Assembly: GCF_964026445.1 (NCBI RefSeq)
Contig: NZ_OZ032150.1
Span: forward strand, 1-64,000
Direction: 5' to 3'
Length of the DNA: 64,000 nt
DNA from: Rickettsia endosymbiont of Cantharis rufa
Lineage (GTDB): Bacteria; Pseudomonadota; Alphaproteobacteria; Rickettsiales; Rickettsiaceae
Positions within the stretch are counted from its first letter, which is position 1; the number at the start of each line of letters is the position of its first letter. Of the stretch, positions 1-64,000 are shown piece by piece. The notes below the pieces were generated by a model that was not told where the DNA came from, searched no databases, and was given only the letters and a program-made list of their open reading frames with translations. A program made the position numbers and the translations under genes.

Positions 1-1019
1 TGAAACAACTTTTAAGTCCTATAAAAGGACCTAACGACAAGATACCTATCTGGTTTATGCGTCAGGCAGGTAGACATTTACCGGAATATAGAAAAGTGAG
101 AGAAGGTATAAAAAATTTCTTAAATTTTTGTTATGACGTAGATAAGGCTGCAGGAGTAACACTACAACCGATAAAGCGTTATAATCTTGATGCAGCTATT
201 ATTTTTTCCGATATATTAGTTTTACCTCACGCTCTTGGATGGGAAGTGGATTTTAAAGAAAATATAGGTCCTGTATTAAGACAGTTTAAATCGCAAGAAG
301 ATTTTAAATATCTACAGAATAATCCAAGTAGTAAATTAGAAAAAGTTTATGAAATAATAAAAAAAGTAAAAGGAGAATTACCATCATCTACTTCCTTAAT
401 AGGATTTACAGGTAGCCCTTGGACAGTGATAAGTTATATGTTAGAAGGAAAAGGGAAACAGGATTTTAAAATAAGCAAAAAATTTATATATGAAAATAAA
501 ATACTTGCTAGAGAATTATTAGATTTTATTACGGAAAAAACAACTTCTCATCTTATAAATCAAGCAAAGTCAGGAGTAGATATTTTAAAGCTTTTTGATT
601 CATGGTCAGGAGTACTTGCAGAAGAAGAATTTACCGAATTTGTAATAGAACCAACAAAGAAGATTATATCAAGAGTAAAAGAAATTTTTCCTAATGTTCC
701 AATAATTGTTTTTCCTAAAGGAGCAGGATTATTATACGAGAAGTTTATAAAAGAAGTACCGATAGATATTTTAGCACTAGATCAAACAGTTCCACTTGAA
801 AAAATGAGACAATGGAGCGATACTGTAATAGTACAAGGTAATTTAGATCCCATCATATTACTTACTAATAAAGAAATTATTAAAGAAAAAACTTACAAAA
901 TTCTTTCAGCAATGAAAGGAAAGAATTTTATATTTAATTTAGGGCATGGTATTTTACCTGAAACACCTCCGGAAAATGTAGAATTTCTAACAGAATATGT
1001 TAGAAATTTTAAAGAATAG
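1..1019 (+). CDS. hemE: Uroporphyrinogen decarboxylase, missing only the first base
   Basis: Decarboxylates the four acetate side chains of uroporphyrinogen III to coproporphyrinogen III in cytosolic heme synthesis. Base 1 is the T of the presumed ATG, since frame 3, 6, 9... reads [25 protein letters not shown]. An internal Met at 57 is therefore not the start. The family signature [12 protein letters not shown] is present, as are the substrate-site stretch [13 protein letters not shown] and the C-terminal [15 protein letters not shown]. Length (about 339 residues) fits the family. The stop overlaps the GTG that could start hemH, so the two are probably co-transcribed. Confidence 0.95.
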
Positions 1020-2056
1020 TGAATAATATGAAGAAAAAAATAGCAATAGTACTTTTTAATTTAGGAGGTCCAGATAGCCTTGAATCAGTAAAGTCTTTTC
1101 TATTTAATTTATTTTATGATAAAGCTATAATTAATCTTTCAAATCCGTTACGTTATATTATTGCAAAAATAATTTCCATTACTAGAGAAAGAAAATCTCA
1201 AAAAATCTATTCTTTAATAGGAGGTAAATCATCTTTACCTGAAGAAACACAAGAGCAGAAATTAGCGTTAACCGAAAAACTAAAGCAACTAATAAAAGAA
1301 GATTTTACCATTTTTATAAATATGCGATATTCAGCACCGTTTGCCAAAGAAACAATAGAGCAAATAAAAGAATATAATCCAAATGAGATAATATTATTAC
1401 CTTTATATCCTCAGTTTTCAAGCACTACAACAGGATCATCAGTTAAAAATTTTTTAAAAAGCCTTGATATAGATATCCCGATAAAAACAGTTTGTTGTTA
1501 TCCTCTAGAAGAAGATTTTATAAAAGCTCATGTTTCTTTAATAAAAGAAAAACTATATGATAAAAATTTTCGTATATTATTTTCTGCTCACGGGTTACCT
1601 AAAAAAATAATAAAAGCAGGTGATCCTTATAGTTTTCAGATAAAAGAAACAGTAAAAGCAATAGTCAAAGAATTAAATATAAAAGATTTAGATTATAAGA
1701 TAACTTATCAAAGTAAGGTAGGACCTATAGAGTGGTTAAAACCGAATACGGAAGACGAAATAGAGATAGCTGGAAAGTTAAAAAAAGATATAATAATCGT
1801 ACCTATATCATTTGTATCTGAACATGTTGAAACATTAGTAGAACTTGATATTGAGTATAAATTAATCGCAGATAAATATGAAATTCAATATACTCGAATC
1901 CCAACGCTTGGGACGAATAAAAGTTTTATTAATAGTTTGACAAATATATTGCTACGATTTATTAATAAAGTTGATACTAATTTAGTTATGAGTAGCTCTA
2001 GTACAAAAATATGTCCAAACGAATTTACTAAATGTTTATGTAAATTAAAAAATTAA
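1019..2056 (+). CDS. hemH: Ferrochelatase
   Basis: Inserts Fe2+ into protoporphyrin IX, the last step of heme synthesis, at the inner membrane. The N-terminus VLFNLGGPDSLESVK, the central LPLYPQFSSTTTGSS and the FSAHGLPKKI stretch carrying the catalytic His are all seen, and FVSEHVETLVELD supplies the conserved HxxxLxE region. At 345 residues it is typical of proteobacterial enzymes. The start could be the GTG at 1019, overlapping the hemE stop, or the ATG at 1028, which gives MKKKIAIVLFN; the ATG looks more natural. The C-terminus carries several Cys (CPNEFTKCLCK). Four-base coupling with hemE suggests an operon. Confidence 0.95.
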   Translation: MNNMKKKIAIVLFNLGGPDSLESVKSFLFNLFYDKAIINLSNPLRYIIAKIISITRERKSQKIYSLIGGKSSLPEETQEQKLALTEKLKQLIKEDFTIFINMRYSAPFAKETIEQIKEYNPNEIILLPLYPQFSSTTTGSSVKNFLKSLDIDIPIKTVCCYPLEEDFIKAHVSLIKEKLYDKNFRILFSAHGLPKKIIKAGDPYSFQIKETVKAIVKELNIKDLDYKITYQSKVGPIEWLKPNTEDEIEIAGKLKKDIIIVPISFVSEHVETLVELDIEYKLIADKYEIQYTRIPTLGTNKSFINSLTNILLRFINKVDTNLVMSSSSTKICPNEFTKCLCKLKN

Positions 2057-2066
2057 TAATGGAAAA

Positions 2067-2504
2067 ATGGCAAGTTACTATCTATGGTTTAAGTCAATTC
2101 ATCTGATATCTGCTATATGTTGGATGGCAGGGCTTCTTTATTTACCCAGAATATATGTTTATCATACCAAAGCTAAAATAGGTAGTGAGCTAGATAGTAC
2201 TTTACAAGTAATGGAGTTAAAATTACTCAGATTCATTATGAATCCGGCAATGATTAGCACATTTATATTTGGTTTAATAAATGCTCATATTTACGGGTTT
2301 GTTGCACTTGATACTTGGTTTCACGTTAAAATGTTTGCAGTGTTAGTTTTAGTGATATTTCACGGTTTACTTGCAAGATGGCGAAAAGATTTTGCAACTG
2401 GTAAGAATATTCATTCAGAAAAATTTTATCGTATAGTTAATGAGATTCCGGCTGTTTGTATGATTATTGCGGTAATAATGGTTATAGTAAAACCTCTTGA
2501 CTAA
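2067..2504 (+). CDS. hemJ: HemJ-type protoporphyrinogen IX oxidase
   Basis: Small integral membrane protein (145 aa, about four predicted membrane segments) of the HemJ family, which oxidises protoporphyrinogen IX to protoporphyrin IX in bacteria lacking HemG and HemY. The N-terminal WFKSIHLISAICWMAGLLYLPRI holds the conserved His and the family WMAG pattern; a second His lies in FHVKMFAVL. It starts 10 nt after hemH, which fits an operon of consecutive late heme steps, although HemJ acts before HemH. An ATG at 2059 is out of frame. Just downstream a palindromic repeat (TCATACCGTGG) is cut by an IS3 insertion. Confidence 0.85.
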   Translation: MASYYLWFKSIHLISAICWMAGLLYLPRIYVYHTKAKIGSELDSTLQVMELKLLRFIMNPAMISTFIFGLINAHIYGFVALDTWFHVKMFAVLVLVIFHGLLARWRKDFATGKNIHSEKFYRIVNEIPAVCMIIAVIMVIVKPLD

Positions 2505-2598
2505 TACTTATCCTATCCTGTCATACCGTGGCTTGACATGATGCAGCTATAGTTTTCCAGAAAGTTAATAATAGACGATATTAACAGTAGGGATAAAA

Positions 2599-2817
2599 AT
2601 GCCGGATATAGAGCCAAAGATATATCCAGCTGAATTTAAAGAATCAGCGATTAGATTAGCTATTGAGTCTAAGCAACCTTTTGCTCAAACAGCTAGAGAA
2701 CTAGGAATTACGAAGTATAGTCTATATAATTGGGTTAATAAACATTCAAAACTCAAGGAAGTAATGAGATATGAAGAACATCTGTATGATGAATTAAGGA
2801 GATTGAAGAAGAACTAG
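2599..2817 (+). CDS. IS3 OrfA, HTH protein, frameshifted
   Basis: First transposase frame of the IS3 element (72 aa), with the helix-turn-helix FAQTARELGITKYSLYNWVNK that binds the element ends. The frame stops early. From about 2805 another frame continues as EELDRVTQERDLLK, and a third resumes the family tail AAAYFAKES, so two one-base shifts separate it from a normal OrfA of about 100 aa. The same layout occurs in copy 2. It could be decay predating duplication or a multi-step frameshift arrangement; I lean to decay. Confidence 0.7.
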   Translation: MPDIEPKIYPAEFKESAIRLAIESKQPFAQTARELGITKYSLYNWVNKHSKLKEVMRYEEHLYDELRRLKKN

Positions 2818-2931
2818 ATAGAGTAACACAAGAACGTGATCTATTAAAAAGGCTGCCGCGTACTTTGCAAAAGAATCCCAATAAGGTACGCATGGATAAA
2901 GGAAAACAGAGGTAATTTTTCCATTTCTGCT

Positions 2932-3744
2932 ATGTGTAAATTTATGAAAGTATCACGTAATGGTTATTATGAATGGTTAAATAATCTTGGATGTAATAGG
3001 GTTAAAGAAGGTAATGAATTAACAAACAGAATTGAAATTATCTTTAAAGAAGGTAGAGGTAATTATGGAACTAGACCTATTAAAAAGGAACTATCACGGC
3101 AAGATATAACTGCTAGTAGGAGACGCATTGCAAGACTAATAAAAGAAGCTAATTTGCTATGTAAAACTAAACGTAAATTTAAAGCCATTACTGACTCTAA
3201 TCATAATAAGCAAATTGCTCCTAATTTATTAAATAGAGAGTTTACAGTTTATGCTGCTAATTGTTATTGGGTTGGAGACATAACCTATGTGCCAACTGGT
3301 GAAGGCTGGCTATATTTAGCAACTGTTATTGATCTATTTTCTAGAAAAATTATAGGATGGTCTATGAGTAATAACATGAGAGCTGATTTGGTTAATAATG
3401 CTTTATTAATGGCAATATGGCAACGTAAACCAGCAAAAGGGCTTATTTGGCATACTGATAGAGGTAGTCAATATTGTTCTGATAGTCATTTAAAAATTAT
3501 AAAACAACATGGTATCAAACAGAGTATGGGTCGTAAAGGAAATTGCTTGGATAATGCTGTTGCTGAAAGTTTCTTTCATACTATAAAAACAGAATTAATG
3601 TATCAATATAAATTTAAAACTAAGGAGGAAGCAAAATATGCCATATTTGAATATATAGAGGTATTTTATAACCGTATCAGAATGTATTCTGCTAACGATT
3701 ATTTATCACCAGTAAGATATGAAGAGATACAAAATTGCGCTTAA
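2932..3744 (+). CDS. IS3 OrfB, DDE transposase
   Basis: Catalytic half of the IS3 transposase (rve/integrase fold). The DDE triad is visible: D in YWVGDITYVPTGEGW, D in LIWHTDRGSQYC, E in NCLDNAVAESFFHTIK. An HTH_21-like segment GRGNYGTRPIKKELSR lies before it. The frame is open upstream of this ATG (IRYAWIKENRGNFSISAM), as expected if OrfB is normally made by frameshifting from OrfA. Translation is identical to that of copy 2 at 6445-7257. Confidence 0.9.
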   Translation: MCKFMKVSRNGYYEWLNNLGCNRVKEGNELTNRIEIIFKEGRGNYGTRPIKKELSRQDITASRRRIARLIKEANLLCKTKRKFKAITDSNHNKQIAPNLLNREFTVYAANCYWVGDITYVPTGEGWLYLATVIDLFSRKIIGWSMSNNMRADLVNNALLMAIWQRKPAKGLIWHTDRGSQYCSDSHLKIIKQHGIKQSMGRKGNCLDNAVAESFFHTIKTELMYQYKFKTKEEAKYAIFEYIEVFYNRIRMYSANDYLSPVRYEEIQNCA

Positions 3745-3776
3745 ACAACTGTCCGGAAAAGTGTTGATAGATCACA

Positions 3777-4391
3777 TGTAGAAATCAAGATCTAATCCTA
3801 CAGACACTATAAAAACTATATCTGAATGTCTGATAAGTTATGACTGTCAGATGAGTATTCAAGATATAAGATTTCGTTATTCTTTTCAACATCTAACTTT
3901 TTACTATCCATAAAAGCCTGCATAGGCGTTTTACCATAGCGATATTTACCGGAATGTGATCTTTCGTTATTGTAATGCTCTAACCAAATATCAAGATCTA
4001 GTTGTAGATCATCAAGATCAGTATAAATCTTTTTACGCATAGCTGTATCAAAGAATTCTTGTTTTATAGTTTTATTAAAGCGTTCACACATACCATTTGT
4101 TTGAGGAGAATATGCTTTAGTAGTAGTATACTCAATACCCTCAATGCTTAAGAACAATTCAAAAGCATGATACTCTATATTGCCCTTATATTTACCACCT
4201 CTATCAGTTAGAATACGAAGTACTGGTATTTGCTGACTCTCATACCACGGCAGTACTCTATCATTAAGCATGTCAGTAGCGGTAAGAGCTGTTTTATCAG
4301 TATATAATTTAGCATCTGTAACCCTAGTATAGCTATCAATAAATACCTGAGAATATACCTTGTCTATACCTTTAAAATTACCTACATAATT
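3777..4391 (-). pseudogene. IS481 transposase fragment, C-terminal half
   Basis: The − strand encodes the rve domain of the IS481 transposase, 151 aa from the internal Met at 4271, with LRILTDRGGKYKG, TKAYSPQTNGMCERFNK and the HYNNERSHSGK tail. The left end TGTAGAAATCAAGATC is the element terminus. It lacks its 5' half: homology stops at 4391, where a second copy in the opposite orientation starts. The catalytic-domain start (GIDKVYSQVFIDSYTR) is still present upstream of 4271. Confidence 0.85.
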
Positions 4392-4712
4392 TGCAATAGC
4401 TGAGATTCAATCTTACATTTAGTAAAATAAGATAAGTATTAAATAGAGGATTAGAAATGAATCTAAATCAAAAAATAATAAAACCAAAAATAGGATTACT
4501 GGGATTAGCTAGGAGTCTTGGAAGTATATCGTCAGCGTGTAAAGCTATGGGATACAGCAGGGACAGTTATTATAGGTTCAAAGAGCTATATGAAACTGGA
4601 GGAGAAGAGGCGTTATATGAGATTAGCCGGAAGAAGCCAATTATAGCAAATAGAGTTGATCCTGCGGTAGAGAGAGCAGTATTAGATATGGCGGTAGAAT
4701 ACCCAGCTTATG
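4392..4712 (+). pseudogene. IS481 transposase fragment, N-terminal half
   Basis: Begins with the IS481 terminus TGCAATAGCTGAGATTC. It encodes from 4457 the helix-turn-helix part of the transposase ([20 protein letters not shown], then [14 protein letters not shown]). At 4713 it runs into the end of an IS1 element, so the open frame finishes with the foreign tail [16 protein letters not shown] to 4765. It lies head-on against the preceding − strand fragment, a sign of nested insertion or inversion. Confidence 0.85.
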
Positions 4713-5542
4713 GGTCGCACCTCCATTTTACAGATGTGGATATTAAAAGGCTATACGTTCAATAAGAGTTCCGATGACTTTATCATGAATATCCAATGAC
4801 TTGGAAAAACAAATTGTTTTACGTGTCAGTCTTTTGCATCTTGTTCTAAGATTTAAGTTACCCCGTTCTATCCGTTGAGTATATTTTTTACTAACAATGT
4901 GTTTTTTGGGATCTAATAACCTAGCATAACTTCCCTATCCATCTGTAAAGTAAAAAGTAACCTTAAAATCCTCCGGTTTTTTTCAGTAATGATTCTGATG
5001 TGCTATCACATCTTGTACCAAAAGTATAAGCAACTACTTTTAACAAAATCTTATCCAAAGAATATCAAAGCCATCTTTGTTTGGATTTATTCTGTACATA
5101 AGGCCATTGTTCATCTATTTCAGGAGCAATAATTACTTCTATCGTATTGATAGAATGATTTATCTTTTTTAACGCTAGATTTTTTTAAAACACGGATAAC
5201 CGTATTGATACCCACTTTTAATACTCTTACTGTATCCCTAACTCCAGAGCCATTGATTGACATATCTACTATCTGAGTCTTGACTCCAGGCTTAGAGGCA
5301 TTATTAATATATTACAGTTAAAAATATCGATTACACTGCTTGCATTGATATCTCTGTTGTTTTGAAATTGAATATCCCGCCTTTACTACTTTTTCTGTGT
5401 CGTTATAATATCTACACTTAACATCTATTCTTGATCTACACTTAACATATATTCTTGCCATAACTCCTTAACTATAATTCTCTCTTATTACTGTTTGAGG
5501 ATTATAGACTATTCATGCTAAGCTGCAATACGGGGGCGCGAC
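4713..5542 (-). mobile_element. IS1-family element, copy A, dead
   Basis: Ends GGTCGCACCTCCAT and (reverse complement) GTCGCGCCCCCGTAT form the inverted repeats. On the − strand, pieces of InsA (KCRxCNDTEKVVKAGYS, CKQCNRYF zinc-finger cysteines; INGSGVRDTVRVLKVGINTV) and InsB (LDPKKHIVSKKYTQRIERGN) are readable but in several frames with stops, including a TGG to TAG change in DGWGSYA. It carries the 24-bp tandem duplication (GATGTTAAGTGTAGATCAAG) also seen in copies C, D and E. The left neighbour is IS481 sequence and the right is not, so flanks are rearranged. Confidence 0.8.
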
Positions 5543-5700
5543 TAATCAGCATTACTCACTAATGCTTGTGCAAACGAACAGCCGGGTTAATCTTCTTCTC
5601 CCTTTGATAAAACCGCTGCTAATTGCAACTCTGATAGCTGTTTCTGTTAAAAACTCTTTGATTCTATTCGGTAGTTTTGTTATATTTTTCATTGTATAAG
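5543..5700 (-). pseudogene. Remnant of a DDE transposase N-terminus (IS4-like)
   Basis: On the − strand an ATG near 5693 opens a 47-codon frame beginning MKNITKLPNRIKEFLTETA and continuing SSGFIKGRRRLTRLFV. From memory this resembles the N-terminus of IS4-type transposases common in Rickettsiales. It is cut at 5542 by IS1 copy A. A possible Shine-Dalgarno AAAGGAGG lies at about 5737-5744, over 40 nt upstream. The family assignment is tentative. Confidence 0.45.
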
Positions 5701-6051
5701 TCCCTTAGCATTACAGTACTAATACTTATACTCTTTACCTCCTTTTTTTAAGTAGCGCTTTTTTCTAAATTTCTTGCAAATTGCTTACTGCCTTTCCTTA
5801 ACTTGACGCGTATGGTCCAAATAAGTGTGTAAATTTATTTGAGCCAACCAAGGAAACCATGAACTATAGCCTATAATATTGACTGATTAACATTGAACGA
5901 TATTACCATTACAAATATCTAACCGAGCGAAATACTACCAAATCCTAAATTTTACATGTATTCTAATAAAATACTAGTATTTATTTATAGTTAGATTTTT
6001 TTTCTTTATTATTATCCTTATGAGATTCATGATTTTTTTTATCTTCCATAT
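5701..6051. other. Gene-poor stretch between IS elements
   Basis: No complete gene seen. A stretch around 5815-5850 contains AAGTGTGTAAATTTATT, which resembles in reverse the TTTACACACTTA sequence beside the IS256 remnant at 34530 and may be a lone IS end. On the − strand, 5985-6050 reads a 22-codon lysine- and asparagine-rich frame (MEDKKNHESHKDNNKEKK), perhaps the start or tail of a gene cut by the IS3 copy at 6052. Nothing else is supportable. Confidence 0.4.
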
Positions 6052-6111
6052 TGATGCAGCTATAGTTTTCCAGAAAGTTAATAATAGACGATATTAACAG
6101 TAGGGATAAAA

Positions 6112-6330
6112 ATGCCGGATATAGAGCCAAAGATATATCCAGCTGAATTTAAAGAATCAGCGATTAGATTAGCTATTGAGTCTAAGCAACCTTTTGCTCA
6201 AACAGCTAGAGAACTAGGAATTACGAAGTATAGTCTATATAATTGGGTTAATAAACATTCAAAACTCAAGGAAGTAATGAGATATGAAGAACATCTGTAT
6301 GATGAATTAAGGAGATTGAAGAAGAACTAG
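6112..6330 (+). CDS. IS3 OrfA, frameshifted, copy 2
   Basis: 72-aa HTH protein with the same sequence as the OrfA of copy 1, ending at the same premature stop. The identical lesion in both copies shows it predates the last transposition or duplication. Confidence 0.7.
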   Translation: MPDIEPKIYPAEFKESAIRLAIESKQPFAQTARELGITKYSLYNWVNKHSKLKEVMRYEEHLYDELRRLKKN

Positions 6331-6444
6331 ATAGAGTAACACAAGAACGTGATCTATTAAAAAGGCTGCCGCGTACTTTGCAAAAGAATCCCAATAAGGT
6401 ACGCATGGATAAAGGAAAACAGAGGTAATTTTTCCATTTCTGCT

Positions 6445-7257
6445 ATGTGTAAATTTATGAAAGTATCACGTAATGGTTATTATGAATGGTTAAATAATCT
6501 TGGATGTAATAGGGTTAAAGAAGGTAATGAATTAACAAACAGAATTGAAATTATCTTTAAAGAAGGTAGAGGTAATTATGGAACTAGACCTATTAAAAAG
6601 GAACTATCACGGCAAGATATAACTGCTAGTAGGAGACGCATTGCAAGACTAATAAAAGAAGCTAATTTGCTATGTAAAACTAAACGTAAATTTAAAGCCA
6701 TTACTGACTCTAATCATAATAAGCAAATTGCTCCTAATTTATTAAATAGAGAGTTTACAGTTTATGCTGCTAATTGTTATTGGGTTGGAGACATAACCTA
6801 TGTGCCAACTGGTGAAGGCTGGCTATATTTAGCAACTGTTATTGATCTATTTTCTAGAAAAATTATAGGATGGTCTATGAGTAATAACATGAGAGCTGAT
6901 TTGGTTAATAATGCTTTATTAATGGCAATATGGCAACGTAAACCAGCAAAAGGGCTTATTTGGCATACTGATAGAGGTAGTCAATATTGTTCTGATAGTC
7001 ATTTAAAAATTATAAAACAACATGGTATCAAACAGAGTATGGGTCGTAAAGGAAATTGCTTGGATAATGCTGTTGCTGAAAGTTTCTTTCATACTATAAA
7101 AACAGAATTAATGTATCAATATAAATTTAAAACTAAGGAGGAAGCAAAATATGCCATATTTGAATATATAGAGGTATTTTATAACCGTATCAGAATGTAT
7201 TCTGCTAACGATTATTTATCACCAGTAAGATATGAAGAGATACAAAATTGCGCTTAA
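6445..7257 (+). CDS. IS3 OrfB, DDE transposase, copy 2
   Basis: 270-aa rve-domain transposase with the triad in GDITYVPTG, HTDRGSQYC and DNAVAESFF. Translation matches copy 1 residue for residue. The frame is open upstream of the ATG, as in frameshift-expressed OrfB proteins. Confidence 0.9.
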   Translation: MCKFMKVSRNGYYEWLNNLGCNRVKEGNELTNRIEIIFKEGRGNYGTRPIKKELSRQDITASRRRIARLIKEANLLCKTKRKFKAITDSNHNKQIAPNLLNREFTVYAANCYWVGDITYVPTGEGWLYLATVIDLFSRKIIGWSMSNNMRADLVNNALLMAIWQRKPAKGLIWHTDRGSQYCSDSHLKIIKQHGIKQSMGRKGNCLDNAVAESFFHTIKTELMYQYKFKTKEEAKYAIFEYIEVFYNRIRMYSANDYLSPVRYEEIQNCA

Positions 7258-7369
7258 ACAACTGTTCGGAAAAGTGTTGATAGATCAGTTTTGTAAAACG
7301 ACGTAGCTAATTTTTGAAATTCACCGAGTATACAACGCATCAATAATTCAACTATTATTCTTTCATAAA

Positions 7370-8452
7370 ATGAAAAATATCTTCCTACATTCCTTAATTC
7401 TTGAGAATTATCGTAATTTTAAAAACCTTGAACTGAAAACAGATAATATACCGATAATTTTAATAGGTGAAAATGGTAGCGGTAAAACTAATATTTTAGA
7501 AGCTATATCGCTTTTTTACCCCGGTAGAGGACTTCGGTCGGCAAAGCTTGCCGATATATGCAAAGCTTCAGAAGACTATTGCATAGTTAAAGCTCTATTG
7601 CAAAGTAAGCTAGGATCTGCAGAGTTTAGTACGCGTATTAAACGCAGCTCAAATAGGCGAATAACCGAATATAACGAAAGTAAAATGGCCAATAATGAGT
7701 TAAGCAAATTCACTAGCATGGTGTGGCTGACTCCGCAAATGGAAGGAATTTTTACTAGTAGCAGCAGTGATAGAAAAAAATTCCTTGACAGAATAGTTTA
7801 TAATTTTGATCCAAAGCACGCAGAATTAGTTAGTAAATATGAATATTACATGTATGAACGAAATAAAATTCTAGAAGAAGAAATACGAGATGATAATTGG
7901 CTGAAAATCATCGAAAAAAAAATGGCTGATATTTCTAGTAATATTGCCACTAACCGCTTAAAAACTTTAGAATTTATGCAGCAGGCAATCGATGATTTAG
8001 AAAATGCATTTCCAAAAGCTGATTTATCGATTGACGGCATTATTGAACAAAAAATATTAGACGGCGAAGAAAATATTACTAGTTTTATTACAACAGAACT
8101 TTATCAAACAAGAGGCAAGGATAAACTACTTGGTCGCACTAGTTTTGGAGTTCATAAAAGCGACTTTTTAGTAAAACATAAAAAGAAAAATATTTTAGCA
8201 AAACTCTGTTCTACAGGTGAACAAAAAGCTATATTAATTGCAATAATTCTTGCTGAAATGAATTATGCTATAAAGCTAACTAAAATAGCACCGATTTTAC
8301 TTTTGGATGAGGTATTTGTTCATCTAGACGATAAAAGACGTGAGTATTTAACCGAATTTTTTACCAACTTAAACATGCAGCTATGGGTTACCGCTACCGA
8401 TTTAGAAGGTATAGAAAATTTTGCAAGTAAAGCACAATTGATAAAGTTATAA
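7370..8452 (+). CDS. recF: DNA replication/repair protein RecF
   Basis: SMC-like ATPase that loads RecA at single-strand gaps together with RecO and RecR. Walker A is GENGSGKTN near residue 33, the family ENYRNF segment precedes it, the ABC signature is in CSTGEQKAILI and Walker B is ILLLDEVFVHLD. At 360 aa it has full length. An ATG directly follows the repeat remnant and IS3 copy 2, so its native promoter may have been displaced; the sequence 7288-7369 is the only upstream DNA left that is not IS. Confidence 0.95.
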   Translation: MKNIFLHSLILENYRNFKNLELKTDNIPIILIGENGSGKTNILEAISLFYPGRGLRSAKLADICKASEDYCIVKALLQSKLGSAEFSTRIKRSSNRRITEYNESKMANNELSKFTSMVWLTPQMEGIFTSSSSDRKKFLDRIVYNFDPKHAELVSKYEYYMYERNKILEEEIRDDNWLKIIEKKMADISSNIATNRLKTLEFMQQAIDDLENAFPKADLSIDGIIEQKILDGEENITSFITTELYQTRGKDKLLGRTSFGVHKSDFLVKHKKKNILAKLCSTGEQKAILIAIILAEMNYAIKLTKIAPILLLDEVFVHLDDKRREYLTEFFTNLNMQLWVTATDLEGIENFASKAQLIKL

Positions 8453-8586
8453 GACATTGCCTAAAAAAAGTTGACATCGGTATCTATGCAACAATGCCTG
8501 CTCACAATAACGGGAAATTGTATATAAAACATACTGCTTAATCTTTTGAAACCGCTTAAAACTAATTTTTAATTTATATAATTACT

Positions 8587-10204
8587 ATGACAAAACAAAC
8601 TAACAAAATATCTTATGATGAAGTACCTTATTCTCCATTCACTTTCAGTTGTACCTCCCCACCGTATTTAAGAACTATCGGTAAACTATTTGGGCTGAAT
8701 CCAGTACCTCTTGAAACAGCTAGAATATTTGAGATCGGTTGTGGAATCGGTGTTAATATTCTTAATTTCGCCGAAATATATCCTAAATCGTACACCCTCG
8801 GTATTGATTTATCCAAAACACAAATAGAACTCGGCAAAAAAATTACCAGCGATTTGAAACTAAAAAATGCTGAGCTAAAAGCATTATCTATATTAGATCT
8901 TGATGAGTTATACGGTAAGTTTGATTACATAGTTTGTTACGGTGTATATTCATGAGTGCCTTAAGAAGTACAAGATAAAATACTCGAAGTCTGTAATAAG
9001 ATGTTAAACCAAATGGTATAGTTTTTGTAAGCTATAATACGCTGCCGGGTTGGAATGTGCAGAGAATAATACGTGAAATGATAATGTTCCATTCAGAGCT
9101 ATTTAATGCTAGCCACGATAAATTACAGCAAGCTAGATTACTTTTGAAGTTTATCAATGACTCATTAGAAAGCCCCACAACACGCTATTCTAATTTCTTA
9201 CGAGATGAAACAAAATTATTATCCGCATATACAGACTCATATGTATTACATGAATATTTAGGCGAAATTAATACAGGTACATATTTTCACCAATTCATAG
9301 AGAAAGCTCAAAAAAATCATTTAAATTACTTAGGTGATACATCGCTTACTGCAATGTTTCTCGGTAATTTACCGTCTAAAGCAGCTTAAAAGCTACAAGT
9401 TATTAATGATATTGTTCGTACAGAGCAATATATGGATTTTATCACTAATAGAAAATTCCACTCGACATTGTTATGTCATAAAAACATACCTATAAACAGA
9501 AAAATTGAATTCAACAATTTAAAAGAATTTTACACTAGCCCTAATATTAGACCGGTAACTCCGAAAAAGACATTGATTTAAATAACGAGAAGGAAAATAT
9601 CAGCTTCTATTACGAAAATTTACCTTATCCTTTTATTTCAAGTACTTCACCGATCATGAAAGCTATTTTGTATATATATGCTGAAAATATTAGCAATCCG
9701 ATAAGCTTAGAACAAGTAGCAAAAGAAGCTTTAAAAAAGCTTGGTAAATATAAATTGCAAGATTTCCTAGCTGCGCTAGAGCAGCATTTTATAAAATTTA
9801 TTTTTCAAGGTTATCTAAAAATATTTGAGACTAAGCCGCATGCTATAGCAACTATCACCGAAAAACCTAAAACTAGCGAATTTGCAAGATACTAAACAAA
9901 ACAAGCTAATTTTAATAATACGAATATAGTTAGCGTAACAAATAGACCTAACGATATGATGGGTATGGCAATACATGAAAAATATATTTTAGAAATGCTA
10001 GACGGTACGCATAATATTGATGATATTAAGAAAGGTGTTCTTGAAAAAATTAATTCAAAACTCTTAACTGCTCGTGATGATAAAGAACAAGAAGTAACTG
10101 ATCAAAAATTGTTAAAAGAATTTATTGACTATGTAGTTGCCGCATCCCTTGAGAAATTCCGTATGAACTATCTTTTGGTAGGGCAAGTTGGTATGGCTTT
10201 GTAA
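8587..10204 (+). pseudogene. SAM methyltransferase with regulatory domain, decayed
   Basis: Across three frames the DNA reads one protein of about 540 residues. An N-terminal class I methyltransferase domain has the SAM motif FEIGCGIGVNILNF and acidic GIDLSKTQIELGK. It is followed by a helical region of the MethyTransf_Reg type (YTDSYVLHEYLGE, then LPYPFISSTSP). Lesions seen: TGA at 8953 and TAA at 8962 soon after VCYGVYS, a frameshift near 9010, TAA at 9387, a shift around 9565 and TAA at 9892. Remaining open pieces lie at 8587-8955, 9057-9389, 9656-9895 and 9956-10204. Substrate unknown. The pieces stay legible, so inactivation looks recent. Confidence 0.85.
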
Positions 10205-10209
10205 AATAG

Positions 10210-10344
10210 GTATTGTTGCATAGGTCGAAAAACGCACTCGGTGTCATCAAAACTACTCAAAGTATTAATAATTTTAGTATTTTTAGCTGAATTCCACGAC
10301 CAAGTCGCGGAATGACAACAGAAAGCTTAGCCAAGCAACAATAC
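10210..10344. repeat. Palindromic repeat with 10-bp inverted ends
   Basis: Ends GTATTGTTGC (10210) and GCAACAATAC (10335-10344) are perfect inverted repeats. Inside lies a second hairpin around TTCCACGACCAAGTCGCGGAA. Placed between the dead methyltransferase and the carD 3' end; it may terminate carD transcription. Confidence 0.65.
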
Positions 10345-10362
10345 TTTAGGCAATATCGAAAA

Positions 10363-10896
10363 TTACGCTACTAATTTTTCGCGTAATACTTCAACTAACT
10401 TATTAATTGCTTCAGTCGGGTGTATGTTTTCAAGAATAGCAAGTTCACCTGCAAGTCTATTTAAAGCTGATTCATATAGGGTTCTTTCACTATAAGAACG
10501 ATCATTATCAACATTTTTATGTAAGTCTCGTAATACTTCAGCTATAGCTACAATATTACCTGAGTTAATTTTCCCTTCATATTCTTGTGCTCTTCTACTC
10601 CACATTCTATTTCCTTGTTTTGGTTTACCTTGAAGAGTTGAATATATTACATCTAAATCTTTTCTGCTTGCAACTGCTCTAAGACCGACAACCGAAGCCC
10701 TACTAACAGGCACTTTTAGCGTCATTTTATCTTGGGAAAAAGAAATGACGTATACTTTAATTTCTGTACCAGCTATAGTATGATACTCTATATTTGTTAT
10801 TTCACCAACTCCATGTGCAGGATAGACAATTCTCTGCCCTATTTTAAACTCGGATTTTTGTTCGACTTTATGTTCGGATTGTGTTGTATTTGTCAT
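10363..10896 (-). CDS. carD: CarD-family transcription regulator
   Basis: 177-aa RNA-polymerase-binding protein. The N-terminal Tudor-like RNAP-interaction domain starts FKIGQRIVYPAHGVGEITNIE, as in CarD/CdnL and TRCF; the C-terminal helical DNA-binding part includes MWSRRAQEYEGKINSG with the conserved Trp. Family members stabilise open promoter complexes, often at rRNA promoters. A strong Shine-Dalgarno GGAGGAATT precedes the ATG. It diverges from the DsbA-like gene; the roughly 160 bp between them must hold both promoters. Confidence 0.93.
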   Translation of the reverse strand: MTNTTQSEHKVEQKSEFKIGQRIVYPAHGVGEITNIEYHTIAGTEIKVYVISFSQDKMTLKVPVSRASVVGLRAVASRKDLDVIYSTLQGKPKQGNRMWSRRAQEYEGKINSGNIVAIAEVLRDLHKNVDNDRSYSERTLYESALNRLAGELAILENIHPTEAINKLVEVLREKLVA

Positions 10897-11000
10897 TATT
10901 AATTCCTCCGTAGTGGTTTTAGTGCCTAAGAACTTAATGTTAGACTATTATTTTCTATAGCATAGCACATTCTGCTTTTATTATAAAGTAGATATTTTTA

Positions 11001-11029
11001 TTGAAATAAAATTGATACAATCTTATTGT
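11001..11029 (+). promoter_or_regulatory. Candidate sigma70 promoter for the DsbA-like gene
   Basis: TTGAAA (11001-11006), 17 nt spacer, TATTGT (11024-11029), 28 nt before the ATG. In such AT-rich DNA this is suggestive only. Confidence 0.35.
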
Positions 11030-11057
11030 AGATAAGGTTAATAGTTAAAGGAAAATT

Positions 11058-11909
11058 ATGCGAAGTATTTTTATTGTACCAATATTTTTATTATTTTTGA
11101 GTAGTTGTTCAGAAGAAAAAGCACAAGATAAGAACCAAGAAGAGAAACAAATAATAGAGCAAGAAACCGCACAAAATAATGAAGACCAAGACGTTGGAAC
11201 TTCTCAAGAAGCAAATCAAGAAGCCGTAAATTCTGAAAATGCAGCTGAATCGATAGTACCTGCTAATGATAATAATCAAATTAATGAAGTATCAACGCCG
11301 GATTCACAAGAACAAAAAAATCCTGAAATAACACCCTTTAAAGTCACTTTTAAAGTTGATGATAATGATATGGTTCTCGGTAACAAAAAATCAAATGTTA
11401 TATTAGTCGAGTATTTCTCTCCTACCTGCCCACATTGTGCTTATTATCATAATACAATTTTTCCGGAACTTAAGAAAAAATATATCGATACTAATAAAAT
11501 TGCATATGTAGTTCGTGAATTTATTGCTACAAAACAAGATTTAGACGCTGCAATTTTAGCCCGATGCAAGGGTGATATAAACAGTTTTGTACAATTGCAT
11601 AATATTATATTACAACAACAAGATAAATGGGCATATAGCAATAAATACAGAGAATTACTAACTGATATAGGTCATCTTGGCGGTGTTCCTCCAGAAGAAT
11701 ATAAGCAATGTTTAAATAATGATAAAATTACTGAAACACTAATCTCTAATACTAATTTTGTAGCAAAAACACCAAAATTTATAGGCACTCCTTCTTTCTT
11801 TGTTAATGGAATACAAACCGGAAATTATAGTATGGACAATATTTCCACAGCATTAGATAAAGCTTTAGAAGAGCAAAAAGAAAAATCAAAAAATGAGATG
11901 AGTTTGTAA
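11058..11909 (+). CDS. DsbA-like thiol oxidoreductase, lipoprotein
   Basis: Probable periplasmic disulfide-bond enzyme tethered by lipid. The signal peptide MRSIFIVPIFLLFLSSC ends in lipobox LSSC with Cys at residue 17. Residues about 18-95 are a Glu/Gln/Asn-rich linker of low complexity, followed by a thioredoxin-fold domain with the active site FSPTCPHCAYYH (CxxC = CPHC) and the cis-Pro region FIGTPSFFVNG. At 283 aa it is longer than DsbA because of the linker. It probably acts on envelope proteins; its redox partner is not visible here. Confidence 0.88.
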   Translation: MRSIFIVPIFLLFLSSCSEEKAQDKNQEEKQIIEQETAQNNEDQDVGTSQEANQEAVNSENAAESIVPANDNNQINEVSTPDSQEQKNPEITPFKVTFKVDDNDMVLGNKKSNVILVEYFSPTCPHCAYYHNTIFPELKKKYIDTNKIAYVVREFIATKQDLDAAILARCKGDINSFVQLHNIILQQQDKWAYSNKYRELLTDIGHLGGVPPEEYKQCLNNDKITETLISNTNFVAKTPKFIGTPSFFVNGIQTGNYSMDNISTALDKALEEQKEKSKNEMSL

Positions 11910-11942
11910 TTAATACTGACAGTGTTGCATGGTCTCGATATC

Positions 11943-12050
11943 ATTCCCGCGTAGGCGGGAATCCAGGGTAAAGCGAGATAGATCGAGCTTTACATTTCAA
12001 AAATTAGCTGTATTTATAATCTTTTTCTGGATTCCCGCCTACGTGGGAAT
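11943..12050. repeat. Palindromic repeat with 24-bp arms
   Basis: Arms start ATTCCCGCGTAGGCGGGAAT (11943-11966) and CTGGATTCCCGCCTACGTGG (12027-12050), forming a long hairpin. The tail GCCACGGTATGACA runs directly into the first candidate start codons of atpI. This is one of the many rickettsial palindromic repeats. Confidence 0.8.
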
Positions 12051-12078
12051 GGTATAGGCGGCTTTTTCAAGCCACGGT

Positions 12079-12363
12079 ATGACAATGTACAAGAATATAA
12101 TGGATACGGAAAAACTAAAAGATATCAAAGCAAGAATTAAAGACTTAAAAACTTCCAAGTTTTCTAATTCTAAGATTCAGCAGGAAATTAGCCCGTTCAC
12201 TATCGCTGTAGATTTGGTTTTAGGTACAATGATAGGTGTCGTGATTGGAATATTTACGGATAAGTTCTTTAACTCTAAACCTTTATTTCTTATTATATTT
12301 ACAATAATGGGAATGATTGCCGGCTTTAATATTATAAGGCAAAAAGTAAATAATAAAAAGTAA
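12079..12363 (+). CDS. atpI: ATP synthase assembly protein AtpI/AtpZ-like
   Basis: 94 aa with a charged N-terminus ([15 protein letters not shown]) and two membrane segments ([18 protein letters not shown] and [19 protein letters not shown]), typical of AtpI, which helps c-ring assembly or Mg/Ca transport in F0 operons. The ATGs at 12079 and 12085 lie in or at the edge of palindromic-repeat sequence; the ATG at 12100 ([10 protein letters not shown]) is the first clearly genic one and I prefer it. atpB follows 4 nt later. Confidence 0.85.
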
Positions 12364-12367
12364 GGAA

Positions 12368-13096
12368 ATGACTCATAGCCCTTTAGTACAGTTTGATATC
12401 AAAAAATTAATAGAAATCAAAATGTTCGGTTTTGACGTCAGTTTTACTAATTCAAGTATCTATATGTTATTTGCTAGTATCTTAGCTCTAACTTATTTTT
12501 ACTTAGCTTTTTATAATCAGAAATTAGTACCTTCTAGATTACAAGTAAGTGCCGAAATAGTTTATAATCTTGTATCTGATATGTTAAATCAGAATATAGG
12601 AGAAAAAGGACGTAAATTTATTCCTTTAGTTTTCAGTTTGTTTATTTTTATTTTATTCTGTAATTTACTTGGTATGACACCTTATAGCTTTACTGCTACT
12701 AGTCATATTATCATTACTTTTGCCTTGGCAATTTTAGTATTTTTAACGGTAACTATAGTCGGTTTTGTAAAACACGGCTTACGTTTTTTAACTCTTTTTT
12801 TACCGCGCGGTACACCTTTGTGGCTAGCACCATTAATGATAGTAATTGAACTGTTTACATATTTAGCAAGACCGGTTAGTCTATCACTGCGACTTGCTGC
12901 TAATATGATGGCGGGGCATGTTTTATTAAAAGTAATAGCCGGTTTTACCGTTTCATTAATGATTTACTTGAAATTTCTGCCAATCCCTCTTATGGTTATA
13001 CTGATTGGGTTTGAAATTTTTGTTGCAATACTTCAAGCTTATATTTTTTCTATTCTTTCTTGTATGTATCTTAATGATGCTATTAATTTACACTAA
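12368..13096 (+). CDS. atpB: ATP synthase F0 subunit a
   Basis: 242-aa polytopic membrane subunit that forms the proton half-channels against the c-ring. The conserved Arg lies in the [14 protein letters not shown] helix and the [10 protein letters not shown] segment is also typical. Full length for an alphaproteobacterial subunit a. The ATG follows AAGGAAATG with a short spacing. It belongs to the F0 cluster atpI-B-E-F'-F; the F1 genes are not in the window, as is usual in alphaproteobacteria. Confidence 0.97.
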
Positions 13097-13125
13097 ATAA
13101 TTTTTAATTTAAGTTGGAATTTCTT

Positions 13126-13350
13126 ATGGACATAGTTTCTTTAAAATTTATCGGCGTAGGGTTTATGGCTATCGGCATGTACGGTGCGGCTCTAGGCGTT
13201 AGTAATATATTTAGCTCCCTACTTAGTTCAATAGCACGAAACCCTTCAGCTGCAGAAAACTTACAAAGAATGGCACTTATTGGAGCGGGTCTTGCTGAAG
13301 CAATGGGACTTTTTTCCTTTGTGATTGCTATGTTACTTATTTTTTCTTAA
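13126..13350 (+). CDS. atpE: ATP synthase F0 subunit c
   Basis: 74-aa two-helix proteolipid of the rotor ring. The polar loop is ARNPSAAE, and the proton-carrying Glu is in [15 protein letters not shown] of helix 2. An in-frame TTG at 13114 would add MEFL, but the ATG at 13126 gives the normal length and N-terminus ([10 protein letters not shown]). Confidence 0.95.
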
Positions 13351-13368
13351 AATTCATTTTTAAATAAG

Positions 13369-13842
13369 ATGCCTCAATTTGACATTGCTACCTATTATTC
13401 GCAAATTTTTTGGCTTATTATTACTTTCGGCTTATTGTATATCTTTGTTTATAAATTTATAACTCCAAAAGCCGAAGAAATTTTTAATAATAGGCAAACG
13501 AATATTCAAGATAATATTACACAAGCCGATACACTGACCTTAGAAACAGAAAAGCTAAATAAATATTATAATGAAGAAGTAGAAAAAACAAATGTCGAAA
13601 TAGATAGGATAAAAAAAGAAAAAATAGACTCTCTAGAATCAGAATTTTTAATTAAAAAAAAGAATCTAGAACAAGATTTAAAAAATTCTATAAATCAAAA
13701 TATTGAAGATATAAATTTAGCTGCTAAGCAATTTAGAAATAATAAATGCGAAGCAATCATAAAACTTGCAGTTAATATTATTGAAAAAATAGCCGGAACT
13801 AAAGTAGATATGAATTTACTACAAAATATAAAAGTAAAATAA
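13369..13842 (+). CDS. atpX: ATP synthase F0 subunit b'
   Basis: 157-aa peripheral stalk subunit: one N-terminal membrane helix ([18 protein letters not shown]) followed by a long charged coiled coil. It begins at once with cytosolic-side sequence, as b' subunits of alphaproteobacteria do. The stop overlaps the ATG of the b subunit gene by one base, implying translational coupling and a b/b' heterodimer. Confidence 0.9.
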
Positions 13843-14336
13843 TGAATTTCCTAGATGAAAGCTTTTGGCTTGCCGTTAGTTTTGTGTTTTTTTTGTATTT
13901 AATTTATAGACCGGCAAAAAAAGCCATTTTGAATTCTTTAGATGCTAAGATTTTAGAAGTCCAAGAAAGAGTTCTAAAAGCTGAAAAGTTAAAAGAAGAC
14001 GCAGCTTTACTCTTCGAACAAACCAATACACAAATAAAAAAACTAGAAACTTTACGCTCTAAAATGATAGAAGAAAGCACTGAAGTCACAAAAAAAATTA
14101 TCCAAGAAAAAACTAAAGAAATTGAAGAATTTTTAGAACATAAAAAATTTGATGCTATACAGCTAATTCAAAACCAAAAATTAACTGCAAGTAAAGAACT
14201 ACAAGATGAGTTTTGTGATGAAGTGATAAAACTTGTTTCCGAATATTTCCAATCAGCTAAATTTTCAGAAAGCAGCATTGCTAAAAATTTAATGGATAAA
14301 TCCGATTCTTCTCATAATAACGATAAAGCTACATAG
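13842..14336 (+). CDS. atpF: ATP synthase F0 subunit b
   Basis: 164 aa, N-terminal membrane helix ([20 protein letters not shown]) then a coiled coil rich in Lys and Glu. Second stalk subunit, last gene of the F0 cluster. The 3' end lies 5 nt from the convergent TPR pseudogene; no clear terminator is seen between them. Confidence 0.92.
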
Positions 14337-14341
14337 CCACA

Positions 14342-15377
14342 CTAACCGCTACCTAGCAATTTACTTAAGATTGCCTCGTCATTAATACATGCCCGTAATA
14401 TCGAGCCGTCAATAAAATATTCAGGATGCTCGTTTATTATCCTGTTTGTTAATTCAGGGTAGCTTACAGCAAATTCTTTTGTACAAGTGAAATTTTTATT
14501 AGGATTATAAATAGCTATTAAGCAAATTGCTTCAAAATATAATATTTTTGCTATTTCTATATTTTTAACATTTGCTGAAGCTCTTAGTTGTTTTGCTAAA
14601 TATCTATCGCCTAAATAGCGTTTCACCCCCCAATTTTCTAGAATTGGAAGCTTGCTAATAAATTTGCCTGGACTCCATTTGCCCTTAACAACATTAATAG
14701 GTATTTTATTTAAAACTTCTTTTTGTAATTTTTGCTTAATTTCTAATATAACTTCCTCAAAATCGCCTCTTTGTAATATAAACCCCCCTAGTTTCATTAT
14801 TTTTTATAAATTCTGAGGCATTTTCCTTAAGATAACTTTTTAATTCCTTAGTATAAGGATGATCTAAACCTAAAGTTTGTACACGCATTAAGTAAGCTTG
14901 CTTATAAAGCTCTAGAGCTTTATAAGCATCTTCTAATTTATGATACGCCAATCCGACATTATTAAGAAATCCAGCAATATTATGATGATTACCTTGATGT
15001 AATTCTTGAAACATCTTTAGTCCTAACTCAAAATATTTCAAACTTACAAAAATATACCCTAATTTATCATAAGTTGTTCCTACATTATTTAGAGAAGTAG
15101 CGATTGCAACATGATTGCCTTGATATAATTTTGTCTCATCTTTAGCGCCAGCCAAAAATATCTTAACCCTTCTTTTACTTTACCTAATTTACCTTGAGCT
15201 ATACCGATTTTATTAAAAGAAATGGCGGTGTTAGGGTGACTACCATGATATAATTCCTGATACGTTTTTAGCGCTTCTCCTTTATATTTTAATGCTTTAA
15301 AAATCCGCCTGAAATCTCATAAACTACACCAACATTATTAAGGGAGCTAGCAATATCAGGGTGATTTCCCTTACATC
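14342..15377 (-). pseudogene. TPR protein, 3' part, broken by IS21
   Basis: Distal part of a tetratricopeptide gene on the − strand with kinesin-light-chain-type 42-residue units (pattern YQGNHxxIAxSLNNVGxxYxKLG). Frames shift near 14780 and 15160, giving pieces 14342-14797 and 14757-15155. The piece ending at 14342 is a non-TPR C-terminal segment ([19 protein letters not shown], then a [12 protein letters not shown] stretch) that I do not recognise. IS21 copy 1 interrupts the gene at 15378, and TPR units continue beyond it at 17379. TPR genes of this kind are probably protein-interaction or effector-like; function unknown. Confidence 0.8.
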
Positions 15378-15468
15378 TGTTAGCAACGGAAGTAAAATGA
15401 TACAGCACAATGGATAAAAATTGATACAGTATTAAAGTAATATCTTCTGGGTAAGGAGGTAAAAAATA

Positions 15469-17293
<1,825 letters not shown>

Positions 17294-17378
17294 ATATCAA
17301 ATGATTTCTTATTATACTGTATCAATTTTCAAACAGTATATATTAAAATTATGTATCATTTTTCGACCGCTGTTGACA

Positions 17379-17943
17379 ATATAAAGTTAGATATAACTCT
17401 AAAGCTAATTCTTGGTATTTCAGCCCATCAGAAATCTCACCTAAATTTTGATAAGCCCCACCAACGCTATTAAGACAGAGAGCAATATCGTGGTAATTGC
17501 TTTGATATTGTTCTTGTAACATACTTAATGCTTATTTTTTTATACTTCAACCCTTCTTTAGTATTTTACCTAATTTTCCATAAGCCACACCAACATTATT
17601 AAGAGAAAGCAATAGAAGGATGGTTACCTTGATATAATCCTTTTAGCATCTTTAGTGCTGCTTCTTGGTATTTCAGCCCATCAGAAATCTCACCTAAATT
17701 TTGATAAGCCCCACCAACATTATTAAGAGAGTTAGCGACATCAGGGTGATTGCTTTGGAGTTCTTGAAATATTTTTAAAGCTTCCTTGTAATATTTTAAT
17801 GAATATTCAAATTTACATAATATATCCGTTATAATTCCCTAATTCTTGATATAAATTTGCTTCCCTAAGTTCATCGATTTTAATATTATCATCGCTTAAT
17901 ATTTTTATTATATGTGGATAAAGTAATTTAGCATTTTCCCAGT
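17379..17943 (-). pseudogene. TPR protein, middle part, between IS21 and IS1
   Basis: Continuation of the TPR gene on the − strand: repeated units [21 protein letters not shown] can be read at several places (e.g. 17640-17740 and 17400-17470), in more than one frame, so the gene has indels besides the IS insertions. The upstream part reads KDWENAKLLYPHIIKIL and [14 protein letters not shown]. The coding trace resumes beyond IS1 copy B at 18759-18798, up to the IS481 copy at 18799. Confidence 0.7.
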
Positions 17944-17952
17944 CTTTATTTG

Positions 17953-18758
17953 AGTCGCACCTCCATTTTGCAGATGTGGGTATTAAATGCTATACGTTCA
18001 ATAAGAGTTCCGATGACTTTATCATGAATATCCAATGACTTGGAAAAACAAATTGTTTTACGTGTCAGTCTTTTGCATCTTGTTCTAAGATTTAAGTTAC
18101 CCCGTTCTATCCGTTGAGTATATTTTTTACTAACAATGTGTTTTTTGGGATCTAATAACCTAGCATAACTTCCCCATCCATCTGTAAAGTAAAAAGTAAC
18201 CTTAAAATCCTCCAGTTTTTTTCAGTAATGATTCTGATGTGCTATCACATCTTGTACCAAAAGTATAAGCAACTACTTTTAACAAAATCTTATCCAAAGA
18301 ATACCAAAGCCATCTTTGTTTGGATTTATTCTGTACATAAGACCATTGTTCATCTATTTCAGGAGCAATAATTACTTCTATCGTATTGATAGAATGATTT
18401 ATCTTTTTTAACGCTAGATTTTTTTTAAAACACGGATAACCGTATTGATACCCACTTTTAATACTCTTACTGTATCCCTAACTCCAGAGCCATTGATTGA
18501 CATATCTACTATCTGAGTCTTGACTCCAGGCTTAGAGGCATTATTAATATATTACAGTTGAAAATATCGATTACACTGCTTGCATTGATATCTCTGTTGT
18601 TTTGAAATTGAATATCCCGCCTTTACTACTTTTTCTGTGTCGTTACAATATCTACACTTAACATCTATTCTTGTCATAACTCCTTAACTATAATTCTCTC
18701 TTATTACTGTTTGAGGATTATAGACTATTCATGCTAAGCTGCAATACGGGGGCACGGC
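17953..18758 (-). mobile_element. IS1-family element, copy B, with 9-bp target duplication
   Basis: Flanked by the direct repeat CTTTATTTG (17944-17952 and 18759-18767), typical of IS1. At 806 bp it lacks the 24-bp tandem duplication of the other copies and keeps the Trp codon in DGWGSYA that is a stop in copies A, C, D and E. InsA still stops after CKQCNRYFQL and InsB is broken by indels, so it is also inactive. Probably closest to the ancestral sequence. Confidence 0.85.
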
Positions 18759-18837
18759 CTTTATTTGGAACAGCTGTTGACTGAGGAAATAAGTTATTTG
18801 TAAAAGTCAAGATTTAATCCTACAGACACTATAAAAA

Positions 18838-19539
18838 CTATATCTGAATGTCTGATAAGTTATGACTGTCAGATGAGTATTCAAGATATAAGATTTCGTT
18901 ATTCTTTTCAACATCTAACTTTTTACTATCCATAAAAGTCTGCATAGGCGTTTTACCATAGCGATATTTACCGGAATGTGATCTTTCGTTATTGTAATGC
19001 TCTAACCAAATATCAAGATCTAGTTGTAGATCATCAAGATCAGTATAAATCTTTTTACGCATAGCTGTATCAAAGAATTCTTGTTTTATAGTTTTATTAA
19101 AGCGTTCACACATACCATTTGTTTGAGGAGAATATGCTTTAGTAGTAGTATACTCAATACCCTCAATGCTTAAGAACAATTCAAAAGCATGATACTCTAT
19201 ATTGCCCTTATATTTACCACCTCTATCAGTTAGAATACGAAGTACTGGTATTTGCTGACTCTCATACCACGGCAGTACTCTATCATTAAGCATGTCAGTA
19301 GCGGTAAAAGCTGTTTTATCAGTATATAATTTAGCATCTGTAACCCTAGTATAGCTATCAATAAATACCTGAGAATATACCTTGTCTATACCTTTAAAAT
19401 TACCTACATAATATGTGTCTTGGCATCCTAGATAATCTGGATGCTGTGTATCTATTTCTCCATGAGCTTCTTTCTCGCTACGCCGTTTCTCTAATACTTG
19501 TAACTGAGCTTCGGTAAGAACAATACCATCCTGAGCCAT
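18838..19539 (-). pseudogene. IS481 transposase, catalytic part
   Basis: 233 aa from an internal ATG (MAQDGIVLTEAQLQVLEKRR). rve triad: D in SQVFIDSYTRV, D in LTDRGGKYKG, E in NGMCERFNKT. It is separated from the HTH part by a G6 run where one missing G breaks the frame (VSPGGV becomes VSPGGLDQ). As a separate ORF it lacks the DNA-binding domain. Confidence 0.85.
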
Positions 19540-19577
19540 TTTTACTTCTAATGCTTTAAGTCTTTTATTGATATTAT

Positions 19578-19924
19578 TTAAATCATTACGTAGCCAAATT
19601 GATCTAACCCCCCAGGTGATACAAGAATACCAGTCTTTTTAAGCTCATTTGATACTCGCATCTGACCATAAGCTGGGTATTCTACCGCCATATCTAATAC
19701 TGCTCTCTCTACCGCAGGATCAACTCTATTTGCTATAATTGGCTTCTTCCGGCTAATCTCATATAACGCCTCTTCTCCTCCAGTTTCATATAGCTCTTTG
19801 AACCTATAATAACTGTCCCTGCTGTATCCCATAGCTTTACACGCTGACGATATTACTTCCAAGACTCCTAGCTAATCCTAGTAATCCTATTTTTGGCTTT
19901 ATTATTTTTTGATTTAGATTCATT
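19578..19924 (-). pseudogene. IS481 transposase, HTH part, doubly shifted
   Basis: DNA-binding half ([20 protein letters not shown], then [14 protein letters not shown]). Starting ATG of the family form is at 19922, but the extra T near 19853 breaks the frame, leaving an open piece of 94 aa from 19862. The 3' end is the common G6 frameshift. Confidence 0.8.
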
Positions 19925-20000
19925 TCTAATCCTCTATTTAATACTTATCTTATTTTACTAAATGTAAGATTGAATCTCAGCTATTGCAAATTATGGTATA

Positions 20001-20017
20001 ACAGATTTTAAATCTGT
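20001..20017. repeat. Perfect 17-nt palindrome
   Basis: ACAGATTTTAAATCTGT, immediately right of the IS481 end and 3' of the deformylase-like gene. The surrounding 19989-20145 has a short − strand frame (AKYGSFDSTIKNFFKHS) that I do not recognise. The palindrome could be a hairpin or an operator; no other evidence. Confidence 0.4.
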
Positions 20018-20145
20018 AGAGTGCTTGAAAAAGTTCTTTATAGTAGAATCAAAGCTACCGTATTTTGCTAAGATATATAAGCCTAAAAACAAAATCTAAA
20101 AATTTTAAGATTTTACATTCGTAGTTTTTTTTCTCCATAGCTTTT

Positions 20146-20802
20146 TTACGCATTTCTATATATTCTTCCCTGCTCATAATTTTTTTTAGGATCTACATAA
20201 TCTAAAAATACTTTGCTGTTTAAGTAATCAATTTCATGCTGGATAACTCTTGCTAGAAATCCTTCTGCGATACCTTGAATTTGATTTCCATTTATATCAT
20301 ATGCGTGATAATGAATCTTCTTGAATCTTGCTACCGGTCCTGTAGTATTTTCAACAGAAAAGCATCCCTCATAATCTTCATGTTTTTCAGTACCTATCGG
20401 TTTATATGAGGGGTTAATCCAAATAGTTTTAGGCATCGTGTCCTTAAGGTCAGGACACCATTTCTTTAACTCTTCATTTTCATGTACTGCAAATATTATT
20501 ACACATTTTGATATACCTATTTGCGATGCAGCAAGGCCTGCACAATTTGTTTCTTGATCATATTTTTGTTCTAAAATAGAGATATCACACAAGTCTTTTG
20601 CAGATAAAAGGGAGTTTAAAGATTTTACCTTTACCCTAATAGTTTTATCTTCTGAACTATTCAAGGTTTGAACGTTCAAAGTTACATATTGTGGGTTTAT
20701 TATATTTGAATCCTTCATATGTATATTTTCTTTGTTGCTGTTACAATCTGTTATAAAAATTACAGTAGTTAATAATAGAACTGTTTTTTTTAATTTGGAC
20801 AT
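20146..20802 (-). CDS. Peptide deformylase-like protein with export signal, altered metal site
   Basis: 218 aa. Residues 1-20 look like a lipoprotein-type signal (LKKTVLLLTTVIFITDC). The rest has the deformylase fold: motif 1 CAGLAASQIG (usual GxGLAAxQ, first Gly replaced by Cys), motif 2 EGCFSVE (usual EGCLS), motif 3 IQHEIDYLNS (usual QHExDHL). The second metal-binding His is Tyr (codon TAC). Deformylases act in the cytosol on N-formyl-Met, so an exported form without a full metal site is odd and probably has another role or weak activity. Alone between IS481 and tlc, reading away from tlc. Confidence 0.8.
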   Translation of the reverse strand: MSKLKKTVLLLTTVIFITDCNSNKENIHMKDSNIINPQYVTLNVQTLNSSEDKTIRVKVKSLNSLLSAKDLCDISILEQKYDQETNCAGLAASQIGISKCVIIFAVHENEELKKWCPDLKDTMPKTIWINPSYKPIGTEKHEDYEGCFSVENTTGPVARFKKIHYHAYDINGNQIQGIAEGFLARVIQHEIDYLNSKVFLDYVDPKKNYEQGRIYRNA

Positions 20803-21004
20803 ATCTTTATCCTATCTTTCTCAAAGCCATGCTGAAATATACGCCATCATCGAGATTTACGGTGTGGAAGTCAGAAGATTCCATATTTATCTGAAAATAT
20901 TTATAGATAGAAATTAAAATCAAGTAAATTAATTATCATATTTCGTGCACTTATCTCAAAGTTTATCATTTTATTTAATTTCCTTTGAGTAAAAATCATC
21001 GGAT

Positions 21005-21033
21005 TTGACTTTTCTAACATATTTTAGTATAAT
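21005..21033 (+). promoter_or_regulatory. Promoter for tlc
   Basis: TTGACT (21005-21010), 17-nt spacer, TATAAT (21028-21033), 33 nt before the ATG. This is the best sigma70-like match I found in the window. Confidence 0.65.
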
Positions 21034-21066
21034 ACTTATCTTCAAAATAAATAGAAAATTTAATTT

Positions 21067-22563
21067 ATGAGTACTCCTAAAAGTGATGATTATATCTCGG
21101 AACTAAGAAAAGTAATTTGGCCTATAGAAAGGTATGAAAATAAGAAATTTCTTCCTATGGCGTTTATGATGTTCTGTATTTTATTAAACTACTCAACTCT
21201 TCGCTCAATTAAAGATGGGTTTGTAGTAACAGATATAGGAGCTGAAGCAATAAGTTTCTTAAAAACATATATAGTGCTGCCATCTGCAGTAATCGCTATG
21301 GTAATTTATGTTAAACTTTGCGATATTTTAAAGCAAGAAAACGTATTTTACGTCATTACTTCATTTTTCTTAGGATATTTTGCACTATTTGCATTTGTTC
21401 TTTACCCCTACCCTGATTTAGTTCACCCTGATCCTGAAACCATAGAATCTTTAAGCTTAGCTTATCCCAATTTCAAATGGTTTATAAGAATAGTAGGAAA
21501 ATGGAGCTTTGCGTCCTTTTATACTATGGCAGAGCTTTGGGGAACAATGATGCTTAGTTTATTATTTTGGCAATTTGCTAACCAAATTACTAAAACTGAC
21601 GAAGCTAAACGTTTTTACTCAATGTTTGGTTTACTTGCTAATTTAGCACTACCTGTAACATCCGTAATTATTGGATATTTCTTACACGAAAAAACTCAAA
21701 TAGTTGCAGAACATCTCAAATTTGTTCCGTTATTTATTATAATGATAGTGAGTAGTTTTGCAGTGATATTAACATATAGATGGATGAACAAAAACGTTCT
21801 AACCGATCCAAAACTTTATGATCCAGCGCTTGTAAAAGGAAAAAAAGCTAAAACTAAAATGTCCTTAGTAGAAAGCTTTAAGATGATCTTTACTTCTAAA
21901 TATGTGGGGTATATAGCATTATTACTTATTGCTTATGGTATTTCCGTAAATTTAGTTGAAGGTGTCTGGAAATCAAAAGTAAAAGAATTATATCCAACAA
22001 AAGAAGCTTACACTATATATATGGGTAAATTCCAATTCTATCAAGGTTGGGTTGCTATTGCCTTTATGATTATAGGCAGTAATATCTTAAGAAAAGTATC
22101 ATGGATGACTGCAGCAATGATTACTCCTTTAATGATGTTGCTTACTGGTGCCGCATTTTTTGCTTTTATCTTTTTCGATAGTGTTATTGCTATGAATTTA
22201 ACTGGAATTCTTGCTTCAGGTCCTTTAGCACTTGCGGTTATGATTGGTATGATCCAGAATGTTCTAAGTAAAGGTGTAAAATACTCTTTATTTGATGCAA
22301 CTAAAAATATGGCTTATATCCCGCTTGATAAGGATTTACGAGTAAAAGGGCAAGCTGCCGTTGAAGTTATCGGAGGAAGATTCGGTAAATCAGGTGGTGC
22401 TATTATTCAGTCTACATTCTTTATTTTATTTCCTGTATTCGGCTTTGTTGAGGCAACGCCATATTTTGCTTCTATATTCTTTGTAATAGTAATATTATGG
22501 GTATATGCCGTTAAAGGTTTAAATAAAGAGTATCAAGTTTTGGTAAATAAAACCGAAAAATAG
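21067..22563 (+). CDS. tlcA: ADP/ATP translocase Tlc1
   Basis: 498-aa exchanger with about 12 membrane segments that imports host ATP in exchange for ADP across the inner membrane; the hallmark energy-parasitism protein of Rickettsia and Chlamydia. The sequence ([20 protein letters not shown], then [13 protein letters not shown]) matches what I recall of Tlc1 rather than the other paralogues. A good promoter lies upstream and a hairpin with a T run downstream, so it is probably monocistronic. Confidence 0.95.
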
Positions 22564-22588
22564 AATTTGTTAAAATTTAATATTATAA

Positions 22589-22622
22589 AAAAAGCGAACT
22601 TCTGTGAAACTTGCTTTTTTTT
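22589..22622 (+). terminator. Likely terminator of tlc
   Basis: AAAAAAAGC ... GCTTTTTTT: complementary A/T-rich arms with a GC closing pair around an approximately 16-nt loop, ending in a T run, 25 nt after the tlc stop. The stem is mostly A-T. Confidence 0.5.
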
Positions 22623-22640
22623 AGCCTGCGAGTTTATAAT

Positions 22641-23930
22641 ATGACAAATACAAAATCCAAAATTAAAACTCCAAGATCGCCATATGTAAAAAAATATAAT
22701 AGTTGGCGAGTAAGAATTTTGTATTCTATTATTATAGGTTATGCAACTTTTTATTTTTGTCGTCAGAATTTTAATATAGCAACTCCTGCTATAAGAGAAT
22801 ATTTTGGGGTTACTAAAACACAAATTGGTTGGATATTAACAGCTTCTTCTATAATGTATGGAGTTAGTAAAGTTTGTAACGGCTTTATTAGTGATAAAGT
22901 CAATGCTCGTATATTTATGGTATTAGGGCTTTTACTTGTCGGAATCATTACTATTCTAATAGGCTTTTCAGATTCTTTATGGCTTATAGGAATTTTATGG
23001 ATAGCTAGCAATTGGTTTCAATCTATGGGATGGCCTCCTGCAACAAAAATGCTTACTCACTGGTTTGCTCCAAAAGAACTCGGAACTAAATGGGCTATGG
23101 GAGCAACTTCTAACCAAATAGGTGGGGCTCTTGCTATGATAAGTTGCGGTTATTTAATCGATAAATTTGATTGGAGAGCTGCTTTTTTCGTTCCCGGTGT
23201 AGTTGCTTGTATAGTATCACTTTTCTTATATAATAGGCTTCGCCATTCTCCAAAAGAAGTAGGCTTATCTACCGTGGAAGAATATAAAGAATATCCCCCT
23301 GAATCCATAGGTGATTATGAAAAGCTACTAACTCCGCAATTACTTAAAATGGTTTTTTGTAACAAGCTAATATGGTATGTCTGTCTGGCTAACATGTTTG
23401 TTTACATAATACGCTCCGGGGTAATTTATTGGGCACCGACATTTTTAAGAGATTTACGTAGTATAAGCCTTGCAAACGCAGGTTTACAAATCGGTTTATA
23501 TGAAATGATAGGCATCCCAGGGGCATTAATAGCAGGTGTTTTATCAGACAAAATATTTCAAGGACGTCGGGGGCCTGTTGCTGCCATATGTATGGTATCG
23601 CTTAGCTTATTGTTAGTCTCGTTTTGGAAAATACCTATCCAAAGTGAATTATTAAGCATAGTAATTCTTTCCTTAATAGGCTTTTTTGTTTCAGGACCAC
23701 AACTCCTTGTAGGTATTGCTGCCGCGGATTTTAGCTCGCGTCAAGCTGTTGGTACTGCTAACGGATTATCAGGATTATTTGGTTATTTAGGAGCAGCCAT
23801 TGCGGGGGTCGGTGTAGGGTGGATTAGCGATAATTACGGTTGGAATGGGGTGTTTGTATTTTTTAGTATTTCCGCTCTTATAGGGGGTGGTTTATTCGCT
23901 TTAACATGGAATTGTTCAGCTAAAAAATAG
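22641..23930 (+). CDS. glpT: Glycerol-3-phosphate transporter, MFS
   Basis: About 429 aa with 12 membrane segments, organophosphate:Pi antiporter family. Typical segments: YATFYFCRQNFNIATPAI, the loop SDKVNARIFM, FQSMGWPPATKMLTHWF and GAALAM-like NQIGGALAMISCG. It imports glycerol-3-phosphate from host cytosol for lipid synthesis. The ATG at 22641 is used; a longer frame from TTG at 22611 lies in the terminator. The stop TAG (23928-23930) is the first codon of a dispersed repeat (23931-24067). Confidence 0.88.
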   Translation: MTNTKSKIKTPRSPYVKKYNSWRVRILYSIIIGYATFYFCRQNFNIATPAIREYFGVTKTQIGWILTASSIMYGVSKVCNGFISDKVNARIFMVLGLLLVGIITILIGFSDSLWLIGILWIASNWFQSMGWPPATKMLTHWFAPKELGTKWAMGATSNQIGGALAMISCGYLIDKFDWRAAFFVPGVVACIVSLFLYNRLRHSPKEVGLSTVEEYKEYPPESIGDYEKLLTPQLLKMVFCNKLIWYVCLANMFVYIIRSGVIYWAPTFLRDLRSISLANAGLQIGLYEMIGIPGALIAGVLSDKIFQGRRGPVAAICMVSLSLLLVSFWKIPIQSELLSIVILSLIGFFVSGPQLLVGIAAADFSSRQAVGTANGLSGLFGYLGAAIAGVGVGWISDNYGWNGVFVFFSISALIGGGLFALTWNCSAKK

Positions 23931-24067
23931 ACTTTCTGCATAAGCCATTTCTAAAGGTAATTTGTACGTCGAGCCTAGACTCGAATCCTCACGTATGTCT
24001 ATATACGCTGCGGTTTGCAGTCAAGTGTTCCCTATTCCTCTTTATAAGATGACTTATGCAGGAAGTT
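23928..24067. repeat. TIR element, copy a, at the glpT stop codon
   Basis: Ends ACTTTCTGCATAAG (23931-23944) and, reversed, AACTTCCTGCATAAG (24053-24067). The core contains the family features TAAAGGTAATTT, CACGTATG...ACGCTG and ATTCCTCTTTATAA. The glpT stop TAG is fused to the left end (TAGACTTTCTGC). Reverse orientation relative to copies b, c and d. Confidence 0.75.
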
Positions 24068-24100
24068 TAATAAATTTAATAATTATATAAAGGTTACAAA

Positions 24101-24523
24101 ATGACAATACAATATACTTTTTCAATGATTAAGCCTGATGCTATTAAAAGGAACAAAATAGGGCAAATCAATACTTATTTAGAAAATGCAGGCTTAAAAA
24201 TAGTGGCCCAGAAAATGAAGCACTTAACTAAATATGAAGCAGAATGTTTTTATGATGAACATAGAGCAAGACCGTTTTTTAATAGCTTAGTTGAATATAT
24301 TACTTCAGGAGCAGTAGTGCTTCAAGTTCTTAAAGGTGCAGATGCTATAACTTTAAATCGTAAAATTATGGGAGCAACTAATCCTGCGGAAGCTGAAGCC
24401 GGAACTATTAGAAAAGATTTCGGTGAATCAATTGAAGCTAATAGTATTCACGGTTCAGATAGTGAAAATAGTGCAAAAAGAGAAATCAAATTCTTCTTTA
24501 ATAAATCTGAAATTATAGAATAA
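24101..24523 (+). CDS. ndk: Nucleoside diphosphate kinase
   Basis: 140 aa. Transfers the gamma-phosphate among NTPs and NDPs through a phospho-His; the active His is in the NSIHGSDS motif, and the ATP-binding [12 protein letters not shown] opens the protein. Full length. mnmG starts 4 nt after its stop, so the genes from ndk to parB are probably one transcript. Confidence 0.96.
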
Positions 24524-24526
24524 TTA

Positions 24527-26395
24527 ATGCTAAAATATGACGTAATAGTTATAGGCGGTGGGCACGCAGGAGCAGAAGCTGCAGCTGCTTCTGCGCGCCT
24601 TGGAGTTTCTACTCTCTTAATTACGTTAAAACCGGAAAATTTAGGTGAAATGTCTTGCAATCCGGCAATTGGTGGAATTGCAAAAGGCACATTAGTTAAA
24701 GAAATTGATGCACTTGATGGATTAATGGGTTATGTAATAGATCAGGCAGGCATACATTATAAAATGCTGAATGAAACTAGGGGACCGGCAGTTTGGGGGC
24801 CTCGTGCTCAAGCTGATCGTAAGCTTTATAAAAAAGCAATGTATCAAATATTAACAAATTATCCTGATCTAGATATATTATACGGAAAAGTAGAAGATAT
24901 AGAAATTAAATCTTCTAAAGTTGAAGCAGTTATTTTAAATGATGGTAGTAAAATTCCTTGTCAAAAAATTATATTGACTACAGGTACTTTTCTATCAGGT
25001 CTTATTCATATCGGCTCAACAAAAATTCCTGCCGGTAGACTAGATGAAGAACCTTCTTACGGATTATCAAATACATTAAAAAAAATAGGATTTAAACTTG
25101 CTCGCTTAAAAACAGGTACGCCGCCACGAATTGATGGGCGTACTATTGATTATAGTAAAACAGCTTTACAGCCAGGCGATAAAACTCCGCGCCCTTTTTC
25201 TGAATTAATAAATATTGTTAACGTTCCTCAAATAAATTGTTTTATCACTAAAACCACTCCTGAAACTCATAATATTATACGTGAAAACATCAATAAATCT
25301 GCGATTTATTCAGGACAAATAGAAGGAATAGGGCCAAGATACTGTCCTTCTGTAGAAGATAAAATAGTTAGATTTAGTACAAAATCAGAACATCGTATAT
25401 TTTTGGAGCCTGAAGGGTTAGACGATTACACCATTTATCCAAACGGTATTTCTACTTCTTTGCCTGAAGAGGTACAGCAAAAATTGATAAAAACAATTCC
25501 GGGATTAGAAAATGCAACGATTTTGCGCCCAGGTTATGCTATAGAATATGATTATGTTGATCCACGTGAAATAAGTATTACGTTAGAGACAAAAAAAATA
25601 ACCGGATTATATTTTGCTGGACAAATTAACGGTACTACAGGATATGAAGAAGCAGCAGGACAAGGTATAGTTGCAGGTATTAATGCTGCTTTGTCAGTAA
25701 AAAATCAACCACCTTTTATATTAACAAGAGCAAATAGTTATATTGGAGTAATGATAGATGATTTAACAATATTTGGCACTACGGAGCCTTATCGTATGTT
25801 TACCTCCCGCTCAGAATATAGATTATCTTTAAGAGCAGATAACGCTGATTTACGTTTAACGGAATTAGGTATAAACATTGGAGTTGTATCAGAAGAACGT
25901 AAAAAAATATTCACAAAGAAATGTGAAGATATAGAAAAAACAAGAAATTTATTAAAAACATTATCTTTAACTACTAGTAAACTTGCTAAAATGGGTATAC
26001 AGGTAGCGCAGGATGGTACATATAAAACAGCATTAGATTTATTTAAAATACCTAATTTTAATGTTGAAGAAGCTATTAAAATTTTCCCTATACTTAAAGA
26101 AGTGCAAAATAATAATATTTTACAATTACTATATATTGAGTCAAAATATGCTTCATATTTAACCAGACAACACGCAGATATTAATTTATTTCAAAGTGAA
26201 GAGGCGCAGTTAATGCCTAAAAATATTGACTATTTTAAAATACCAAGTATATCATTAGAGATACAGGAAAAACTTTCTTTTCATAAACCTGCTACTATTG
26301 GTGTAGCACGTCGAATTCCAGGGATTACACCTGCAGCAATTACTGCTATTATAATTTATTTAAAAACTAGATATAGTGATGGAAGTTCCGCATGA
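24527..26395 (+). CDS. mnmG: tRNA uridine-34 modification enzyme MnmG (GidA)
   Basis: 622-aa FAD protein that, with MnmE, installs carboxymethylaminomethyl at wobble U34 of tRNAs. FAD-binding [17 protein letters not shown] at the N-terminus, signature [12 protein letters not shown], later [16 protein letters not shown] and the [17 protein letters not shown] signature. Full length. Its 3' end overlaps the rsmG start. The mnmG-rsmG-parA-parB order is the classical arrangement near bacterial chromosome origins. Confidence 0.97.
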
Positions 26396-26954
26396 AATAA
26401 TTGAAAAGTTAGAAATTTTTCAAAGGTTAGTTAAAAAATGGAATAAAGCAATCAATCTTGTATCAGATAATAGTGTACATAATTTTTGGCAACGTCATAT
26501 ACTAGACTCATTACAATTAATACAATATATTGATAATAAAGAAATGCACTTGGTTGACATAGGAAGCGGCTGCGGTTTCCCTGGTATAGTATTATCTATT
26601 GCAGGTGTAGCGAAAGTAAGTTTAATAGAAGCTGATTCGCGTAAATGTATATTTTTAGAAAAAGCGTCAAAGATATCAAATAATAACATACAAATAATCA
26701 ATCAAAGAATAGAAAAAGTAGAGATGGATTGTAGTATATTAACTTGTAGAGCTCTCTCTAACTTAAATACAATATTTAATTGTATAAAAAATATTTCAGT
26801 ACAAGAAAAATTTTTGTTATTAAAAGGAAAAAATTATTTAACTGAAATAGTAGAAGCGCAAGAGAAGTGGTTATTTGATTATTTAATACACCAAAGTATT
26901 ACTTTTAAAGAAGGGAAGATTCTAGAAGTTAGTAATTTAACAAAAATTATATGA
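26379..26954 (+). CDS. rsmG: 16S rRNA (guanine-527-N7) methyltransferase RsmG (GidB)
   Basis: 191 aa. Methylates G527 of 16S rRNA. N-terminal [14 protein letters not shown] motif [17 protein letters not shown], then [16 protein letters not shown]. An ATG at 26379 is preferred to the GTG at 26376. Overlaps mnmG by 17 nt and parA by 4 nt (ATGA), so it is translationally coupled on both sides. Confidence 0.95.
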
Positions 26955-27718
26955 AAGTAATTGCTATTGTTAATCAAAAAGGAGGAGTAGCTAAAACTAC
27001 AACTACTGTAAATTTAGCTACAGCCTTTGCTGCTGTAAATAAAAAAATTTTAGTTATAGATCTTGATCCTCAAGGAAATAGTAGCACCGGTTTTGGAATT
27101 AGTCAGCAACAACGCAAAAATACCATATACCAGGTATTAACAAATTTAATAGAATTGAAAGATGCAATAATTTCTACGGATATACCAAATTTAGAAATAA
27201 TTACTTCAAACACTAATCTATCTGCCGCTGAATTAGATTTAACAAAATTAAAGGATCGAGAGTATATTTTAATGAGCCTATTGGAAAAAATAAAAATATT
27301 ATATGATTATATAATTATTGATTGCCCCCCTTCATTAAATTTATTAACGGTAAACGCTTTAGTTGCAAGTGATGAAGTCTTGATCCCAATGCAATGCGAT
27401 TTTTACTCTTTAGAAGGATTAAGTCATTTACTAAAAACAATTGAAATCGTAGAGAAAAAATTAAACCCTAAGATAAAGATTGCAGGTATATTATTTACAA
27501 TGTATGATAAGCGTAATTGTTTAACTGAGCAAGTGGAAGATGATGTTAGGAAATGCTTAGGAGAATTAGTATTTAAAACCGTTATCCCAAGAAATATTAA
27601 ACTATCTGAAGCTCCTTCATATGGAAAACCGGCTATTATATATGATTATAAATGTTCGGGAGCAGTTGCATATATAGAACTTACAAAAGAAATCTTAGAA
27701 AGATATGGCGAAAAATAA
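26951..27718 (+). CDS. parA: Chromosome partition ATPase ParA (Soj)
   Basis: 255 aa, deviant Walker A QKGGVAKTTTTVNLA, Walker B-type VIDLDPQGNSSTGFG and YIIIDCPPSLNLLT. Drives segregation of the origin region with ParB. Overlaps rsmG by 4 nt and parB by 14 nt. I found no perfect parS (TGTTTCACGTGAAACA) in this window. Confidence 0.96.
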   Translation: MKVIAIVNQKGGVAKTTTTVNLATAFAAVNKKILVIDLDPQGNSSTGFGISQQQRKNTIYQVLTNLIELKDAIISTDIPNLEIITSNTNLSAAELDLTKLKDREYILMSLLEKIKILYDYIIIDCPPSLNLLTVNALVASDEVLIPMQCDFYSLEGLSHLLKTIEIVEKKLNPKIKIAGILFTMYDKRNCLTEQVEDDVRKCLGELVFKTVIPRNIKLSEAPSYGKPAIIYDYKCSGAVAYIELTKEILERYGEK

Positions 27719-28565
27719 AGGATTAGGAAGAGGGTTATCTTCATTACTTGGAGAAGAAGTTATTTCTATAGAATCAGAAATAATACAAATAATAAATATT
27801 GATAAAATAAAACCAAATGAGAATCAGCCTAGAAAAAACTTTGAATATGATAAAATAAAAGAATTAGCAGATTCTATACTGAATAATGGTTTATTACAGC
27901 CTATTATTGTTGATAATAATTTCCAAATTATAGCAGGAGAACGGCGTTGGCGTGCATGTAAATTAGCAAAAGTTTTAGAGATACCAGTAATTATAAAAAA
28001 TTTAGATGCTAGAGAGAGTATGGAAATAGCACTAATTGAGAATATACAAAGAACCGACCTAACAGTTATGGAAGAAGCTCGTGGTTTTAAATATCTAGTT
28101 GAAAATTTTAATTATACAGCAGAAAAACTAGCTGAGAGGCTTGGTAAAAGCCGCAGTCATATAGCTAATTTGTTAAGACTTAATAACTTACCGCAGTCTA
28201 TTCAAGATAAAGTAAATGCAAATATACTAAGTATGGGTCAAGCCCGATGTTTAATAAATCATGAGCATGCAGAAATAATAGCTGATCATATTATAAATAA
28301 TGATTTAAATGTGCGTCAAACAGAGGAACTAGTAAGACAATGGTATAAAAATGAGTATACAGAATCTCCTAACAATAATAACAAAGCAGGAAAGCGTTTT
28401 TTAAAGGACAGTACTACCGACAACGATCTAGAATTACTAGTGAAAGTTTTATCAGAAAAGTTTGGTATAAAAATAACAATAGAAAATTATCTATTAGGTG
28501 GAAAATTAATATTTCATTACAAAGGTTTGGAAGAATTAGACTTGATATTATTAAAATTAAATTAA
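27705..28565 (+). CDS. parB: Chromosome partition protein ParB (Spo0J)
   Basis: 286 aa. CTPase/DNA-binding clamp loader at parS. ParB box I: IAGERRWRACKLA; box II: ALIENIQRTDLTVMEEARGF; HTH: TAEKLAERLGKSRSHIANLL; C-terminal dimerisation region present but short. The start MAKNKGLGRGLSSLLGEE carries the ParA-stimulating basic motif LGRGLSSLLG. Confidence 0.96.
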   Translation: MAKNKGLGRGLSSLLGEEVISIESEIIQIINIDKIKPNENQPRKNFEYDKIKELADSILNNGLLQPIIVDNNFQIIAGERRWRACKLAKVLEIPVIIKNLDARESMEIALIENIQRTDLTVMEEARGFKYLVENFNYTAEKLAERLGKSRSHIANLLRLNNLPQSIQDKVNANILSMGQARCLINHEHAEIIADHIINNDLNVRQTEELVRQWYKNEYTESPNNNNKAGKRFLKDSTTDNDLELLVKVLSEKFGIKITIENYLLGGKLIFHYKGLEELDLILLKLN

Positions 28566-28566
28566 A

Positions 28567-28701
28567 ATGCATATGGAAAAATCATCAATAAGCTTGAATG
28601 AAATAAATTTAGTAGATATAAAAGTGCTACAATCCAAATTGATAAAATTAAAGCATGCATACAGCATTTTATTTTTAAGATTTGGCAAATTAAATATCTG
28701 A
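28567..28701 (+). CDS. Small unknown ORF after parB
   Basis: About 44 codons from ATG (MHMEKSSISLNEINLVDIK to LFLRFGKLNI). Unrecognised. A second short frame follows in another phase (RKTIVEITYLILSYL), so this may be a decayed gene of about 70 codons. The rest of 28566-28827 holds nothing else I can name; AATATAAGGAAATAAG precedes ettA as its ribosome site. Confidence 0.3.
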   Translation: MHMEKSSISLNEINLVDIKVLQSKLIKLKHAYSILFLRFGKLNI

Positions 28702-28827
28702 ACGAGAAAAACAATAGTAGAAATTACATATCTGATTCTGAGTTATTTATAGAGCAATAAATTCATACAATATAGTAGTAAATAAATCTATCAGTGCAAA
28801 ATAATAATATAAGGAAATAAGTAATTT

Positions 28828-30495
28828 ATGTCATATCAATACGTTTATGAAATGGTCGGTTTAAGCAAAATTATAAATGGTAAACGAATTTTAAAAGAAA
28901 CAAATTTATCATTTTTACCAAGAGCTAAAATTGGTATAATAGGTCCAAATGGAGCAGGTAAATCGACTTTATTAAAAATAATAGCAGGTATTGATAAAGA
29001 GTTTGAAGGTAAAGCAACAGCTAAAATTGGTACAAAAATAGGATATTTACCTCAAGAACCATATCTTGACGCTAGTAAAAATGTTTTTGACATTATCATA
29101 GAAGGTCTTCATGAAAAGAAAAAACTTATTGATGAATTTAATGATATAAGTAACAAATTTGCTGCTGAAATTACTGATGAAGAAATGCAGAATCTTTATG
29201 ATAAGCAGGCAGAATTGCAAGAAAAAATAGACAATTGTGATGGATGGAATCTAGAACGTGAAATAGAAATTGCAATGCTTGCTTTGCGTTGTCCGCCAAA
29301 AGAAGCGGATATTACAAAAATTTCCGGTGGAGAAAAAAGAAGAGTAGCCTTATGTAAGCTTCTTTTAGAAAAGCCTAATATGTTATTACTTGATGAACCG
29401 ACAAATCATTTGGATGCAGAATCAGTTTCTTGGCTTGAGAATTGCCTGAGGAACTACAAAGGTACGGTAATAGTTATTACCCATGATCGTTATTTTTTAG
29501 ATAATGTTACGGAATGGATATTAGAGATTGATCGAGGGAATTGTATCCCGTGGGAATCAAATTACAGCTCTTGGCTTGAGAAAAAACAAGCAAAATTAGC
29601 TTTAGAGGGTAAAGAGGAAGATGATAGAATAAAGCAACTAAACCGTGAACTTGAATGGATTCGTCAAACTCCAAAAGCTAGACAGTCAAAAAATAAAGCA
29701 CGTATTACAGCGTATCAAGAATTATTAAATAAACAACAAGAACAAAAAAGCGATCCTACTCAAATAATTGTACCTAATGGGCCACGCTTAGGTGATCTTG
29801 TTATTGAAGCAGAACATATAGCTAAAAAATTTAACAATAAAATATTATTATCAGATTTTAGTTTTAAAGTTCCACGTGGAGCTATTGTAGGAATTATTGG
29901 ACCAAATGGAGCGGGTAAGTCTACCTTGTTTAATATTATTACAGGTAAAATAACACTAGATAGCGGTTCTATTAAAATTGGTCAAACTGTGAAATTAGGT
30001 TATGTTGATCAATCACGGGATCATTTAGATAATAATAAAACTATATGGGAAGAAATTTCAGAAGGTTTAGATGAATTGCAGCTTGGTAATAGAATAGTTA
30101 AAAGTAGAGCCTATTGCGCTGCTTTTAATTTTAGAGGAGGTGATCAACAAAAGAAAGTTGGACAACTTTCTGGTGGAGAGCGTAATAGAGTACATTTAGC
30201 AAAGTTATTAAAAGAAGGTGCTAATGTAATACTTCTTGATGAGCCCTCAAATGATCTTGATTTAGATACTTTAAGAGCGTTAGAGGGTGCAATTTTAGAT
30301 TTTGCTGGTTGTGTTTTAGTAATTAGTCATGATCGTTGGTTTTTAGATAGAATAGCTACACACATTATCGCTTATGATAAAGAAGGTGATGCTACTTGGT
30401 TTGAAGGGAATTATCAAGATTATCTTGACTATATGTTAAACGAGAAAGGCAAGAATATTTTAAATCCAAAATATAAACATAAAAAACTAATATAA
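28828..30495 (+). CDS. ettA: ABC-F ATPase EttA, translational throttle
   Basis: 555 aa with two ABC domains and no membrane part. Walker A GPNGAGKSTLLK and GPNGAGKSTLFN; signatures SGGEKRRVALC and SGGERNRVHLA; the inter-domain P-site tRNA interaction region WIRQTPKARQSKNKARI. EttA binds the ribosome E site and gates the first elongation step according to the ADP/ATP ratio, which is relevant for a cell that imports ATP. Second Walker B is ILLDEPSNDLD. Confidence 0.94.
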   Translation: MSYQYVYEMVGLSKIINGKRILKETNLSFLPRAKIGIIGPNGAGKSTLLKIIAGIDKEFEGKATAKIGTKIGYLPQEPYLDASKNVFDIIIEGLHEKKKLIDEFNDISNKFAAEITDEEMQNLYDKQAELQEKIDNCDGWNLEREIEIAMLALRCPPKEADITKISGGEKRRVALCKLLLEKPNMLLLDEPTNHLDAESVSWLENCLRNYKGTVIVITHDRYFLDNVTEWILEIDRGNCIPWESNYSSWLEKKQAKLALEGKEEDDRIKQLNRELEWIRQTPKARQSKNKARITAYQELLNKQQEQKSDPTQIIVPNGPRLGDLVIEAEHIAKKFNNKILLSDFSFKVPRGAIVGIIGPNGAGKSTLFNIITGKITLDSGSIKIGQTVKLGYVDQSRDHLDNNKTIWEEISEGLDELQLGNRIVKSRAYCAAFNFRGGDQQKKVGQLSGGERNRVHLAKLLKEGANVILLDEPSNDLDLDTLRALEGAILDFAGCVLVISHDRWFLDRIATHIIAYDKEGDATWFEGNYQDYLDYMLNEKGKNILNPKYKHKKLI

Positions 30496-30497
30496 AT

Positions 30498-30815
30498 ATG
30501 TCTTTAACGCAAATATTATTAATTTTGTTTGTAGGAGTGTTAGTAATAAAACCGCGTGATATTTTTATAATTATTAAAGAATTTAAAAAAATAAAAGGGT
30601 ATTTAATTAATATTAAGTCGTCTATTATAAAAAATATAGACGAACCGTTAGAAACAGAGCAGGTAAATCTTTATTTAAAAAAAATTATTAACATAGAAGG
30701 TTATTATCATGGTGATTATGATTTAAAGACAATAAAAGAAAAATATTATACGTTAGTAATTAATAACGACTTAATAGAAAATGAATCAGCAACTGATATA
30801 ACAGAGAAATATTAA
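30498..30815 (+). CDS. TatB-like small membrane protein
   Basis: 105 aa. One N-terminal membrane helix (TQILLILFVGVLVI), then KPRDIFIIIKEFKKIKGYL, resembling the hinge and amphipathic helix of TatA/TatB proteins (usual GPEDLP). The rest is acidic and Asn/Lys-rich. It begins 2 nt after ettA. May be the Rickettsia TatB or a lineage-specific relative; sequence similarity is limited to the N-terminal 40 residues. Confidence 0.6.
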   Translation: MSLTQILLILFVGVLVIKPRDIFIIIKEFKKIKGYLINIKSSIIKNIDEPLETEQVNLYLKKIINIEGYYHGDYDLKTIKEKYYTLVINNDLIENESATDITEKY

Positions 30816-30849
30816 TCCGCGCCCCGCTTAATAATTAAATTTAAAAATT

Positions 30850-31674
30850 ATGCAAAAAGTAGTAAAACTTAATAATATCAAAATAGGAAATGATTTGCCG
30901 TTTGTCCTAATTGCAGGACCTTGTCAGATTGAAGGACAAGACCACGCTTTATTTATGGCAGAAAGACTTACTAAATTAACTAACAAACTTGATATCCCGT
31001 TTATTTATAAATCTTCTTTTGATAAAGCTAATAGAACTTCTATAAGTGGGATTAGAGGTCTTGGTATAGAGGAAGGTTTAAAAGTTTTATCAAAAGTAAG
31101 AGTTGAATTTGATTGTCCAATTGTTACTGATGTTCATTCTGAGAGTCAATGTACTGAGGTAGCTAAAGTAGCAGATATTTTACAAATCCCGGCGTTTCTA
31201 TGTAGACAAACCGACTTACTGCAAGCTGCAGCGAAAACCGGTAAAATAGTAAAAGTAAAAAAGGGGCAGTTTTTAGCTCCTTGGGATATGAAAAATGTAC
31301 AAACAAAACTAGAAGCTTTTGGAGTGAAGGATATATTATTTACAGAGCGTGGTACATGTTTTGGTTATAATAATTTGGTATCTGATATGCGTAGTCTTGC
31401 AATAATGGCGGAGTTAAATATACCTGTAGTTTTTGATGCGACACATTCTGTTCAGCAACCGGGAGGGTTAGGAGGTAGTACTGGTGGAGAAAGAAAGTAT
31501 GTAGAGCTACTTGCAAAGGCAGCAATGGCTGTAGGTATTGCCGGCATGTATATGGAAGTACATCAAGACCCTGATAACGCCCCAAGTGACGGCCCATGTA
31601 TGATTAAACTAGATAATTTAGAGTCCATTCTTATCAAGCTAAAAAAATATGATAAAATTACAAAAGAAAAATAA
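30850..31674 (+). CDS. kdsA: KDO-8-phosphate synthase
   Basis: 274 aa. Condenses arabinose-5-phosphate with PEP to KDO-8-phosphate for lipopolysaccharide inner core. TIM-barrel signatures: [62 protein letters not shown] and [15 protein letters not shown]. The 197 bases after it are AT-rich, without a gene, and end at an IS21 element. Confidence 0.96.
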
Positions 31675-31962
31675 TCTCAAATTTTACCTTTCAAAACATA
31701 TTAAATATCCGCCTATTAATTCAATTTAGAAATAGAACTTTTTATCCTCAGAATTTTACCGATTCGCCTTTAAATCCTTGTTGTAAATTTACTTATTCAG
31801 AAAAATTTTTTTTTAAGTAATGTTAATATTTATTTATTCAACTTATAGATCAAAAATGTTTTCATTTGTACTGTTAGCAACGGAAGTAAAATGATACAGC
31901 ACAATGGATAAAAATTGATACAGTATTAAAGTAATATCTTCTGGGTAAGGAGGTAAAAAATA

Positions 31963-33787
<1,825 letters not shown>

Positions 33788-33872
33788 ATATCAAATGATT
33801 TCTTATTATACTGTATCAATTTTCAAACAGTATATATTAAAATTATGTATCATTTTTCGACCGCTGTTGACA

Positions 33873-34519
33873 TATGTTGCCTTAGGTATTGATTTAGAAG
33901 GAAGAAAAGATATTTTAGGATTGTGGGCCAGTGAGAATGAAGGAGATAAATTTTGGCTTGGTAATTTTACTGAGATGAGAAATAGAGGTATGCAAGACAT
34001 ACTGATAGCATGTAGTGATAACCCTACTGGTATGTCTGAAGCTATAAGTGCTGTTTTTCCAAAGACGGAGCATCAATTATGTACTGTACATCAAATTAGA
34101 AATAGTTTACGATATGTATCATACAAGGACCGAAAAGAGCTAGCCGGTGATTTAAAACCTATTTATACAGCTAGCACAGAAAAAGAAGCACCTTCCACTT
34201 TAGAGGCTTTTGAATCTAAATGGAGTAAACAATATCCTCAAATTGCTAAATCTTGGTACGTTCATTGGGATAATTTAATGATTTTCTTAGAATACCCTGA
34301 AGAAATACGAAAAATAATTTACACAACTAATGCTGTGGAATCCGTTAATAGTCAACTCCGAAAAGTCACTAAAAATAAACGTGTTTTTCAAATGATAATG
34401 CTGTTTTTAAAAGCTTGTATTTAGCAATTGATTACATGACCAAGAAATGGTCCATGCCTATATCAAATTGGAATGCGGCTATGGCTCATTTTTTAATAAA
34501 ATTTAAAGATATAATCTAG
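33873..34519 (+). pseudogene. IS256 (mutator-type) transposase remnant
   Basis: C-terminal part of a Transposase_mut protein: YVALGIDLEGRKDILGLW, then LIACSDNPTGMSEAI, then HQIRNSLRYVSYKDRK, then IYTTNAVESVNSQLRK. The open frame (33795-34424) starts inside IS21, so its N-terminal 25 or so residues are not native. A frameshift near 34395 separates the tail NAVFKSLYLAIDYMTKKW and SNWNAAMAHFLIKF, ending at 34519. TTTACACACTTA at 34534 may be the end of the element. Confidence 0.82.
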
Positions 34520-34599
34520 GCCTTTGAAAAAAAGTTTACACACTTAATTGGGAAGACCCATTTGAAACGGCATACTACTAATTTTTTAGTTCTCTATTG

Positions 34600-34700
34600 C
34601 CTATATTACGACACTTGGCAATAGATGCGACAGAGCTTTTTTAGCTACATATACCTCATATCACCATACTTGGCAAATATATGCGACAGAACCTAAGAAA
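34600..34700. repeat. Two imperfect direct repeats
   Basis: ACACTTGGCAATAGATGCGA (from about 34611) and ATACTTGGCAAATATATGCG (from about 34668) recur 56-57 bp apart, each followed by ACAGA. They sit between the IS256 remnant and the 3' end of the ankyrin gene. Function unknown; no gene is seen in 34520-34711. Confidence 0.5.
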
Positions 34701-34711
34701 CTAGCATAGTT

Positions 34712-35500
34712 CTATTTAGCATGCGATGATTGGGATTTTGCTCTACTGATATTTAATCTTTCTACTGCTGTCAAATTAACAGCATTGGACTGTACACTTG
34801 TATTATGATGCATCTTATGCTCAAGAAAAACTTTGATGATGGATGCATTACCTGCTTCTGACGCTAAATGCAGAGGACTCTGCCCTTTGTTGTCACCAAT
34901 GTTGGGATTAGCTCCATGCTCAAGTAACACTCTTACGACGCCCTCATGACCATTTAGTGATGCTCTATGTAAAGGATTCCGACCTTCTTTATTAATGATG
35001 TTGGGATTAGCTCCATGCTCAAGTAACACTCTTACGACGCCCTCATGACCTTTTAATGATGCTCTATGTAAAGGGCTCTGATTCTCATTATTAATTATGT
35101 TGGGATTAGCTCCATGCTCAAGTAACACTCTTACGACGCCCTCATGACCTTTTAATGATGCTCTATGTAAAGGAGCTACATTCTCTGTATCAACAATGTT
35201 AGGGTTAGCTCCAGCCTTAAGTAAAACCCTCACAACTTCTTCATGCGCTCTAGGTGCTGCCCAATTCAAAGGGGTTTTACCTTCTGCATCTACAATGTTA
35301 GGATCCGCACCTTCTGTAAGTAAAATCTGCGTGATGTTCACATCGCCCTTCTTTGCTGCCCAATGCAACGGGGTTTTACCATCTTCGTCAACAATATTAA
35401 TATTAAGTCGCTCTACTACATAATCTTTTATAAATTTTGTAATTAAATTAACTCCAGCATTCTTTGCTGCTACAAATAACTTTTGTTCTCTCTCGTTCAT
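34712..35500 (-). CDS. Ankyrin-repeat protein
   Basis: About 262 aa from MNEREQKLF; a longer frame from 35530 adds MHCIKFKVFI and is less likely. Six or so ankyrin units of 33 residues (pattern GxTPLHxAAxxGHxxVVxxLLxxGAxPNI), then a Ser/Lys-rich tail. The three middle units are nearly the same at the DNA level with a 99-bp period (copies of GGGATTAGCTCCATGCTCAA at about 34905, 35004 and 35103), so the gene expanded recently. No signal peptide. Rickettsial ankyrin proteins are often secreted effectors; that is inference only. Confidence 0.88.
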   Translation of the reverse strand: MNEREQKLFVAAKNAGVNLITKFIKDYVVERLNINIVDEDGKTPLHWAAKKGDVNITQILLTEGADPNIVDAEGKTPLNWAAPRAHEEVVRVLLKAGANPNIVDTENVAPLHRASLKGHEGVVRVLLEHGANPNIINNENQSPLHRASLKGHEGVVRVLLEHGANPNIINKEGRNPLHRASLNGHEGVVRVLLEHGANPNIGDNKGQSPLHLASEAGNASIIKVFLEHKMHHNTSVQSNAVNLTAVERLNISRAKSQSSHAK

Positions 35501-35621
35501 AATAAAAACCTTAAATTTAATGCAATGCATGATACATATGATTCTGAGTAATGTCTAGTGGAATATTAGATGTTCATAATATAATGGGATGAAAAATTGC
35601 AAATAAACCTACCTGTTGCAT

Positions 35622-36453
35622 GGGCCGTGCCCCCGTATTGCAGCTTAGCATGAATAGTCTATAATCCTCAAACAGTAATAAGAGAGAATTATAGTTAAGG
35701 AGTTATGACAAGAATATATGTTAAGTGTAGATCAAGAATAGATGTTAAGTGTAGATATTGTAACGACACAGAAAAAGTAGTAAAGGCGGGATATTCAATT
35801 TCAAAACAACAGAGATATCAATGCAAGCAGTGTAATCGATATTTTTAACTGTAATATATTAATAATGCCTCTAAGCCTGGAGTCAAGGCTCAGATAGTAG
35901 ATATGTCAATCAATGGCTCTGGAGTTAGGGATACAGTAAGAGTATTAAAAGTGGGTATCAATACGGTTATCCGTGTTTTAAAAAAATCTAGCGTTAAAAA
36001 AGATAAATCATTCTATCAATACGATAGAAGTAATTATTGCTCCTGAAATAGATGAACAATGGTCTTATGTACAGAATAAATCCAAACAAAGATGGCTTTG
36101 ATATTCTTTGGATAAGATTTTGTTAAAAGTAGTTGCTTATACTTTTGGTACAAGATGTGATAGCACATCAGAATCATTACTGAAAAAAACTGGAGGATTT
36201 TAAGGTTACTTTTTACTTTACAGATGGATAGGGAAGTTATGCTAGGTTATTAGATCCCAAAAAACACATTGTTAGTAAAAAATATACTCAACGGATAGAA
36301 CGGGGTAACTTAAATCTTAGAACAAGATGCAAAAGACTGACACGTAAAACAATTTGTTTTTCCAAGTCATTGGATATTCATGATAAAGTCATCGGAACTC
36401 TTATTGAACGTATAGCCTTTTAATATCCACATCTGTAAAATGGAGGTGCGACC
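35622..36453 (+). mobile_element. IS1-family element, copy C, dead
   Basis: Ends GGGCCGTGCCCCCGTATTGC and GGAGGTGCGACC. InsA zinc-finger region (KCRYCNDTEKVVKAGYS) at 35745 and InsB tail (SKKYTQRIERGNLNLRTRC) are legible but broken; it has the 24-bp duplication and the TAG in the DGW codon. Its right side joins an IS481 copy that is missing its other half; no target duplication. Confidence 0.8.
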
Positions 36454-37199
36454 GCACTGGTATTTGCTGACTCTCATACCACGGCAGTACTCTATCATTA
36501 AGCATGTCAGTAGCGGTAAGAGCTGTTTTATCAGTATATAATTTAGCATCTGTAACCCTAGTATAGCTATCAATAAATACCTGAGAATATACCTTGTCTA
36601 TACCTTTAAAATTACCTACATAATATGTGTCTTGGCATCCTAGATAATCTGGATGCTGTGTATCTATTTCTCCATGAGCTTCTTTCTCGCTACGCCGTTT
36701 CTCTAATACTTGTAACTGAGCTTCGGTAAGAACAATACCATCCTGAGCCATTTTTACTTCTAATGCTTTAAGTCTTTTATTGATATTATTTAAATCATTA
36801 CGTAGCCAAATTGATCTAACCCCCCAGGTGATACAAGAATACCAGTCTTTTTAAGCTCATTTGATACTCGCATCTGACCATAAGCTGGGTATTCTACCGC
36901 CATATCTAATACTGCTCTCTCTACCGCAGGATCAACTCTATTTGCTATAATTGGCTTCTTCCGGCTAATCTCATATAACGCCTCTTCTCCTCCAGTTTCA
37001 TATAGCTCTTTGAACATATAATAACTGTCCCTGCTGTATCCCATAGCTTTACACGCTGACGATATACTTCCAAGACTCCTAGCTAATCCCAGTAATCCTA
37101 TTTTTGGCTTTATTATTTTTTGATTTAGATTCATTTCTAATCCTCTATTTAATACTTATCTTATTTTACTAAATGTAAGATTGAATCTCAGCTATTACA
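36454..37199 (-). pseudogene. IS481 element, truncated by IS1
   Basis: Retains the 5' half: HTH part (114 aa, 36790-37134) and the first 95 or so codons of the catalytic part up to LPWYESQQIPV, after which the frame reads into IS1 copy C. The G6-run frameshift between the two parts is present. The right terminus (reversed TGTAATAGCTGAGATTC) cuts the LRR gene and supplies its present stop codon at 37195-37197. Confidence 0.85.
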
Positions 37200-38052
37200 C
37201 ATTATTTTGTATTATATTCGTATTAATAGTACCGGCATTTTCTAACTTATCGATCATTTTTGTTAGTAAATCGTAAATATCTTCTTCCGAAGCCATAAGA
37301 CTTACAAGTGCTGCACCTTGCTTTTCTCCTGCTTTAGGTAAATCTTTTATATCTAGCTGGTTATTCTCATTATTTGTTACTGAAACTTCTTGTTTCAGTT
37401 TCAGACTTTGCTTCTGTTCTTCATATTTCTTCCCGGCTTTTGCTTTATTTTCTTCATATAAATTTTCTTTATTATAGTACCGCTCATCCAGTCCTTTCTT
37501 AATTTTTATTGCTGCGTTATATTTTTCTGTTGCTTCACTGTATTTTTCTTGATGGCATAAATCATTACCCTCTGCATTTAAGCTTTCTGCCTTCCTTACG
37601 GCTATAGTTTTATTTCTTTGTAAATATTCATCAATTGTTTTTAATGTTGTTGCTCTTGCCAAGTTACTCCAAAGGTTAAGCTCCCTTAAAGAGTTATTAA
37701 CTTTAAGTACTTCTGCGATTAACCTTGCTCCTTCATACCCTATTTTGTTATGAGAAAGAATAAGACTAGTTAAAGTGTTATTAGTTTTAAGCGCTTCAGT
37801 AATTAACTTTAATCCCTCAACTCCTATTCGGCTACCACCAAGATCAAGTATAATTAAAGAGTTATTATCTTTAAGTATTTCAGCGATTAATTTTGTCCCT
37901 TCAGTCCCTATTTTTTACCCCCAAGCCCAAGCGATGTAACACCATTTCTTAAAAAATCAGCTTACGTGTTAAATCTTTTTTTCTTAAAAACTCTATCAAA
38001 TCCCCGAGCGATGTTTTTATTGTCGTTACTTCTTGTAGATTTCCCTTAAACA
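37195..38052 (-). pseudogene. Leucine-rich-repeat protein, broken
   Basis: Starts at ATG 38052 (MFKGNLQEVTTIKTSLGDLI). After a frameshift near 37975 and another near 37915 it reads LRR units of the ribonuclease-inhibitor type (IGxEGxKLIAEALKxNNSLxxLDL) three or four times. The C-terminal part 37195-37662 is a Lys/Glu-rich segment with a TPR-like unit (AEGNDLCHQEKYSEATEKYN). The 3' end is cut by IS481. The fragment at 61873-62072 may be a relative. Confidence 0.75.
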
Positions 38053-38334
38053 TAATTATTTTCTTATTAAATTCTATAAATCTTAATATATTGTTAGAAG
38101 TGAGCTATAGACAGAATCATAATAAAGAGTTTTAAGAATGCAATAGAAATTTAATTAGAAGTATTAATAGATGAGTTGAGGTTGTTTTAAGAAGAATACA
38201 AAGTTAGTTTTTTTATAATATTTAAAATTCAGGATTTAAAAGAGATTTGATACAAAAATTAGAAATTTTGGAACATAAAAGGAGCGTATGAATTTTAAGA
38301 AATTTTTGAAAAGCCTTGAAAGCTTTATAGGAGC

Positions 38335-38409
38335 TGGTGCTACTAGGGGGAATTGAACCCCCGACCTCTTCATTACCAATGAAGTGCTCTACCCCTGAGC
38401 TATAGCAGC
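38335..38409 (-). tRNA. tRNA-Thr (GGT)
   Basis: Reversed sequence folds as a cloverleaf: acceptor GCTGCTA/TAGTAGC, D arm with TAGCTCAGGGGTAGAGC, anticodon stem CTTCA/TGAAG with loop TTGGTAA (anticodon GGT), T arm GGGGG TTCAATT CCCCC, encoded ACCA end. The preceding 38053-38334 has no gene that I can see. Confidence 0.96.
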
Positions 38410-38441
38410 AAGATTGTTAGATATTTTTAAACGAAAATTAA

Positions 38442-38490
38442 TAAGATTTTTGCGATAATAGTTATTCCTATTTCAAAAAAAATCTTATAA
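38442..38490. repeat. Short hairpin repeat, copy 1 of 3
   Basis: TAAGATTTTT ... AAAAAAATCTTA with inner TAGTTATTCCTATTTC. Related copies lie at 41891-41940 and 52813-52862. It is about 33 bp upstream of tRNA-Thr. Confidence 0.6.
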
Positions 38491-38638
38491 TTTTTAGTTA
38501 AAAAGAGCAAAAATAGATTAATTTTATTTTCCCTCATACAGTCTAAAACTTTATTTCAAACTCTTTTTGCCACATATTTGTTATTAAATCAAGAAAAATT
38601 TTAAATTCGTTATATTGATTTACAAGAAAGTATTTATT

Positions 38639-39620
38639 AGACCTCTTGCATAATGTAATTAATAAAGAGGAATTATAAGGATACACGGAATGCAGCACCA
38701 CAGCGTACACACTAGTACGTGAAGATGCGAGTACCGGACAACGTATAAATTACCCTTAGAAGCAAGTTATTTTAGGTCGCGCCCCCGTATTGCAGCTTAG
38801 CATGAATAGTCTATAATCCTCAAACAGTAATAAGAGAGAATTATAGTTAAGGAGTTATGGCAAGAATAGATGTTAAGTGTAGATCAAGAATAGATGTTAA
38901 GTGTAGATATTATAACGACACAGAAAAAGTAGTAAAGGCGGGATATTCAATTTCAAAACAACAGAGATATCAATGCAAGCAGTGTAATCGATATTTTTAA
39001 CTGTAATATATTAATAATGCCTCTAAGCCTGGAGTCAAGGCTCAGATAGTAGATATGTCAATCAATGGCTCTGGAGTTAGGGATACAGTAAGAGTATTAA
39101 AAGTGGGTATCAATACGGTTATCCGTGTTTTAAAAAAATCTAGCGTTAAAAAAGATAAATCATTCTATCAATACGATAGAAGTAATTATTGCTCCTGAAA
39201 TAGATGAACAATGGTCTTATGTACAGAATAAATCCAAACAAAGATGGCTTTGATATTCTTTGGATAAGATTTTGTTAAAAGTAGTTGCTTATACTTTTGG
39301 TACAAGATGTGATAGCACATCAGAATCATTACTGAAAAAAACTGGAGGATTTTAAGGTTACTTTTTACTTTACAGATGGATAGGGAAGTTATGCTAGGTT
39401 ATTAGATCCCAAAAAACACATTGTTAGTAAAAAATATACTCAACGGATAGAACGGGGTAACTTAAATCTTAGAACAAGATGCAAAAGACTGACACGTAAA
39501 ACAATTTGTTTTTCCAAGTCATTGGATATTCATGATAAAGTCATCGGAACTCTTATTGAACGTATAGCATTTAATACCCACATCTGCAAAATGGAGGTGC
39601 GACCGTTATGCAATAGGTCT
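38639..39620. repeat. TIR element, copy b, carrying IS1 copy D
   Basis: Outer ends AGACCTCTTGCATAA (38639-38653) and TTATGCAATAGGTCT (39606-39620) are inverted repeats, 14 of 15 matching. Element sequence 38639-38774 contains AATAAAGAGGAATT, GCGTACACACTAGTACGTGA and AAATTACCCTTAGAAGCAAG; then IS1 (38775-39604) interrupts it just before the right end. It lies 48 bp past the MFS gene stop. Confidence 0.8.
38775..39604 (+). mobile_element. IS1-family element, copy D, dead
   Basis: 830 bp, ends GGTCGCGCCCCCGTATTGC and GGAGGTGCGACC. Flanks GTTATTTTA and GTTATGCAA agree at five of nine positions, a possible decayed target duplication. It has the 24-bp duplication, the TAG in the InsB DGW codon and many other stops. 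Inserted inside the TIR element. Confidence 0.82.
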
Positions 39621-39668
39621 ATTCTTGATTTCCATTCGCTCCACTTACATGTACCTCATACGGAGGTA

Positions 39669-40931
39669 CTACAGTACCTTTTTATCTAAACTTCTATTTT
39701 TGTAAAAAGCTAAGGCAATCAATGCAAAAATACAGCTTAATATGATGTAATAAACTGCCGAGGTTACATGACCTGTTCTTTGTACTAAATATTCAAAAAC
39801 AAGAGGCGTAGTACCGCCAAAAATACTTGTAGCAGTGTTATATGAAATAGAAAGAGCGGTATTACGTATATTTGTAGGATAAAATTCTGCTTGCAATGCC
39901 GGTTCAGGACCGATATAGCTAGCGGCAAGTATAGCCAGTATAAATTGTGAGATAATTACGTACGTAAAGTCACCGTCCTCAAAATTATTAAGTAAAAACG
40001 GTGTCGTTACAATAATTATTATAAGATTAATTACAAAAATTTTCCTGCGACCTATAATATCGGATATATAACCGCTTAATAAAGTTACGACTATCATAAT
40101 CACGTAACATACGCTAGCGAGGCTATTTACCTCATTTTCAGTAAAGTTGCGGCTGATTTTTAAAAACGATATCAAGTAAATTGTAGTTAGGTAAAATATT
40201 ATCGAACCGGGAGCATTAATAAAAATCGAAATTAATATATCAAACCAATGATTGGTAATAACTTTTTCTAACGGTGACTGTAAAATCTTTTTCTGATCCC
40301 TTAAATTTTTAAAATTCGGTGTTTCTTGGGCATGTTTTTTAATATAAAATGCTGCAAAAAGAATAAAAAAACCAAGTAAAAAAGGTATTCTCCAGCCAAA
40401 ATTATCAAACTGCTCGGCAGTTAAAATATTTTTGACGATATAAGAAACAAAAGAACCAAGAAGCAAACCGGAGCATATACTAGACATTGAGATACTACCG
40501 GTGAAGCCTCGGTGTTTAGGGCTAGTATGCTCAATAACAAAGGAAATAGAACCGGTCAAAGCCCCTCCCATCGATAATCCTTGCAGAATTCTAACCCCAA
40601 TCATTAATATGGTAGCAGTGATACCGATAGTATGATAGGTCGGTAATATTCCGATTAATACGGTTGGAGCAGACATACAAAATAATGCGCTAGTTAAGGC
40701 TACTTTTCGTCCAAATCTATCGCCTATAACACCAAAAAATATCCCCCCCAAAGGTCTTGCTAAATAGCCTATAGCAAAAACTAAAAAAGCTTGCAGTAAA
40801 GAGGTATTAGCATCATCATTCGGGAAAAATTTAGCTCCTATTATTGGTGCAAAATAACTGAATAATACATAATCGTACCATTCAAAAGTATTGGCGATAC
40901 CGCTTGAAAATACTAGTTTACTTCGATTCAT
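39669..40931 (-). CDS. MFS transporter, ProP-like
   Basis: 420 aa, 12 membrane segments, metabolite:H+ symporter group (proline/betaine or dicarboxylate type). N-terminal [17 protein letters not shown], family loop [29 protein letters not shown]. In Rickettsia many ProP-like paralogues exist, with unknown substrates. Overlaps the SAM transporter gene by 14 nt, so they share a transcript. Confidence 0.85.
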
Positions 40932-41802
40932 GTTTTCTGCTCATGGTTTTTTTCTCGGAATATATTATAAACAAAGTTGCGGGAATTATTATTATTGCTC
41001 CGTGTAATGTACTTTTATCAGGAAATTCATTAAATATGAAATATGCAGCTATTGTCGAAATTACCAGCTCTAAATACCTATAAGGAGCAGTAGCCGTAGC
41101 ATCTACCATGGAAAAAGCTTTAAGCAGGAAGAATAATATTAAGCTTCCACTACTACCGAGTATAAATAATAAAGCTAATTCAAAACTACTCGGAGTTAGC
41201 CAATACTGAGATGCTACGGGTAGCGATACTACGGAAGTTACTATTGCTGAATAAAATAACATGCTAATCATTGATTCTTTTACTACGAATTTTTTATTGA
41301 TAATATCGAGCATAGCAAATGAAATAGCCGCTAATACAAAATACAAAATTTCAGGATTAAAATCCTCGGTATGCGGTTTAAGCGTGATAACAAGTCCCAT
41401 AAATCCTACTATGGTTACTACCCATCTTTGCCAAATAATATTTTCATTCAGAAAAAATACGGCAAGTATTAAAGTAAATAAAGGTATAGAAAAACTTACT
41501 ACTGTTGCAATAGTAACAGGAGCAATAGTAAGACCGTAAGTCCATGAAGTCATGCCGAAAAATAATAATAATCCTCTTAACATATGGACAAAAGGACGAC
41601 TTGTTTTTAAGGTATTTTTACCGTAATAAGCAACAAAAGGTAATAAGACTATGCTACTGAAAAAAAAGCGAAAAAAAGCTACTTCAAAGCTATGTAAACG
41701 AGTTCCAAGATATTTAGACATCACATCATTGGCGCTACTACTTACTAAGCTAAGTAAAAACCAGCCTATACCGGTTAAATATGTTTTTAATGTATCATTC
41801 AT
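40918..41802 (-). CDS. sam: S-adenosylmethionine uptake transporter
   Basis: 294-aa DMT/EamA protein with ten membrane segments in two EamA halves ([51 protein letters not shown]). The length and sequence match my memory of the R. prowazekii SAM importer, which lets the cell use host SAM. It precedes the MFS gene with overlap; the start ATG is at 41802 and the 298 bp upstream separate it from the divergent OmpW-like gene. Confidence 0.82.
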
Positions 41803-41890
41803 TAATATATACTCTATATAATTTTACTAAGAAGTTATCTGGCATAGGTTATTTAAGTGATAATTACAGAATTTTTATAGCAAAAATTAA

Positions 41891-41940
41891 TAAAATTTTT
41901 GCCGGAATAGTCGTTCCTATTTCAAAAAAAATCTTACAAT
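41891..41940. repeat. Short hairpin repeat, copy 2 of 3
   Basis: TAAAATTTTT ... AAAAAAAATCTTA with inner GAATAGTCGTTCCTATTTC. Located between the divergent sam and OmpW-like genes. The following GCAGCAAAAAAGAATTTAAT to ACAGAAACCT is also shared with copy 3, so the unit may be about 110 bp. Confidence 0.6.
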
Positions 41941-42100
41941 TTGCAGCAAAAAAGAATTTAATTAGCTTTAAAATATTTTTACAGAAACCTCTTAAATATC
42001 TTGACTTTTAGCATGAAAGGCTTTTATCTTCTATAGATTAGAATAAAAAGTTTATATAATAATACAGTAATCAATTTTAAGCAAGTAAAGGTTATAATTT

Positions 42101-42835
42101 ATGACAAGAATAATTAAAAAAATAGGGATAGCTCTGCTTGTATCATGTGTGAGCATTAGCAGTTTTGCTAAAAGAATGTATGATGATATAGATCCTGCTC
42201 CGGATTATGATAGTACACCATATTACGAAAACGAAGGAAGTTTGGTTTTCAAGGTACGTTTAGGAGGTGTTTTTTCGGACGCTAAACAAAAAGGGCTACC
42301 TACTCCTACAGCTCCTCAACCCGTTACAGTGGGATCAATTGCAAAAAACGGCTACGGCGGCGATGCCTCTACTACTATATTCTTTAATAATTACTTAGCT
42401 ACTGAATTATCGCTTGGTTTTAATGCTTTACGCACTAAGTATACATCTCTTGCAAGTGTTGCCCATAATTATGGCATTGATAATGTCAAACTAGGAAAAA
42501 ACAAGCCTATTTATATGATTCCTGCAACAATTACCGGACAGTTTCATATAGCTCCTTACGGGGGAATAAGACCGTATATAGGCGTAGGTTATCACGGTTC
42601 TTATATGCTCACGCAAGCTACCGGTCTTAAAATTAGAAACGGACACGGTGCAGTAGGACAAATAGGTATAGATTTTTATGCTAAAGATGATACTTTAGTC
42701 AATATTGACGTAAGACAATTTTTCTTAAATCCTAAACTTGAATATAAACCAAATTTAGTAGGTAATAAAACCGTGACCTCTAAAGTTAAACTTAATCCTT
42801 TAATAGTTTCCGTAGGTATAGGATTTAATTTTTAG
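42101..42835 (+). CDS. OmpW-type outer membrane protein
   Basis: 244 aa, Sec signal ([23 protein letters not shown]) then a predicted 8-strand barrel. OmpW-like features: [13 protein letters not shown] at the start of the barrel, [26 protein letters not shown] and a C-terminal aromatic ending (VGIGFNF). Likely a small hydrophobic-compound channel of the outer membrane; substrate unknown. A TATAAT at 42055-42060 could be its -10. Confidence 0.85.
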
Positions 42836-42855
42836 AGAATATACGACTCTCCTTA

Positions 42856-42984
42856 TGTCATTCCAGCGAAAGCGGGAATCCAGTAAAACATATAAAAACA
42901 AGTTTTTATATGTTTATTTTATCAAATATGTAATTTTGTATTACAGGTTGTTTTTGCTAGATCCCTGCTTTCGCGGAAATGACA
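42856..42984. repeat. Palindromic repeat before pntB
   Basis: Arms TGTCATTCCAGCGAAAGCGG (from 42856) and, inverted, GCTTTCGCGGAAATGACA (to 42984); the middle holds AACAAGTTTTTATATG. The right arm contains an ATG that opens the pntB frame. Confidence 0.8.
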
Positions 42985-43023
42985 CAAGAAAACGGGAATA
43001 ACATAAAAATAAGTAATCCACCC

Positions 43024-44421
43024 ATGTCCTTACAGATTATCCAGTTATTATACTTAGTTGCAGCTGTTTGTTTTATCCTATCGTTAAAATTTTTATCATC
43101 GCAAAAACAAGCGCGTTTAGGTAGTACTATAGGTATTTTGGGGATGGTGATAGCGGTCGGTGTTACTTTTTTCCTGCCAGATTTTACTCATAAATCACCC
43201 ATTATAATCACTATATTATTGGGCGGTGTAATCGGAGGGATTATCGCCCTTAAAATCTCCATGACGGCAATGCCTCAATTAGTTGCAGGATTTCACTCTT
43301 TTGTCGGTCTTGCTGCGGTATTTGTAGCTTACGCTACGATACTTGCTCCTGAAAATTTTTCTATAGGAATAACAGGCAGCTTACCGATTAATTCATTAAT
43401 CGAAATATCAGTAGGCGTTTCTATAGGTGCTTTAACTTTTAGCGGTTCGGTTATAGCTTTTCTAAAACTACAAGGTTTAATTAAAAGTAGCCCGTTAAAA
43501 TTCTGCGGTCAGCAATATATATGCTTATTAACGGCAATAATATTAGTTCTTCTGATAATATTATTTATTCGTTCAGAGAATATATTTTTATTTAATCTAA
43601 TAGTTTTTTTATCGCTGTTAATAGGAGTATTACTAATAATACCAGTAGGCGGTGCAGATATGCCGGTTATAGTATCTATGTTAAATTCATATTCAGGTTT
43701 TGCGGCAGCCGGTATTGGCTTTACGCTTAGTAATACCCTACTTATCATTACCGGAGCCTTGGTCGGCAGTAGCGGGGCTATACTTAGCTATATAATGTGC
43801 AAGGCTATGAACCGCTCATTAATCAAGGTTATTTTTGGAGCATTTTTACCTACTCCTGTAGGAATTAACAAAGATCTAGATGACGATAAAGTAGCAAAAA
43901 CAAGCTGTCCTGAAGATGCGGCGCATTTACTACTTAATGCATCATCGGTGATAATTGTTCCCGGTTACGGTATGGCAGTAGCCCAGTCTCAGCATATCAT
44001 AAAAGAGATGGTTGATATATTAGAACGTTCAGATATTAATGTACGTTTTGCCGTACATCCAGTAGCAGGTAGAATGCCGGGACATATGAATGTTTTACTT
44101 GCAGAAGCTAATATAGATTATGAGAAAGTACTTGAGCTTGAAGAAATTAATAGAGATTTTGCTACTACTGACGTAGTACTTGTGATTGGGGCAAATGACG
44201 TAACTAATCCTGCTGCTAAAAATGATCCAAACAGCCCAATTTACGGCATGCCGGTACTCGATGTCGAAAAAGCACGTACGATTTTGTTTATTAAACGCTC
44301 TATGGCATCAGGATATGCAGGTATAGAAAATGAACTATTTTATCACTATAATACTTTTATGTTATTCGGTGATGCTAAGAAAGTAGTTGGGGAGATCGTT
44401 AAGTTTCTAAATGAAGATTGA
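43024..44421 (+). CDS. pntB: NAD(P) transhydrogenase subunit beta
   Basis: 465 aa. Proton-translocating transhydrogenase: membrane part with about nine helices, then NADP(H)-binding domain III with VPGYGMAVAQSQH and VLVIGANDVTNPAA. Makes NADPH from NADH using proton motive force; the alpha subunit is not in the window. Start: ATG 43024 (MSLQIIQLLYLVAAVC) is like other PntB; the longer form from 42979 begins in the palindromic repeat (MTQENGNN) and is doubtful. Confidence 0.95.
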   Translation: MSLQIIQLLYLVAAVCFILSLKFLSSQKQARLGSTIGILGMVIAVGVTFFLPDFTHKSPIIITILLGGVIGGIIALKISMTAMPQLVAGFHSFVGLAAVFVAYATILAPENFSIGITGSLPINSLIEISVGVSIGALTFSGSVIAFLKLQGLIKSSPLKFCGQQYICLLTAIILVLLIILFIRSENIFLFNLIVFLSLLIGVLLIIPVGGADMPVIVSMLNSYSGFAAAGIGFTLSNTLLIITGALVGSSGAILSYIMCKAMNRSLIKVIFGAFLPTPVGINKDLDDDKVAKTSCPEDAAHLLLNASSVIIVPGYGMAVAQSQHIIKEMVDILERSDINVRFAVHPVAGRMPGHMNVLLAEANIDYEKVLELEEINRDFATTDVVLVIGANDVTNPAAKNDPNSPIYGMPVLDVEKARTILFIKRSMASGYAGIENELFYHYNTFMLFGDAKKVVGEIVKFLNED

Positions 44422-44475
44422 CTTAAATAACTCTATTTGTTATAACTTCTTAAATTAAGCCAAAAAACAATTATC

Positions 44476-45036
44476 ATGAATTCGCAAAAAACATTACCGC
44501 TTCTGCCAAAAGCCACGGCTATGTGGTTGATTGAAAATACCTCTTTAACTTTTAAGCAAATTGCCGATTTTTGTGGTATTCATGAATTTGAAATAAAAGG
44601 TATGGCTGACGGTGAAGTAGCGCAATCTATAAAAGGTTTAAATCCAATTGCAAACGGTCAATTAACTTTAGAGGAAATTGAACGTTGCAGTAAGGATCCT
44701 AATACTAGTTTGCAAATTTCATATAGCCCTGCTGATGAATTGATGAAAAATCAGAAAAAACAGCGTGCTAAATACACTCCTATAGCAAGACGTCAAGATA
44801 AACCGGATGCTATATATTGGTTATTGTCTAATTATCCAAATATCCAGGATCATCAAATAATTAAATTAATAGGTACTACTAAAACTACTATCGATGCTAT
44901 CAGAACCCGTAGCCATTGGAATATGAATTCTATTCGTCCTCGTGATCCCGTATTACTTGGAATCTGTAGTCAAATAGACTTGAATAAAATAGTAGAAAGC
45001 CTCAAGCCTCCACAAAAACATACAAAAGAATCATAA
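44476..45036 (+). CDS. TrcR-type cell-cycle transcription regulator (DUF1013)
   Basis: 186 aa, alphaproteobacterial family PF06242, known in Caulobacter as TrcR, which associates with RNA polymerase. Conserved opening PLLPKATAMWLIENTSLTF, then CGIHEFEIKGMADGEVAQ, GLNPIANGQLT and RRQDKPDAIYWLLSNYP with a second HTH-like unit. Full length. The low-GC gap upstream (54 nt) suggests co-transcription with pntB. Confidence 0.85.
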   Translation: MNSQKTLPLLPKATAMWLIENTSLTFKQIADFCGIHEFEIKGMADGEVAQSIKGLNPIANGQLTLEEIERCSKDPNTSLQISYSPADELMKNQKKQRAKYTPIARRQDKPDAIYWLLSNYPNIQDHQIIKLIGTTKTTIDAIRTRSHWNMNSIRPRDPVLLGICSQIDLNKIVESLKPPQKHTKES

Positions 45037-45122
45037 AATTATACTAACTTCTATTAGCTCACTTCTAGGTCTTGTCGCATGGCTCAAAAAACTCATTCTA
45101 TGTCAGGTCACGCACGGCATTG

Positions 45123-45350
45123 TTGCGTAGATATCTTAATTGTCATTGCGAGAAGCGAAGAGCGTTGTTGCATGGATCGTTTTATGTCATTCCTGCGAAA
45201 GAAGGAATTCACAAAAAAGTATAAATATAACAAGTTTTTAAAACTAAAAGCTTGATTTATCTCGCTTTATAGTGGATTCCTGCTTTCGCAGGAATGACAT
45301 CGAGTAGATTTTTCGATCCACGAAACAATGCCTTCCTCGCAAGCGGAATT
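45123..45350. repeat. Nested palindromic repeats
   Basis: Three nested inverted pairs: TGCGAGAAGCG / CCTCGCAAGCG outermost, GTTGTTGCATGGATCG / CGATCCACGAAACAATG next, and the inner pair TGTCATTCCTGCGAAAGAAG (45185) / TTCGCAGGAATGACA (to 45299). It looks like repeats inserted inside repeats. Together with copy c of the TIR element this fills the 461 bp between the convergent trcR and queF genes. Confidence 0.75.
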
Positions 45351-45366
45351 TTTTTTATGGATTAAT

Positions 45367-45500
45367 ATACTGCATAACCTATTGTTATAAAGAGGAATTT
45401 GAGAGATACGCGTAGCCTCAACCCACGGCGTACATACTAGTTACGTGAGGATTTGAGTACCGAATTGAAAATTACCTTTAGAAATAGATTATGCAGTCTA
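45367..45500. repeat. TIR element, copy c, at the queF stop
   Basis: Ends ACTGCATAACCTAT (left) and, reversed, ACTGCATAATCTAT (right). Core TAAAGAGGAATTTGAGAGATA, CGGCGTACATACTAG, ACGTGAGGAT and AAATTACCTTTAGAA as in copies a, b and d. The queF stop codon TAG is the terminal TAG of this element (45498-45500, reversed). Confidence 0.75.
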
Positions 45501-46319
45501 TTGTCTAATAAGTCGTTTATCGCTAGGTAAAGTGTAATTTTGATCTAGAGAGCGATAGGGGCAAATATCAATCCCACCACGCCTAGTATATACTATATAA
45601 ATAGAAAGGAATTCGGGATTTATAGCATTTTTAATGTCTGTAAAAATACGCTCGGCACACTGTTCTGCAAATTCATTAAAATTTCTAAAAGATATTAGAT
45701 ATTTCAAGAAAGAATCATGTTTTAACTTCTTTCCTTTATATTTTATAACGATTGTACCCCAATCCGGTTGACCGGTTACTAAGCAATTAGATTTTAGTAA
45801 ATTAGAATTAATCCCTTCTTCTACCAAAATATTCTCATACTCAATTAAACTATTATCTGGTGGACCGTAATTATTGCATTCTATATCTAAATCATCAATA
45901 TTTTTACCGCTTGGAACACTAAACTCTATTTTTGTATTTATTGGTAATATTTTGCCTAATATTTTAGATTGTAGGGCACTACTTAAATCTTGTAAAATTA
46001 TTCTTCCCAATTCTTCCATAGAATCAACTACAAAATTATTGAAAGAATTCAAGTATAATTTAAGAGATTTTGATTCTACAATATTGGGAGAAGTTGCAGG
46101 TATATAAAAAGTGCCTACCCCAACACATGGCTTGCCTTTATTATTAAGCCAAGACAATTCATATGCATTCCAAATATCTACACCGTAAAATGGTAGATTA
46201 TTACCGTTTATTCCGAGTTCGTTTCGATTATTTATACGTGGAATTTTAAATAACAAAGTTGCATCATAACTATCTCTATAAGTACTTTTTTTACCAAGTA
46301 AAGAAGTAGATAAAGGCAT
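45498..46319 (-). CDS. queF: 7-cyano-7-deazaguanine reductase QueF
   Basis: 273 aa, the long (YqcD-like/T-fold) NADPH-dependent nitrile reductase making preQ1 for queuosine tRNA modification. Catalytic Cys in [14 protein letters not shown]; QueF motif [21 protein letters not shown]-fold regions [15 protein letters not shown] and HYxxF-like [16 protein letters not shown]. Ends LIRQ with a TAG provided by the TIR element. Adjacent to ctrA, 17 nt away. Confidence 0.93.
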
Positions 46320-46336
46320 TATTTATGCTCCTTGCG

Positions 46337-47035
46337 CTAAATTTCTTTTTGTTGTAATTCATCATATTCTTTTAGCATATAACCACGCCCCCATACCGTA
46401 TCGATATAATCTCTACCACCGGCAGCATCGCTTAATTTTTTACGAAGCTTACAGATAAATACGTCAATAATTTTCATTTCCGGTTCGTCGACACTGCTAT
46501 ATAAGTGATTTAAGAACATTTCTTTAGTTAAGATAGTTCCTCTTCGAAGTATTAATAACTCTAAAATAGCATATTCTTTGTTTGTCAAATGTACTTTTTT
46601 GCTGTCGACTTCTACCGTTCTAGTATCTAGGTTTACGCTAACCTTATCAAATTTAAATACTGATGCTGCATGCCCTTTAGAGCGTCTAACTATAGCTTTA
46701 ACTCTAGCAATTAATTCCTCTCTTACAAACGGCTTGGTTAGATAATCATCTGCTCCGGAAGAGAACCTAGTAATTTTTTGATCCGTATCTGTTAAGTTAG
46801 ATAAAATTAAGATTGGAGTTTTTATTTTGGCAGCACGCAATCTTAGTAATATCTCAAAACCATTAATATCAGGTAACATAAGATCTAAAATCACTAAATC
46901 ATAACCACCAACCTTTCCAAGTCTTAAACCTTCTACACCAACTGAAGCTTTATCGCAAACTATTCCCTCTGAAGCTAAAGTCAACTCAATTAAGTTAGCC
47001 ATTTCCGGCTCATCTTCAATTAACAAAACTCTCAT
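46337..47035 (-). CDS. ctrA: Cell-cycle response regulator CtrA
   Basis: 232 aa, OmpR-type response regulator: receiver domain with phospho-acceptor Asp in [12 protein letters not shown] and Lys in [11 protein letters not shown]; winged-helix C-terminus ([20 protein letters not shown], then [21 protein letters not shown]). Its sequence fits the alphaproteobacterial CtrA master regulator. Own promoter likely in the AT-rich 47036-47260. The partner kinases are not in view. Confidence 0.9.
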
Positions 47036-47260
47036 TATTTTTCTCCATAAAATTCATTTTTTATATTGCGATATAATTTAATTACAGTTAATTATTGTTA
47101 ACTAAATTATAATTTTTTATCTAGTGCTTTATACATTCATTAATCACATAAGTAAAGAATATTTAATCAAATTGATAAAATTTTTACTATTAAGCTCTAT
47201 CTGTGATTTAAAAACCATGGCGTTTAAAACGAAATTTATTAAATAATTTAAATGATTTTC

Positions 47261-47719
47261 TTAGTTTTGATGCTCCGACATTTTCTTATGATATAAGGCG
47301 CCAAAATCTATAGGATCAATCATTAAAGGTTGGAATCCTGCATCTTGAGTACAACTAGCTATAATTTTTCTAGCAAACGGAAATATCATTGCCGGACAAT
47401 GAACGGATAATAAAATCGGATGTTGTTCAGTATCAATATTAATTAAATTAAATACCCCGGCATATTTTAATTCTATCTGAAATAATTTATATTTTTCATT
47501 TCTCGCAACTGCTTCAATATTTAACTCTACTTCATAGAAATTTTCTTCCGATAAATTAGTAATATTTATATCTAGAGATAAATCAATTTGAGGACGTTGA
47601 TCCAAAGCTGCAAGAGAAGATGGGGCAGAAGGGTTCTCAAGAGATAAATCTTTTACATATTGTGCATTAACGGAAATATGAGGTATTGCCTCATTAGTAT
47701 CGGTGTTTATTGTACTCAT
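47261..47719 (-). CDS. secB: Protein-export chaperone SecB
   Basis: 152 aa, tetrameric cytosolic chaperone passing preproteins to SecA. Features: [58 protein letters not shown]. Full length. dcd lies 79 nt upstream on the same strand. Confidence 0.95.
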
Positions 47720-47798
47720 AAAAATCCTTACTAAAAATTTAATATTTATAATTACTTACTTGGTAAGCAAGAATTAATAAACTTTTTGCATAAAAAAG

Positions 47799-48365
47799 TT
47801 ATGTTAACGGCAAAGTTACGCCTACTTGTTTCATATATTTTCCTTGTCGATCGGCATACGAAGTATCACAAACTTGATCACTTCTTAAAAATAAAAACTG
47901 ACAAGCTCCTTCATTTGCATATATTTTAGCAGGTAATGGTGTAGTATTAGAAAATTCTAAAGTTACATGTCCTTCCCACTCCGGTTCTAACGGCGTCACA
48001 TTTACTATTATACCGCATCTTGCATAAGTAGATTTGCCAACACAAATAACTAATACATCACGCGGTATTTTAAAATATTCTATAGTTCTGCCGAGGGCAA
48101 AACTATTAGGTGGAATAATACACACATCTACTTCTCTATCAACTAAATTATATTCGCTGAAATTTTTTGGATCAACCGTAGTAGAATTAATATTGGTAAA
48201 TATTTTAAATTCATTAGATACTCTAGCATCATAGCCGTAAGAAGATAAGCCGTAAGAAATAATCTTTTCTTCATTATGAACTCTTACCTGCTTTTCCGCA
48301 AAGGGCTTAATCATACTTTGATTTATAGCAGCTTCCTTTATCCACTTATCTGACATTATAGCCAT
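47799..48365 (-). CDS. dcd: dCTP deaminase
   Basis: 188 aa from [11 protein letters not shown]; two more codons upstream (MI) are possible. Converts dCTP to dUTP for dTMP synthesis. Signatures [61 protein letters not shown]. Full length. The 281 bp upstream to the divergent porin gene holds no gene. Confidence 0.96.
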
Positions 48366-48535
48366 AATCAAAACTTAATTTACTTAATAAACTAATGATT
48401 ATAACTCATAATTATTTACAATACAAAATTTTTCTTTAAAACTATAAGTCCAAGACTACTCGAATAATGATAGTGATAATAATACAACGTTATCTATTTA
48501 AAATTAAATTATTACCAATTAAATTAGTTTTTTTA

Positions 48536-48564
48536 TTGTCAATTCTGAAAAGTATTATTATATT
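48536..48564 (+). promoter_or_regulatory. Candidate promoter for the porin gene
   Basis: TTGTCA (48536-48541), 17-nt spacer, TATATT (48559-48564), about 88 nt before the GTG start. Long leader typical of outer-membrane protein mRNAs; tentative. Confidence 0.4.
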
Positions 48565-48652
48565 TTAGCGTAGTTAGATTTATATTTATTATACTAAAAA
48601 TTTATTTTGTATAGTAAATTTTATTATTTAAGTTTATTAAGGGTTTTATAAA

Positions 48653-49969
48653 GTGAAAAATTTATTATTAGCTGCAAGTATTATTTGCTTTGCATCGGTT
48701 GGTCTTGCCGAAGAAAATCAAACTCCCGTTATTTCTAATTCTGGTACTGAAATAAAATTAGAGGGATTTTATTTATTTGAAAGTGGTTATATAAAACAAG
48801 ATCATTTAATTTTATTTGATAAAAATGTAACCGATAACAGGAAAAAGCTAGGGTTTTACACGGAGGCAGCGTTTGCGGCAACTATTACTAGAACTATCAA
48901 TGATGTAATAGCAGGTGCTAAAATAGTGCTTCAGCCTACTACAAGAGCAAAAACCTCTACAAGTTATAATGGATCACATATCTTTATTGAAACTAGTTAC
49001 GGCAAAGTAGAACTCGGCTCTCCTGCCGACGCAAGCGCTAAATTGCGTATTACCGGTACTCAAGTAACCGCAGGTACTGGAGGATGGTATAGATATGCTC
49101 TACTTGACGGTCAGTATATGAGATATAACGGCTTAAAACCGGATTTTGATACCAGCGCTAGCTTTTATCTTGAGTCATACTCTAATTCTTTTGAGCAAAT
49201 CAATGATAAAGCTGAGAGAGCTAGAAGATTGAATTTTTTTACACCTAAAATGAAAGGCTTCCAAGCCGGTGTATCTTATACTCCCGATACTGCTAATACA
49301 GGCGGTAATAGAGATGTAAATAATTTAACGCTTGAGAGCTCAGGAAGAAACGGGATTAGTGTTTCTAGAACCGGAATAAAGACGGTTAAATTGGAGAATA
49401 ACGAAACTATGACTATAAACCAGAATATTCGAGATGCTTTTTCTGCCGGCTTAACTTATGAACATGAAATTAGCGAAGATGCAGACTTAAAATTGTCTGT
49501 TACCGGAGAATACGGTAAACCTGCTCGTCGTCTTATTCATGCTAAAACTGACGGGACTACAATCCAAGTACTTAATGCTTATAAGCTTTCTAATTTAAAA
49601 GCATATAATCTTGGAGCCGTATTTACTTATGGTAATTTCTCTTGTGGAGCTTCTTACGGTAATTTAGGTAAAAGCTTAACTGCTAAAGAATATTATAAAG
49701 TTGGTCGTGATACCTATTATTACAATGGAGCAGTTGCTTATGGACAAGGACCTATAAAAACAAGTCTTGAATATCTGAAAACTTCAAGATATAAAAACAC
49801 CGTTGATGCTGTAAGTCTTGCTACTGAATATAAGATCATGCCGGGCTTATTACCATATGCTGAAATTTCTCATTTCCAAGCTAAAGGCAAACCTGTATAT
49901 TATCCTGAAGCACCTAGTAAAACAACACGAGGTACTGTTGGTCTTATAGGTACAAAACTTAAGTTTTAA
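48653..49969 (+). CDS. Gram-negative porin-like outer membrane protein
   Basis: 438 aa starting at GTG, Sec signal MKNLLLAASIICFASVGLA. The mature part reads as a porin barrel: LEGFYLFESGYIKQD, ETSYGKVELGSP with the general-porin GxxxxG pattern, loop region and C-terminal GTVGLIGTKLKF with the terminal Phe. Likely a general diffusion porin. Isolated gene with promoter upstream and terminator downstream. Confidence 0.85.
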   Translation: MKNLLLAASIICFASVGLAEENQTPVISNSGTEIKLEGFYLFESGYIKQDHLILFDKNVTDNRKKLGFYTEAAFAATITRTINDVIAGAKIVLQPTTRAKTSTSYNGSHIFIETSYGKVELGSPADASAKLRITGTQVTAGTGGWYRYALLDGQYMRYNGLKPDFDTSASFYLESYSNSFEQINDKAERARRLNFFTPKMKGFQAGVSYTPDTANTGGNRDVNNLTLESSGRNGISVSRTGIKTVKLENNETMTINQNIRDAFSAGLTYEHEISEDADLKLSVTGEYGKPARRLIHAKTDGTTIQVLNAYKLSNLKAYNLGAVFTYGNFSCGASYGNLGKSLTAKEYYKVGRDTYYYNGAVAYGQGPIKTSLEYLKTSRYKNTVDAVSLATEYKIMPGLLPYAEISHFQAKGKPVYYPEAPSKTTRGTVGLIGTKLKF

Positions 49970-50070
49970 TTGTTTACAAATTGACATCATTTTATAACTG
50001 ATTAGCACTATTGTAAGAGTTAATAAAATTAATGCTCTTCATGAGAATAAAAGAATTCAATCACTATTAT

Positions 50071-50115
50071 AATCAAGGCTTAGAGCAATCTTATGCCTTG
50101 ATTATTCTACCTTTT
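50071..50115 (+). terminator. Rho-independent terminator after the porin
   Basis: AATCAAGGC (50071-50079) pairs with GCCTTGATT (50095-50103); a T run CTTTTTAAT follows at 50110. Located about 100 nt after the porin stop. Confidence 0.7.
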
Positions 50116-50390
50116 TAATCGAACTATCAATAAACTTTATACAATCCTTGTTTACCCTTTTGTTTAACCTCTGAACCATTCTATAGTCTGAGTTTTCTAA
50201 TTCCCGTCAAATTATTACCTAACTCCGTACTTTATTTACTTAAATAGCATATTTCAGAAAGCTAACCAGGATGAATTTAAAGTTGAGCTCACACAGCGTA
50301 AATATACATAAGTACTAGTGAACCATGAAAAATTCGCGATATATACCTCTTGATTAAATAAAATTATATATTTTATATTTTTTATTGCTA
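50116..50390. other. Intergenic stretch without genes
   Basis: No coding sequence seen. Around 50271-50340, GATGAATTTAAAGTTG, CACACAGCGTAAAT and AAGTACTAGTGAACC partly match 52019-52075 and the core of the TIR elements, suggesting an old diverged repeat. Confidence 0.4.
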
Positions 50391-50406
50391 GATGTTGACT
50401 TTCTTT

Positions 50407-50447
50407 GATTACCATATATTGTGATGCAACCATAATATATGGTAATC
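50407..50447. promoter_or_regulatory. Perfect 13-bp inverted repeat, possible operator or hairpin
   Basis: GATTACCATATAT (50407-50419) and ATATATGGTAATC (50435-50447) with a 15-nt spacer, 43 nt upstream of the ATG of the following degenerate gene. TTGACT at 50396 precedes it. Could be a regulator site or leader hairpin. Confidence 0.45.
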
Positions 50448-50490
50448 ATGTGATATATAATTTTTATTATTTTAAAGCAGGAGTAACACT

Positions 50491-51175
50491 ATGAATCATG
50501 CTAAACTTACAACTAAGGATATTCCTTTGTAAATGGATTAGAAGCGGTTACAAGATATGCAACCGCTCCTAAATTATTATTTAAAGATACATATAATTTG
50601 TTTCTAGTTTCAACCTAAAAAATATCTACAATATTACATGCTTTAAATATTCAGAAAGTCTATACAAAAGATGGCGATTTTGAGGCAGCATTGAAGTTTT
50701 TTCATATGAAACAAGATAATTCTCTAAAGATAAAAATAGATGTAACTCATAACATAGAGAGGCCAACATCAGAGGACAGTGAAAATTTTTTTCTCCCATA
50801 TTAAATGTATTTAAAAACATGATGGAAACAAGTAATATTATAGATAAATATATTACAGCAACCCCTCATTTAATGAGTATAAGTTTTACCTTAAAAAAAA
50901 TTTCAAGTCCCGACCATGTTATAAGCAAATTTGATGCAATAAGGGTGCCAGCACTTATGACTGCTGCTACCGCTATCGAAAAATCTTTAATAGATACAAT
51001 TAAAGAAGATTACTCTACTATAATTCAATTTTTTAAGAATAGTAATAAGTCCTTAATTGGCGTTTATAATCTTTTCGGTAATAATAATGAAGATTTTGCA
51101 TATTATCCGTTAGAGGAATATTATCAGGAGGATCAATTTGATGTTATAGGAGTGGAAGATAGTAACATCTATTAG
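50491..51175 (+). pseudogene. Unrecognised gene, 5' part decayed
   Basis: ATG at 50491 after AAAGCAGGAGTAAC starts MNHAKLTTKDIPL and stops at once; other frames continue NGLEAVTRYATAPKLLFKDT, ILHALNIQKVYTKDGDFEAA and DNSLKIKIDVTHNIERPTSE. The last 118 codons (50819-51175) are open: METSNIIDKYITATPHLMS to EDSNIY. No family recognised. The stop TAG at 51173 is formed with the IS1 end; before insertion TAA would have stopped it at the same codon, so IS1 did not shorten it. Confidence 0.6.
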
Positions 51176-52004
51176 GTCGCACCTCCATTTTACAGATGTG
51201 GATATTAAATGCTATACGTTCAATAAGAGTTCCGATGACTTTATCATGAATATCCAATGACTTGGAAAAACAAATTGTTTTACGTGTCAGTCTTTTGCAT
51301 CTTGTTCTAAGATTTAAGTTACCCCGTTCTATCCGTTGAGTATATTTTTTACTAACAATGTGTTTTTTGGGATCTAATAACCTAGCATAACTTCCCTATC
51401 CATCTGTAAAGTAAAAAGTAACCTTAAAATCCTCCAGTTTTTTTCAGTAATGATTCTGATGTGCTATCACATCTTGTACCAAAAGTATAAGCAACTACTT
51501 TTAACAAAATCTTATCCAAAGAATATCAAAGCCATCTTTGTTTGGATTTATTCTGTACATAAGACCATTGTTCATCTATTTCAGGAGCAATAATTACTTC
51601 TATCGTATTGATAGAATGATTTATCTTTTTTAACGCTAGATTTTTTTAAAACACGGATAACCGTATTGATACCCACTTTTAATACTCTTACTGTATCCCT
51701 AACTCCAGAGCCATTGATTGACATATCTACTATCTGAGCCTTGACTCCAGGCTTAGAGGCATTATTAATATATTACAGTTAAAAATATCGATTACACTGC
51801 TTGCATTGATATCTCTGTTGTTTTGAAATTGAATATCCCGCCTTTACTACTTTTTCTGTGTCGTTACAATATCTACACTTAACATCTATTCTTGATCTAC
51901 ATTTAACATATATTCTTGCCATAACTCCTTAACTATAATTCTCTCTTATTACTGTTTGAGGATTATAGACTATTCATGCTAAGCTGCAATACGGGGGCAC
52001 GGCT
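51175..52004 (-). mobile_element. IS1-family element, copy E, dead, with 9-bp target duplication
   Basis: 830 bp flanked by CATCTATTA (51166-51174 and 52005-52013), an exact duplication proving a transposition event here. It carries the same 24-bp internal duplication and InsB nonsense change as copies A, C and D, so a transposase supplied elsewhere must have moved it. Confidence 0.88.
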
Positions 52005-52124
52005 CATCTATTAATTTGAACTAGGCAAGATGAATTTAAAAGCCTATAAAAACTTTTAGTACTAGGTTCCGTGAAGATTTCTAATTAATTTGCTATTTTG
52101 AGGTGTTTTTTAGCGAAAATTATT

Positions 52125-52807
52125 TGTAGAAATCAAGATCTAATCCTACAGACACTATAAAAACTATATCTGAATGTCTGATAAGTTATGACTGTCAGAT
52201 GAGTATTCAAGATATAAGATTTCGTTATTCTTTTCAACATCTAACTTTTTACTATCCATAAAAGTCTGCATAGGCGTTTTACCATAGCGATATTTACCGG
52301 AATGTGATCTTTCGTTATTGTAATGCTCTAACCAAATATTCGGTAAGAACAATACCATCCTGAGCCATTTTTACTTCTAATGCTTTAAGTCTTTTATTGA
52401 TATTATTTAAATCATTACGTAGCCAAATTGATCTAACCCCCCAGGTGATACAAGAATACCAGTCTTTTTAAGCTCATTTGATACTCGCATCTGACCATAA
52501 GCTGGGTATTCTACCGCCATATCTAATACTGCTCTCTCTACCGCAGGATCAACTCTATTTGCTATAATTAGCTTCTTCCGGCTAATCTCATATAACGCCT
52601 CTTCTCCCCCAGTTTCATATAGCTCTTTGAACCTATAATAACTGTCCCTGCTGTATCCCATAGCTTTACACGCTGACGATATACTTCCAAGACTCCTAGC
52701 TAATCCTATTTTTGGCTTTATTATTTTTTGATTTAGATTCATTTCTAATCCTCTATTTAATACTTATCTTATTTTACTAAATGTAAGATTGAATCTCAGC
52801 TATTGCA
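52125..52807 (-). pseudogene. IS481 element with internal deletion
   Basis: Both termini are present (TGTAGAAATCAAGATC and, reversed, TGCAATAGCTGAGATTC), but the middle of the catalytic domain is missing: WLEHYNNERSHSG is joined to the beginning of the second ORF at 52340. The HTH part is also 9 bp shorter (LLG lost: PKIGLARS). The G6 frameshift is there. It sits between two oppositely oriented stretches resembling TAGAAATCTTCACAGAACCT. Confidence 0.85.
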
Positions 52808-52812
52808 AATTG

Positions 52813-52862
52813 ATAAGATTTTTGAAAAGAATAATTATTCATATTTTAAAAAAATCTTATAA
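52813..52862. repeat. Short hairpin repeat, copy 3 of 3
   Basis: ATAAGATTTTTG ... AAAAAAATCTTAT with inner GAATAATTATTCATATTTT. Downstream homology to copy 2 continues (GTAGCAAAAAATAA to ACAGAACCT, 52867-52917). It lies 3' of parC. Confidence 0.6.
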
Positions 52863-53003
52863 TTTGTAGCAAAAAATAACCAAAATTAAATCTTTTTAGA
52901 AATCTTCACAGAACCTAAACCGGTACAAGCGAATTTGTAAATAATTCGCTTGTATCAAATTATATAAAATATGCTGGGTTTTTTTACACTCAATCTTTAA
53001 CTA

Positions 53004-55217
53004 TTATGATGAAAATCTATTATTTTTAGGGAAGCCCATAGGAGGTAATTTACCGGTACTACCTCTTTTCCCTAAAAATGCAATAATATTTTTTTCGAGC
53101 TTTGCTTTTCCATTGTTATTCCAGCCTAAACCGTCTTCTTTATTAAATATTTTAATATCTAGAAGTTTTGCATTCTTAAATTTTTGCAGCGTTACACCTT
53201 GCCCTTTTTTCATTTCAGGTATTTCATCTATATTAAATACCAGTAATTTACGGCTTTCACCCATGCAAGCAATACTATTCCCGTTTACAGGCAAACAAGC
53301 TATACATACATGACCATCCGGTACGTTCATAATTTGCTTTCCTGTCTTTGTTTGAGCTATTACTTCACTTGAATTAACTAAAAATCCCTTACCTATACTA
53401 CTTGCAAGCAATAAAAGCTGTTCGGGCTTATAGACTAAAATATTTGTAATATCGTTATTGCCTATATCCACAAGTAGCTTTATAGATTCGCCGCTGCCTT
53501 TACCTTTAGAAATATTATCAGCAAGTAGAGTAAAAAATCTCCCTTCTGAACTAACTATTAATATCTTATCAGTCGTGTAAGCTTCTAAAATAAATTTTTC
53601 TGCGTCACCTTCTTTATATTTAATAATCGATAAATCGGTGTTATGACCTTTTAACGAACGTACCCACCCCATTTTTGAGCAGATAATTGTAATCGGATCC
53701 TTAGTAATAAACGCCGTTATATCAACTACTTGATTCGTAAGTGTTACTTCTTCAAAGCTCGTACGTCTTGCTCCTATTACCGTATTTAATCCGAATCTCG
53801 TTTGTACTGCTTTTATTTCCTTTTTTATTACTTCCCATAATCCTTTTGGATTATTTAAAATCTCTTCTAATATGGCTTGTTGTTTTTGTAAATTACCATA
53901 TTCATTAATAATTTCCTGCTCTTCAAGTTTACGAAGTGAGCGGAGACGGGTATTTAATATTGCTTCTACCTGTATTTCGGTTAGTTTAAACCGCTTCATC
54001 ATTATCGCTTTCGGCTCATCTTCTTCACGAATAATCTTAATGATCCCATCAAGATTTAGATAAGCTATTCTAAGACCTTCTAAAATTTCTAAACGATGTT
54101 TGATTTTGTTTAAAAGATAAGTTGACCTACGAGTAACAATATTTTGTCTATGAGCTAAAAACTCTTGTAAAACCTCTAAAATATTCATTACTCTCGGCAC
54201 GTTATTACTGCCAATCACATTCATATTTAGCTGAATGCGACTTTCTAAATTCGTTAGCTTGAATAGAGATTCCATAACTATCTGCGGATTACAGCTACGA
54301 TCCCTTGGCTCTATAATCAACCTAATAATATCGGTTGATTCATCCCTAATATTGCCAACAAGCGGGATTTTTTTATCCTTTAGCAATATTGCTACTTGTT
54401 CTATGAGTTTTGATTTTTGAACTTGATAAGGTATTTCGGTTACGACTATCTGATATGTACCATAACTTAGTTCCTCTTTTTCCCATCTGCTTCTTACTCT
54501 AAGACTACCGCGTCCCGTACTATAAGCACTGCTAATAACTTCGGCTTTATCAATAATTATACCGCCGGTTGGGAAATCGGGGCCTTTAATAAAATTCATT
54601 ACATTGTTAATTTTAGCTTTCGGGTGGTCGATTAAATGCACCAAAGCATCACATAACTCATGTAAATTATGCGGCGGTATATTGGTTGCCATACCGACTG
54701 CTATTCCTTCCGAGCCATTAGCTAGTAAGTTTGGAAAACTTGCCGGCATTATTACCGGTTCTAAATCGGAATCATCATAAGTAGGACGAAAATCTACTGT
54801 ATCTTTGTCGATATCCACCATCAATAACATACATATTTCCGTCATACGTGACTCAGTATAACGCATAGCCGCCGCATTATCACCGTCTATAGACCCGAAA
54901 TTGCCCTGTCCATCAATTAAAGGATAGCGAAGCGAAAAGTACTGAGCAAGGCGTACCAAGGTATCATACACTGCCACATCGCCGTGCGGGTGATACTTAC
55001 CTATTACGTCACCGACTACTCTTGCGCATTTCTTATAGCCGGAATTCGGCTCAAGCCTTAGCTGTAGCATTGCGTATAATAACCTACGATGTACAGGCTT
55101 AAGTCCGTCACGTACGTCAGGAAGCGAACGTGACATAATCGTTGACAACGCATAAGCAAGATAACGCTCTGATAACGCATTAGCAAAGTCAATATTTTCT
55201 ATTTTAGCTTCCTTCAT
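53004..55217 (-). CDS. parC: DNA topoisomerase IV subunit A
   Basis: 737 aa. Decatenates daughter chromosomes with ParE. DNA-binding/cleavage domain: [33 protein letters not shown], catalytic Tyr in [10 protein letters not shown]; GyrA-like C-terminal propeller with short or degenerate blades and no GyrA box, supporting ParC rather than GyrA. At the position of E. coli Ser80 (after HPHGD) this protein has Val; effect unknown. Full length; the start [20 protein letters not shown] is typical. Confidence 0.94.
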
Positions 55218-55265
55218 AAGTATTTAATTTTTTTATTATGACTCCTAGTATCATTTCTCTATTCT

Positions 55266-55296
55266 TGTCATCCCGTGAATAAATCACGGTATGACA
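55266..55296. terminator. Hairpin repeat between the SPOR gene and parC
   Basis: TGTCATCCCGTGA ... TCACGGTATGACA, a compact hairpin from the palindromic-repeat class, 8 nt past the stop of the − strand SPOR gene. No strong T run follows, so its terminator role is inferred. Confidence 0.5.
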
Positions 55297-55304
55297 CTAA
55301 AGTG

Positions 55305-55979
55305 TTACTTCAACACACAACTTTGCTTATTATATGCCAGCTTTTTACAAACTGTTTTAGCTTGACTAAGACTACCATAATTACCGGCTAAGATTAAATA
55401 GAAAAATTTGCCGTCGTCATATTTAACTTTTTTGGTTGTGATAACAACATTTTTAAGAATTTTTGGGAACTTCTTTCTTATTCTTTCTCCTTCCTTTATT
55501 GCTTCTGCTTCAGATTTTACCGAACCTAGTTGTACTTTATAACTTTCATTATTTTTACAATTTTTAGCATTACTAACCCTATCCTTACTTCCTTTTTCAA
55601 GCTTTATTATATTTAAATCCGTTTCATTTTTGGCGTTATTACTCGACTCTATTAATGCAATAAGTTTAGATATCTCATCAAAAGATTCATCACTTTGACT
55701 CTGGTTACGAGAGTCTATATTCATAGGTTTCTCAGGGTCAGGAAGAAATTTTACGGTTTTAATATTTGTATCTTTAGCAATAAGATTTTCATATATCGTA
55801 CTATGTACTGCTGCTATTTGGTTATTCTCTACTATAGACGGTTTTATTTTTGTAGGCAGCTCATCAGGATAAATAGTAATTACCGGCTTGCTATTCTGAT
55901 AATATTGATAAGCAAAATAAATACCAGATATACATACCAAGGATACTAGACATATTTTAACAAAAATATTATTGATCAT
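55305..55979 (-). CDS. SPOR-domain cell-division protein
   Basis: About 224 aa from [16 protein letters not shown]. One N-terminal membrane helix, a periplasmic low-complexity stretch, and a C-terminal SPOR domain ([20 protein letters not shown], then [20 protein letters not shown]) that binds denuded peptidoglycan at the septum. An in-frame extension to 56033 ([16 protein letters not shown]) is translated palindromic repeat and unlikely to be real. It lies downstream of argS. Confidence 0.85.
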
Positions 55980-56002
55980 ATATAAAAATTCAGGTAATTC
56001 TA

Positions 56003-56111
56003 TGTCATTCCCGCGAAAGCAGGAATCCACCATAAAGCGAGATTTTAGATCTAAAAATTTGTTGTATTTATATCTTCTAATTAGTGGATTCCCACTTTCG
56101 CGGGAATGGCA
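56003..56111. repeat. Palindromic repeat upstream of the SPOR gene
   Basis: Arms TGTCATTCCCGCGAAAGCAG (56003) and, inverted, CACTTTCGCGGGAATGGCA (to 56111), 15 nt past the argS stop (reverse strand). Produces the spurious N-terminal [11 protein letters not shown] in the SPOR frame. Confidence 0.82.
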
Positions 56112-56125
56112 TAATCAGTATACAA

Positions 56126-57856
56126 TTACATTCTATTCATTGGTTCTACACCTATCACTTCAAGGCCACTAGCTATAACTTTTTGTATAGCTTTAGCAAG
56201 AGCAAGACGAGCGGTAGTTAATTCTTTATTGTCTTCAATTACAAATCTGTAATCGCTATTTTCTTTACCGAAATTCCATATAGCATGAAATTTTGAAGCT
56301 AAGTTTATTAAATAAAATGCGATGCGATGCGGTTCAAAATATTTTGCAGATGCTTCTAATGTTTTTGTCCAGCTAGCCAAAAGTTTTATGATCTCAATTT
56401 CTTCTTCTGATGATAATAAAGATAAATCATACTTGCCGGCTTCAAAGTCATTATAAGATTCCGGCATTAATTCCACGGCTTTTGATAAAATTGATATTGC
56501 TCTAACATGTCCATATTGTACATAGAAGATAGGATTTTCTCTTGATTGTTCCTTCACTTTTACTAAATCAAAATCAAGCGGTTTATCATTTTGCCTTGTT
56601 AACATGATAAATCTTATGATATCTTTCCCCACCTCATGATTTACATCTTGTACACTAGCAAAACTCCCAAGACGCTTTGACATTTTAACCGATACACCGT
56701 TTTCAACAAAATTGACCAATTGACAAATTTTAACGTCTACTTTAACCTGCTCCTTACCCAAAGCTCTGACAATTGCCTCAATTCTTTTAACATATCCGCT
56801 ATGATCGGCACCAAGTACGTAGATTAAATGATTAGCCCCTCTATCTATTTTATCCTTAGCATATGCAAGGTCGGAAGCAAAATACGACCAACTTCCATCA
56901 GCTTTTTCTATAGGACGATCTTGACTATCACCATAGTTGGTAGATTTAAACAATTTTTGAACTCTGTTATCCCATTCCTCGTGAACTTTACCTTTAGGAG
57001 CAGGTAACGTACCTTCATAAATTAGCCCCATACAGTCCAGTAATCTAACTGTTTTCTTTATTTCGCCTTTATCATGCAATGATTGTTCAGAGAAAAATAT
57101 ATCATGTTTAATACCTAAATCTGCCAAATCTTTTCTATTTAAATCAAGCATCTTTTCTACAGCAAAATTTTTGACTATTTTAAACCTTTCTGCTTCACCC
57201 ATCGTTAATAATTTATTACCGTATTCTTTCGCTAAAATTTGTCCAACCGGAATTAAATATTCTCCCGGATATAAACCGACAGGGATAATAATTTTTTCGC
57301 CTAAAGCCTCTTTATAACGTAGTAATACCGTACTAACTAAATCATTTATTTGCGAGCCGGCATCATTAACATAATATTCTTTTGCAACAGTATAGCCTAC
57401 CTTTTGCAAAATTCTTGCTAGCACATCGCCATATACCGCACCCCTAGCATGCCCTATATGCATTGGACCCGTGGGATTTGCCGAAACATACTCGATATTA
57501 ATATTTTTATTCTTATCTATATCAATTTCAAAAAATTTTTCTTCGTGCTGTAGAATATTCTTAATTGCTATCTGCCAACTTTCGGCTTTTATAGTAAAAT
57601 TAATAAAACCAGGTCCCGCTATTTCTATACTTGCAATATAAGGTAATGTTATAAGTATTTCTTTAAACTTTAAAGCCACTTCCCTAGGAGAAGTATTTTC
57701 TTTAGAAGCAATGATCATTGCAATATTACTTGATAAATCTCCGTTAAAATTATCTTTTGGAGTTTCAATAGTAGCATTCTTTGCTATTTCTTGATTGTTA
57801 TATAATTGCTGACTTGCTGCAATTATATCTTGTTTTAATTGATTAAATATATTCAT
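56126..57856 (-). CDS. argS: Arginyl-tRNA synthetase
   Basis: 576 aa. Class I synthetase: HIGH motif in SANPTGPMHIGHARGAV, KMSK motif in ENGVSVKMSKRLG, N-terminal Add-1 domain and the C-terminal DALR domain ending LASGLEVIGVEPMNRM. Full length. A TIR element lies just upstream (57892-58035). Confidence 0.97.
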   Translation of the reverse strand: MNIFNQLKQDIIAASQQLYNNQEIAKNATIETPKDNFNGDLSSNIAMIIASKENTSPREVALKFKEILITLPYIASIEIAGPGFINFTIKAESWQIAIKNILQHEEKFFEIDIDKNKNINIEYVSANPTGPMHIGHARGAVYGDVLARILQKVGYTVAKEYYVNDAGSQINDLVSTVLLRYKEALGEKIIIPVGLYPGEYLIPVGQILAKEYGNKLLTMGEAERFKIVKNFAVEKMLDLNRKDLADLGIKHDIFFSEQSLHDKGEIKKTVRLLDCMGLIYEGTLPAPKGKVHEEWDNRVQKLFKSTNYGDSQDRPIEKADGSWSYFASDLAYAKDKIDRGANHLIYVLGADHSGYVKRIEAIVRALGKEQVKVDVKICQLVNFVENGVSVKMSKRLGSFASVQDVNHEVGKDIIRFIMLTRQNDKPLDFDLVKVKEQSRENPIFYVQYGHVRAISILSKAVELMPESYNDFEAGKYDLSLLSSEEEIEIIKLLASWTKTLEASAKYFEPHRIAFYLINLASKFHAIWNFGKENSDYRFVIEDNKELTTARLALAKAIQKVIASGLEVIGVEPMNRM

Positions 57857-57891
57857 GACTAAGTTTTAAATATTGTTAAAATTCAGAGAAT

Positions 57892-58035
57892 AGACCTCTT
57901 ACAAACGCTCGCTAATACGGAGGAATTTGTAGGAGACACGGAACGCAGTACCGCGGCGTACACTCTAGTACGTGAGGATGTAAGTACCGGTTCGACGCAC
58001 AAATTACCCTTAGAAGCAAGTTATGTAAGAAGTCG
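57892..58035. repeat. TIR element, copy d, overlapping the dgt 3' end
   Basis: Ends AGACCTCTTACA (57892) and, reversed, CGACTTCTTACA (to 58035). Core AATACGGAGGAATTTG, GCGTACACTCTAGTACGTGA and CAAATTACCCTTAGAAGCAAG, like copy b. The last eight or nine codons and stop of dgt lie inside its right end. Confidence 0.78.
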
Positions 58036-59167
58036 AGCAGAGCTGATTATATTCCTGAATGGCAAAACGGTCTGTCATACCTGCTATATAATCTGTTATA
58101 ATTCTAGCTTTACTATATGTTTCATTAGAGTCTATTAGCATCTTCCAATTAATCGGCAATAAATTAATATCATCCATATAAACCTTAAACAAACCTTGTA
58201 CAGTTTTAGTACATTTAAGACTGATTGCTGTAATTTTATTACTTCTATACACCCTCTCGTTCAAGAATTTTTTAATTTCTCTGATACGCTCATTAGTTTT
58301 TTCGGTAAAATCCACTACCTGATAATTCAAGTTACGTATCTCGTCTATGTCAGTAATTTTTTCTTTATTTAAATTTTCTTTTGTTTGCCATAATAAATCG
58401 GTAATCAATTCATGCATAAGCTTACGTACTACCTCATAAATCAGACATGAAGAGCTAATATTCTTAAACTTTGACTTGAGTTCAAAAACATGTTGATCAA
58501 TATATTTAAGCTCAGCAAGACTATTAAAATCGATAATTTTAGCACCAATACTATCTTCCAAATCATGCGAAATATAACTAATATCATCAGCAAGTGCTGC
58601 TATTTGAGCCTCTGCTGATGCATAAGTATCAAGTTCTAAATCATTTTGCTTATTATACTCTGCTATATATTCATTTATCTCGCCTAATATAGGCCCGTTA
58701 TGTTTTACGATTCCTTCTAAAACTTCCCATGTTAAATTGACTCCGTTATAAGCCACATATCTTTTTTCAAGTAATGTTAGTATCTTTAAAGATTGAGCAT
58801 TATGGGAAAAGCCGTTATATTCTTTCATACATTCATTTAAAGCTCTCTCGCCTGCATGACCGAAAGGCGTATGCCCAAGATCGTGAGCAAGTGCTATTGT
58901 TTCAGCTAAATCACTAGATAAATTTAAAGTATTGGCAACCGAACGTGCAACAGTTGAAACCTCTAAGGAGTGGGTTAATCTATTTCTATAATGATCTCCC
59001 TCGTGATTAATAAAAACCTGAGTTTTATATTGCAAACGCCTAAACGCATTAGTATGAATGATGCGATCACGATCACGTTCAAATTCATTCCTATAGGAGG
59101 TCGGAATTTCCCTGTATAATCTACCTCTGCTTTTCAGCGGATCGGAAGCATATGAAGCTAGCATCAT
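58010..59167 (-). CDS. dgt: Deoxyguanosine triphosphate triphosphohydrolase-like HD protein
   Basis: About 385 aa. HD-domain dNTP hydrolase: [22 protein letters not shown] and the metal-binding [15 protein letters not shown]. Likely the dGTPase type 2 that trims dNTP pools. The start is ATG 59164 or 59167 ([17 protein letters not shown]). The C-terminal residues STSYITCF come from the TIR element, replacing the native end. argS lies downstream on the same strand. Confidence 0.92.
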
Positions 59168-59187
59168 TATCCTTTATTTTGAAAGGC

Positions 59188-59332
59188 GTTGAGGTGTGGT
59201 TCTAACTTTTCGTCATTGCGAGGAAATTGCATAGCAATTGACGAAGCAATCTCAGGAGTTTGTTATTATTTCATAAGATTGCCACGCAGCCTACGGCTGC
59301 TCGCAATGACGGTTTGGTAGCTACACCACAAC
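59188..59332. repeat. Palindromic repeat with nested arms
   Basis: Outer ends GTTGAGGTGTGGTTCTAAC and, inverted, GTAGCTACACCACAAC; inner arms CGTCATTGCGAGG and GCTCGCAATGACGG. Between the divergent dgt and iron-sulfur carrier genes. Confidence 0.75.
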
Positions 59333-59395
59333 ACCGACTTGAAAAAATATTCATTATACTATATAATTTACAAGACTTTTACAAGGTAATTTTAA

Positions 59396-59728
59396 GTGAC
59401 GATAACAATTACGGATAGAGCTTTTCAGCGAACACGTGAGTTAATAGAGCTAGAAAAGGATAAGAATTTAGTACTGCGAGTTTCGGTTGATAGCGGTGGC
59501 TGCTCAGGTCTAATGTATAATTATGAATTAGTCCCAAAAGATAGTATAGAAAAAGATGACCACGTTGTTACTAAATATAATGCTACAATTATTATCGACC
59601 CTATTTCTCAAAAATTTATGCTGGATTGTACTCTAGATTTTATTGAAGAACTCGGCAGTTCATATTTCAACGTGAGTAATCCACAAGCTAAAGCAAAATG
59701 CGGCTGCGGTAATTCTTTCTCGGTATAG
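59396..59728 (+). CDS. erpA: A-type iron-sulfur carrier (ErpA/IscA-like)
   Basis: 110 aa, starts at GTG (GTGACGATAACA). HesB domain with the three cluster-binding Cys: SGGCSGLMYNY and CGCGNSFSV near the end. It passes Fe-S clusters to apoproteins. The family's ErpA and IscA members are hard to separate by eye; I prefer ErpA because it stands alone outside an isc operon. Confidence 0.85.
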   Translation: MTITITDRAFQRTRELIELEKDKNLVLRVSVDSGGCSGLMYNYELVPKDSIEKDDHVVTKYNATIIIDPISQKFMLDCTLDFIEELGSSYFNVSNPQAKAKCGCGNSFSV

Positions 59729-59768
59729 ATTATGGATATTGCGAGTGAGAATTGTTGCGCGGATCAAT

Positions 59769-60290
59769 TGTAATAGCTGAGATTCAATCTTACATTTAGT
59801 AAAATAAGATAAGTATTAAATAGAGGATTAGAGATGAATCTAAATCAAAAAATAATAAAGCCAAAAATAGGATTACTGGGATTAGCTAGGAGTCTTGGAA
59901 GTATATCGTCAGCGTGTAAAGCTATGGGATACAGCAGGGACAGTTATTATAGGTTCAAAGAGCTATATGAAACTGGGGGAGAAGAGGCGTTATATGAGAT
60001 TAGCCGGAAGAAGCCAATTATAGCAAATAGAGTTGATCCTGCGGTAGAGAGAGTAGTATTAGATATGGCGGTAGAATACCCAGCTTATGGTCAGATGCGA
60101 GTATCAAATGAGCTTAAAAAGACTGGTATTCTTGTATCACCTGGGGGGTTAGATCAATTTGGCTACGTAATGATTTAAATAATATCAATAAAAGACTTAA
60201 AGCATTAGAAGTAAAAATGGCTCAGGATGGTATTGTTCTTACCGAAGCTCAGTTACAAGTATTAGAGAAACGGCGTAGCGAGAAAAAAGG
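59769..60290 (+). pseudogene. IS481 element, 3' truncated
   Basis: Starts with the terminus TGTAATAGCTGAGATTC; the HTH ORF (114 aa, 59834-60178) is followed after the G6 frameshift by the first codons of the catalytic ORF (MAQDGIVLTEAQLQ to RRSEK). It then changes abruptly to GGGCTTTGTTAAATAAATAA at 60289, which resembles an IS5-type terminal repeat. The 86 bases to 60376 hold no gene. Confidence 0.82.
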
Positions 60291-60415
60291 GCTTTGTTAA
60301 ATAAATAAGATTTTGAATAGACTGTCCCTATCCCCAAAATACTAGCCTAGCACACAGGGATAGAAATAGGTTTACCTGTAGAAATCAAGATCTAATCCTA
60401 CAGACACTATAAAAA

Positions 60416-61117
60416 CTATATCTGAATGTCTGATAAGTTATGACTGTCAGATGAGTATTCAAGATATAAGATTTCGTTATTCTTTTCAACATCTAACTTT
60501 TTACTATCCATAAAAGCCTGCATAGGCGTTTTACCATAGCGATATTTACCGGAATGTGATCTTTCGTTATTGTAATGCTCTAACCAAATATCAAGATCTA
60601 GTTGTAGATCATCAAGATCAGTATAAATCTTTTTACGCATAGCTGTATCAAAGAATTCTTGTTTCATAGTTTTATTAAAGCGTTCACACATACCATTTGT
60701 TTGAGGAGAATATGCTTTAGTAGTAGTATACTCAATACCCTCAATGCTTAAGAACAATTCAAAAGCATGATACTCTATATTGCCCTTATATTTACCACCT
60801 CTATCAGTTAGAATACGAAGTACTGGTATTTGCTGACTCTCATACCACGGCAGTACTCTATCATTAAGCATGTCAGTAGCGGTAAGAGCTGTTTTATCAG
60901 TATATAATTTAGCATCTGTAACCCTAGTATAGCTATCAATAAATACCTGAGAATATACCTTGTCTATACCTTTAAAATTACCTACATAATATGTGTCTTG
61001 GCATCCTAGATAATCTGGATGCTGTGTATCTATTTCTCCATGAGCTTCTTTCTCGCTACGCCGTTTCTCTAATACTTGTAACTGAGCTTCGGTAAGAACA
61101 ATACCATCCTGAGCCAT
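60416..61117 (-). CDS. IS481 transposase, catalytic ORF
   Basis: 233 aa from the internal ATG. rve triad D in FIDSYTRV, D in LTDRGGKYKG, E in NGMCERFNKT. Reading through from the HTH ORF would require one extra G in the G6 run; in-frame fusion gives about 347 aa, a normal IS481 transposase length. Confidence 0.85.
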   Translation of the reverse strand: MAQDGIVLTEAQLQVLEKRRSEKEAHGEIDTQHPDYLGCQDTYYVGNFKGIDKVYSQVFIDSYTRVTDAKLYTDKTALTATDMLNDRVLPWYESQQIPVLRILTDRGGKYKGNIEYHAFELFLSIEGIEYTTTKAYSPQTNGMCERFNKTMKQEFFDTAMRKKIYTDLDDLQLDLDIWLEHYNNERSHSGKYRYGKTPMQAFMDSKKLDVEKNNEILYLEYSSDSHNLSDIQI

Positions 61118-61155
61118 TTTTACTTCTAATGCTTTAAGTCTTTTATTGATATTAT

Positions 61156-61500
61156 TTAAATCATTACGTAGCCAAATTGATCTAACCCCCCAGGTGATAC
61201 AAGAATACCAGTCTTTTTAAGCTCATTTGATACTCGCATCTGACCATAAGCTGGGTATTCTACCGCCATATCTAATACTGCTCTCTCTACCGCAGGATCA
61301 ACTCTATTTGCTATAATTGGCTTCTTCCGGCTAATCTCATATAACGCCTCTTCTCCTCCAGTTTCATATAGCTCTTTGAACATATAATAACTGTCCCTGC
61401 TGTATCCCATAGCTTTACACGCTGACGATATACTTCCAAGACTCCTAGCTAATCCCAGTAATCCTATTTTTGGCTTTATTATTTTTTGATTTAGATTCAT
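61156..61500 (-). CDS. IS481 transposase, HTH ORF
   Basis: 114 aa, [43 protein letters not shown] and a second winged unit [16 protein letters not shown]. Ends with the out-of-frame tail DQFGYVMI after the G6 run. ATG preceded by TAGAGGATTAGAA. Confidence 0.8.
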
Positions 61501-61565
61501 TTCTAATCCTCTATTTAATACTTATCTTATTTTACTAAATGTAAGATTGAATCTCAGCTATTACA

Positions 61566-61872
61566 AATAGATCACGTTCTTGTGTTACTCTATCTAGTTC
61601 TTCTTCAATCTCCTTAATTCATCATACAGATGTTCTTCATATCTCATTACTTCCTTGAGTTTTGAATGTTTATTAACCCAATTATATAGACTATACTTCG
61701 TAATTCCTAGTTCTCTAGCTGCTTGAGCAAAAGGTTGCTTAGACTCAATAGCTAATCTAATCTCTGATTCTTTAAATTCAGCTGGATATATCTTTGGCTC
61801 TATATCCGGCATTTTTATCCCTACTGTTAATATCGTCTATTATTAACTTTCTGGAAAACTATAGCTGCATCA
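61566..61872 (-). pseudogene. IS3 element, copy 3, truncated
   Basis: Left end of the IS3 element reversed (ATAGCTGCATCA at 61861-61872) with its OrfA (72 aa, 61594-61812, A to E and T to A changes relative to copies 1 and 2) and the same premature stop. Sequence ends at the IS481 insertion inside the VTQERDL codons; OrfB is absent. Confidence 0.85.
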
Positions 61873-62072
61873 TCTTTACCCCAACTCACATTACCAATAA
61901 AATTATTATTTTGGATTTTAGCGACTATTTTCTCTAACTGCGGAAACGTTAAAAATAGCTTGCTAAAATCTAGATGAACAAATGAAGGGACATTCTGTTC
62001 TAGACACGCTATAATTGTTTGATAGTCACTTGCATTAACCGAATTTTTTAAAGAAAACACATTTGCTTTCAT
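61873..62072 (-). pseudogene. Gene fragment cut by IS3
   Basis: First 67 or so codons of an unrecognised gene: MKANVFSLKNSVNASDYQTI, then VPSFVHLDFSKLFLTFPQ, then IQNNNFIGNVSWGKD, after which the frame enters the IS3 end. The pattern of short hydrophobic units recalls LRR-type rickettsial proteins such as the one at 37195-38052, but similarity is weak. Confidence 0.5.
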
Positions 62073-62078
62073 AAGTAT

Positions 62079-62236
62079 ATACTACAAGTAAATGAAGAGT
62101 AGTATACGAAGACCAACTTGGAAAAGAGTAATCGGTCTGTAAACCGAGGACCGCAGCGTATAATAATACGTGAGGACCGGAGGACTTACAAAGACGACGC
62201 AGCCAATTTTTCAAATTGATCGAGCATACTTCATAA
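62079..62236. repeat. Second repeat family with the GCGTA/TACGTGAGG core
   Basis: From about 62079 (AGTATATACTAC) to GAGCATACTTCA at about 62230. Contains ACCGCAGCGTATAATAATAC, GTGAGGACC and GACGACGCAGCCAATTTTTC. The right half is also found at 7288-7335 next to IS3 copy 2. It produces the meaningless frame 62035-62292. The gap 62237-62399 has no gene. Confidence 0.65.
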
Positions 62237-62399
62237 AATTTTATTGGTTGTATAACATCAATCGAACTATGATTTTGTGTTTTCAACCACATTTTTATGA
62301 GATATGATAAATTAATAAGTTACTACTCTCAATTATTATTTTTATTCTGAATTTAAAATTAGATTATTTGAGATTATGAGTTTATAGGAAAATATAGAA

Positions 62400-62474
62400 T
62401 GGTGACCCCTACGGGACTCGAACCCGTGTTCCCACCGTGAAAGGGTGGTGTCCTAACCGCTAGACGAAGGGGCC
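62400..62474 (-). tRNA. tRNA-Glu (TTC)
   Basis: Reversed: acceptor GGCCCCT / AGGGGTC with A and encoded CCA, D arm TCTAGCGGTTAGGA, anticodon stem CCACC/GGTGG with loop CTTTCAC (anticodon TTC), T arm ACGGG TTCGAGT CCCGT. A clear cloverleaf. Confidence 0.97.
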
Positions 62475-62510
62475 TTAATTTTAAAATAGGCAAGTAGATG
62501 TATTAAAATC

Positions 62511-62542
62511 GTGTCATACCGTGGTTATGACCACGGCACGAC
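62511..62542. terminator. Hairpin after the autotransporter gene
   Basis: GTGTCATACCGTGGT ... ACCACGGCACGAC; inner CGTGGTTATGACCACG is perfect. Lies 50 nt past the sca stop on the − strand and before tRNA-Glu. Confidence 0.5.
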
Positions 62543-62594
62543 AGTAAGTTAGAAATTTTATACAACACCTTTGCGAATATTGCAAGTATAAAAA

Positions 62595-64000
62595 TTATAG
62601 GTTTACCTTAAGCTTAACACTACCTTGATGACTTCGATAATGTTTATTTAGATAATAATTATAATCCAAAGAAATGATAGTATTTTTGATACTGCCCATA
62701 ATACCTGTTCCTAAATTATAGGATGTTTTCGGTTGTTTCGGTATTGCATAATTTTGCTTAAATTCAGTATCAAATATTTTAACGACTCTATTTATTTTTT
62801 GGGTCTTTTCTTTAAAATTATGTTCTACCGCTCCTTGAAATGTTAGCCCTGAATTATTAAATTTTAAAGCATCTTTCAAAGGTACTTTAACTTTAGTGCC
62901 GACAATTCCAGACAATATGTTATTCTCTTTCATTGTAAGAGCTATTTCTTGTACGTTAATACCGGTTTCATTATATACCCCGTCTCGTGACTTACCGTAT
63001 CTTAAACCGATATTTGGAGTAATAACGAGATTATTTTTAACGAGATAATTATAATTCAGTAATGCTTCCGCATTATAACTATGATTACGATGCTTTATAT
63101 TACTTCTAATTTTATTATCGCCGTATGAATAAGTTGTCTTATCCTTAATAAAGTTTTTAGAAGCAGATACTAAAGCTTGTAGTGCAAAATCTTTCGGTAA
63201 TTCTTTTTGTCCGTAAATAGAAACTACATGGCTATCAATAATTTCTTTGTCATTATTTTTATTATTTTTAAACTTAAATACCGAATGAACATTACTGTAA
63301 GCTATACCTACAATATTATTGTCGATTTCAACATCAAACCCGATAGTAGCACCTTTATTAGCCCCTCTATAGCCGTTGATATTCTCTACTCGCCCATGGT
63401 TGTTGATACCATACATACCACGCACCCATAAGCCCCTTTTAATACGAACTTCTTCTTCATCACCGGCTCCTACTGCTACCATATTATTAGACATATTTAT
63501 AGATGCATCTAATCTACTACGAATCATATTGTTTACAATACTATTAACAACTTTCGCCTGATTCAAAGTAGGAGCGTTTTCTGAAATTTGCGTTTGCATT
63601 TCTTTATTTGCTTTCTGTTCAAGAGAAATAGCCTTATCAATTGCTGTTGTTTCAGGGTTACTCCCGTCAGAATCGGATAATTGCTCAATTGTCCCTTCTT
63701 CCTCTTCAAAGCCTGAATTATAACCTTCATCACCTTCCTCGTCTTTGCTACCGTCACCTAATGGTAATGCGCAATCATTACTTGATACAGGTAATAAAGG
63801 TAATTCTCTACTTACGTCTGTCACTTCTTTGTCTTCTGACTCTTCACCTTCGGTAGGTAAGGTAGATTCCGATTTGCCACTCGACGCTAAATCTTCAGGA
63901 TCTTTCTGAGTTCTGGATCCAAAGACATTAATAATTGATTCGGGAATTCCCGAACTCAATTTCTTAAGTGCTTCGTTTATTTCTTCAAGAGAAACATCAT
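62595..64000 (-). CDS. Sca-family autotransporter, C-terminal part (runs off window)
   Basis: The last 468 or so residues of a surface cell antigen. An acidic Ser/Glu-rich low-complexity linker ([20 protein letters not shown]) joins the unseen passenger to a 12-strand autotransporter beta domain: [48 protein letters not shown] and terminal [15 protein letters not shown]. The frame is open to base 64000 (KKLSSG is preceded by [13 protein letters not shown]), so the TTG at 63959 is not the start. Barrel details and the gene neighbourhood suggest sca2 or sca1; I cannot decide. Confidence 0.88.

Follow-up and report, generated by a model that had tools for sequence, protein, structure and literature searches.

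RPE1 copies in the window

The window, a stretch of 64,000 nucleotides from the Rickettsia endosymbiont of Cantharis rufa (NZ_OZ032150.1), contains four copies (a to d) of a repeat with inverted ends, associated with a glpT-like gene, an MFS gene, queF and dgt. The features are as follows.

22611-23930, plus strand: glpT-like MFS gene, whose stop is the terminal TAG of copy a (23928-23930)
23928-24069, minus strand: RPE1 copy a, recognised by DNA similarity and TIGR01045
38638-38774, plus strand: RPE1 copy b, left and central part, recognised by DNA similarity and TIGR01045
38775-39604, plus strand: broken IS1-family insertion within copy b, which it splits
39605-39621, plus strand: RPE1 copy b, right end past the insert (end motif 39606-39621)
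39669-40931, minus strand: MFS gene, with its stop 47 bp from copy b
about 45366-45500, plus strand: RPE1 copy c, recognised by DNA similarity, with degenerate arms
45498-46319, minus strand: queF, whose stop is the terminal TAG of copy c (complement of 45498-45500)
57891-58036, plus strand: RPE1 copy d, recognised by DNA similarity and TIGR01045
58010-59167, minus strand: dgt, which runs 8 codons into copy d and ends on the in-element TAA at 58010-58012

A sequence-only reading of the window had placed all four copies at or just past gene ends, with the TAG of glpT and of queF formed by end bases of the element and the C-terminus of dgt encoded inside it; the coordinates agree on every point, with copy b at 47 bp. 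At gathering thresholds, Rfam reports two tRNAs in the window. The insert in copy b carries one stop-free piece matching PF03400 (87 bits) and another piece matching PF03811 at 18.8 bits, under its cut-off. It is bordered by GTTATTTTA and GTTATGCAA, identical at 6 of 9 positions and taken as a decayed 9-bp duplication.

The repeats are the Rickettsia palindromic element RPE1 (NCBIfam TIGR01045), an element already known and not new. Profile search gave 50.7 bits for copy a, 38.4 for copy b and 75.1-75.4 for copy d against a cut-off of 30 bits, with matches in 5 of 14 control genomes in the same search, none of them above the cut-off. Copy c had no listed match in the translated TIGR01045 search, and its membership is based on DNA similarity (E 4.4e-9 in the DNA search; 78 bits with a profile built including copy c). 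The relatedness of the four copies through inverted ends and shared core motifs, as first proposed, goes far beyond chance, with copy a as a DNA query returning 37 matches in the 1.46 Mb window genome; the genome-wide profile search suggested at that stage yields 41 copies above 50 bits. RPE1 was found in all 23 genus genomes searched. The founding papers on RPEs are reportedly those of Ogata et al. from 2000 and 2002. Copies a, b and d measure 142-146 bp (b without its insert and the insert duplication) and copy c about 135 bp, and hairpin folds are obtained for a, c and d, in agreement with the palindromic repeat of 105-146 bp with terminal inverted repeats described in passages of PMC2229807. 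Sequence, a length of about 146 bp, palindromic ends, in-frame ORF copies and genus-wide occurrence are all shared with RPE1, and no feature sets the window copies apart.

In-frame insertion in Rickettsia protein genes, emphasised in passages of reviews of RPEs, is also seen here. Counting only copies above 50 bits, some of them partial, 41 of 44 copies were kept in the window genome (G000), 52 of 55 in G006 and 38 in G005, and those lying in frame inside ORFs number 15, 19 and 16, respectively, or 50 of 131 pooled; one example is TilS, with an in-frame RPE1 domain of 66 bits. In view of these counts, the earlier suggestion that the element is tolerated only at gene ends is not supported as a rule. 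Among copies above 50 bits no antisense RPE1 was called in a gene interior, with one exception in G006 (846355) that falls in the gap between the 3' end of a gene and the point where the following ORF is predicted to begin.

Insertion anatomy and supplied stop codons

RPE1 is mobile, with empty-site relatives for every window copy; the comparison with orthologous loci lacking the element had been recommended, and its outcome upholds the proposal that the element is mobile and has inverted ends. With the two genomes of the species set apart, the copy a site is empty in 19 of 21 genomes, the glpT ends of the other two (G017 and G020) being too diverged to read; the empty site of G011 has TAC where other genomes have TAA. 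The copy b site lacks RPE1 in both records compared (G004 and L009). queF is present in 22 genomes (the match in G017, 27 bp long, is due to chance), and its stop is without RPE1 in the 21 others, including the second genome of the same species. The copy d site is filled in 9 and empty in 14 of 23 genomes.

Filled and empty alleles compared at five sites all fit one structure, TAGAC...GTCTA and a target duplication of 1 bp. At rluC, the filled site reads TTTTAC[TAGAC..GTCTA]CTGATAAG and the empty site TTTTACTGATAAG; the duplicated base is A at glpT, T at dgt, T at holB and A at the TfoX-like gene (with one substitution), while at queF the duplication is not readable. RPE1 thus shows at five sites the target duplication that is looked for in MITEs, although at 1 bp it is shorter than usual. 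In passages of PMC2229807, the MITEs RUP and ERIC resemble RPE1 in their terminal inverted repeats, size of about 100-200 bp and stem-loop transcripts, but are given there as having both target duplications and TA ends, whereas RPE1 fits the duplication of a single base, whichever it is; a passage of the same source enters the target duplication of RPEs as '?'.

RPE1 is best described as a non-autonomous element of about 146 bp bounded by TAGAC...GTCTA, inserted by some putative enzyme with a 1-bp duplication, which the filled and empty pairs show at five sites. A search of its own genome with the 16-mer end pattern, allowing up to 3 mismatches, gave 84 matches against 27 for the reversed pattern used as control. 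At the two end-pattern places inspected, no autonomous parent transposon was identified: by eye, 378737, an exact match, looks like a decayed RPE1, and 421054 like a right-half RPE1 remnant past a chaperonin-like gene, and the single ORF scanned is a helicase.

RPE1 supplies stop codons to several genes, as had been claimed for glpT, queF and dgt, and the same holds for holB, rluC and the TfoX-like gene. At three of the six dissected sites (glpT, queF and holB) insertion occurred exactly at the stop codon, and the TAG of the element takes the codon position of the native stop. dgt, rluC and the TfoX-like gene have each lost their final 3-7 native codons and end instead with 4-8 codons of the element and a stop that it supplies; the insertion point of copy d lies 7 codons ahead of the native dgt stop as read in empty relatives. 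holB is present in 22 genomes (in G014 in pieces only) and the TfoX-like gene in 12 of 23. REP sequences with GTAG ends, as described in passages of PMC3733652, are likewise small palindromic repeats beside ORF 3' ends with termini often giving a TAG stop, but they are 20-40 bp long and have another end sequence.

Inverted copies and homogenised arms

RPE1 is found inverted in place at 3 of 17 shared sites, a hint that it can flip. Perfect arms of at least 26 nt (26-37 nt) occur in 6 of 52 copies in G006 against 0 of 79 in G000 and G005 together, a post hoc comparison (Fisher), and the G006 copy with 37-nt perfect arms has both arms of the 3' type. The copy at 463426 is homogenised, as caught by exact arm matching after the arm-type classifier had missed it. 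Homogenisation over 26-37 nt bears the signature of polymerase template switching. PMC8604942 describes template switching in inverted repeats in which arms likewise become homogenised and spacers invert, in some cases recurrently; that work concerns short inverted repeats of yeast, whereas here the process is proposed for a mobile element.

Copies in opposite orientation at one site could instead be separate insertions at the same spot, an explanation that is unlikely but retains some ground. It is favoured by the pairs 822081/1270554 and 39090/463426, where the end sequences belong to common variants or are not the same in the genomes compared, and by the flipped rluC copies, whose identity to their counterparts is not above that to the best unrelated copies. 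The rluC copies of 14 genomes nevertheless share their flanks, the end variant GAYRTCTTACA is confined, among the 131 copies of G000, G005 and G006, to 2 that both lie at rluC, and the 463426 copy keeps one arm oriented as in its counterpart while its core is reversed; these three observations argue against re-insertion. Under reworking in place, strand-switching during replication after insertion would act on the quasi-palindrome, homogenising its arms and sometimes inverting its interior. That RPE1 is a self-editing palindrome, in which strand-switching repeatedly copies arm onto arm and flips the interior, with a burst in G006, is put forward tentatively, with confidence just short of an even balance. 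In-place inversion and arm homogenisation of RPE1 are possibly new; stop supply, 1-bp duplication and in-place inversion are absent from the passages of the literature searched.

Position relative to gene ends

Insertion positions were compared with a null model of uniform, gap-conditional insertion with a set number of tolerated terminal codons in G000, G005 and G006, using crude gene calls based on codon usage only; 7 codons is the largest tolerance observed. Pooled, 21 of 81 non-ORF copies adjoin a gene 3' end, against 18.2 expected at 7 codons (P=0.19), 12.0 at zero (P=5e-5) and 20.1 at ten (P=0.44), with P=0.013 at three codons and 0.07 at five. With orthologous sites collapsed, P is 2e-5 at none, 0.006 at three, 0.04 at five and 0.11 at seven codons. 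In G000 alone, 11 of 26 copies adjoin a 3' end, against 6.5 expected at 7 codons (P=0.014), 7.3 at ten (P=0.04) and 3.8 at none (P=1e-5). No 3'-end excess was seen at 7 codons in G006 (5 of 33 against 6.1) or G005 (5 of 22 against 5.6). In the control for 5' ends, G000 had 2 copies where 5.2 were expected and G006 had 5 where 7.5 were expected. Gene-end specificity across genomes is thus not supported in general, and the outcome hinges on the assumed tolerance; the window genome has a modest 3'-end excess, unreplicated in two relatives. The distance test advised by the sequence-only reading gives an excess in G000, none in G006 or G005, and a pooled outcome that varies with the tolerance; stop-codon targeting finds no support as a rule. 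REPs are reported close to ORF 3' ends in passages of PMC3733652; the present counts give no consistent excess of this kind for RPE1.

That the element actively seeks out stop codons or the 3' ends of genes, for instance by preferring a TAA target or by coupling to transcription ends, is improbable. The G000 excess at 7 to 10 codons and the insertions directly before the native stop at glpT, queF and holB speak for it, and against it stand the two genomes lacking an excess, the position of the targets at dgt, rluC and TfoX, which lie 3-7 codons ahead of the stop and have no common motif by eye, and the 50 copies within ORFs. Four RNA sequences (a and c on one strand each, d on both) folded better than all 200 of their shuffles, with z-scores of -3.5 to -5.5, and in three genomes the two arms of a copy resemble each other more closely than arms of different copies do (P<=0.003). 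A role at gene ends as RNA-hairpin terminator, RNase site or 3' stabiliser, with which these folds and arm likenesses would agree, is very improbable: the scan for an intrinsic terminator (hairpin and T run) in copy a, the sole copy scanned, found none there and one hit inside glpT, relatives are frequently empty at the same sites, G006 and G005 have no 3'-end enrichment, and templated arm copying or subfamilies would produce arm likeness just as well.

Without targeting, RPE1 can persist within a gene as additional peptide sequence in its one open frame and orientation, which is known and also observed in these genomes. In other frames the inverted ends bear stops, TAG at the tip and TAA in TGCATAA/TACATAA, and because of these stops RPE1 outside ORFs can contact genes mostly at dispensable last codons or at the stop, becoming the new stop. 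Given the position null test, stop supply would be mainly a by-product of terminal sequence and purifying selection. This account as a whole, combining RPE1 identity, the 1-bp duplication, stop supply as by-product without targeting and reworking by strand-switching, is probably correct.

RPE1 is the textbook case of selfish DNA turned into protein sequence, and comparison of up to 23 genomes adds a second route of protein editing, in which C-terminal tails are rewritten and stops donated. Its gene-end bias is now quantified in three genomes and is not clearly above the prediction from tolerance. Self-editing, if true, would keep the RPE1 ends complementary, and flips could switch which gene product receives the RPE1 peptide and which merely a stop codon. 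If inversion and arm copying hold, how palindromes stay palindromic would become directly testable.

Identity of the repeats and their place at gene ends

The four repeats in the window are copies of the Rickettsia palindromic element RPE1, an already known rather than a new element, which the sequence-only reading had not identified. Copies a, b, and d match the curated model TIGR01045 above its 30-bit cut-off in a translated search, and copy c, absent from the list of that search, is joined to RPE1 through DNA similarity. The copies and their neighboring gene ends are:

23928-24069 (-): copy a, whose first bases are the TAG stop of glpT
38638-38774 and 39605-39621 (+): copy b, 47 bp beyond an MFS gene and split by a broken IS1-family insert at 38775-39604
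45366-45500 (+): copy c, whose first bases are the TAG stop of queF
57891-58036 (+): copy d, containing the TAA stop of dgt

The earlier observation that these elements lie at gene ends is correct within the window for glpT, queF, dgt, and the MFS gene near copy b. The insert in copy b carries frame shifts and stops, along with a decayed 9-bp duplication.

Passages of two reviews (PMC2229807, PMC10969869) describe RPEs as palindromes of 105-146 bp, intergenic or in in-frame gene fusions. The own genome (G000; 1,463,984 bp, one contig) yields 46 translated TIGR01045 matches, 33 of which exceed the cut-off, and 41 copies above 50 bits by DNA profile, in the window and 38 further stretches; RPE1 is present in all 23 searched genomes of the genus. 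Elsewhere in G000, the terminal TAG of RPE1 is the stop of a holB-like gene, a holC-like gene, and a RickCE-like ORF, the TAA of TGCATAA or TACATAA ends TfoX-like and rluC-like genes, and 0-8 bp separate RPE1 from the ends of FtsJ-like, fabH-like, LptF/G-like, and MgtE-like genes. The RickCE-like ORF comprises 672 aa (stretch L096, 2-2020; PF22189, PF22179), and its stop TAG is the start of a sense-oriented RPE1 at 2018-2164. The rluC-like gene (stretch L116, 2142-3158; G000:1077041-1078057, minus strand) carries, besides its RPE1 end, an in-frame RPE2 in mid-gene (TIGR03774, 67 bits), matched only in G000 and G015 among the 23 genomes. Apparent decayed RPE1 remnants occur in stretch L348 (2738-2850), upstream of a DEAD-box helicase gene, in stretch L349 (about 5040-5071), past the stop of a chaperonin-like gene named by eye, and at window 62140-62185, with a weak core match of 17 bits.

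Four RPE1 sequences folded as RNA far better than shuffled versions; a terminator-like T run was not found in copy a, the copy scanned.

Empty sites, junctions, and protein ends

The possibility that related Rickettsia carry the element at the same sites with no empty sites is clearly contradicted. Of 23 genomes, the two from the own species carry RPE1 at the glpT site (19 are empty, 2 unreadable). RPE1 occupies the queF site in 1/22, the holB site in 2/22, the TfoX-like site in 2/12, and the rluC site in 14/23 genomes. The dgt site holds RPE1 in 9 of 23 genomes and lacks it in the other 14, and site b lacks RPE1 in both records compared (n=2). At five sites the junctions fit TAGAC...GTCTA with a single duplicated flanking base: C at rluC, A at glpT, T at dgt and holB, and A, with one substitution, at TfoX. 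On a three-gene tree, in which the placement of G006 is poorly supported (0.78), filled dgt sites fall in three sub-clades, and other sub-clades nested among these lack the copy; this pattern requires precise loss, recombination, or repeated insertion.

Protein effects were deduced from native gene ends in empty relatives. The C-termini of glpT, queF, and holB are unchanged, one stop being swapped for TAG. In dgt, 8 element codons and a TAA substitute for 7 native codons; in G004, G009, and G018, translation instead meets the tip TAG in frame, which terminates the protein at once. In rluC, 4 element codons stand in for 3-6 native ones, the number varying with the relative, and TfoX exchanges 5 for 5.

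Compared with three relatives (G015, G004, G007), the segment at window ~39600-59750 has the opposite orientation, with breakpoints within 32-39.6 kb and just beyond 59.7 kb; the glpT side is colinear.

Test of gene-end preference in three genomes

Genes were called from codon usage with RPE1 masked in G000 and two relatives, G006 and G005, where 15/41, 19/52, and 16/38 copies, respectively, lie in frame within an ORF. For each remaining copy, the null model allowed insertion with equal chance anywhere in the intergenic gap that holds the copy and in the final T bases of every gene that ends in this gap; a stop within RPE1 or at most 8 bp away counted as an event. At T=21 (7 codons, the maximum found in empty-site comparisons), events numbered 11/26 against 6.5 expected in G000 (P=0.014), 5/33 against 6.1 in G006 (P=0.86), and 5/22 against 5.6 in G005 (P=0.79), giving 21/81 against 18.2 pooled (P=0.19), or 20/74 against 16.4 with orthologous sites collapsed (P=0.11). 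The pooled P shifts with tolerance (5e-5 at T=0, 0.013 at T=9, 0.07 at T=15, 0.44 at T=30, 0.94 at T=60), so the pooled answer hangs on the number of dispensable codons. G000 thus has a modest gene-end excess that is not repeated in the two relatives. The sequence-only reading had proposed that the element either targets stop codons or is tolerated only there; copy placement agrees with independence of gene ends in two of the three genomes, G006 and G005. Targeting of gene ends is unsupported as a rule, and the gene-end stops, correctly seen, are probably mainly a by-product of a known element.

Possible in-place inversion, and arm similarity

Among the loci compared, 17 sites have both flanks common between genomes, three of them common only to the own species' two genomes, and orientation between the same flanks is opposite at 3/17:

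rluC: G006 and G022 versus 12 other genomes
G000:822081 versus G006:1270554
G005:39090 versus G006:463426

At rluC, overall sequence identity does not decide between a single insertion with flips and separate insertions; an end variant private to the site (2/131 copies in three genomes, both at rluC) favors a single insertion followed by flips. A second RPE1 copy lies ~1.36 kb past the rluC copy, at about position 3360, in stretches from six relatives (L268, L269, L271, L272, L275, L278), with the end variant GACTTSTTGTA, and this shared site is usable for orientation tests.

The copy at G006:463426 has two identical 37-nt arms, both of the 3' type, and a core reversed relative to G005. Perfect arms of at least 26 nt occur in 6/52 copies of G006 (26-37 nt; stretches L205, L208, L218, L223, L228, L231), 0/41 of G000, and 0/38 of G005 (post hoc Fisher P=0.003), and in all three genomes arms are more similar within than between copies. 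Polymerase template switching between inverted repeats is described in one paper (PMC8604942) as leading to arm homogenization and spacer inversion; the same process could cause both features in RPE1, and G006 may belong to a lineage in which template switching is only weakly suppressed. What deserves a specialist's time in this element's biology is the possible inversion in place together with arm homogenization.
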